This document shows positions 1 through 64,000 of a stretch of DNA of 64,000 bases, in pieces. The stretch's first letter is position 1; each line of letters opens with the position of its first letter. Under the pieces are notes generated by a model. The model was not told the DNA's origin and did no database searches. It was given only the letters and a program-made list of their open reading frames with translations. Source of the stretch: Haliclystus octoradiatus (taxonomy: Eukaryota; Cnidaria; Staurozoa; Stauromedusae; Haliclystidae); contig OU744451.1 of the NCBI GenBank assembly GCA_916610825.1, positions 22,084,349-22,148,348 on the forward strand, in the 5' to 3' direction. Position numbers and translations under genes: made by a program.

Positions 1-1037
1 CTAGATTATTCTATACTTATATTAAGTTTTGGTAGACTCCTTACATTTTGCATTAGTTTCTATATAATAATAAAATAAGAAAGTGCTGTTTTCTATTTAT
101 TTAATTGTGCATTAGGAAAAAAACTTAATCGCCAATCTGTTGAGAGAACAAATGTAAACATTACTTGAAACAAAAAATTAGTAATGCAATTCAACGAGGT
201 AATGCAATGTACATACTAGATTCAGAATAGTACAATTCTGAATTAATTTAATGTCTTGTAGTTTTCAAAAAGATCACATTGCACTGGTCCTACAGGCATA
301 TTCCGATTTGAACCGCTCGTGATGATGATGATGATAAACTTTATTTAAATAAAATACTCGCATTCAACTACACTATCAGAGAATATTACACTTGCCGTCT
401 AGGGCATGTTTTATAGAATAACGAGATATTGTAAAATATAAATAGCAATTGATTAATTAAGTAATAAAAAGTATCAAAATAAATTAAAATAGTTTATACA
501 GTATATACAATTTATATATATATACTTTCATGTTCAATATGTCTTTACTCAAATAAAACCCTTTAAGGGGATTGGCGTAATCATTCGTGGAAATTAATCC
601 CGAATTGAACTAAAAGCTGTACGACTACTTCTACTAAAAGTTCACCACATGTCTAATTTCAAGAACACATCAACTTAGTTTAAACCCTATTATTGTCCTC
701 TGTTATTCAAATTAACCAAACATCGCGGGTGACTCACTGCTAGCATACTTATAAACATTCAGTAAAAGATCTAGCAAAAATCATGAAACCTTCGCAATTT
801 TTTGAGGCTTTCAATAATAATCTGTCGAGCCTGAGATGACCTGCAAGTCAAATGACAATTTTCTCGCGAGACCCGTTAGTATGGCTTTCCATTAGATGTC
901 ATGGTTTTTCTGGGGCAATCATTCCTTATAAACGACGACTAATAAAGCTGATGACTTGTGAATGAATACTAGCTAATATATTATGGCAAAGGCAGCAATC
1001 CCAACAATAAAAAATTGAATAACCATAGGATTATTTC
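1..1037. other. Intergenic, no gene recognised
   Basis: This AT-rich stretch has no ORF of note on either strand. The only recognisable piece is a short LINE-like tail near 318-405, listed separately. The duplicated 5' flank of gene A starts at about 1038. Confidence 0.5.
318..405 (-). mobile_element. Possible 3' tail of a non-LTR retrotransposon
   Basis: On the - strand the stretch reads as a short 3' UTR-like sequence with an AATAAAGTTTATC motif followed by four to five ATC repeats. CR1/L2-type LINE copies in many animals end in this way. No coding part is attached, so this is a tail-only (5'-truncated) copy at best. Confidence 0.4.
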
Positions 1038-2264
1038 CAACTTAGCTGTAAACGAATTCCAATTCATGTTAAATGCCTTGCTGTTTTGTTTATGCAAATG
1101 GCGTACGCATGTGGCTAGACTCATACCCGCTAGCTGTTAAATATTATTTTAAAAAAACCAAAAGGATTATTTTGAAATATCATCATTCTTGTGGCTACTG
1201 AGACCATTTGTTTAGCAATTCTATGGGAGATTCAATAGAGTTTTATACAGTAAGACCTGCTTAGATCATCATAATTATCACACTTCATTACTTTTTACAG
1301 TATATAAATGTGCCCATGTCGTTGATTGATGGAATTTATACGGTATTTGCTTATTGTTGAGCCCAACTTCAAAAATTCAGAATACACAAACGTACAGCAG
1401 AATTTTCTGTTCTATTAATATAATTTTTAGCGAAATTTATCGCACCACGACACATATTCATCGTACTTAAGAATATATAAATATTGTTGTTATCATATAC
1501 TTTATTGCTCTATATTCCTTTAGAGTTCATTTATAAGTTATAGCTATAAGAGACAAGTCCTTGTAATCCAAGATATATTTATTTTTCATATACTATAAGC
1601 GTAAACACGGTTATAGGTGATCTCATGTATCTCCTGTGATGAAATTTTCGTAGATCTACGATTATAGCTATATAAAAGCGATGACCTGCAATAAATATAT
1701 TTTGACAGCATCGCTTGCATCGATCGAATACTTATATATATATATAGGTATATATGGTAGTCCAATGATATGAATTGCAGTGGTACGTATAATATCGAAC
1801 TATCCCGGGATGGAAATCACTGGAGAAATCAGACAGAAGCAGCTGCTGTATATTTCATATTGTAGTAGCTAGATTTGGGCAGAGAATTAAAAACAATAAG
1901 CAAGAGTAAAGCAAGTGTGTGAATCATTTTAATTAATAAAGAGAACGTGCATTATAATGCATCACAAAAGATTAGCTACAGTAAAATATTATTGAATGGC
2001 ACCGAACAACACTAATGAATTTGAAACTGTTTTACTAATATAGCCACCTGTGTTGGCATGGAACCAAATGTGTTTGACGCTATAGATGGATTCTGCAAGA
2101 ACTGATATCTCAGTAATAATTTGTTTTATCGTTCATATTAACATATTCACTGCAAAGAATAATTGTGAATCTCTTTGTTGTGTATATATTATTGAGTTTT
2201 AAAGGCATTTACTGACTTTATAAACAACGTTTTTAGTAACAATAGCAAAAAAAGAGAAAAAATT
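1038..2264 (+). repeat. Duplicated 5' flank of gene A
   Basis: The segment aligns with 35341-36571 upstream of gene C: both carry the same block of about 60 bp with GCAAATGGCGTACGCATG, at 1094 and 35395. Closer to the gene it also aligns with the B upstream region. The last 240 bp hold a block conserved in A, B and C with a short upstream ORF and an acceptor-like TAG just before the start codon, so the 5' UTR or promoter probably lies here. I see no clear TATA box. Confidence 0.65.
2058..2105 (+). other. Conserved upstream ORF, gene A (15 codons)
   Basis: An ATG in GTGTTGGCATGG opens a 15-codon frame upstream of gene A. The same ATG and frame occur upstream of B (18574) and C (36359). The first 15 residues fit the pattern M-E/D-x-x-VF-D/E-x-I-x-x-FC-x-N, but the stops lie at different points. 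It could be a regulatory uORF in the 5' UTR or simply a conserved leader segment. Translation cannot be shown from sequence. Confidence 0.35.
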
Positions 2265-5200
2265 ATGATGCTAAATATGATATATATTATATTGATATTT
2301 GCAACGTATGGGATTACTAATGTGGAACTTTCAGTGTGTGATATACGCTATGAATATCGATTACTACCAACTCATCGTTGCTCTGTTGAAACATGTCAGC
2401 AACCTTTACATATTGGTTATCTGGATTATCCACCTTATGTATATTATAAGGAAAATCAAACAAAACCTGTTGGACTGTTAGTAGGTAAGATAAAATACAT
2501 TACATGTCAATGTATGTGGTGATATGATTTATAACGGACAGTTGTTGTGATTTATGGTGCACACAGGAAAATAATACTTTAAAAAAGCAAAAAAATGGCA
2601 AAAAATTTGCTGTTTAAGCATTAACTTGAGCTGAAGCCTCTGCTTTCTTCGACATTTGTTTAGATATGATATGAATAGCTGTGCTGCTGAATGAACTTGT
2701 TAGACGTCATTGAGATTTTTATTCCACAAACGATTGTAAATAAAGTATAACGTTCCTGTTGGTTTGGAAATGAATTCTATATTTTTAGAATTTTATCTCG
2801 CAGTGCATATCGAGATTTTTCACAGGTTCATAATGATACCCTCCAGAATTATTTAAAGAAAAAGATTTCTATAGCTGGTGGTGTATTTTAAAAAGGTCAT
2901 GACCCTGCAATGTATTGCTATGCAATACCAACAGGACCAATGTGAAAAAGCTCTATAGTTTCTTTAATTTCTTGACAAAATTAAGACGCTGTTGCATATT
3001 TCAGTATAAATTATATCAATTTAAAATGAAAATTTCTATCGGAAAATATTTTCGCAATAAATTGACCCTATACTATTGTTTTTGTCTGAAGTGACACTTT
3101 TTGTAAACTCTGCTGGTCTCACTCTATATTTTAACCTGTCCATGTTTACGCATGCATATTAATCACATACTCAAAAGTCTGTCTTTTTGACCTGATATAT
3201 CACATTTTCATCAAAAGATATTTTGAGTATTATTGAAAATGAATGGTTTTCACTTTAATTCTTATGTCAAAACTGTCTTTTTGGGATACATAAATTTACT
3301 GACCATAGCTCTGTCAATTTCTTCTATAGTAATTATCGAACAAAAGAAATATTCTCACATGTCTCATTTGTTAAAATGTGAAGAAGAAGAAAAACGGATT
3401 ATCTAAACTGCTATCTAAAATCTAACATTCAGGATAACATTGATCTTACTATTAATTTGATAGCTATATAGTGTTCAGTGGTTAGTTTCTACATTAAGTT
3501 AATTTTATGATATTCTTAATTTTACAATAATTAATTTGGTCGTCGCATTATTCCTTATATTAATCAGTCTGTTCAATATGCTATTGTTTTAACTTTCCCA
3601 TCAATGATATCTTGGAAGATTAGAAATGGCATATGGTTAAAAAGAGATAATTTATTTTTTGAAACTCTTGAGACGAAACCTTTAGCTGCACTATATCTTG
3701 ATGATTAACATAGCCGTTACATCTATTACGCAGAAGGCGCACCTCTTAACTGATCTTTACGGGTTTTGCAAGGATCTATAGCACCAATCATTTCATCACA
3801 GTGAAATGAAAATAAAGTATTATGAAAAACTACCTACGAGAACTAATCACAGGTCTTCTGTTAAAGTTTTCTAGCTCATATTGAAACTCAAAATTTATAA
3901 TTTTTATTTGCAATTATTTTCAGAATTAATTTTTGATCTGAGCCCGTCTATAATTGAAGATCTGCGATACAATAAGAAATAATGGTACTGCAGAATATTT
4001 CAGTTTAAGATTTATATAATATAAAACTGAACTAAGAAACTGGAAGATATTTGTAATGCATATACAAAGGAATCAGATTCAAAATTTATTTTAAAAATCG
4101 GTATATAAGTTGAATTTATACGCTTCTACAGATATATGATAGAATTTTAGAATTTGGATATTTCCTGGAAGCAGATTTTAATTGTTCAAGATAGCAAACA
4201 AATCAGAAATTAAAAAAATGGTTTTATTGGTTTAGCATTTAAGTGATAAGATTTTTATTATGCTTCAAGTAACATAAATACATTCATGCCATGTTTATTT
4301 TGAGCTTACCATTCCTATTATAGTAACTTTCCAAAATGTCGGTTGCTTTTTCTTTACATGATGTAACTGTATGAACTTCTTTGTCCGAAATTATCCATTA
4401 AAACTAATTAGATCTGTTGTCATTCAGAAATATATATCTTGTCAAAATTAATTCGACGTGTTGATGACAATTTTGGAGTACAAGACAATTTTACAAATTT
4501 TTATGACTAATCAGCAAGAGAGTTCCTCTTTACTCTCCACATTCAAATGAGTTTTTGAAATCTTCAGGTTTTTAAAACTGCCAATGAGCCTAGTACTGCA
4601 ACTACCATACACCGCACATCCGTAATAAATGTCTTGTAGAGCGATAATGTTGAAACGCAATAGACGACATTTGAAGACGAGGATATTACTTTCAATTTTT
4701 TGCGCATGGATAGCTTTGTTGCATTTAGAGATGGACGAATCAATATGTTTTTAAAAGTTAATTATTTTTCAATTGAAATTCCTTGATATTTAAAACTATA
4801 AAATTTCTTCATTGATTTTTCGTTGACTTTTATTGTTAATTGTGTTGTCTCTCCTACGTATAGGTTTGGTTGGTTTCCAATAAGCATGCATTGCGTTTTA
4901 ATCAAAATTTTATGAAAGTGTTGTTATAGCATTTCGTTATTCGTTAATAGAAGTGAATTCATGTTGCAGCTTGTTTTATTATACTGTAGGGTGAGCTCGC
5001 TATAACATAAAGTAAGGTATAGGTGTCATACATATTGACTGTAAAATGATTTGTGACAGTTGAGACGCATAAATGAAGACTTATTGTGCAAATCATCTCA
5101 GAGTTGTCTAAGGCATCATAAAAAAATCATTGAAGTCGGGAACACTGAATATGGTGCAAAGTTATTTTCTGAACCCTGATTGAAAGTGATTATAAACAGA

Positions 5201-8200
5201 TTGGATATATTTAAAACATGATAAATGTCATCAAACACACGGCCTGTTCAACGATTTTTGAAATGACTGCAAATATGGGCAATAATTAATACTTTCATGT
5301 TACTTACTAACCTTTAACGTTTTGATTTATGTAAGGCAATCATTTTGGTAACTTTGAGCCTATTTGAAAACTTTTCTGACAGAAGAGACATTTCAAAATG
5401 TCACCTAGGCCAGGTGCAATTTCTAAGGCATCGGATTTTCAACAATTATTTTTTATGTTGTCTCTCCAGGTGACGTTTATGATGTCCGTCTGGTATAAAG
5501 TATGAAAATTCAAGGTTTCATTATTTCGGATGTTCAAGAAATCAAGAAAGTTTTCTTGTGCATAAATAAGAATTAATTATTCGAAGAACTAAATATAACT
5601 TCTAGCAATGATTGTAAATATTTCTAATTATAGGAAAACGTTTTCTTTGTTAAATAAGAAAAAAATTCCAGTCTAGTGTTTCGAATTAACTGTACTTGTG
5701 TAATAATTTGTAATTATTCTTTGTTTATTTGTGTGTTTCAACAGGCATGCTAGAAGAGGGTTTAGCACTCTGTTGCCAAGGGTGTGAAACCAAAGTTACA
5801 TATACACGAGTAACTGATATGAGCCAAATGATTAATCATAATTTTTCAATTTACATGCCAAACTCGATGCCTGAAGAATTGATATATAATTCCAAGTTAT
5901 TGCTCAATTATCCATTTGTTGGTTTTATTAAGCATTTGAAAGTGGTTTATGCTTCCATTGCAACTGAATCACAAGCCCAAAGACAATTTTCCTTTATATC
6001 GAAGCGAATTAGAAATTTATGGCCTCTTTTTGGAATTGTTGGCCTGACAACACTGATGGCTGGCATTTTGATTTGGTTAACCGTAAGTTATCAGATCTCC
6101 ATACCTGTATAGTATATATTAATCGGACACGAAGAGAACTCCTGCTTACTCATGCTATGCTAGCCTCCGAAGAAAATCAAAAAATGTTTTCGAGCAAAGC
6201 AATATAGATTTCGCAAATCGAATACTCTGATTGCGTTATGACAGCACCGCGGGTCAAAAACAAGGAAACAATCAAATAACAGATCATCCATCTAGTCATC
6301 AGTTTTAGCCAAAGGTTTTGTAAATCGTACCATCAGAGCAGGGGATATATTCAAACAAAATTATTATAAATGTTTTATTTCTATTTGTTGAAACAGAAAA
6401 AAGATCTTTTCCATCGCATTCTGTTGTGCATCCCGTCACAAAAAAAAACAAGGAGTTTTCCCAATTTGATTATAACAGCAACGATTTCGCTATTTACGTT
6501 TCGCAATGATGCTTCGTTGGAGTTTGTTAGAAATATATCAAATTTTGTTAGTTTCCTCGCAGTCATTAGACTTCAAGTCAGATCTTGAGGTTGCTTTTTT
6601 TTCCGTTGGTATCTGGATTAAAAGCACTTACTGAACCATATCGACGTTTTACTACTGGTATATTTTAGACGTGCATTTAACCTATTATATCGGAAATCGA
6701 AACAGAATAATTAGTCTTTAAATCGTTGACATAGTATGCTACATGACGAATGGACATATAATTAGAATTTTTAACTTGGATGAGGTTTAAATATATCATT
6801 CAAATGTATTCAGTAAAATATTTGTATAGAAGTCTCAATTCATTATAGAAGTTAGAGTAAAATTAAGTCTTCGCAAAACAACCAAGCAGCCCTAGTAAAC
6901 AATCGCTAATTTTTATAGTCTATTCTAAATTAGATTTCCAATTGTATTTTGCCATTTATAGGTATGAGCTTGCTGAATCATAATGAATTGTACTATGATC
7001 TATAGATACATTATTTGTGAATAATTTTTTCAGGATACATGGTTTAACATCACAGAATTCCCACGTCGTTTCATGTACGGGTTTGGTGAAGGTTGTTGGT
7101 GGGCATTTATTTCAATGACAACGGTTGGGTAAGAAGAATAACTAACCTAACTGTTACAAATTGTAATAGTTCTCGGAGAAGACGTTACTGAATAATAAGA
7201 TGTTTCGTATATCAGGTTATACTGCTCAAAAAAATTGCTCAGGTGGTTGCTATTCTTTTAAACATTTTAACTAAATTTTTTGATGATCTTTGGTAAGGTA
7301 GCTTTGATATTGATAAATTATCTAAACCAATGTTTTACAAAGATAGGTCGCATTGGCCAAAGGAACATTTGCTTTTTCAATATAAGTAGGATTGAATAAT
7401 TTCATTATTATCGACACTCTGAGGGTTGATGATTATTTAATCAATGCCCCAATAGTTAATCAACCTACGTTATTGTCGAACAACTAGACGAAAGATTGTA
7501 TTTCCCTAATGTTGTTGAAAATATAAAATAATTTGACCATACCATCAGCTCTTCGCCAAAAACTTCAAGAACAATAGAATATTAACATGTTGGTTGACAT
7601 TTTCGAAGGTCCTAAAAATCCACTCGTGGCTTAATAAACAGAAGTAAGTACTCCCGTATTATAGCAATCCTGATATTTGTATTGTTTTCTCATTTAAAGG
7701 TATGGTGATCGTACACCACGATCTTTTCCAGCCCGGTTGTTTGCTGTCTTCTGGATTGCATTCGGAATAACATGCTCAAGTATTATGACAGCATCTTTAT
7801 CATCTATTATAACAACTGTTGCTACGCATGAGAATACAAAAATGGGAGGAAAAACAGTAAGTTTGTTGCTGTCAAATTAACCATAGCAAAATCTCATTGC
7901 ATCACTAATTAAAAGTGTTGCAGAAATATATGCTGTATATATGTTGGCTTCTACTTGCAGATATGTACTTTTTTGGATAATTCGTTGGAAGTCGGAGTAG
8001 TGTATCAAAATGGAGGGGAAATTCTAGGTAAAAATGAATTTGATCTTATTCAAATGTGCGAGAGGCACAAGGAATATATAAGGAAATAAGCATCGTTTGC
8101 AATCTATAGTTTAAAAAATCTAACATCATATAAATATGTTTACAATCTTACCTTCGCAAAATGATCCTCTGAATCATTACAAAATTTCACGTCATGCATA

Positions 8201-11200
8201 TCAAACTCTAGACTTTGTCTTATTCAAAGACCAACAATATCTAATGAACGCATTTAAACTATACTGCTGTGTGGAATAGTTGTTTCTATAAATAATTGTA
8301 TCAGACTTATATCTGTTTTGTTCTAAGGCAAATCAATAGGGAAACAATGACTTTTTATCATCTATAACATGTTAAGACACATTCCGTGGAAGTTTAATGA
8401 GTTTTTGTATTTATAAATTATCTCGAAATAAATAAATTAATTAATAAATTATAAATAAATAAATTATCTCGAAGTTGAAACAGTTTCTATTGACATGAAG
8501 AATTTTTTTAAGGGTGGTACTAAGAAGAGGATTTGCATGAGGTATATTGGCGAATTGACACCTTTGAGTGAATTCAATATTGACTATTGTTCTCTACTGT
8601 TCTAATGTGGTGCACGTTTATATGAGGTAGCCAGACTGGTGCTCCTGGGTGGTATCTCAATTGATCTCAGGCAAACTAAATCGATAACCGACTGGGTATT
8701 ATTTCTTCCTATTTTCAGTATATCTGCCCTTTCAGTTAATGTGTAATTTTACTTTGATTCGGTTGTCAATATGAGCATAATACTCGTTGGAATTGTTCAC
8801 AAACTTGAAATGTATTAACATGAATTCAAAAGCAGCTTCTGATTCGTTAGTTTGATTGAAAAATTTTCAAATTTTGAAATGAATTTGATAAGAATTTGGA
8901 ATAGATGATCAAGTTTCTATACAAATAACATTCGATCGCGTTGTCTCCCGAGATAGAAAAACTGATACAAAGCATCATCATCATGTCTTGACAGCTCCCT
9001 AATTAAGTGGTTCAACGCCGGATAGACCTCCTTGCGAAGGAAGGCAGTGCTTTCAAATTTGATAATCTAAAGATCAGTACAAAATATATTCAAAGTATGC
9101 AACAAGGAAGTAACATTATAGCTTATTGCTTGTATTTAATTCAAACTAGTAGATAAGCAGATGATTATTTACCATAAACAATTAAACATCCATGGCACAC
9201 AAATTTGAATTAGAAATTTGTTATGTGTCTCAATAGCAAACACACGACAATTGAAAGATTATACCGAGAATATGTTTTTAAACTATTTTGAAGTAATCTA
9301 TTGTCTACTTTTTTCCAGGATATGGTAACATTGAGAAGATAGCAAGTGCTCTACATAACAAAGAATGCTCAGGTAGTTTTTATTATTAAAGTACATATTG
9401 TTAAACGAGATTTTCGAATGCTTTTCTAGAGATTAGAGTAGCTAACTCCCCCGTGTTTGGATCACACAAGCCAAACAACTTGGACATCATATGAACCAAA
9501 AACACCCGAAAATTTCCAAATAATTGTTATTAAAAGTTTGAATTAAGTTATCAATGTTGATGATATAAAAATTTCAGAATACTATTATGCAAGGCATACT
9601 TATTCTTACAGTCATTTTGTTTGGGTACAGTGGTTATTCTATGACAACAAAAAACCCCTACAAAACGCGAAAGCTTGAAAAACAGCATAAATTTGAAATT
9701 AGACACATCAAGACCATATAGAGTTCGAACAATCGGAAATGATCTTGTGTCATCGAAATTATGACTTTGGGCTTCTGATTGGAAGAAAGGCAATTTATGA
9801 CGGTGCCGTGAAGATTTATAGGAGAAAAGCGATGTTAAAATCGTTACAAAACAGTAAAAGTCTGTCTCCTTTCAAAAAAGGGGCTACTGCAAGAAAGCCT
9901 TGTGCTTGGGTTCTATGCTAGAAACATTTTGGATGTTTGGAGACTTGAAAATAAAAAATAATGCTAATAATCGACGAACAAGTCCTTCATTTTCCGATGG
10001 TTTCTCATGTTATCCAACATCGCGCGTGTTGGTATGAAATGTCATAAATGTTTTTGAAATACAGTGCAATTATTATTCCACCATTAATGGAACTATGTTT
10101 GAATAAGTCTATTGTTACTAATTTCATAGGTGTTGCCATGGAAAGTCAGATGCTTCTATACTATTGGGACACACTCAGAAATACCAGTAACTTGGAGATT
10201 ATTGATATCATTGATGCACCTGACCGTTCAATTGGCATTGTATTCTTTGGATATGATCGAAACCAAACAAACTCCTGGGCAGAGTATCTCACTAGCTTTT
10301 ACAACTTTAATCGTGATCACAAAGACACATTACTTGCAAATGGAAGAAAAAATATCAAGCCTGCTGTAAGAATAATGCAATGCAATATTTTTAAATACCT
10401 CTATATAGATGGATTGACTAGTAGCCATTTCTTCTAAAATTGTTACTTTGGTTCTTTGATTTCTCAATTGCCACAGACTTGTAACTCAAAACTACAACAA
10501 TTATGTAGACCTTCCAAAATATGGGGAACATCTTTGTTTGTAGTTCTTCAGGAGTGGAAAATTATACAATAATATATATCTTGCTGTTATTTTGAAATTC
10601 CCGAAGGATGTTTGCAAATTCTTGCAAGAAATTCAAATTGAAAACCAGGCGAATTATCGAATTCCGATATATAATTTATTATGCAGATGCCTTTCATACG
10701 ATATGAATGTGTTTTACGCTAGTTTTCGTATTATCGGCAGTTTATTAATGTGTCGATTTTTCTGAGGTGGTCTTCCAATTACAGAATAACGATACAGAAT
10801 TACCCATCGTTAATAAGCTATAATAACCCATAAGCTATCAGATATCAGAGGATATTGCACTTCTCGATACTTAAGGTAAGTATGATAAGAACTTAAGATC
10901 TTGCCAAATGATTTTCTATTTCGCCAACATTCGTGGAATTAAATATTTTCATCAGCATCTTCGGAATAGTCAGATTGATTTTCTATTTCGCCAGCATTAA
11001 TAGGATTTGCTTGAATTCATTTTCCTCAACAGTGGTTGATGTTTCGAGGGCTGATGACTAGTCAATCAAGCATGCCAATCCTGACTCAAGATACATCAAC
11101 GTTGAACAATCAGAGGAAGGCTCATATTTCTCAAAACAAGCCATTTTGCAACTTTTCTTCGAAAACAGTAGAATTCAACCAATTCTTAGCAATAGTGTCA

Positions 11201-12261
11201 ACATTTTTCAAAGTCTTCAAAATACCAAAAAGAAAATTTCAATATCAGCAAAAAATATCCTGAAAATGAGGATGGCAAAATTGAAAGTCCCTTGGTACGA
11301 GGCTTTATGCTAGAATCCAGCATTTGTACTTTCTCACACACTTGATATATATTTGCTTCAATTATGTATATAATCTTTGCTTGTATATTTGCCAGTGGCG
11401 ATATACTACACATGTAAGACTATGGTCGATGTGAGGGAGATATAAACGACACAGTAATTGATTCAAGTAAATATCTTTTCACTGGTCTCTCGACGAACTC
11501 TAAACGAGAGTCTAGCACACGACTTCAAACTCTGTTTTTATACAATAATAATCACCACTGACCTGCGATCCCGCAGTCAGCTGGCAGACTTTACAAGTTT
11601 ACATTACATCATAAATTACATCACGGCTATGATCACAGGAAGGGACAACACGCAATATATCTAAACATAAATTACACAATACAGTTAAAATGCAAAATTA
11701 TTATTTTCGATTCAAATTCCTTTTTACTGGCCCTAAGTAAACATTTTGTCCAGCTATTTAGCTCAAATTAATTGAAAATAATCAGATTAGGCTTAATAAT
11801 TAATTCATCACCCAAAGCCCCTATAATTGTATTGGGGATTTGTCAGCTAATCATATCGAGCAACAATGTTATTGGAATGGTAAGGCTCATTGTAGTGAGC
11901 AATATTAAAATGACAATTGATTACACTTTGTCATATTAATTGTTATAGTTAACAAGCTAATTTATTAGAAGTCTGATTTATTATGATATGTAAATGAAAT
12001 GTTTGTCTTATTGTATAGCTGCAATTCAATTTGCTTAACCAAGATGAATCAAACTCGGGAATATTTGATAAACCATCTGGCCATTTTGCAGACATTATTA
12101 TTTATATGCTATATATGTTAATTGGTCTTGTTGCTTTTGGTTTCATTGTTGATGCTATCCTACGACTGAAGGAACATGTGAAAGATGCAAATGAGAAGAA
12201 ACTTGTCACAGAAAGTGCATCTGATGCAATGAAATCATCACAATTTAACGGTAAACAGTAA
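2265..12261 (+). CDS. Gene A: iGluR-like receptor channel with K+ selectivity filter, intact
   Basis: Eight exons: 2265-2484, 5745-6082, 7034-7128, 7700-7856, 7961-8027, 9319-9372, 10130-10365 and 12019-12261. All junctions are GT-AG and the joined frame is open for 469 aa. Residues 1-22 form a signal peptide. Cysteines at 25, 39, 44, 83, 84 and 87 follow. Residues 48-61 (LHIGYLDYPPYVYY) resemble the first S1 strand of glutamate receptors. TM1 is 165-186. The pore loop ends in TVGYGD (216-221), the potassium-channel signature, and the next helix (230-258) contains TASLSS, like the iGluR SYTANLAAF gate. S2 spans about 271-389 with VAMES at 312-316, matching the iGluR LLEST site, so Glu315 may contact ligand. 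A last TM lies at 414-436. There is no amino-terminal domain and no voltage sensor. A ligand-gated K+ channel of the plasma membrane is the likely role. The ligand is unknown, because S1 has MPEE (115-118) where the usual arginine would be. Confidence 0.85.
4560..4915 (-). mobile_element. Degenerate LINE reverse-transcriptase remnant in gene A intron 1
   Basis: Translated on the - strand, the stretch reads as the post-catalytic part of a LINE RT: a K-x-Q-C-M-L-I-G-N segment, then a YQGIS (KYLGI-like) segment, then a thumb-like LYKTFI stretch, with stops and frame breaks. It is a dead fragment. A further, older RT scrap at about 5320-5480 is shared with gene C intron 1. Confidence 0.5.
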
Positions 12262-12517
12262 TGTCGACAGTTCCATAATTGTCATATCTTCGTATGTTGA
12301 TAGAATATATGATAGAAGAGAATTGATATGGAACGCTTCGTTATCTTTCGTTCGAATCAGGTAGTAGTAGTATAGACAGTCACATAATAGAAATGTGCAG
12401 TCCCTCTTACGCCTTACATATTTGCTACACAAAGAACGCCACAAACACGGTCAGACATAGCTGGCAAAGAAACTATTAAGTAACACAATTCACGACATAA
12501 AACATTATGAAAAGATA
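12262..12517 (+). other. Gene A 3' flank, probable 3' UTR
   Basis: The sequence after the stop is shared with the 3' flank of gene C: the NGKQ-stop codons, then GTCGACAGT and GTTGATAGAA. It is interrupted at about 12.5 kb by a LINE fragment. I see no AATAAA in this part. Confidence 0.5.
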
Positions 12518-12985
12518 CTACTCTCCCATAGCCCCGTTGAAGCATCTCCTTCGGTTGTCATGCAGCGGTTGAGGGGCATACGTCGTTGATCTTTCGATGT
12601 GACCTAAAAAAGACATCTGACGTTGGTGAGCAATAGCAGAGGCAGAAGGGGAAAGTTTTCTAAGTTTAGCAGTAGACAGTAAGTTGGGCCAATGTACTCC
12701 TAAAGCATGCCGAAGTATGGCGTCATAAGCTGAGTCAAGTCGGGTCAATAGTGAGGTTGATAGAACAGACGTTTCAGATGCATATAATAGAACAGGTTCT
12801 ATCGTGTGTCTGAACAGTCTTAACTTAACGTCAGTGCTGACACCGGACGCCCAGAATTTATTCAGACCTCTAATTGCTGCCCAATCCTGGCCTCTACGTT
12901 ATGTTAAATCATCTGTAGAAGATGGAAGTACAGAACCTTGGTACTTGAGCGAATCTACACGTTCTATGTCACCATTTGAATCACG
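12518..12985 (-). pseudogene. LINE reverse-transcriptase C-terminal fragment (degenerate)
   Basis: On the - strand the conceptual product runs from a VDSLKYQGSVLPSS segment (the KYLGS motif after the RT palm) through VKLRLFRHTIEPVLLYASET to LDSAYDAILRHALGVHW and a QMSFLGHIER motif. This order is typical of the thumb and C-terminal region of RTE/Nimb-like LINEs that animal annotations often call endonuclease-reverse transcriptase. At least one in-frame TAA breaks it, and no endonuclease or catalytic palm is present. It sits 250 bp downstream of gene A. Confidence 0.7.
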
Positions 12986-13179
12986 TGTATAATATAATTA
13001 AATTGAAAATTTACAAAATAATCAAAATGCAATCTAATTGACATTAAAGTGGGAGTAACCCCGAGACCATCTTTACATATGTAGTATAATTAAACGTGAA
13101 AAACAATGTGTTAAATTTTTTTCGATCGGGAAATTATTTCTTTGTGAATAGTGCCTCAAAAGTAGAACTATTTAAGTCC

Positions 13180-13480
13180 GAAGCTAAAAATCCTTTTACA
13201 GCTGCAGCTAACCAGCTCCAGCTATTCGGTTATTTACCGCGGCTAAAAAGCTAATTCACAGCAGTTAATTAGCTGCAGCTATTCACTCGATTTTTCCGCA
13301 TTTGAAAAATGAATTTACCGCAATTAATTAGTTAGGTTGAAGCTCAAAGATGCGTCTATTAGACAATTAACTCTGGGAATGATTTATATAGCTGCGGCGA
13401 AATGACTTCTTCGCTGCGATTTTTGAAAGATGTGGCTATCAGTCAATTATCCAAATTTTGCGGATTAAAAAAGGGGATTG
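13180..13480. repeat. AGCTGCAGCTA-rich imperfect repeats
   Basis: The stretch has several imperfect copies of AGCTGCAGCTA and TTAGCTGC in both orientations, spaced 25-60 bp apart, with GC-richer composition than its surroundings. It could be an old MITE. I find no clean terminal inverted repeats or target duplication. Confidence 0.3.
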
Positions 13481-13502
13481 GCTCTAGCTTGATGAATAAA
13501 TG

Positions 13503-13886
13503 TAATGTAGAAGGTGTCGCCCTACCGAAGGCACCCGTACCATTCCTCTATTTCTAGATGAGTGGCTTTTTTCGTTGAGAGCAATGATTTGAAACGCTTT
13601 TTGTTGATCTCAGCCGCCGCGACACTGCAGATCAATTTCAACAGATTTCGTGGCAAACAGGGCTCGATTGTCAATGCACAACGATGCACCGCAGCTACTC
13701 ACAATGCAATTCCCTCTGGACCATTCCATCCGCCATTCTCAGATGGTACTCATTTGATGTTTCAGATAAAATCAAGGCTGAGTTGACCTTCGGGGGATTC
13801 GAACCCCCGGGTTCGAACCACAGTCGATCAGATATGATCCGATCTGAAGTTCAGTTGCTCTGCCATCTGAGCTAATCCGCCCTCGT
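13503..13886 (-). mobile_element. tRNA-derived SINE, copy 1
   Basis: On the - strand the element starts with a tRNA-like head. It has an A box TAGCTCAGATGG and a perfect B box GGTTCGAATCC, the internal RNA polymerase III promoter, followed by about 280 bp of unrelated body. A second copy of the whole unit lies at 21755-22098. A small internal duplication of GGTTCGAA lies next to the B box. This is a SINE rather than a tRNA gene: the stems do not close properly and the tRNA head is fused to the repeated body. Confidence 0.8.
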
Positions 13887-16084
13887 GCTTGATGAGGACC
13901 AAGTCACAACTTTTGTGGAGTGTCTATTAGACTTTACATAGGATTAGGATTAATCACGTGATGTTGCGTTGAGATGGCGTAACTCTGAAACGGCAATCAA
14001 TTTTTTCCCCCTCAAAACCGAGGTAAGGAAACACATAAACTCAAGAGAAGCGAAATTCCTGATGAATTAATGATTTTAAAGTTCACGAATTTGAAAAAAA
14101 TAAAAATCAGAATATATTTTAGTTGAGGTGCGCGTTATAAAGATAATAGTTTGAATATCCTTCTCATTTACATTCAAAGAATATCAAAATATTCTCAGGT
14201 GGACACACAATAGTTAGCGAAATAGAATTCACTGCTGTAAGCATATGTCTAAGCTAAACATGGATTCTTCTTTAGATGGTAATTTATTATGGGAAACGCT
14301 ATATATTATAACACCATAATCTTCGGTTTTGAATCTTTGCCGACTCAATTTTTACTGACTATGGTACTGCCATTATGGTCCTCTCTCGTGAAGTTCTTTC
14401 AATATATTGTTGAGCGTTTAGATGAATTAAACTCCTTTAACCGCCCTTTTAAAACAAACAAAATTGGTATCTGCAAAAGGTATACCGCATCCCATAACAA
14501 CTAATACATCATGACATGAAGCTAACATATTCTATAGCAAGATTAATGAATATTACTAGATTTGTAAGAAAGGCTTGGCTGTGTATGTATATAATCCACA
14601 GTCCTGAAACTTCCCACATCGCAAAATGGTAGATCACTGTCGTTCTAGTATACGGCTATAGCCTTGAATAGATGTGTCCGAGTTCTTACAAATACAAATT
14701 ATGCCCATTAGCCTGCAATATTATATTAATCTCTATCATTTTTGTACTATTTTTCAATATTTTAAAGAATTTTATAGACCGTACTGTTCTTAGAAATTTT
14801 CAATGGTTTGTTATAGCAATTGGAACCGTGAAATGCAAAAAAGTCCCAAAATATTAGCACTCTGTTGGACTACTGAGCATATTATCTATATCTACATTCT
14901 TATGAAGCTACGATAACGTGGATCCTGAAGTTTTAGTAGACTATAATCTTTGAAATGATAATTGAAAACTGTCTATTCAATAATTTAGTAGCACCTAAAC
15001 AAATCCGAAGAAGTACACTAAATACTTTGAAAAAGAAATTTTCCATTTTCAAAATCAGACTGCCCACATCTTTGGGATATCTTGTTGGCCATTTTTGACT
15101 GAAATTGAACGTGAATTATAGAATTCAAAAAGGTTTTATGAAACTCTGATGGAGCTTTTCTGTCAAAAGGTCTTGAAAGACTGGATCGACTCATGTTATG
15201 GGACAAGGAGTTGAGTACTTAAGCAGCAGCAAAACTTTTCCGTACTGGGATCTATTCTACATAGACATCAGTTTCGACTTTCTAAGGAGCACTATTTCTG
15301 AAATATCGTCCTTCCAAGGTTATATAAATCAGCTTAGAAAAGTCAAAATCTAAAATTGAATGTCAACATTCCAACTTCTTTTGCATCGATTAAAAAAACC
15401 ATTTTTTGGTGTCATCTTGTGCACTTAAAAAAATATTTATAACTTACATAGCATGGAATCAAATTACTACGAAAGACACATATCTACTTTTAAAGATTGC
15501 TTTCACAAAGAATACATAATATGACATGTCGCACCCCTTGACATTTGTATTATTGTCTGCTTGGCAATATTTTTTCTTGGAATTGTTTACTGAGAGTAAG
15601 AGCCAATGTGCACTTGTTTCAAGAATGATTCACACTTCTCCAATATAATAATATTATCTTGATTTAAGTATTTGAAAATGGATTTCCTGTCTGTGGATTA
15701 AAATCTATAGAATCATTCATCAACAAAAAGTTAAAAAAATATTTCAAACTGACTCTATCTATCTGAGAACCAATAAAGATTTCAAAGCGGAGATTATTAA
15801 AACTTGTTTACAAGAATTATGCTGCTTTTTATGGTGTTGTTTTATTTCTTAATATTAAGCCGGTTATTGAATAAAAGAAAGCTGTCCAAGTATAGCCTTT
15901 CACTTACATATTTTATCTGCTATGGTATGAGTTAATTTTATAAGTTATTATATTTCATATTAAAAAGATGACTAATGAAATCAATTAATGTGAGAATATA
16001 TAACGAGCTCCCAAATTAAAAAAAAAATGATAAGAAAAATGTGTTACTTGTCTGTCTATTGTTCATTTTATGAGAACCTTTTTT
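13887..16084. other. Intergenic, no gene recognised
   Basis: No coding signal. From about 15500 to 16084 the sequence aligns loosely with 47480-48060 downstream of gene C, including the AATCAATAAA-like motif near 15770 (ACCAATAAAG here, ACCAATAAAT at 47740), so this is duplicated 3' flank. The part from 13887 to 15500 has no recognisable content. Confidence 0.4.
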
Positions 16085-16097
16085 CTTTGCTTATGAC

Positions 16098-16430
16098 TGT
16101 AGGTGCTTTCTCAAGTTGAGGAAGCCAACGACTCAAGCATTCTATGCAGCAGAATCAGAAGAATAGTGCATACTTCCAGCAATAAAATCACCTCATTAGG
16201 ATGAACAAATGCAAACGTGTGTACGGGACTTGAGGGTGGCAAGATCTGAAAAGATCTGAAAACGCTGTTTTCAGTGTAGTTTTGGATTGAATAATCCAAC
16301 AACTCATGGACTCAACATCAGAAGAATACTGCACCTTTTCTTCATCAAACGCAGAGTTTTAGGATTAATAAATGCGGATGTGTTCACGTGGATCGGGAAA
16401 GGCAGTGTCTGAAAACGTTTTTCTTCTGAT
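16098..16430 (+). repeat. Minisatellite, two units, gene A 3' flank
   Basis: Two units of about 155-180 bp. Each has CAACATCAGAAGAAT-like and GCAT..TTTCAGCA.CAAA segments and ends near GAAAACGCTGTTTTCAG. The matching place downstream of gene C (48072-48512) has three units. The first unit in both places is preceded by a pyrimidine-rich tract and GTAG, like a splice acceptor. Confidence 0.5.
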
Positions 16431-17811
16431 TGATAAAATTGCACTGCATTAAAAATTTGAAAAATATGCCTCCAAGATCAAATATTGATCAGAAGAAACT
16501 TACAAATTATCTCCATATCCACACAAACAAAAGACAAAGGCTATACGATAGTGGAAACTATTCTGGGTGTCAGCATATTCAATGTTTTCAATTACGACAA
16601 ATAACTTTAAATGGGAATACATCACTCGGGATTTTTAAGGGTGCATCGTTGTGCTGAACTGCCCTATAGTTTATAATTTCTTTATTGTTTCTGTGTAGCA
16701 CAATTAGTTCGTATTATATATTTATAGTTATTGTCATTGATATCTTAAAACATATTATTCTATAGCTTATTCTATAAACATTTTCGTTTTCGGCAACTTA
16801 GCAAGGTAGATAATATATTGATAAGATTACATTCTGTATTCTTTTTCTGGGTAAATTTCTCTTGAATTATTTATCTGGTCTCAACAGGGCAACAACATGA
16901 ACGTCCTTTGACACGATAGTCGATATATACATTTCAGATCCCTGCGAAGCTCCATTTGGATTACGAAGTATATAAAGTTGTGGATGATTCTCTAAATGGG
17001 GATATTCAATTACAGAGCATGTAGAGAGTATTAAATAGGTTTAAAATGTTGCCGAAACGTCAGATAATTCTCAATCTGGATAAGTTTCATTTTGATGAAT
17101 TCAATGTTAACTTTGTAAACTATATTTTACGTTAATCACGTATACCTTATCAACGCAAGGCAGGCGCTATAAAGCTACTCCCATAACCATATACCCGCAA
17201 TCAATTATCCTATCTCATCGGCTCAGTAAATCAATTTTGTCAAGTTGCTCCGCATATAAATACAAAAGTTCATCACGAAAATAATTGAAGTACGCGTGTA
17301 TACAGCAGAAGCATATGCCCGATTGATATAATTTATAGTGAAAGATATCCCGCTACAGCAAATTCCCGTCGTGCTTACAATAATCTGACCTTAGTTAAAT
17401 TATTTTTGTCATATACTCATATAGCACATTTCTCGCTGTACCGCCAGAACAACGAACAATAGAATAGCTTATAATAATAATAATAATAAAAGTTAACAAC
17501 AGATTTAAATACAAACATTTGCATGTATCCAGAAAGAATAAAGGTTGTAAAATGATCGCTGGTATCTGATATGTAACTAATCCAGGATAAAAATCAAAAA
17601 GAAACAGCTGCTATATAATTCATATTGTAACAGCTAGTTTGGACACTGGATTAAAGTCAATAATTTGTGATTAAAGTAGGAGTAAAGAAAATGAGTGAAT
17701 CTATTAATCAACTAAGAAATAGGGTACTATTTATTCACACCTATCATATTTTCAATCAATGTCGGTTGCAGCCCAGAAACATAGAGATATATTCTTCAAT
17801 TGGCAACAACA
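16431..17811. other. Intergenic between genes A and B
   Basis: No gene is visible. Homology to the gene C 3' flank ends near 16660. A short (TAA)n tract lies at about 17465-17490. From about 17600 the sequence matches the distal 5' flank of A and C (the block with CAGCTGCT and CATATTGTA), so the B duplication unit starts about here. Confidence 0.4.
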
Positions 17812-18134
17812 CCTCGAGGGGTAACTTCCATATTTTTGGTATACGGGGACGCTCAAATATTAAAGGGTACCATTTTCAAAATCTAGAAACATTTTTTAGG
17901 GTATGCATAGTCATAAAAATTTTTTGAGGTATTCTTTTGACTCTTTTGCAATTTTTTCATTTTACAAAACAAATTTTGCCTTTGAATTTTTTTTTTTTTT
18001 CGTTTGGGTTGAATCTGACATTCATAAAAATATATTTTGGGTATCTTTTTCATCATGTGATAAATTATTATGGTCATTCTTCAAAAGTTCGATTTGAACG
18101 ACCACATCGAGGCGCAATGGAAGTTACCCCCCGG
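17812..18134. mobile_element. 323-bp MITE with 9-bp target-site duplication
   Basis: The left end CCTCGAGGGGTAACTTCCAT and the inverted right end CCGGGGGGTAACTTCCAT form terminal inverted repeats. Identical 9-bp direct repeats GCAACAACA flank them at 17803-17811 and 18135-18143. The inside is AT-rich with T-runs and no transposase. A 9-bp duplication suggests mobilisation by a Mutator-like transposase, which is inference. It lies in the 5' flank of gene B, within extra sequence that A and C lack. Confidence 0.75.
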
Positions 18135-18788
18135 GCAACAACATTGGCTTTGAAAACAAAGCAGACATGAGCATCGTAGCCAACTGTCTCAGAAGAAAGC
18201 TATCATTTGTAACCTTGTGATCTGCCGATTATATATCAGAGGATCTAGGACAATATTCCTTGCCTATGAACCAATCAACGTTAATGACATTGTACTTAAG
18301 TAGTGCTGCGTGAATCCCTCCACATATTATTTGTATCTAAATATCAGAAAACATATTTCCTGTATGTAAAATAAAAAATCGTGTGTTATTTAAATCATGT
18401 ATTATTTTGTTAATGAAATTTATGTTTATTATGTAACATATCGATTAAAAATAAAATGAAAAGAAGATTATAATTCATCAGAAAAGATTAACTTATTGTA
18501 GAATATTATTGAATCGTATCGAAAAACACTGTAAAGTGAACAACTTTTTATTAATATGGCCACCTGTGTTGCCATGGACGATTACGTGTTTGACGGTATA
18601 GATGGATTCTGCCAGAACCGACATCAAAAAAATAAATTGTTTTATCGTTTATATTACCTTACTTACAAAGAATAATTGTGAATCACTTTGTTGTGTACAT
18701 ATTATTGATTCGTTAATCATTAACTGACTACAAACTAGATTAAAACATCTTTTCGTTAATGCAGTAGCAAAAGCGAGAAAAAAGTATA
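18135..18788 (+). other. Proximal 5' flank of gene B
   Basis: From about 18470 to the start codon the sequence aligns with the same region of A and C, including the GCCACCTGTGTTGSCATGG block, the CTGAC branch-like motif and the TAGCAAAA acceptor-like site (18765-18767). The part before 18470 is specific to B. A 33-codon upstream ORF occupies 18574-18675. Confidence 0.5.
18574..18675 (+). other. Conserved upstream ORF, gene B (33 codons)
   Basis: This is the gene B copy of the upstream ORF. It starts at the same conserved ATG as in A and C but stays open longer. Its first 15 residues are similar to those of A and C, and the rest is AT-rich leader. It may be only a 5' UTR segment. Confidence 0.3.
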
Positions 18789-19869
18789 ATGCTTAATATG
18801 ATTTATGTTATATTGATATTTGCAACGTATCATATTAATAATGTGGAACTTGCAATGTGTGATATACGCTATGAATATCAACGATCAGCACCTACGCGTT
18901 GTTCTGTTGAAACTTGTCAGCATCCATTACATATTGGTTACCGCAATTATCCACCTTATGTATATTATAAGAAAAATCAAACAAAGCCGGTGGGACTGTT
19001 AGTAGGTAAGATAAAATATATTACATTCCAATTCACATTCTAATATTGTGATATATTTTTGAATTATTTCAGCACGCAGGAAAGTAATACTTTTGAAAAG
19101 CAAACGTTTTCAAGAAAATTTCACAATGGCAGAAGTCATGTTTAAGCATTGATTTGAGATGAAGCAACTGCTTTCCCCGACAGTAAAAGATGTTTAGACA
19201 TATTTTGATTAGCAGTGCTGCTGTATAAACTTCTACTGCAAAAACACATCTCAGTAAGAGGTCATTAAGATTCTATTGCACAAACGTTTGTAAATATAGT
19301 AAAACATGTTCGTGCTTGCTTTCGTGAAGAATTCTTTGTTATTACGTTTAATACTTGTTGCTTATGGTCACCTTAAAGTATATAAATTATACCGATTCAT
19401 GTTGAAAGTGTTTTACGAAAAATTATTTCACAGTAAATTTTCTTCTGCTTTTGTTTTTGTCTGCTGTGATGTTTTTTGCAGACACCGCAGGTCTTCCTAT
19501 AATTTAACCTGCAGATGTTTACATATGCACATCAATAACATCCTCAAAAGTCGTCTGTTTGAAATTATTCACCACATTTTCACAAAAAAGTAATTATTTT
19601 TAGATATTATTGAAAATGAGGGGCTTCACTATTTGTTTACATTGTCGTGTTTGAATGCAAATATTGAGGACAAATAATTCTTACAAGATATTCTTTATTG
19701 TAATGACTAACACGAATGAAATTTCTCAACATCTAGGTTATCAAGATGTCTTATATAAGATTAGAAATTTGTATAGAACTTATAGAACTGTACGAATATA
19801 TATAGAAATATTTTAAGGATGTGTCAGTGAGGGTTTCAGTACTCTCCTTTTGTTTAGCGGTCTTTTTGA

Positions 19870-20400
19870 CATTAACATTTACTGTTAAATTAAATGAATG
19901 TATTTTATTTCCGTAAAGCAACAGGTTGGTTAACATACGTGAAATAGCATAATATATATGATTACAAAGCATGTAGTTATAAAACAAATAATATAAGTTA
20001 TAGACATAAAATTGAAAATTAAGTAAGTATTATAGATATTGTGAGAAGTCTTCAGAATTTAGTTTAACTTTAAAATAATTTGCAGTTTTTCCTGAACGAG
20101 TAGCTAGAGAGAAATCATTGTAAATAGTTTTACATCGTAAGGAAAAAGAGTATCGATACATATTGGAATTGGAATTTGACATAATCAAGCGCCCATGGGG
20201 AGTAAATGGAGACATAAGTTTCATCATCAGATTCAACAAAGTTATTAATCATTTTAAAGTGTAAAATCAGATCAGAAAACTTTATAAAGCATAATTGTTT
20301 GTCATTATTTAATCCTAAATGTAGTATTTTGCATTTATGTATGATGACCATAGTCAATTGATTTCTATCAACCAACTCCGTTATTCGATCATTAAATCAT
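19870..20400 (-). mobile_element. LINE reverse-transcriptase remnant in gene B intron 1
   Basis: The - strand gives a KCKILHLGLNN segment, the motif that follows the RT palm in Jockey/CR1-like LINEs, then degenerate sequence ending near RSGKTANYFKVKLNSE. There are several frame breaks. The related intron of genes A and C also holds RT scraps, so at least part of this insertion may predate the gene duplications. Confidence 0.45.
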
Positions 20401-21754
20401 CTTGTAACATCCTATGATCAGATTCTCGACAATGTTGTCTATTCTAGTTGAAATTTTATCTTGTAGCGACAAAATGAGATTAATGAAGTCTACTTGTTTT
20501 TACAGTATGGAAAGTAGAGGCTTGATTGCTACGGTTGCTTGAAAATATCAAACTTCCCGTGTGCAAGAAAGAATAAATTATTCGACAAACTATCTTCTAG
20601 AATGAACCATTCTAATTATGAGAAAGTGTTTTCGTAGTTGAACAAGAAAAAGTTTATTTATTGTAATGTAGCGTTTTGAATAGTCTGTATTAGTGTGGTA
20701 ATTATTGACAAATATTCTTTTTTATTTTTGTGTTTCAACAGGTATGCTAGAAACGGGCTTAGAAATCTGTTGTAGAGGATGTGAAACTCAAATTACATAT
20801 ACACGAGTAACTGATCAAAGACAAATGGTTAATAACAATTTTTCAATTTACATGCCCACCTCCATGCCTGAAGAATTGATATATAATTCAAAGTTATTGC
20901 CAAGCTATCCATTCATTGGTTTTATAAAACGTTTGACTGTGGTTTATGCTTCCATTGCAACTGAATCGCAAGCCCAAAGACAGCTTTCCTTTATCTCAAA
21001 GCGAATTGGAAATTTATGGCCTCTTTTGGGGATTGTTGGCATGACAACACTGATGGCTGGCATTTTGATTTGGTTAACCGTAAGTTATTTGTTAACAGTA
21101 AATTCTGGGTACTACATATTAATCGGACATGAAGATGACTTTTGCATTTTCATGACATAGCCCCCAAGAAAAGTCAAAGTGTTTTTAAGAAAATTCTAAG
21201 ATTTTATAAGTCGATGGTGATCAAAAACAGTGAATAAGTTGTGAATCCTTGAAAATAATTTTCTATAAAGAGCCCATTGATGAATTACATAATAGAAATA
21301 TTTCAAGAAGCATAATTTATCGATCAAATCATCATTTTAAATCAATCTTTTTGGCAATCGCTCCATCAGAACTGGTGAAATTTAAATTCAGTTATGGTAC
21401 GTTAAGAGTGGAAATATCCTCTTAGTATTCCTGACCAAATCGAAGCCAAAAGGAGGGCAATAAAGCGAATTGCTAATATGTCATTTATCTTCTGCAGCGC
21501 TGCTTAGTTGGAATATGTCGAATCTATATCAAATGTTGTAACCTTCTGTCGCAGTCATCCAAATTTAACTCTGTTGTTGGGGTCGCCTTGTGTTCGGCCT
21601 ATGTCAGGATTTAAAATTTAGCGGAATCAATCGACGCTTTACTATTGATATATTTTAGAAATGTATTCTACTGAACCGGGAAAGAAAATTGAATTTATAG
21701 CCTTTTAAATATGTATGGAAGTTTTGACGTTAGATTAAATATGAATTTCTTATG

Positions 21755-22098
21755 AAGGAGGATTAGCTCAGATGGCAGAGCAACCGAACTTCAAATCGGA
21801 TAATATCTGATCGACTATGGTTCAAATCCCCCGAAAGTCAACTCAGAATTTATCTGAAACATCAAATGGAAACATGGAATGGTCCCGAGGGAATTGCATT
21901 GTGAATAGCTGCGGCGCATCGTTGCGCATTGACAATCGAGACCTGTCTGCCATGAAATCTGTTGAAATTGATCTGCAGTGTCGCGGCAGAAATCAACAAA
22001 GAGCGTTTAAAATCATTTCTCTCAGCGAAAAAAGCCACTCATCTAGAAATTGAGGACTAGACGGGTGCCTTCGGTAGGCGATACCGTCTACAATACTA
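21755..22098 (+). mobile_element. tRNA-derived SINE, copy 2 (gene B intron 2)
   Basis: The head GGATTAGCTCAGATGGCAGAG carries the A box. The B-box region is GGTTCAAATCC, one base off the consensus. The body matches copy 1 at 13503-13886 throughout, down to the end near GGGTGCCTTCGGTAGG. The two copies differ by scattered substitutions and by an indel beside the B box. Confidence 0.8.
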
Positions 22099-25000
22099 AT
22101 ATGAATTTCTTTACACATGTCTCCAATGAAATTTGTCAGACCCTTTGTTATAAAATTTACAACTGTCATGTGGATAGAATTCTGAATTCACTATAGAAGT
22201 TCAAGTGAAATGAGTTGGAATTGATTTTTTTTTAATCTTCATAAATCACTCAAGCAGCGCTTGTAGCTCATCACTAGTTTTCGATACGGTTCAAATTGAA
22301 TCGCAATATGTTTTTCACTTTTAGGATATGGTTCGATGAATCATAGTAAATAGTAATCTGATCTATATATGCATTATATGTAAATTGCTTATTTAGGATA
22401 CATGGTTTAACATAACAGAATTCCTAAGGTCGTTTCATGTATGGGTCTGGAGAAGGTTGTTGGTGGGCATTTATTTCAATGACAACGGTTGGGTAAGAAA
22501 CATAATGAAACAAGGTACTAGTAATTGTAATAATTCTGCAGGAAGAGTTTACTGGAATATCGAGACATTTCATAAATCTGGCTACTTTGCAGGACGTATT
22601 TGCAACAGTGGTTGCTACCATAGAAGTTTCGAACGTTTCAATTACATTTTGTATTTTCCATGTCAATGAAATTGTTTTTCCTTTATTCTACACAACTTGA
22701 CCGTAGGTATTGTCGGAGTTTCAGAATCGCTAACGAAACCTCTCGAAGAGGACGATGAACTTGCTCGTGCGCGATTCTAATGCGATCCCTGACAGAGTTA
22801 GAACTATGCATGAGAGATAGCAGATTTTTATTTACCTTATTATGGAATTGGAAAAAGGGTAAAGCTGAATTTGGAAGCAGAGAAAGTGGATTGGGTGCTT
22901 GCACGATGAAGACCTTTCGTGGTCTTTGGTAATCTAACTTTATCATTGATAAATTAACTAAAACAACATTTCACAACAATATATTGGAGTGGCGTATAGA
23001 ACTTTCTGCTAAAATTGGTAGGATTTAGTGATTTCATTATTTCCAACATGGGTGATATTTCGAGAGTTAATCAATATTTAAATGAGGCTCGAATCCTGGG
23101 TCGACATACTAGATTGTCGAACAGTTAGTTAAAGGCTCGTATTTTCCCAAGGTTGTTGAAAATATGTAATAACTTGGCTAGACCGCTAGCTCTTCGTTTT
23201 GTGGATAGCATTTATGAGCGTACTGAAAAACCCTCTTTGGCTCCATGAGCAGAAGTAAGTGCTTGCTTATTTCTAGCAATCATTAAATGTATCTCATTGT
23301 TATCTCATTTAAAGGTATGGTGATCGTACACCACGATCTTTTCCAGCCCGGTTGTTTGCTGTTTTCTGGATTGCATTCGGAATAACATGCTCAAGTATTA
23401 TGACAGCATCTTTATCATCTATTATAACAACTGTTGCGACGAATGAGAACACAAAAATGGGAGGAAAAACAGTAAGTTTGTTGCTGTCAATTTAACCATC
23501 ACATAGTCTCATTTTATTATTATAAATTAATAGAATTGCTATTTTCTGTATATTGTATTCCATTTGCAGATATGCACTTACCTGGATAATTCGTTAGAAG
23601 TCGGAGTAGTGTATCAAAATGGAGGGGAAATTCTAGGTAATGAATAATTATAATTTGATCTTATTGAAATGTGCGAGAGGCAAATCGAATGCAACGTAAT
23701 AATAAACCATGAATGATGAAACAAGTGTCTTTTGCCTTCTATGGTGACTTATAAATAATCTGACATCATATAGATATGCGTACATTATTTCGTTTCCAAC
23801 TTGATCCTCTGAGTTATTAAGAAACATCACGTAATGAGTATTCCTCCGTTGATCACGCGTCTCATTCAAATACCTGAAACAACTAATTAACGCATTTAAC
23901 AGTTCCCACCAAACTGGGTATGGAATATTCGCTTCAACTGACAAACTATAAATCATAAATTTATCAGATTCATATATATTTGGTTGTAAGCCTAATAAAT
24001 AGGAAAATAATGCCTTTATGACAACTATAATCATGTTAATACATATTCCGTAGGATGGAAGATGTTTTGAGTTTTTAGAAACATCATCTAGAAAGAGAAA
24101 TTGAAAAGGTTTCCATTGATATGAAGACTTGCTTACTTTGGTATGGTACAAAGAGGGTGTTTATTTGAGGTCTGCTGCAGAGGTGACCACTTCGAGTAAA
24201 TTCAACCGGCCCCAGTCGGATGGAATCTCACTTGATCCCAGGCTCACAAAATCGATAACCTTGACTTGGTATTAATTCTCCCTATTTGCACTAGATCTGC
24301 AATTTCTCATCGTGCCAATCTCGGGGCCAATCTTTACGTTAATTTCGTTGAACATTTGATAATAGCAAATGGAGTAATTATGAGGTTGGAAAAGGAGATG
24401 AAATTCCTATATAAAAAAACATTCCGTCGAATTGTCTCCGGGGCATTCACGACTTAAACAATTCAAAATCATCATGTCTTGACATCATCCTAACTAAGTG
24501 TTTCCACGTTGGATACATCTTTCGAAGGCAGGTATTGCTTTCAAATTCTTTTGCTAAAAAGAAGTATATAAAACAATTATTTATAGCATGCATCCATTGA
24601 ACAAACAGTAGTCACTTTTTAGCTTACAGGTTATATTTAATTTCAGGTATTAGATAAGCAGATAGTTATTTAACATGTGAATTAAATATCTATACAACGA
24701 AAATTTGAACTAAAATTTTTTATATTGTATCAATTGAAAACCTATGACATTTGAAAGGATTAACGAAAGAATAAATAATTCAAACAATTTGCCTCTTTTT
24801 CCAAGGATATGGTAGAATTCAAAAGATAACAGATGCTTTGCATAACAATGAATGTTCAGGTAAATTAATGTATTAATCATCACATCAGACCTGCATGTGT
24901 AGTATACCACAGATTGAAAAATTGAATAACTTATTAATGCAAATAATTAGCAATAACGACGTGCTGTGCTGGGTATATTTGGGTTGTACAATTTTGGAAA

Positions 25001-25534
25001 TGAGGATCATACCATATGTGAAATAATAGGGTGAATTATAGTGACAACACTGAAATATAAGTAGTCTAATCGTCAGAGCAACAATCATGATACATAATCT
25101 GTACTAACTTTATTCTGACATTATATGATCTATAACATTTACATGTTACATATAGATGATGCTGCATGCATCTTAAATAATAGAGAAAACTATGAAAGTT
25201 CAATTGATTACTGTAAAGGGTTACGAAAACATATTCGTGAAACCTTCTTCATTAGACTATAGATGATACTGTTCTTTGTGAAATACAACTTTTCTGTTAA
25301 AAAATATATTGATAATTCTTTGTAGCTTAGATAATATGGAGACGTCATGCTCATGAGACAGTTAGGTTTTCAGTAACAAATTAAATAAAAAATTTCAGTA
25401 TTATAGTTAAAACAATATACCTTTCTACATCCACAATCATATATTCTTTTAGCTTATGGTATAATAACCTCCAAAATAATAAATACTGTTACCTTCCAGA
25501 GTTATTGACATAAGCAAATCCAATTTAATTGCAA

Positions 25535-25780
25535 GCTATTTTCACTTTGCTGCTGGTATATTTGTGAACATTTGCATTATAACGTTTCATAGTATCTGTC
25601 TGATGATCATCTAGAGCGAGAAACTTCAAGTTACAGAAAATGAATGCTTAGTCTTTGACTCCATTGTTATTAATTACGCTCTGTCAAATGACATCGAGCA
25701 CTACCTCAACAGCTGTTTTTAGATGCCATATTATTATTATTATATTATATTATTATTATTATTATTATCGTTTTTATTAT
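25535..25780 (+). repeat. Short repeat plus ATT tract in gene B intron 6
   Basis: A block of about 41 bp at 25535-25575 (AGCTATTTTCACTTTG, then TGCTGGTATATTTGT) recurs at 26445-26485, directly before the ribozyme repeat in intron 7. A modest ATT-type microsatellite follows at about 25730-25770, just before exon 7, at the same intronic place where gene C carries about 1 kb of ATT. Confidence 0.5.
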
Positions 25781-26501
25781 AGGTGTTGCCATGGAAAGTC
25801 ATATGCTTTTATACTATTGGGACACACTCAAAAATACTAGTAACTTGGAGATTATTGATATCATTGATGCACCTGACCGTTCAATTGGCATTGTTTTCTT
25901 TGGATATGAAAGAAACCAAACAAATTCATGGGCAGAGTATCTCACTAGCTTTTACAACATGAATCGTGATCATAAAGACACATTACTTGCAAATGGAAGA
26001 AAAAATATCAAGCCTGCTGTAAGAATGAAAGAAGGCAATTTTGTTTATGTAGCTCTATTTAAGGATTTCTTCCAAAAGTTATTTTGATTCTTGGATTTCT
26101 CAATTACCAGAGGTTGTAACTCGAAATTACCACAGATATGTAAACGTGCAACAATATAGGGACCATCTTTTTTTGTAATTCCTTAGAGATAATAAGATAA
26201 TAACTATCTCATTGGTCCTTTGAAATTCTACAACATATTTGCAATATCTTGCAAGAAATTGAAATGATATCAGGCAAATAACCAAACCGCGAGATAACAT
26301 TGACGTCTATAGATATGATGTTTTACGCTGGCTTTCGTATTACCGGCAATTCATTATGGGGCCGATTTTGATGAAGTGGTCTTCACAACAGGGAATTTCG
26401 ATAAAGACTTTCCCATCGTTTTTATGCAACCTTGATAAGCTTTCAGCTATTTTCACTTTGTTGCTGGTATATTTGTTAACATTTGAATAATAAAGCGGCT
26501 T

Positions 26502-26546
26502 GTCTGACACGTGTTTCGTCCCTGCCAAGGGACTCATCAGAGACCT
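26502..26546 (-). ncRNA. Type I hammerhead ribozyme, copy 1
   Basis: The - strand reads GGTCT, then the core CTGATGA, stem II GTCCCT-TGGC-AGGGAC, then GAAA, a short stem III (AC/GU around ACGU), then GTC and AGAC closing stem I. All conserved core bases are present. Cleavage is predicted after the C of GTC, between 26506 and 26505. The very short stem III with the palindrome ACACGTGT is like dimeric hammerheads of newt satellite and Penelope-like elements. Confidence 0.8.
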
Positions 26547-26686
26547 TTCTGTTGTCCTAGCTCGTCAGGCATCGCGCCTGAAGTCCCGCTAACGAATTGT
26601 AGAGATGCTGACAACCTCGGTGCATATCACATGCGCAGTCCTGGTTGAATAACAACGTGATTGATTAATCAATTGATAAAGCGGCT

Positions 26687-26732
26687 GGTCTGACACGTGC
26701 TTCGTCTCTTCCAAGAGACTCATCAGAGACCA
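26687..26732 (-). ncRNA. Type I hammerhead ribozyme, copy 2 (variant core)
   Basis: This is the second unit of the tandem. Stem I is perfect (GGTCT/AGACC). Stem II is GTCTCT-TGGA-AGAGAC, paired by compensatory change relative to copy 1. The GAAA box reads GAAG here, turning the A-U at the base of stem III into G-U, which may weaken activity. Cleavage is predicted between 26692 and 26691, giving a 186-nt monomer with copy 1. Confidence 0.7.
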
Positions 26733-27977
26733 TTCTGATGTCGTAGCTCGTCAGGCATCGCGCATGAAGTCCCGCTAACGAAATGTAGAGATGGTGTTTC
26801 GTCCCTGCCTTTCAATAATGTGTGGTTTTTTTAATGATATCGGGGAATAAAACCTTCATGGTACTTATCATAAGTATGATAAGGTTTTGAGACCTGGCCA
26901 AATTATTTATTATCTCGTCAATATCTTCGAAAGGCTCAAATTCCCATTGTACTTCGCCAACATTAGTAAGTTTTTGTCGAATATATTTTCATCAGCTGCG
27001 GCTGATATTTAGAGGCTGGTGACTAGTCAATGAAGCCTGGCAATCCTGAATCAGGATTGAGTGTGAATCAATCAGAACTGGGCTCAGATTTCCACAAATC
27101 AAACCGATGTTGCTGAAAATAGAAAGTCATTTGACAGCTATTCTTTGACAGCAGTGTAATTCAACATCAGTCAAAAAGATCAAAAAAATGAGGATTGCAA
27201 AATAAATGTCCTTTGGACAGGGGCTTTAGGCTAGAAAACCTTTGGATATGGGCTTTAGGCTAGAAAACCTGCGTTTGTACTTTCTGGTACACTTAATATA
27301 TTTGCTCTCATTTTCGGTTTATATTATTTGCTTGTATATATTTAACAGCGGCAACGTAGTGTTCAGGAAAATTGAAAAGAATATTTGATTCGACTTAAAG
27401 TCATCTTTTTAGTTTGTTTTCAAGAAAATCTTTGAATGTCCAGCTATTTCAGTTTTTATCCTGAGGGGCTCTAATCCATTGGAATTGCACATTAAATATC
27501 CGATTTGACTTCAAACAAGCATTTTATCAAATTCAGCATGACTGTAATGAGATGTTCGCCTGCTAATCATATCTATAGCAACAATTTGATTGGAGTGACT
27601 AGTTTTAATGTAAGGACTAATATCAAAATGACAATTATTGACAGATTACTGACAATTGATTGTGTTATATCAATTGTTAGTTAATATTTATAGTCTGTAA
27701 TAGATTATGATAACTAATTGCATTGTTTGTCTTATTGTAGCTGCAATTTAATTTGCTTAACCAAGATGAATCAAACTCGGGAATATTCGATAAACCATCT
27801 GGCTATCTCACAGACATCATTATTTCAATGCTGTACATGTTAATTGGCCTTATTGCATTTGGTTTTATTGTTGATGTTGTTATACGACTAAAGGAACATC
27901 TGAGAGATGCAAATGAAAAGAAAGCTGTCGTAGAAAAAGTGAATCTGAAGCAATTAAATCATACAACTCCAATGTAG

Positions 27978-28440
27978 TAGCAAAATAGCTGACAGAGATA
28001 AATAGAAACACATTTAAATTTAAATATAAGTTATAGCTGATGATGAGATTATTTAAATTTATCCCCCGAATGGACGCTTGATTATTCTAACTTCCAATAC
28101 ACCTCTGTATATAGATACCCTTTTGTCTTGTTTTTTATAACTAATTTACAACAATTTATCTCTAGCAACTCGTTAGGCGAAAACTGTAAATAATTTGAAA
28201 ATTGAACTATAAATTCTAAAGACTTATCACAGTATCTTAAATATATTTAAGTAGTTTACAATCCTGTATCTATAAGCTACTATTCATTTGTAATTATGTA
28301 CTTTGTAATCGTAAAATTTAATGCCATCTTAGTATGTTAACCAACTGCTTTACGGAGTTATGATACATGCATTCAATTTAACGGTAAACAGTAATTAGAC
28401 AGTGATTGTCATATGTTGATAGAGAAATTCTCATTTCATT
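27978..28440 (+). other. Gene B 3' region with about 400 bp of inserted sequence
   Basis: After the gene B stop, about 400 bp have no counterpart in A or C. Then the block CAATTTAACGGTAAACAGTAA, which encodes the last residues of A and C, reappears at about 28377-28397 with its usual downstream sequence. The insertion split the original last exon and gave B a new C-terminus. No gene or known repeat is seen inside. Confidence 0.55.
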
Positions 28441-28683
28441 TCATTCATTTCGCCAAAAAGATCTTCTGCCTAGTGAAGGACATCAACAAAGTTGAATTCA
28501 TACAAAGATTTTTCACTAGAAAGCTATTTTGAATAACAAATCATCCAAAAGCAGAGTATGAACAATGCCTTATCATGCTAGGATTAGAATCTCTACAATG
28601 CAGACAAGTACTGTGTTTTGATTTATGCATAATGTACAAGATAACTCATAATGTTGCTGATTTTTCGATTGAAAAAATCAACT
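28425..28683 (+). mobile_element. LINE RT thumb fragment (recent 218-bp duplicate)
   Basis: From 28466 to 28683 the sequence is identical over 218 bp to 31896-32113. In the + strand it encodes part of a CR1-like RT thumb (KDINKVEFIQRFFTRK, then LGLESLQCRQVLCFDLC). A TTTCATTTCATTCATT stretch at about 28430-28450 looks like the pentameric tail of such LINEs in the opposite direction. Confidence 0.65.
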
Positions 28684-28860
28684 ACCGGTAAACCAAAGGA
28701 GAGTACTGAAACCCTCACTGACATGTATAGACTTAAAATGTTTCTATAGTAATTCTAAGACATCTTGAGATCCTATAATATGTCTAGAAATTTCATTCGT
28801 ATGAATCATTACAATGAAGAATATATTGAAAGAACTATTTGTCTCTAACAGAAAGCCAAC
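28684..28860 (-). repeat. Inverted copy of gene B intron 1 sequence
   Basis: On the - strand this aligns with 19690-19862 of gene B intron 1: shared pieces include GTCAGTGAGGGTTTCAGTACTCTCCTTT, ATCTCAAGATGTCTTA-like and CGAATGAAATTTCT. It lies exactly after the duplicated LINE piece, so the two may have arrived in one rearrangement. Confidence 0.6.
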
Positions 28861-28919
28861 CTAGTTGACTTTGCATATCAGAGACACGAGTGCGATAGTT
28901 ACAACGGAGCACTGTCCTC

Positions 28920-29690
28920 ATTCCTCTGTTTTGCAATCTCTAGAGGCGATCTAGATGTTCGGTTTTACAGTTCCCCCATACGACAGCGCAGTAGTCAAAA
29001 TGTGGCAAAACAATGGTGTTATAAATAGTTCTAGCTGCTTCTTGCGGTATGAAGCGTCTCACGTATTTCAAAACGCCCAAGCTTCTATTGATTTTCTTAT
29101 TAATTGCTATGACATGTTTGTCGAAAGATAGGGTATTGTATATTTGAATGCCTAGGTATTTTAAAAGATCTACTCTTTCGACAGGTTTGTCATCCAGCTT
29201 TATTATTAAATCGACGTGTTCTTCTTTATTAAGTTTTGGCCTGGAGCCTATTACCATGCAGTTAGTTTTATTTATATTTAATGTTAGTTTATTTGCACAC
29301 AGCCAGGCATGTATTTCAATCAGATCTCTTCAATCAAATTTCTTCAACGTCTTTCAAATCTTTACGGGCTACATACAAAAGCGTATCATCTGCGTATAGA
29401 TTTATTTTACAGTTATTTAAAGAGTTACAAATATCATTTATATAAATAAGAAAGAAAAGCGGCCCATGGATTGACCCTTGAGGAACTCCGTATTTAATTA
29501 CACCTAAATTTGAATTTACACTATTTACATTAACAACCTGTTTTCTATTCAATAAATAAGATTTAAAAAAATTTAAGCTATTTACATCACTGCCGTATAA
29601 TTTTAATTTATCTAATAATACAGACAAGTCTACAGTATCAAATGCCTTTTTAAGATCAATACAAAATACAATGATCAAGATCAGTTGTAA
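28920..29690 (-). pseudogene. LINE reverse-transcriptase fragment, second family
   Basis: The - strand carries RT motifs in order: DLKKAFDTVD, GVPQGSIHGPLFFLIYIND and NLYADDTLLYVA (catalytic YADD) from 29678 to 29334, then in another frame MVIGSRPKL, LLKYLGIQIY and a thumb ending PHFDYCAVVWGNC (29257-28940). A frameshift separates the two parts, and the endonuclease and ORF1 are missing. The sequence is of a different family from the elements at 32.5 and 56.3 kb, which have FADD. It interrupts the gene B 3' flank, which resumes at about 29690. Confidence 0.8.
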
Positions 29691-31480
29691 ATAGAAGGAA
29701 ATGAAAGTTAAAGAAATATTCAGAAAGGAATCTAATTGACATTAACTTTGTGATAGATGTAGGAAATATTGAAATGTTGCATATGTTATGCTTCCCTTAT
29801 CGCTGTTTGCTTATCTCTTATAAAAGGATTTACATGCAGCTTAAGTTCTCTTACTGATCGGACATATAGGGCTCAGTTTTAAACAGAAAAGTTTTGAATA
29901 ATATAACCAGAAAATCAGGCAAACATCAGATAAGTATAAACATCAATCAATATACGGATTGTTAAATGTTTTAGATAAAGAATAGATAGTTTTCAGGGGC
30001 GGGTTCATGCCGGTGCAAAAGGAGAGCGGAGCACAAGTCAAAATTTTCTGTTTTATTGGCGCCGCTGTTCCTTTATTTTTTTCTTCTTGAAAACAATTCC
30101 CTGCTTAATTGTGACATAATCTGTCAAAGCCTACTCATATTTGTCCATAGTAAATTGAAAGCAGCATTTATAATGTTATCAGCATCATGTGAATTGCCTG
30201 CTTATGTACTATACGTTCTCATATCTCTGCCAATCGGTGATCATCATTTCGATCCAGTCCAATTGCTTGTGCAATAGTCTGGTTCGATTTGGCACAAATC
30301 GGATGAATACTCGGTAGAATTCCTTGCATAGTACTCGACTTGTACTCTACAAAGTGCTCTCTCTAGCATTTCTAGCATTTTCTCAACAGTCTGCACCCCC
30401 AGAAAATTCTTAGCAATATAAAGTATTGCGAGGCCTATATTTTTGTGATTTTATCGCATGAAACAAGAAACAATAAAGTCTCAGCTAGCCCCCTCTTGAC
30501 TATGAAATCAAATCCACAACGGCAAATAAACTTTTCTGTAACTGTTCATATGGAAAAAAAGCAATAAGGATGGAAAAGTTGAAGTAAGTTTTTTACATGG
30601 AGATTGTTTTTGATCATTTTTTTGGAAAGGAAATGCTTGGTATAACGAATTAGAAATATGTAACTTCTCGGAATTGCAATTTCCATTATCAGAGTCTGAC
30701 AACGTGCACCAAATCTCTCCCCTGTCTTCAAGGCCTATACTTGACTGATTTTGACTCTAATTTACGTAGGTATATGATTATATCTGCTCATTGTTTCTAT
30801 ATTTTCTTGACATCTGTTTACATTACTTGTTAGGGCCAAGCCGCATTGATTATTTTCCGGTTTATATTGACATCTTACCCATCTCCCCTGAATTATCTGG
30901 AAGCTTATCATGCCTTGTATTCACTACAGCGTTGCTTTTCATGGCCAAAAATCCTCCACATTTTAAAGAGTAGTCCCTGTTACGACTCAATAGAATTGAA
31001 AATTAGGACACAGTATGTATAAGATGCCTTACAAGAAATTTCCATATTAGTATTGGCATTCGTTTAGCGCAACTCATCACTCCATCCTATAATTATGAGG
31101 ATTCTCTACGGCAGGGAATCCCCCGCATTCTCAAGATATTATTTAAAACCAATAAATATGCTGATCTACGGAAAATAAGCTTTTTGCATCGTTCTATTTA
31201 ATAAAGTAAGAATCAAGGCAATGAGCGAAAATTCCAGGAAAAATACAAATACTTCCAGATATTGAACTCGAAAATCGATTCAGATTTTTCAAAGTTATAC
31301 ACGAAAATCTCATCAAGGTACTTAAGGTAAGGTAAAAAAATGTTGACTTTTAATTTTTTACAAGTAGCTACTATGTTTTGATAGTTTTGAATGTTTGTAA
31401 TAACCATGATCCTGATATTGATGATGTTATTTCCTTTTAACGATCAACCTTATTCGATTAATTGGATAACATCATTCTTA
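29690..31480. other. Rest of gene B 3' flank, then unrecognised DNA
   Basis: 29690-29990 aligns with 47160-47420 downstream of gene C (the CATTAACTT..GATG and CTTATCGCTGT pieces). From 29993, where CAGGGGCGGGTTCATG begins, homology stops. The next 1.5 kb shows no credible ORF or element. Confidence 0.4.
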
Positions 31481-32400
31481 CATCGCCGTTCACAAATCGT
31501 ATCTACTGGTAATAATTGCGCACCTTCTAAACCATTGATTTGTGTTGTTCCATAGGGCTCGGTCCTTGGACCACTATTGTTCATTTTATACATTGATGAC
31601 ATCATCACATGGAAGGTGGCAGCTGAGAATTGCAAATGGAAAATGTTTCACATTATATCTACTGGAAATTTAAGCGTTGCTGCAGTTGATTATTCGAGAT
31701 GTTGGCATAATATTAACACTTATGACATGAAATCATCACGTCACTGTTCCATGTTAGCAGCAAGAGCTTATGGACGGACATCTCTTATATTTAAACGCTT
31801 TTAATTTTCAGAAACATTGATCTCCTAGTCAAAGCATATATTAAAGTATATATATATCGCCCGCTATTAGAATCCTCGTCTACAGTATAGAGCTCCTGCC
31901 TAGTGAAGGACATCAACAAAGTTGAATTCATACAAAGATTTTTCACTAGAAAGCTATTTTGAATAACAAATCATCCAAAAGCAGAGTATGAACAATGCCT
32001 TATCATGCTAGGATTAGAATCTCTACAATGCAGACAAGTACTGTGTTTTGATTTATGCATAATGTACAAGATAACTCATAATGTTGCTGATTTTTCGATT
32101 GAAAAAATCAACTGTAAATATAATATCAATAATTATTGCATGCGTGGGTATTCATATAGATTGAGGGTCCCAAATATTCCACGCAGCCAAGCTGTAAAAT
32201 TTCAATTCTGAAACCGCGTAATGCATTGGTTGAATGGCCTACCTGAAGAAACTGTAACATCAAATTCATTCTTAACATTCAAACATAAACTTGAAACGGG
32301 TGGATTTAACACATTTTTCTAAAATCTTTTGAGCAGATTTAAATTGTATGATTCCTTTTCATCGATATTCAATGTCTTAATTAAGTAGCATCTATTATTT
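31480..32400 (+). pseudogene. CR1-like LINE fragment, internally deleted
   Basis: The + strand shows GSVLGPLLFILYIDDIIT (RT palm) at about 31557-31610, then jumps to the post-palm SSRHCSMLAARAYGRT segment, then to the thumb (KDINKVEFIQRF, LGLESLQCRQVLCFDLCIMYK) and the C-terminal LNGLPEETVTSNSFLTFKHK-like end at about 32330. The FADD block is deleted and stops are frequent. Its thumb part is the source or twin of the 218-bp repeat at 28466. Confidence 0.75.
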
Positions 32401-32509
32401 TACAATTTTACTTAATCTTAAGGATGTATATATGACACTTACAAAATCTAACATTTCCTTTATTTTCCAATCAATTTGATAAAATCTATTACATCGTATC
32501 ATATCGACA

Positions 32510-35060
32510 GGGGCAGATAGGGGGCATTCAGCCATCTGCTCCCTTCATACGGAACATTCCACTTCCACCAGGTCCCCCATGGCAACACGTACTTCAGAAG
32601 CAAGTCCAGCAAATGATGTCGATATGCTACCAAATGAACCAAATAATATCAATCCTCAATCTCAAGTACAACACGCTCCAATCAGAACTCTCAATTTAAG
32701 TGTTGTCACTTTAACTCTAGATCAATAGTGAATAAATTACCAAATCTAGAGGATATTCTTAATTCTCAAGAATAAGATCTTATCTTCGTAACAGAGACGT
32801 GGTTAACGTCCAATATTCTTGAAAGCCTTCTAACTAATTCTGCTGGCTATACAATTACTAATTTAGATCTCAAGTATGCTAATGGTGGTGGTGTTGCAAT
32901 ATTTCTATAAAATAAATTTAAATTTTCCATAATTGAGTTTCCATCAAAGTTTTCAGAAATTGAAGCACTCATCATTGATATTCATCTATCAGGTTATCTG
33001 ACTGATCGCATCGCTTATATTTACCATCCTCCGTCGTCTTCTGGCTCTATGGAAGAAACCAATCTTTTACGCAGTTTTGTTAATTTTGTTCAGCCTTTCA
33101 TTTTCCTGTATTTATCACTGGTGATTTCAATTACCCTGCAATTAATTGGCAAATACCAGAATGTACTAGTGGTTCAAATACTGAGTTATTCCTTTCTGCT
33201 GTCCTTCAAAAATAATTTACATCCAGTGGTTCCTTAGCCCACTCGCAATGATAATATTTTAGATCTGGTTTTAGCATCTACTCCAGAATATATCTGACAT
33301 AGAAGTCAGTGCTCCTTTTTCTAGTTCGTGTAATCATAATTCGATAATTTTTTCTATACATCTTCCTACCTTACCTTCGAATCACAACACTCATGAAGTT
33401 AGTTATAATTTTAGAAAAGCTGACTACGAGTCTATTTCATGTGAACTTGGTAAAATTGACTGGCCACTATTAATAATTGTCATGGTGATGTTGGTATTTT
33501 TTGGAAAGAACTTTGTTTTATTCTGGACACTTGTATAAGTAAATATGTGCCAAAATTTCATCGTAACTCTATAGGAAGTCTAAAAGAACTAAAATCGTAC
33601 GTTCCTTAGCTATAAAGAAAAAGATAGCATGCACACAGACAAAGAAATACTTCATTATCAAACCTCATCAAACCTAATTCTATGTTGCATTCGCATCCGC
33701 AAATACCTTCACTGAAAGATGACAATGGATTGCAGCATTCAGATGACTCTGCAAAGTCCAATCTACTAAATCAATATTTTTCTAGTGTATTTACTACTGA
33801 CGATGGCATTAGCCCACCATATGAGAAACTTGTTTCAAATGATAATGGCCTGGGTTTTATCCAATTCTCAACTGAAAATATATTGAAAGCGCTCAAGAAG
33901 GTACCAAACAAAAATTCAAGGACGCCAGATGGCTATCCAGCACTCTTTTTGAAATCCATTGCCAATGAAATAGCACTTCCTCTTTCAATGTTGTTTGAGA
34001 TTTCCATGTTGTATGGTAAATTACCTGATATCTGGAAGATTGCTATTGTCATTCCCATCTATAAAAAGGGTAAATCTAGTCTATGTAAGAATTATCGACC
34101 AATTTCTCTGACGTGTATACCATGTAAATTGATGCAATCAGTTATTACTCAACAGCTTCATGATTACCGTTTAGATAATAATCTAATATCTGATGCCCAA
34201 TATGGGTTTTTAAGTAGACGCTCGACCTGTACCCAGCTACCTCAGTCACTAGACCAATGGTGTGCCGCCGTAAATAATCGATGCAGAATTGATACTGCAT
34301 TTTTCGATTTTAGTAAAGCTTTCGACTCCGTGTCTCATCAGAAACTAATGCTGACATTGAAATGTTATGGAATTAACTTTGAACTTTCGACTGGATATCC
34401 TCTTTTTTACAAGATCGCACACAATCTGTCGTCATTGGTGATCATTATTCCTTATCTGAACCTGTAAGTAGTGGAGTACAACAATGTTCAGTCTTAGGAC
34501 CACTATTATATATTCTATATATTAATGATATTATCACTTGACTTGAAGAAAACACTACTGTTAAGCTCTTTGCTGATGATGCAAAGTTTTCTTTTAATCG
34601 CAAATCTAATGAGGATCATGCGAATGATCTATCTCAAACATTATGTAATCTTTCAGAGTGGGTAGACTCATGGCAATTGCATATTGAATATGACAAGTGC
34701 TCTGTTTTAGCAACTCGAAAATTAAATTTTCTTGAGTCTGATTATTCTATATCTGGTCATACCCTCGTCAATTTAAATAATGATCGTAATCTTGGTATTA
34801 TTATCACATCTGATATGAAACCATCCAATCATTGCTCAATGTTAGCTGCAAAGGAATACGGGAGAACACACCTTATTTTTAAATGCTTTTCTTCATCCAA
34901 CGTAGAATTATTGGTTAGAGCTTACACCGTTTATGTCCGTCCGTTATTGGAATCTTCGTCGCCAGTATGGAATCCATGCCTCGTGAAGGATATTAAAAAG
35001 TTAGATTCTGTCCAACGATATTTCAAAAGAAGATTATTCTGATTACTCAATTATTAAATA
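32510..35060 (+). pseudogene. Degenerate CR1-like LINE ORF2 (endonuclease plus RT)
   Basis: The + strand contains an apurinic-like endonuclease part (FVTETWL at about 32790, GGGVAIFL at about 32885), then a 261-codon open stretch (33682-34467) with RT motifs KKVPNKNSRTPDGYPALF, YRPISLTCIPCKLM and FFDFSKAFDSVS. It then continues in other frames through SVLGPLLYILYINDI and KLFADDAKFS to a thumb segment ending near 35042. Stops and frameshifts break it in several places. It is the same clade as the intact element at 56.3 kb. It lies between genes B and C, directly before the duplicated C 5' flank. Confidence 0.85.
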
Positions 35061-35340
35061 GCTTATATGTAACTGTATATTTTCTTAAGTTAGAAATGGT
35101 TTATGTCGAAACCCCGTTGGAACAAATAAAAAACAATTATTGTCGCCTTCCACCTTTTTACTGAAATGTTTAACAAGTAAGCTTTTATCATTGATGAATT
35201 TATACCTGATATACTTGTGATACAACCTGGGGCTGATCTTTATTTCATATTTACATATTCACATTCATTTTTCATATCTTTATTTGTCTTACAATTTATG
35301 TGTTTAATTGATTTAAGTTGAGGTCAGTAGAAACTAAAAA

Positions 35341-36571
35341 GTCAGCTGTAAACAATTCCTAATTCATATTAAATGTCTTGCTGTTTTGTTTATGCAAATG
35401 GCGTACGCATGTGGCTAGACTCATACCCGCTAGCTGTTAAAATATTATTTAAAAACTAAAAGGATTATTTTGAAATATCATCATTCTTGTGGCTACGAGA
35501 CTATTTGTATAGCCATTCTATCGTAATTCAATAGAGTTTTTATATAGTATGACCTGCTTAGATCATCATAATTACTTTTGGGACATGCACTTCCTACTTT
35601 AACAGCATTTAAGCATGCCCATGTGGTTGATATGGTATTTGTTTATTTGATTAAGTCAAACTGCAAATTCAGAATGCACATTGTAGAGCAGAAGTTTGTG
35701 TCCGATTATTATAATTTATAATGCACTTTATCCCACGATGACATATTTATCATACGTAAAATATACATAACATTGATTATATTATTTTGAACATATACCT
35801 GATTGCTCTATATGCTTTAGAGTTCTTTTATAAGATCATTCAGCTATAAGAGGCAAGTCTTTGAAATCCTAGATATGATTCCTTTACATTCTATACGCTA
35901 AGAATGGCTAGACATGGTTTTAGATGATAGCATCTATCCCATATGATGAAACTTATGTAGATCAATGATAGTTACGTAAAAGCGATGTCCGGTAATGCCT
36001 TTGTTGATTTTGACACGTAATTACAACATCATTTACATCGATCATCTACACATATGGTAGCTCAATGATAACTCTCGTGATGGTACCTAATATTAAACTA
36101 ATGTGGGATGAAAATCAGATAGAAACAGCTGCTGTAATTTTCATATTGTAACAGCTAGTTTTGGGAACTGGACTAAAATCAATAAATTGTGATTGAAGCA
36201 TAAATAGAGCAACTGCGTGAATCATTTAAATCATTAAAGAGAAAGTATAGAGTACTATAATACATAAGAGGAGATTATCTACAGTAAAATATTATTGAAT
36301 CGTATCGAGCAACACTATCAAGTGAAACTGTTTTACTAATATAGCCACCTGTGTTGGCATGGAACCATATGTGTTTGAGGTTATAGGTGAATTCTGCGAG
36401 AATCGATATCTCAATAATAAACTTCTATATCGTTCATATTAACTTACTTACACAGACTAATTGTTACTCACTTTTTTGTGTACATGGTATTGAGTTTTAT
36501 AGTCATTTATCGACTGTAAACTATATTAAAACATTTTTTGGTTAACAGTAGCGAAAAAGAGAAAAATTTTA
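35341..36571 (+). repeat. Duplicated 5' flank of gene C
   Basis: This aligns with 1038-2264 upstream of gene A over its whole length, with many small indels. The last 230 bp contain the conserved upstream ORF (36359), a branch-like CGACTG and an acceptor-like ACAGTAG at 36545-36551, about 20 bp before the start codon. Confidence 0.65.
36359..36442 (+). other. Conserved upstream ORF, gene C (27 codons)
   Basis: Same ATG context (TGTTGGCATGG) as gene A. The N-terminal 15 residues resemble those of A and B, with K, Q or E at position 14. No separate protein function can be claimed. Confidence 0.3.
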
Positions 36572-47028
<10,457 letters not shown>

Positions 47029-48071
47029 TGTCGACAGTGATCTCCCCCAGGTTGATAGAACAAATGATTGAAGAGACGTGATTTGGAACGCTTCTTTATC
47101 TTCTTGATAACATCATCAGGTGTAAAAATAAATGAAAATAAAAATTGACATAATTTTCATAAAGTAATCTACTTGACATTAACTTGATGATGAATGTAGA
47201 AAATAACGAAACGTTACACATTATGTTTCTCTTATCGCTGTCTGTTTTTGTCTTATCGCATGACTTAATTGTACTTTAGGATGCCTTACTGATATAGCTC
47301 AATGCTCTATTAAAGCAGAGCATTAAATAATATATAATATAATAACTGGAAAATCAGTCAAAGCATCAGACAAGTATATGCATTTATCAATAAGATCTAT
47401 TAAATGTTTCAGTATGAAATGTTTAGCATACTTCTTAACAAAGCATTGAAATATTTTCTGCCATTTTCCTTTTTAAACACTTGTAATGAAGGTGATCATA
47501 TTAAATCAACTTAGTTTGTCGAATCATAAAATAGGCTACAGCATTAATATTCTTTCTAGAAATCGTCTGCTGATAGCGAGAACTCATTCGCACGTACTTG
47601 TTTCAAAAATAATTGGACTTGCTTTAAAACAACATTTTCTTGATTTAAGGAGTGTAGATGGATTTCCTTGTCTTCGGACTAAACACCAAAAGCTCTCTCA
47701 GCAAAAATGTCCACAAACAGATGTTATCGATTCGAGAACCAATAAATGAGTAATAGAAGTAGTGATTATTAAAAAATATTTACAATAATTTTGTTGCCCT
47801 TATGTTGTTGCTTTAATTCTGAATATTTAACCGGTTACTGAATAAATGAAAATCTACTCAGATTTTCACTTACACATGTTATCTGTAAACAATATGCTGT
47901 AAGATTATAAATGCCAATAGTATATCTAAAATAGATTTGGATTTGTAATGATAACCAATGAGACATTATAAAAAGAGATCACGAAATGCTAAAAAAAAAA
48001 ATTTTCAGTTGTTACTTGGCTGTCTATAGTATATTGTTATGACAATTTTTTCACTTTCATATTACTGTAGG
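47029..48071 (+). other. Gene C 3' flank
   Basis: The part up to about 47420 aligns with the B 3' flank at 29690-29990, and the part from about 47480 aligns with the A flank at 15500-16084. No gene is visible. Confidence 0.5.
47127..47132 (+). terminator. Polyadenylation signal of gene C
   Basis: An AATAAA lies 99 nt after the stop codon, followed by a second A-rich AATAAAAATTG at about 47138. This is the usual distance for a short 3' UTR. No exact AATAAA was found this close to A or B. Confidence 0.5.
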
Positions 48072-48512
48072 TGTTTTCTCAGATTGAGGAAATCAACAAC
48101 TCAAGCACTCAAAATGCATCACAATCATAAGACGGTGCATAGTTTCAGCATTATAGGCACCGCATGTGGATGAATAAATATTTTCAGGTGAATTCTCAGA
48201 TTTGTAAAGCCAACCGCTTAAAGACTCAATGCATCAGAAGAGTACTGCATGTTTTCAGAACTAAACACACTGCATTAGTACTGAAAAATGCAAATGTGCA
48301 AATGCTGTGTACGTGGGATGGGAAAGGCAAGACCTAACGCTGTCATCAGGTGTATTCTCAGATTGAAAAAGCCAACTATAAGTCAAGAAATCTAGGCATC
48401 AGAATAATTTTGCATGTTTTCAGCATCAAACGCATCACATTATGATTAATTACTGCAAATATGTGTACGTGTATTGGAAAAGGCCAGGTATGAAAACGCT
48501 GTTTTCAGATGG
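48072..48512 (+). repeat. Minisatellite, three units, gene C 3' flank
   Basis: Three units of about 115-170 bp each start with GTG(T/A)(A/T)TTCTCAGATT, at 48072, 48188 and 48358. They end in a TTTTCAG or ATCAG, so each start looks like a splice acceptor followed by the same short frame (V-x-SQI-x-K/E-A/I-N). Gene A has two such units at 16098-16430. No donor links them to the gene, and the frames close quickly. Confidence 0.5.
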
Positions 48513-48740
48513 ATAAAATTATAATGTATGAAAAATGGAAAATTCAAGATCAACTATGAATCATGAGATATTTACAATTTAGCTCCCCATATCTACACAC
48601 AAAAAACACAGAACATATGGTAATGAAAAGCAAGGAACTTTTCTGGATGTCAGCGCATTTCCATGTTTCCATTTCGATTGAAAGAAATAACTTTTGATGG
48701 TAATACAATACTCGTGATTGTTTAAGATGCATCGTCTGGC

Positions 48741-51274
48741 TGTATTGCGCATGGGTGCCTTTTCTTCCGAGCTATTTTATGCAAACACTCGTATATAATG
48801 TAGCATTATATTTATATATCTTTGTAAAAGTGATAATTTCATAGCTATGTAATTAGGACACTTTTTTATTGTAACGGTTTTGTGTACCTTTAATTGTTCA
48901 AACCGGACCGGCAGCCTTTGTATTCAACTTTTTCAAAATGGAGTCTCGCAGCTTTTTTATCAACGTCATAGCATTCCTCATTACTTCATTTGAGCTGTAG
49001 CAACTTTTTAATTTTGTATGAATATTTCTGAAAAACAACATGAAAACAGGAGTAAAAAAATGTGAATTGAATAAGGATAATGAAAAATATGGCAATTATG
49101 TACGACCGTGAAACATTAACATCAATTCATGCCAAACAGTCTGAAATTTTTATCAAAACATACTCAAGCCACAAAGGAATGGAATGGCAAAACTGACCAA
49201 TAATAAAATACTATTTTAATTAATTTTGCTGTAGAAATTCATATATTTCACAGGTCCAGAAACTATATGATGTTTATTTCATCTCGATCGAAGTTCCATA
49301 AATATCAAGTGTGATTGAAATTTGAAAATAAGCTGTTGATTTGAGGTTTTGAAAATGGAGCTTCGATTTTTCTTCTTTGAAGGAATCTCGCATTGATAGG
49401 TTTTAAAAACAGGAAAACAGTATCAAATCTTCACTCAGGTGTTCCTTTAGACAAAATTCCTAAAACCATACAATATTGGAAGATGTTGTAACGGTCTTTG
49501 CAAATCACGAAATTTAGATAAAACTTTGTTATGGTTTATCAACACAGCATGTGAACATATTGTTGACGCGTTTTCTGTTACCATTAATTATTTCCTTTAT
49601 GTTTGTCATAATCATTGTCATCGTTCATTAGGTTCTGTTTGTGTTTTGTATTATGTAGAACTTCTTCCTGTCTGTTTTGTGGTGGAGTTCTGTGTTAAAC
49701 GTGTTATAAGTTAGTTCTCGCCTAGCCATCGTCACATCAATATGTCGCTTGAGTTCAACATTCCTCGCCTTTGAGTTAAGTATATGATAGATGACTCTTA
49801 GCTTAGAAGTATTTGTGTAACATGATTTTGATGTTACTTTTATAGATAATCTTGTTTGTATAGCATAATAATTGAAAATGTTATAATTAGTTTATGTCAA
49901 CGGCTAGCCTGATAAGTTTTGGAATTTGATATACAGTCCTCTCAATGTCGCCTTTGTTCAAGTTCTTCCAGTAGACAACATTCTAGGATATTTAGTAAAC
50001 ACAGGAACCATTCACACATATATCCTGACGTATAAATGAAAGCACTTGAGTTATCGGTTGCCTTCCACCTGCTCCTTCCCTTTTACCACCATGTTCTGGC
50101 TCTTCAGGAAACTTGGCATTCGTGTTATTAAAATTATCAACGATTATAAATAAAGTATACGCTAGTAAGTAAAGCTCTTGTTCAAGAATGGTTCAAAAAT
50201 GATTTGCTACAAATACATTCTAGACGAGGCAAAGCTATATGTTTGGAAACGAGTGTTTGAATTTTACGTGCACTATTGAAGTTTCGAACAGTAAAGCAAC
50301 CATATTCCTTCTTTGAATGTTTTCTAAATTTTCAGAAGAGACTTTAGAAATAAGAAATTTTAGTTTTCAGCAAACAAAAAGAGGCGTGTCCACCTTAATA
50401 TTGCGGCTACGGGGCTTCAAAGTCATCCCCTTTCTTTACCAATAATTACATAAGCTATAGAGAACAATAATTTTCAGATGAAAGACACAAATACAAAAAA
50501 ATATTTAAATATTTCAAAAAGCAACAGAATGTATAATAATGAGACTTCACGATTCTCTACCCTCAGGACCAGAAGCAACAATCTGCAAGATGGCTTTTGA
50601 GGGCTGTTTTTATTTATATTTCGCAATGTGTGTTTGACTACTAGGGGCAGGTTCTACTTTTTCTTACTTCACTTTCCTTTACTTCTTCCTGCATGCGTTC
50701 TCGAAAGGAATAGATTACGACGAATATAATTCAAAACTTAGTTCGAAGATACTCGATCCCACTATGTCATATTTGCAATCGTCCACCATTATGCTTCCCC
50801 TTCCTGTGATGAATAAGTTTCGTTTGTTGAAGTTTGTCAAACGAGTTGACAAAATTATGTTTAAGTACATAAAATAATTTCAAAAGAAGTCCAATTTTCG
50901 CACAGGTATTAAAATCTTCATACAGTTACTTCTTCTTGATCGTGAAATTTTCACTGTGTGATTTTCACTGTGCGTTGATAACACTTGTACACGTGACCTA
51001 CATTACAACCTCAGTTTTTTCCGTTTGTGAGAAGTCATTTTAAAAGTTTGCCATTGACAGATTCGCTTCTGCAGTAAGGAAAATAGAGTACAGTGATGTT
51101 CAAAGCTGCTTTATTCGTGTCACAAACAAAGAAAGATGTTTCTTCGAAGTGTTGAAATGTTTATTCTTATTTAAAACAATATATGTTGTCGATATCATGC
51201 CCAATATCAATGTCGAAGTGATAATTTTCAAAACAAGGGTAAACAATAACAATGAAACGATTAATCATTTGTTT
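48741..51274. other. Intergenic, no gene recognised
   Basis: I see no coding signal, RNA gene or recognisable element in these 2.5 kb. Duplicated flank sequence ends near 48740. Confidence 0.4.
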
Positions 51275-51469
51275 ACAAATTCAAAGAAAAGGGACATTAA
51301 ACGAGTTTCATGACAAAATAGGGCCGTGGAACGGTTATTAAGCGATATGGGAAAGTAACCGGAGGGGATATTAAGTGATTTAAATTAGTTGAGTTTGGAT
51401 AAAAAACGAAAAGCGTTTTTTGTCAATAGGGGATATTAAGCGAAGTGGGATATCAACCGAGTTCGACTG
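51275..51469. mobile_element. pogo/Tc1-like MITE, copy with lost left end
   Basis: The right part (GGGATATTAAGCGAAGTGGGATATC, then CCGAGTTCGACTG) matches the right end of the complete MITE at 53015-53182, and GGGACATTAAACGAG at about 51290 matches its left interior. The left terminal repeat is not present. Confidence 0.65.
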
Positions 51470-51834
51470 TGTATATGATTTCAACGTACAGCTGGTGTAG
51501 AACTGTGTAGTTCGAATAAAATGTTCAAAATGCTACGCTTCTAATTATTTGTTCAGTGATTATATTGTAAATCGTCATATTTTGAATATTCGAATCGGAT
51601 TAGTAAAATTATCGAAATTCATATTTCACCAGATTGAATAGCAGTTTTGCTTCTCAACGTAGAGACGTATACAGGCACCTGCCGCGACATTAGTTACACA
51701 TTGACAGCTTATTCTCGAGCTTCAAGTCCATTGTAATTAAATAAACTAGACATGTTACTTGTAGTACAAAGTATTCATGTCAAACCGATTGGAATATCCA
51801 AAATATCTACATTCCCGATTTAATCGATGAAATT

Positions 51835-52080
51835 ATGCATGTATGTATGTATCTTTTATTGTCAAATATGACGCGAGCAGAAAGGGAAGTACATCCTCTT
51901 ATGTGTGCCGCTGAATAATTTAAAAGCAAAATAAAGGTAGTTTAATCTACTGGTAAATATTTTTATAACGAATGATAATTTTCGTTGTATTTATTTAGTT
52001 ATTTTGTTTCTTTATTTTTTTATTTTTTTAAATTATTAATATTATTATTATTATTATTATTATTATTGGCCCTGAGTATT
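51835..52080 (-). mobile_element. Possible LINE 3' end with CATA tail
   Basis: On the - strand the sequence ends AATAAAAGATACATACATACATGC, the usual look of a LINE 3' terminus with a short tandem tail. The region before it (about 51900-51960) could be 3' UTR. An AT/ATT-rich run at 51985-52070 makes the left limit unclear. No coding part is attached. Confidence 0.4.
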
Positions 52081-52737
52081 TTGCTTATTTGTTTACAAGG
52101 GTTTGTGGGAACGACTGCAATGCTTTTATCTTCACGAGAACACCTGTTGGAGAAGTAAAGTACGAATAATCAACCCCGATAACTGCTTTACAATTAAATG
52201 TACAGGCATTTATGTATTCCTTATATTCCATCTTAATTATCAGAAATCAGTAAAATCAATTGATAGTAATAAATAAATTGAATTGAATTATGTTGAAATA
52301 ATTATTTGACGTAATATATACTACAGTCTTGATCATTGAGAAATTATTATAAAAAACATGTTTGTGCGGTTTTGATTGAAGTATTAGCAAAACTGGTCAC
52401 TGGAAAAAAACAAGCTCGCCATAAACGCGATGTTATAAACAGGTTAATTTGACGTTCAAGAAAAGTTGCTATATTTGTTTATCCGGATTACTTTGATACG
52501 ATTATAGCGGAACATAAAAGATATTTATTACGCTCTGGGGAGTTTTATTTTCATAATCATTTAGATAAATGATTTACTCAGAAAAATTTCATTCACACCA
52601 TTTCGTATTTAATATGAGGCTCAAACAAACGCAAAAGTATGATATATATTTAGCAAAGCTGTTTATCGAATCTGTATATTGATTTCATAAATATTCGTTT
52701 GTAAAGATTGATACTGTTACAATTGCATGTAGAAGAT

Positions 52738-55700
52738 ATGGAGTCGTATTATTTTATAGCATTTTGCTTTATTAAATGCTTTTATATTGATGGCATATCT
52801 TGTGCTTCTGAACAGTGCTTAATTCGTTATGAATATCGTCATATTTATCATGGGTACGTTGATCAATGCAATATGAAAACGTGTTCTAAGGCTTTGACAG
52901 TTTCTTATGTAGATTATGCTCCATATATTTTCAATGTTGAAGGACAGAAACAACCTGAAGGATTATTTGTCAGTAAGTAGAATATATTGCTATTTCAACT
53001 TTGGTTAAATACTACAGTCGAACTTGCTTAATATCCCCCGTTGGTACAGATGAAAAGTGGGACATTAAGCGAGGCGGGATATTGAGAGAGGTAGGATTAT
53101 GAGAGTTTGTAGGGAGAATGGAAAATAGAAATCAGTTTTATGTGGGGATATTAAAAGAGGCGATAATAGCCGAGTTCGACTGTACCAAGAAAATAGTAGC
53201 TTTTGGAAATTTGAATTTTTAATAGGCTGATACATGGATATGTATAAATTTATAGAATGAGAGTCAAAAACGGAACATCCTAGATATCTGCTACATCAAG
53301 TTTTACACTAGACTAGAAGGTGATCATCAGGCTAATATATTTCAAAATGCTCTGATTGATCTCATTGAACACTATACCAACAATCAATGGTGTGGAACAA
53401 TTCCACTAATAATATTATTCATATTATTATTATTATTATGATGTTTGAATTTATTCAGGATAGGATATGCTTAAATTTGTGCATTCTTTGGTATATTATT
53501 TACATGCTTGCTGACATGTAAGCAATTAGTTCCTATATACATACTACTTCATCGTTTACAAACTATAATAATTATATCGTACATACTAATAGCTTGATAA
53601 ATTGATTATATTCAATAAAAACTTGTATACACTTTCACTTGTATATGGGGACTTAATGATTGCGAAAATAGAGTAGAATTTATAAAGCAAAGATGAGACA
53701 ACGACAGTCTCTGTGTTAGTAGGTTGTCTTAGTTTGCTTTTGAAGATCGTTGTTGATTGCTTGAACCAAACGTTAACAAGCAATTTTTCCCCATCATTCC
53801 TCTACCCTCGAATATCTATTCTTCGTATTTTTTTTTAAAAATAAAATTATATGTATTTAATTATCAAAAATTACATAAAAAGTTAAATAGAATTATAATT
53901 TAAGTTTAAAAATTCCAAAAAAATGGAACTGTATAGTATATTATAATGAAAAACGTGGATCTTCTTTTATATATATATATACACCTGCCTTTGTGAAGGT
54001 TTACTTGACAAAATATTCGTGATGGAATATAATGCGATAAAAAAACTACAGCATGGATTTAATCTAAAATTATTTTCAGGCGAGAGAGCTCAAAACAGTT
54101 ACATGAATATATATAATAATAAATTAAAGAAAATTAATTATACTGAGTGTAAACTCAGATACACATATACTGTGAAAGTGCTCTCAAGTTGGTTAAAACA
54201 GAGCATTAAATAATAAGAGACAAAGATGAGGCAAAGGTGAGGCATGAACATTTATATAAAAATCGAATTTATTTGTCTCGTTGCATTTATCGGAATTTAT
54301 TGATGTTGTTTTTTATCGCATTTTTTTATTTTTTAGTGTGTTTTTGTTTGTTTTTCATTGAGTTTTTTAATATTTTTTTATCGCATATCACAATCATGAA
54401 ACATATATACATCTTTATTTATATAATGATGATTTGCTTGATATATTGTACTCAATAATGAACAATTTTATTTTGATGCAGGTGTCCTCAACAAAGCATT
54501 AAGTATATGTTGTCCAAATTGTTCAAGTACAATAGAATGGATATATTTAAATAAATATGATGAAGTAACAAATTCAACCAAGATGACAACGATCTTTATA
54601 CCAGCTGCAATGCCTGAAGAATCACTTCAAGATACATTACAATCCGTTATGCCATTTGTAGGGTTGATAAGAAAACCAAAAATTGTATTTGCTGAAAAGA
54701 ATAGTGACGAGAAGACTTTAAATCAATTAAAAACAGTTATGATTGGTGTCTTACGACTTTGGCCAATGCTTTTGCTTGCGATTTTGACAACTTTGATTGC
54801 TGGAGGTACAATTTGGTTAATGGTGAGGCGATATGATAAATATGATAAGATTATGTAGAAGAGGCTTAATGATGTTGAGTTGCTATGAGTTTTATAGTAA
54901 CCATATTCGTGGGTCATTGATAAAACTAAGCAATTATAGGAAACAAGGACAAGGCAAAAGCCTTTTCCTTGCATCGGCGCTTCACACGTTTAATCCTCAT
55001 ATCCAAGCTGTACCATGTGATGATCGCCAAAGTAAACGCATAAAGCTCCGAGTTAGGGAAAAGGTTTTTGCTTCATTTTTATTTCCTACCCTATATATCA
55101 ACCATTTCTTTACCAATATTGAGCACATGTGTCTATCCGGCAATTGTATCAATGCAAGTTTATTTCAAAATTATTAAATTATTGATCTATTGATATAGAA
55201 CTAAGCATATTATACATAATACTTTTGAGGCAACATTATCTATTGTGTAAGTTGATTACGTTAGGGTCCGTTTCGTCGTTGATTTTCATTTCATGTACGA
55301 CTTCATCTGCGCCTCTTCAATTAAGTTTTAAATTTTGTAGTTTAAAGGGATAGTTTCTGATAAATACATACTGCAATAATATAATAGGTACATTTTACTG
55401 CTTGCAGATAATTAATTGTAATACAGTATAAGAAAGATATAGAGGCCATGATTGTAAAATCCCGATCATTCAAGTTCTAATGAATATGGAAATTAATGGC
55501 AACGTTTGCATTCTATTAATTAACAAGCATGTATAGCCACCATAGCCAGCGTTCATAGAAGTCATGTTTAAGACAAAACACAACGCATTGACCTATCACT
55601 TTCATTTTACTACTGTACTTTCAATATTCAATGGTCGTTGTCATTGTTCAGAAAAGTCATTGTTTGATGCCTAAATAATTGGATGTTGATAAGAAATTTC

Positions 55701-58700
55701 AATGTACAGTATTCACTTATCACAGCAGATGCAACGTTTCCATTTTGTCTATTTGATAAGTTGATAATGGATAACTCACCCTGAAACTGATGTTTCCTTG
55801 TTAAGTTAATGATATAATTTATGATCTATGGATAAAATTACAAAGCTTTTTGGTTGCATTCATAGAAATTATTAATTTTATGCCGATTTTAATATTCCAT
55901 TTTAAAATTACGATTTCTTCGTTTTTGTACAGTTGACTCTGCTGGATCAATAAAATACTAACATTAATAAAAGCTATTTCACTGCAAGTTTTGACCAGAA
56001 CAAATGTCCTTCGCTGATAATTTGTAATAGGCCACAAATCTCCTTTATCGTATGTTGGATTGTTGGTACTTCATCAGATATCCAACCTGCGTGTCACCTC
56101 GTGCTGACAGATAAACAAGAGGAATGTTGGTGACATGCCTCAGTCACAACACTGTTGAAATGGCATAGGTGGTTTTATTCAACTCCATTTTTTATTCCAT
56201 GCGCCATCAACAATTTACTGATAAATTTTCATTTCATTTCATTTCATATATTTGCAAAAAAAATAAACCATAAATGGTAATTTTTTGTACAGGCAAGCAA
56301 AGGCAAATTATATAGTAATATAATTTGCACTGATGTGCAGCCTAATGAGAGTGCTTCAAATAGCAATCTAAATCAATCTTATGTAATTTTGAATTAAAGG
56401 TAATTAAGGAGGAAGAAGTCACTACTTCATCCGGTAACTGATTCCATAATGGAATTATGCGATAAAAAAAGGAATAAAAAATTGAATTATTTACAGGTAT
56501 TGAACATGCAACGAATTGCATAGAATGTCCTCTAAGTTTACTTATGTTTCGTTTTATAAAAATATTATCAGGAAAGTCAATTAGATTATTTATAATTTTG
56601 TACACCATGCATAAATCAAATTTAATTCTACGGATTTCTAAAGATTCAATTTCAAACAGGGCCAAACGACTGTGATAACCATTATCTTTTAATCTTGCTC
56701 TAGAACACACATATTTAGTAAAACGTCTTTGAGTTGATTCAATCAAATCAATGTCTTTTTGTAAATAAGGACTCCATAGTTGGGTGTCTTTTTCTAATAG
56801 AGGTCGTACATAGGTAGTATATGCTTTAATAAGTAATTGTGCATTGCTTGAGGTAAAGCATTTCAGTAGAAGGTAAGATCTTGTTTTAGCTTTAGCGGAG
56901 ATAGAAGAACAATGAGTAGAAAATTTAAGATCTGAAGTAATGATGAGGCCAAGGTCACGAAGTTTTCCTGTTTGCTTCAGTTTGTTACTCCCGAGGAAAT
57001 AATCAAGCTCACTTGCGTTGGATGTACCAAAGGATATTGTACTACATTTATCATAAGCAATTCTCAGTTGCCAGCTTTCGGCCCATGTTGTAAATTTATC
57101 TAACGATGTTGTGAGTGCATTGACAGGGGAAGAATCATTTCGAGCGATAAAAAATTTTGCATCGTCTGCAAACAGACGCACTTCGCACAAACCATCCAAA
57201 CAGCTCTCAATATCATTAACATAAAGTAAAAAAAGTAGCGGTCCTAACACAGAACCCTGTGGGACACCACTGGAAACTGGGAGAGAACTTGAGATTTCAT
57301 CAGATACAATGACGCTTTGCGAACGACCAGAAAGAAAGGATTTAATCCATTCAAAAAGTTCGTATTTGATGCCGTAAGATTCTAATTTGGCTAAGAGTTT
57401 TGAATGTGTAACAGTGTCAAATGCTTTAGCAAAGTCTATATATACAACATCGACACGTGAGCGTTTGTTAATTGAATCATACCAATCATTTAAAGTCTTT
57501 AACAGTTGACTACAAGTAGAACGCTTTCTGAGAAAGCCATACTGTCGATCAGATAAGATATTGTTTTCATTTAAATAAACTAGTAGGTCATCTACAATGA
57601 TACGTTCCATAACTTTGCAACAGATGCAGGTTAACGATATGGGTCGATAATTACTACGGGAAGCTACGTCACCTTTCTTAAAAATTGGCGAAACTAATGC
57701 TTGTTTCCAGATATCAGGTAGAATGCCGGTTTTTAATGACAATTCAAATAACATAGATAAAGGAATAGTAAGTTCAGAGGCTATTGCTTTGAAAAATATT
57801 GGTGGGTAGTCATCTGGTGTTCGAGATACTTTTGTGGGCAAGGAAGATAATGTCTTGTAAACTTTTTCGAAAGAGAACTCAATGAAATTCAATGAAGTAT
57901 TTTCGTTAGCCGAGTCTGGAATGTTAGGTATGCTGTTATTGTCCTGTGTAAAAACACTAGCAAAATATTCATTGATAAGAGTTGCTTTCTCTTTGTCATC
58001 TGTAGTAACAGAAAGATCATTTTTGACAATAGCAGGAATTGTAGAGTTAGATTGTGTTTTACCTTTAACGAAGGCGTAAAATTTTTTTAATGAGGGGTCA
58101 ATTAGTAGCGAGGCTTCGTAATCATGATGAAACTTTTTTACTGCCTTTTCATAATCTTTGCATGTATCTTTATACAATTTCTTTTTACACGGAGATTCTT
58201 TAGACGATTTGTACAAGGACTTCTTTTTGCAACGGAGTAATCGAATGTTTTTAGGATAATTGGGTTTACGATTAGAATTATGTTTATATAACGGTACATA
58301 TTTTGAAGTAGATAAGTTGAGAATATCGCAAATTTTATTCCAAAAAGTTTGAACATCATTTTGACTTTCCTGTAACATATCAATCCAATTTATGGTAGAC
58401 AAGTAGGAATTAATAGAATCATAATCTGCTTTATAAAAATTTCGACGTTTAGTAGGTTTTGATTTAGGGAAGCGGTCATTACTATAGTTGCTGACAGCTA
58501 GGTTAAATTCAATAGACTGATGATCACAAGTAGACGTGAATGGTTCGGTAACTTCAGTGCAAAAAATAGCATTGTCTTGGGAACAAAAAACAAGGTCAAG
58601 AATTTCATCATTTCTGGTAGGCGAGGAAACAAATTGATTGAGTCCATTTCGTACAATACCGTCTAAAAACATTGTAGTATTTGCAGATCCATGAGATTTA

Positions 58701-61700
58701 GGAATTGACCAGTCAATACAAGGAAAATTAAAGTCGCCAATAACAACAACTGGAAAAGCACTATCAGTGCTAACAAAGTCAATAAATAAACACAGTAAAT
58801 TCGCTTCAGTGGAAGACAAAGCCGACGAAGGAGGATTGTACAAACAAACTAAACGATATCCGATATTTGATATGTGTATATCAGCCACAACATATTCAAG
58901 AGCGTGAAAAGTAGACGGGATGTCAACAGTAGTAACTTTCAAATCTTTGCGTATTAAAATTGCAACACCACCCCCAACAGTTGATGTAATTCTGTCTTTT
59001 CTAAGTACTTGATAATCACGTTGGGTAATTAGCGAGTCAGGCACACAACATTTCAACCATGTCTCTGTTATAGCAATGACATCATATCGATTAGATGAAA
59101 GTAGACAATCAAAAAGATCCAATTTGTTCATTAATGAGCGTGCATTAAAATAATAAAACTTTAAAAAACAATTATCTTTGCTTGCCTGTGACCATTATTG
59201 TGGAATTTGATCAATGTTTTCCGCAAATACGTTTTCTTCTCGATTAAGTACTCTGGCGTTTTGCTTAGCGATGGTCCAATTTGAGACGTCGCCTCTTCGT
59301 TTAATTACATAACGCTCACCAGGGGCAGCGTTTGAAATTTTTTTTTTAAATCATCATACAAAGGTTGCAAAATTTTTCTTTCGTTAAATGTCAAGCACTG
59401 ACGAATGTGAACACCAGGGAAATTTTCTGAGTCTTTCAGTTTACCGGCAGATCTCAAAATAACATCTCTATCATTTTGGGATACCAACTGGATTTTAATT
59501 AATTGAGGCTTGTTAGTTGCACCCTTCTCAGTGGGTGGTTTACCAACTCTGGTAATTCCAGTTATTTGAACATTGGAACCACAAACAAACGACACGATCT
59601 GATTAACTTTTTGTTTGTCAAACTCCTGAGATATAAAGGGGACTCCAGCCATTATTAGCTGTCTCTTGTTGTTACTAATGGCGACGGCTTCTTTGATAAC
59701 TTTGTTTAAGTCTACGTTAGCACCATCTTGTGACGCTACTTCAGAATAAGATTTCGCAACACCAGTGCTGCTAGAGCTTGTCTGCGTTTTAAAACTTTCT
59801 GTAAAATCTTCAAACTTTTTTTCAAGGCTATCCAATCTCACCGGTAGATTTTTTAATGAATCATAACATAGTGAGCAAGATGTAGGATATTTTTGTAATA
59901 CCTCAATTTCTAAAGCTGTGCAATCTTTGTGAGTAATTGAACATGCCTTGTGCCACCATTTATCACAGTGTACACATGGTAAAGCATCTAAAGAATTCCC
60001 TGCGATATTTTTTTTCTTACAAATAACACAGGCTTTTCCACCAGTCATGATAAATAAGATATACTATATATAACAGTACAGTATTCTCTCAGAATTAAAA
60101 AAAAAAAAAAATTATAAACATATGAAAACATAAAAAATTCAAGAGCAAGTGAAAACGTGTCATCACGCAATCTTCTTTAAAAATTGTCAAAGAGGGTGTG
60201 CTAATCCGTTTATCTGTCTAACATCATGAATTATCGAACGTATGAATTAATTACAAAAAATTGGTAAACAGAAGGCATGCATATATAGGCAAAACATTTC
60301 ACATGTTTATGGGATTGAGATTGAAATAGTTTCATAAATAGTAAAGCTGTAACCTAAGTTATCCAACATCCTTATTTTCTCAGGGACAATTAGCCCAGAA
60401 TACGCACTTTAGAATAGAATAGAATAGAATAGAATAGAATAGAATAGAATAGAATAGAATAGAATAGAATAGAATAGAATAGAATAGAATAGAATAGAAT
60501 AGAATAGAATAGAATAGAATAGAATAGAATAGAATAGAATAGAATAGAATAGAATAGAATAGAATAGAATAGAATAGAATAGAATAGAATAGAATAGAAT
60601 AGAATAGAATAGAATAGAATAGAATAGAATAGAATAGAATAGAATAGAATAGAATAGAATAGAATAGAATAGAATAGAATAGAATAGAATAGAATAGAAT
60701 AGAATAGAATAGAACAAATTAAATGGTGTAAAAAAAATTGACAGGCAAATAATGGGAAGCACAACTTCCACTCAAATAGAGCCTACAAATTCTTTATGCA
60801 CAAATTAAAATTAAAACTAAAATGTCGATTTACATCATCTGATAAAGCGGCTGACCTGACACGTGTTTCGTTCCTGCCAAGGAACTCATCAGAGACCTTT
60901 CTGATGTCGTAGCTCGTCAGGCATCGCACCTGAAGTCCCAAGAATTGTAGAGATGGTGACAACCTCGGTGCATATCGCATGCGCAGTCCCGGTTGAATAA
61001 CAACGTGATTGATTAATCAATTGATAAAGCGGCTGGTCTTTACAACATCAACAAGAAAAGTCCACATTGAAATAAAAAGTACGCCTTTGTAATATCGAGA
61101 CTCGAATGACCATATATTAGGTTATAATTTAAAAAGTTCTCACATTTTAAACTATGCTGCAGCCTTCTTTTTTGTAATGATTGAGCTTTTGTGAGGTTAA
61201 ATATGTTTCTTTTAATCAATTATTTTTTCATTCATATATATATATTGCATGCAATAAAATTTTAACTTAATAAGAATTGTGTAAACTTAAAAAACATTAA
61301 TATAAACATATATACACCTGTCTTGTTCAATCAATTCCTATTCTAATTATAATCTATCCTAAAATTTTTTTCACAAACATCGCTACAATCACTTCAGATA
61401 GTACCCATGACACTATTTGCATTTCCTTCAATTAGCATAATGTGTACAATCTTTCGACGTTGATATATTGGCACTTCAAGAACAATGTAGCAGCTGATTC
61501 ATACGCCCCTAACTTCTCCATTGGTTACGGGGATGAAGATGTAATTGGTTGTCAGCTGCCTATACTTTGTGATTTTCTCTTCTTCGGCGATTTAGCATCT
61601 GCTCCTGCTTTTATAAATGTTCTTTCGGTATAGCTAAGGGCAAGAGTATAGCTTTGTGAATGCATCATGCAAGTCAAATGACTTTTATCGATTTTTTAAG

Positions 61701-63970
61701 AAATACATAAAATCTTTCATTATGAGAATGAATTTTCTTCCCTACTTTTCCCAAGTCATCGGCCACTCTATTGATAAATTTGTTTTTCTGCTATTGAATG
61801 AGAAGATGTATGCTAATGTGTTCAATTGTTTGCTTAAATTCAGACTCCCGTTTATTCAAAAGGTAATATAGACTCCAATTATTGAGCTGTAATCTACAAT
61901 CAACCATTATGAGAGAGGGCACTATACAAAGAGGTGCAAATGCCAATATAGAGATCTCGTAGGCTTATAAACCCTATAACTTAATGTGTGAATACAATTT
62001 TATTTGATAAGTATTTGTGACTGATCCTCAGAGAAGACTGTGCTCCTGTGGATTTATTAGGACTTATTTGGCCTGCTATTTTCTTTGTTTGTCAAGGTGA
62101 TATGAAACTGTTTTGATATTAATATTTACAGGATACATGGTTTAATCGAGATGATTTCCCACGCTCATTTTTACACGGTGCAGGTGAAGGCTCGTGGTGG
62201 GCGTTCGTATCAATGACAACAGTCGGGTTTGTACAATTTTGAATTTCCAGTAATAGGGCAAAAGGAATTTATACAGCTATACAATATCAGCACACAACAG
62301 AGGGCGGTGGACTTATGTCTGTTGTGTTTTCTGCGTATTAGACTCTTGACAACTATGTATACAAATAGAAATACGTTAAGGCGGCTATAAAAGGCATCTG
62401 GACATGACAAAATTAAATATTGTATATAGAGAGTGAAAAGCGTAATCATTTATGAGAATGAAAAAAATTAAAATTCCTCTTGCAAATTTTGATGAATAAG
62501 ATATACTTCGATTTAACTTCATTATGCTATAATTAGTTATTTCTTTATAAATGGTTGTAGATTTGTTTATTCTCTCTCTTACTGCCTGAAGATGATTCTA
62601 AAATAAATCGAAACTGTAGCAAAATGTTCTGTCTTGTTCTTATCGCTGATCAAACATAATAAAGATTATTTCCTATTGCTCAAAGCATCCCATATAGAAT
62701 TTTTGGAGAAAGATGATCAACCCTGAGTAGATCCTTGTTTAAATTGCTCAATCTCGGTTGCTTTTGATAAAATGTCTTTATATACATCAACATGTAAATT
62801 TTTAACGACTGCAGAACCACCAATATTTTTAATATAGGGTAGAGAACCATGCTTACTAAGAACCTTGCGGCAATGTATAGTTTTCTTGGCAGTTTGTCAC
62901 ATGACACAAAAAATTTACGTATATATTTACAAATCAAGATTTCAACATATCGTACATATGATGGTGAAGAGAAAAGAGCATTTATATCCAGCTTGAAAGA
63001 GAACAACTGCAAGTCAGCTATAATCATTTGATGTTTACCTTTGATATAATAGGTTCACTGCAAAAATAACCATCTTATAGTTGTCAATTCCTTTCTAAAT
63101 CAATTAAATCACAAAGTAACAATCATTATAATAATCAACTCCTTCCATGAAACATTTATTTTCTCCGGGTTTTATCTTTCCTTGCACGACAAGTGGTATC
63201 TCATGATTGGACATGTCAATTTTCTCATACCTGAAAAACATCCTATGCCGTATATGATTGGAGGTATCATTTTCATTGTGAGTGAGAAATTGAGATGTGT
63301 CACTGATTGACCAAGAAAAGAAAAGAAAAAAGGCCTTGCTGGATAAATGTAGATCTGGATATATTTCAGATCACTCACTAAATCATAAATTTATGAAATC
63401 ATTCCAATAATTAAATAGTTTTTGAATTGTGGAATGCCCTATCAAAATTTACTGTTGTTTTTCACTTAATTTTTAGATACGGCGATAAAACACCGAAATC
63501 ACTGCATGCTAGAGTATTCGCTGTCGTTTGGATTCTATTTGGAATTGCCTTATGCAGTGTTCTTACAGCTAGCCTATCCACTGCTTTGACAACCGTTGCT
63601 TTACAGGATACACCTACAATCAGAGGCAAAAATGTAATGCAATTGATCGATTATTATTATTTTTATTTTATCTTCAAAAAAATTTTTTCTAGCTTTAAAT
63701 AAATATTTATTTGATATATCCCTTTTTATTATACAAAATTAATCAATAAACGTGAAAGGTACTAAAATTATATTTACATTGATATTTTATTACATTTAAA
63801 AAAAAAAGACAATCCATGAAATTTAATTACAACTTTAGAAAAAACTAACCATCTATCTATATAACTATAGTGGCTAATTTACATTTGTACAGGTCAACTG
63901 TTCTTGGGAAGTCCCCAAGACACACAAGGGCATTGGTCCTCTGTATGACAATGCTGATATTCTCCCGGAT
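52738..63970 (+). CDS. Gene D: diverged iGluR-like receptor with K+ filter, 3' part beyond window
   Basis: Exons: 52738-52972, 54482-54822, 62132-62226, 63477-63633, and a tentative fifth at 63893-63970; the rest lies off the right edge. Phases of the first four equal those of A-C, and exon 2 is one codon longer. ATG 52738 is chosen because it opens the hydrophobic signal segment (YYFIAFCFIKCFYI); the frame upstream has no other ATG. The YEYR, DYAPYIF, CCPNC and MPEE (in AAMPEES) motifs are kept. TM1 ends at 192. The pore reads GEGSWWAFVSMTTVGYGDKTPKS with the filter at 222-227, and the next helix has TASLST. Identity to A-C is low outside the pore, so D is an older paralogue. Intron 2 (7.3 kb) holds an antisense LINE, a microsatellite and a hammerhead repeat. 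Confidence 0.8.
53015..53182. mobile_element. 168-bp pogo/Tc1-like MITE in gene D intron 1
   Basis: Ends are CAGTCGAACTTGCTTAATATC and, inverted, CAGTCGAACTCGGCTATTATC. They form terminal repeats flanked on both sides by TA (53013-53014 and 53183-53184), the target of Tc1/mariner/pogo transposases. The interior repeats GGGATATTRAG-type words. No transposase is present. A damaged second copy lies at 51275-51469. Confidence 0.8.
56342..59131 (-). CDS. LINE ORF2: endonuclease and reverse transcriptase
   Basis: 929 aa from the first ATG. Endonuclease/exonuclease/phosphatase-like motifs come first: ITETWL (Glu23), [22 protein letters not shown] and TCDHQSIEF. The reverse transcriptase follows: [60 protein letters not shown] and LFADDAKFF with the catalytic FADD at 654-657, then a thumb and C-terminal segment. 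It nicks target DNA and copies its own RNA there. The frame extends upstream of this ATG as FYYFNARSL, which holds the Asn motif expected at the start of the nuclease, back to a TAA at 59195-59197. The true protein therefore likely begins upstream of the first ATG. No internal stop. Confidence 0.9.
   Translation of the reverse strand: [929 protein letters not shown]
59305..60048 (-). CDS. LINE ORF1: PHD-finger protein
   Basis: 247 aa. Residues 7-61 have Cys7, Cys10, Cys25, Cys28, His33, Cys36, Cys58 and Cys61, a C4HC3 PHD-type zinc finger as in CR1-clade ORF1 proteins. A likely coiled-coil stretch (about 65-85) and a domain of about 120 residues (MAGVPF, FVCGSNVQITGITRVGKPP) follow, probably for RNA binding. 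The frame ends at 59305 soon after an A10 run (59338-59347 on the + strand). A one-base slip back at that run opens the other frame for about 47 more codons (APGERYVIKRRGDV) to the TAA at 59195-59197, which looks like the natural end of ORF1. Confidence 0.85.
   Translation of the reverse strand: MTGGKACVICKKKNIAGNSLDALPCVHCDKWWHKACSITHKDCTALEIEVLQKYPTSCSLCYDSLKNLPVRLDSLEKKFEDFTESFKTQTSSSSTGVAKSYSEVASQDGANVDLNKVIKEAVAISNNKRQLIMAGVPFISQEFDKQKVNQIVSFVCGSNVQITGITRVGKPPTEKGATNKPQLIKIQLVSQNDRDVILRSAGKLKDSENFPGVHIRQCLTFNERKILQPLYDDLKKKFQTLPLVSVM
60410..60714. repeat. (AGAAT)n microsatellite
   Basis: About 60 near-perfect pentamers over 305 bp, in gene D intron 2. On the - strand it reads as a repeating LFYSI peptide in all frames, which is not a gene. 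Confidence 0.95.
60841..61040 (-). mobile_element. Hammerhead-ribozyme repeat (retrozyme-like), gene D intron 2
   Basis: One unit of about 182 bp plus the first 16 bp of a second (TAAAGCGGCT at 60843 and 61025). It matches the tandem at 26489-26812 through the CGTCAGGCATCGC, ACAACCTCGGTGCATATC and GATTGATTAATCAATTG segments. Substitutions and a 6-bp deletion mark it as a separate insertion. Confidence 0.75.
60852..60897 (-). ncRNA. Type I hammerhead ribozyme, copy 3
   Basis: The - strand reads GGTCT-CTGATGA, stem II GTTCCT-TGGC-AGGAAC, GAAA, the ACACGTGT stem III palindrome, GTC, then AGGTC, which pairs with GGTCT using two wobbles. The full core is intact. Stem II differs from copy 1 by a paired C-to-T and G-to-A change. 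Cleavage is predicted between 60858 and 60857. Confidence 0.8.
61041..62131. other. End of gene D intron 2
   Basis: AT-rich intron with no further recognisable element. A good pyrimidine-rich acceptor (AATATTTACAG) precedes exon 3. Confidence 0.4.
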
Positions 63971-64000
63971 GTAATGCTATTGATCGATTGTGTATATTAT

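Follow-up and report, generated by a model that had tools for sequence, protein, structure and literature searches.

A tandem cluster of putative ligand-gated channels with a K+-channel filter on a glutamate-receptor-like plan

Results

Four tandem genes in one window

A 64-kb stretch of DNA (hereafter the window) contains four tandem paralogues that probably encode subunits of ligand-gated channels bearing a K+ filter, on the plan of bacterial GluR0 and rotifer AvGluR1. This reading is carried by a K+ filter split identically across two exons in every copy, by a P-loop and M3 alignable with GluA2, and by a second ligand-domain part (S2) alignable with lobe 2 of binding-protein/iGluR ligand domains. 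As an earlier note on this DNA had proposed, the paralogues are adjacent, and all four could be modelled on the + strand: gene A at 2265-12261, gene B at 18789-27988, gene C at 36572-47028, and gene D from 52738 to the window end. Exon models were obtained by comparison across the copies with GT..AG borders required, and such borders are found at every modelled exon border inside the four genes. The exons are given below; all come from the splice models except the last, and evidence beyond the splice model is added in brackets.

2265..2484, +, gene A exon 1: hydrophobic N-terminus (signal peptide-like) and first part of S1 (conserved in A, B, C, and D)
5745..6082, +, gene A exon 2: remaining S1, pre-M1, and predicted M1 (copy comparison, hydropathy)
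7034..7128, +, gene A exon 3: pore helix and TTVG filter half
7700..7856, +, gene A exon 4: YGD filter half and M3 with TASLSS (GluA2 alignment)
7961..8027, +, gene A exon 5: start of S2
9319..9372, +, gene A exon 6: S2
10130..10365, +, gene A exon 7: S2 with the AMES acid motif (ligand-domain alignment)
12019..12261, +, gene A exon 8: end of S2, predicted M4, basic tail, and stop (hydropathy)
18789..19005, +, gene B exon 1
20742..21079, +, gene B exon 2
22397..22492, +, gene B exon 3: out of frame (96 bases against 95)
23315..23471, +, gene B exon 4
23570..23636, +, gene B exon 5
24806..24859, +, gene B exon 6
25783..26018, +, gene B exon 7
27741..27988, +, gene B exon 8: end approximate
36572..36788, +, gene C exon 1
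38956..39293, +, gene C exon 2
42210..42304, +, gene C exon 3: TTVG filter half
43241..43397, +, gene C exon 4: YGD filter half and M3 with TASLSS
43502..43568, +, gene C exon 5
44492..44545, +, gene C exon 6
45761..45996, +, gene C exon 7
46786..47028, +, gene C exon 8: predicted M4, tail, and stop (hydropathy)
52738..52972, +, gene D exon 1
54482..54822, +, gene D exon 2
62132..62226, +, gene D exon 3: TTVG filter half
63477..63633, +, gene D exon 4: YGD filter half and M3 with TASLST
63893..63970, +, gene D exon 5: tentative, from our own reading of the translation and bases; the remainder of D lies past the window

Genes A and C each comprise eight exons with stop-free translations of 469 and 468 amino acids, respectively, and the two proteins are 89% identical; D is 41% identical to A over its visible part. 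Exons 1–4 of D are clear and the reading is open throughout the part seen, which is incomplete within the window; exon 5, implied by the end coordinate of the earlier note, is tentative because its 78-base length breaks the phase of A and C. At 96 bases, the pore exon of B is one base longer than its counterparts in A, C, and D (95 each), which throws B out of frame from this exon onward; the last exon of B likewise has another length (248 bases against 243). Since exons 4–7 of B are stop-free when read in the frame of A, recent loss and sequence error are both possible, and the frame break may mark a pseudogene or an error in the sequence.

The K+ filter is complete only after splicing. In all four copies, both halves are present and TTVG/YGD is interrupted at the same place by a phase-2 intron within the glycine codon. 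Spliced A, C, and D read TTVGYGD between M1 and M3, in agreement with the exact TVGYGD filter first reported for the cluster, but in B the two halves are out of frame with one another. Across the window, the split-filter pattern was found as five donor/acceptor pairs on the + strand and none on the – strand, against an average of 0.0 over 200 base shuffles; a chance filter motif was ruled out by this count and by the four colinear copies. The gate-like motif reads TASLSS in A, B, and C, as originally described, but TASLST in D.

Membrane layout and pore relationships

In hydropathy profiles of A and C, the N-terminus is hydrophobic, a single segment flanks the pore on either side, and a further, strong segment lies close to the C-terminus. 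The best reading of this pattern is a plan of hydrophobic N-terminus, S1, M1, P-loop, M3, S2, and M4, in which M1 and M4 are predicted from hydropathy. The gene models have neither room nor sequence for an amino-terminal domain, in line with what had been claimed. The putative M4 has a mean hydropathy of 2.64 in A and 2.71 in C. The final transmembrane segment of the earlier note corresponds to a hydrophobic segment seen in A, B, and C only, and no match of M4 and tail to the M4 of GluA2 was found. By eye, the N-terminus looks like a signal peptide; the linker from filter to M3 is basic, as is the tail that follows M4. Together, these features would make S1 and S2 extracellular and put the pore loop on the inner side, the arrangement of iGluRs. 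A counterpoint to this inverted orientation is a sequon in the M1–P linker of A and C, which would then be cytoplasmic.

By Pfam, PDB, and NCBIfam comparison, the pore is nearer to ordinary K+ channels than to iGluRs. Pfam Ion_trans_2 was matched at 46.3 (A), 46.2 (C), and 54.4 (D) bits against a cut-off of 22.5. For Pfam Lig_chan, the ligand-gated channel family suggested as a check, D reached 32.6 bits, above the cut-off of 30.8, but A (23.4) and C (21.4) fell below it. In a PDB sequence search with the pore, K2P, KCNQ, and KcsA stood on top and NMDA-receptor chains appeared with E-values of 4.2e-5 and 1.2e-4, all within the best 60 of 268 matches, and K+ channel models of NCBIfam were matched only far under their cut-offs. 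When a profile of A, C, and D was aligned with GluA2, P-loop plus M3 gave a score of 34.2 that none of 200 column shuffles reached (best 22.7), which supports homology of these parts to GluA2. In this alignment, which spans P-loop and M3 only, with M1 lying outside, GYGDRTPRSFPARLF stands against GC-DISPRSLSGRIV and TASLSS against TANLAA.

Relatives were also sought in sequence collections. A scan of genome contigs gave 64 pattern matches and five loci (L001–L005) in which the pore part only was matched, the longest over residues 148-240; at L001, the one locus of the five whose ORFs were read, the ORF that matches encodes a short protein resembling K+ channels. None of 20 stretches from viral contigs was a relative. 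With D as query, no plasmid match was found at 1e-5; with its pore part and E-values up to 10, 256 plasmid records were retrieved, none covering 80%, and the annotated ones among the matches listed were K+ or cyclic-nucleotide channels. The outcome was the same for 36 phage records retrieved with the D pore part. In PHROGs, a K+-pore family was matched at 2e-10.

The ligand-domain parts

Neither SBP_bac_3, which had been put forward as a further family to check, nor Lig_chan-Glu_bd was matched in Pfam by HMMER up to an E-value of 10, with whole proteins or with S1 joined to S2. A PDB sequence search with S1 or S2 of A alone likewise found no chain up to an E-value of 10. The ligand domain of AvGluR1 is present in the PDB. 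Because neither a HMMER ligand-domain family nor a PDB chain had been found, a ligand-domain profile of our own was built from 14 rows, comprising GluR0, three binding proteins, nine plasmid binding proteins, and GluA2.

Against this profile, S2 (A and C together) scored 32.3 with an hhalign probability of 52.5 and was colinear with lobe 2; none of 200 shuffles reached this score (best 21.9), and the reversed sequence scored 11.6. Against the 13 prokaryotic rows alone, S2 scored 31.0, and none of 196 decoys was as high (best 24.7), these decoys being fragments of 138 residues, cut from LINE ORFs in the window and from six-frame stretches of L001–L005 without stops, not all of them real proteins. 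The corresponding pieces of GluA2 itself scored 52.3 (S2) and 87.3 (S1) against the same 13 rows. These comparisons support S2 as a homologue of lobe 2 in the ligand domain of binding proteins and iGluRs. For S1, the alignment with the 14-row profile was in register (residues 9-41 with 2-34) and scored 18.8, a value reached by 2 of 200 shuffles; against the prokaryotic rows it scored 17.8, a value exceeded by at least 6 of the 196 decoys, and the S1 part of D by itself scored 11.8. Homology of S1 to lobe 1 is thus only suggested, and the iGluR-like layout put forward earlier is supported for P-loop/M3 and S2.

An early impression of a shortened ligand domain was dropped, since S1 (110 amino acids) and S2 (138 amino acids) are together close to the 229 amino acids of the GluR0 ligand domain. 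Separately, two PHROGs families without known function gave weak matches, phrog_8883 over S2 (A residues 310-392, E-value 0.0019) and phrog_18335 over S1 (A residues 46-96, E-value 0.018).

These results bear on an alternative that we judge unlikely but that has to be taken seriously, namely that A–D are ordinary K+ channels of two to three transmembrane segments whose extracellular parts have diverged and play no part in clamshell gating, the likeness of S2 being chance or a remnant. Such channels would be expected to have a pore nearest to K+ channels, S1 and S2 parts unmatched in Pfam and PDB sequence searches, and a weak S1 alignment, as found here. They would not, however, readily account for an S2 score above those of all 200 shuffles and all 196 decoys, nor for the matches of DxxPRS and TAxL to GluA2, and a hydrophobic N-terminus and S1 ahead of M1, with a basic linker between P-loop and M3, suit the inverted orientation of iGluRs. 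A putative receptor-type channel gated through S1 and S2 is the reading that we prefer.

Ligand-binding residues

The arginine that holds the ligand carboxylate in iGluRs and binding proteins (TxxR) is present in all 14 references, but no arginine is found among the residues of exon 2 that are invariant across the four copies. The acid that binds the ligand amine is D or E in 14 of 14 references and E in A and C, where it sits in the motif AMES, similar to LLES of GluA2. Which S1 column corresponds to TxxR depends on the alignment mode. In one alignment the invariant MPEE falls at this column, as if the ligand arginine had been swapped directly for glutamate, but this was not reproduced in two other modes and was rejected; because the modes disagree, our claim is restricted to the absence of an invariant arginine. 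With no invariant counterpart of the ligand arginine, the name "glutamate receptor", taken as a claim about the ligand, is unsupported. Since the acid is kept and the arginine has no such counterpart, an amine or another non-standard ligand appears more likely, and from these residues the ligand is most likely something other than a standard alpha-amino acid.

It is nevertheless conceivable, if rather improbable, that the genes encode true amino-acid receptors related to AvGluR1 in which another residue replaces the missing arginine. The retained amine-binding acid would fit such a receptor, as would the uncertain alignment of S1 near the arginine, and the relevant passages of PMC12332018 offer AvGluR1 as a precedent for the plan. 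Against it stand the count of zero invariant arginines in exon 2 of four copies, when all 14 references have one at the TxxR column, and the lack of detectable similarity of S1 and S2 to any PDB chain up to an E-value of 10.

Selection

Between A and C, dN was 0.057 and dS 0.345 by NG86, and 0.051 and 0.440 by YN00, giving dN/dS of about 0.16 and 0.12, respectively. The excess of dS over dN indicates that the protein is constrained and, by these estimates, A and C are under purifying selection. Exon 4 (7700-7856 in A, 23315-23471 in B) is 97.5% identical between A and B, and exon 6 is 79.6% identical; the near-identity of exon 4 may reflect either strong constraint or local gene conversion.

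Repeats in the window

LINE-type retrotransposons are present in the window and, together with the GT..AG introns, mark the DNA as eukaryotic. The second intron of D holds an element at 56342-60063 on the – strand that looks like a full-length LINE: it has an uninterrupted 950-amino acid endonuclease/reverse-transcriptase ORF (RVT_1, Exo_endo_phos) and, upstream of this, a 252-amino acid ORF with a cysteine-rich start and no Pfam match. Further intergenic LINE fragments lie at 33628-35042 (+), 28940-29741 (–), and 12518-12898 (–), with RVT_1 at 33628-34467 and 29334-29741 and none at 12518-12898. Intron 6 of C contains about 1 kb of an ATT-type trinucleotide repeat (44700-45740), ending just ahead of exon 7, and intron 2 of D contains a tandem array with a 10-base unit (60330-60780). 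A dispersed repeat is shared between the second and fourth intergenic/intronic stretches (26490-26796 and 60842-61039, 79–97% identical), with two copies 186 bases apart at the first of these sites. An inverted repeat (13544-13884 and 21754-22056) has arms of 74–114 bases that are 89–94% complementary and about 8 kb apart. No match to tRNAs or Rfam families was found in the window.

Discussion

Proposed mechanism

In the mechanism that we propose, the subunits would sit in a plasma-membrane channel whose extracellular S1 and S2, about as long as the GluR0 ligand domain, would form two lobes and close on a small extracellular ligand. The closed clamshell would pull M3 at the TASLS gate, the counterpart of TANLA in SYTANLAAF, and so open a four-fold pore lined by a re-entrant loop from the cytoplasmic side that bears the full K+ filter TVGYGD; beyond S2, the chain would continue into M4 and end in a short basic tail. 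K+ would leave through the open pore, and the cell would be quieted. Binding of the ligand probably differs from that of glutamate, with the amine-holding acid kept and the alpha-carboxylate arginine lacking an invariant counterpart. The two-lobed fold including S1, the homology of M1 and M4, the tetramer, gating, inhibition, and ligand class are thus predictions of the model, and K+ selectivity is predicted from the motif alone. That such a mechanism is physically workable follows from a chimera that joins the pore of a viral K+ channel to the ligand domain of GluA1, described in the pertinent sections of PMC6385376 and PMC12332018 as a glutamate-gated K+ channel that works also with M4 or the amino-terminal domain removed.

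A receptor-type channel that carries the motif but is not K+-selective, so that opening depolarises the cell, is very unlikely in our estimation. AvGluR1 has the motif yet is Na+-permeable according to the portion of PMC3483616 that concerns it, whereas the corresponding portion of PMC12226733 reports selectivity for K+ over Na+; given this disagreement, the motif alone does not settle selectivity. The K+ selectivity of the GluA1/Kcv chimera, as given in part of PMC6385376, likewise speaks against a non-selective channel. That the genes are decaying, functionless copies, as the frame break in B might suggest, is scarcely credible with A and C intact at a dN/dS of about 0.12–0.16 and D open over its visible part.

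With these alternatives weighed, ligand-gated K+-filter channels remain the preferred reading. A broader proposal, which we advance only tentatively, is that the cluster represents an animal multi-gene family of iGluR-plan K+ channels opened by ligands. Such a family would extend beyond one rotifer channel, would have expanded in tandem, and would have its ligand site rebuilt for a ligand other than an alpha-amino acid, making it a direct inhibitory counterpart of glutamate receptors. A described animal iGluR with a K+ filter other than AvGluR1 was not found among the literature matches listed, and a 2018 survey of metazoan iGluRs (PMC6307864) contains neither "potassium" nor "AvGluR1" in its main text, the part of that source considered here; the cluster may be a separate, undescribed branch. 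If the proposal is true, an animal would possess receptors in which a small molecule rapidly and directly opens a K+ channel, on a plan that is otherwise excitatory; such receptors would act as chemically controlled brakes on the cell, not as accelerators. AvGluR1 would turn from a curiosity into one member of a gene family with an altered ligand site, and the origin of iGluRs as a "K+ channel inserted into a binding protein" would become testable in an animal.

Comparison with known systems

The closest bacterial parallels are GluR0 of Synechocystis and the Group 1 channels, which have the same S1-M1-P-M3-S2 plan, a TVGYG filter, and no amino-terminal domain. The ligand domain of GluR0, the part compared here, is of similar length, and S2 of the window aligns with the GluR0-led profile. 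Bacterial Group 1 members are characterized as putative glutamate-sensitive K+ channels in the section of PMC2950845 that treats them. Genes A–D differ in being eukaryotic and intron-rich, in having an extra putative M4 and tail, and in not conserving the ligand arginine.

AvGluR1 of the rotifer Adineta vaga, compared through published descriptions, likewise joins the iGluR plan to a K+ filter and, as had been anticipated, serves as the animal precedent, on the accounts given in parts of PMC12332018, PMC12226733, and PMC3483616. The literature considered here singles it out as the only animal receptor carrying such a filter. It is amino-acid-gated, as stated in the passages of PMC12226733 on its activation, whereas S1 of A–D has no conserved arginine.

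With animal iGluRs such as GluA2, the proteins share a P-loop and M3 with DxxPRS, a TAxL gate, S1 and S2 parts flanking the pore, and a final hydrophobic segment. They differ from GluA2 in having a K+ filter in place of the Q/R/N region, no amino-terminal domain, and a compact ligand domain that has no TxxR. K2P, KCNQ, and KcsA are alike in pore helix and filter, but would have the opposite membrane orientation and are without S1 and S2 parts.
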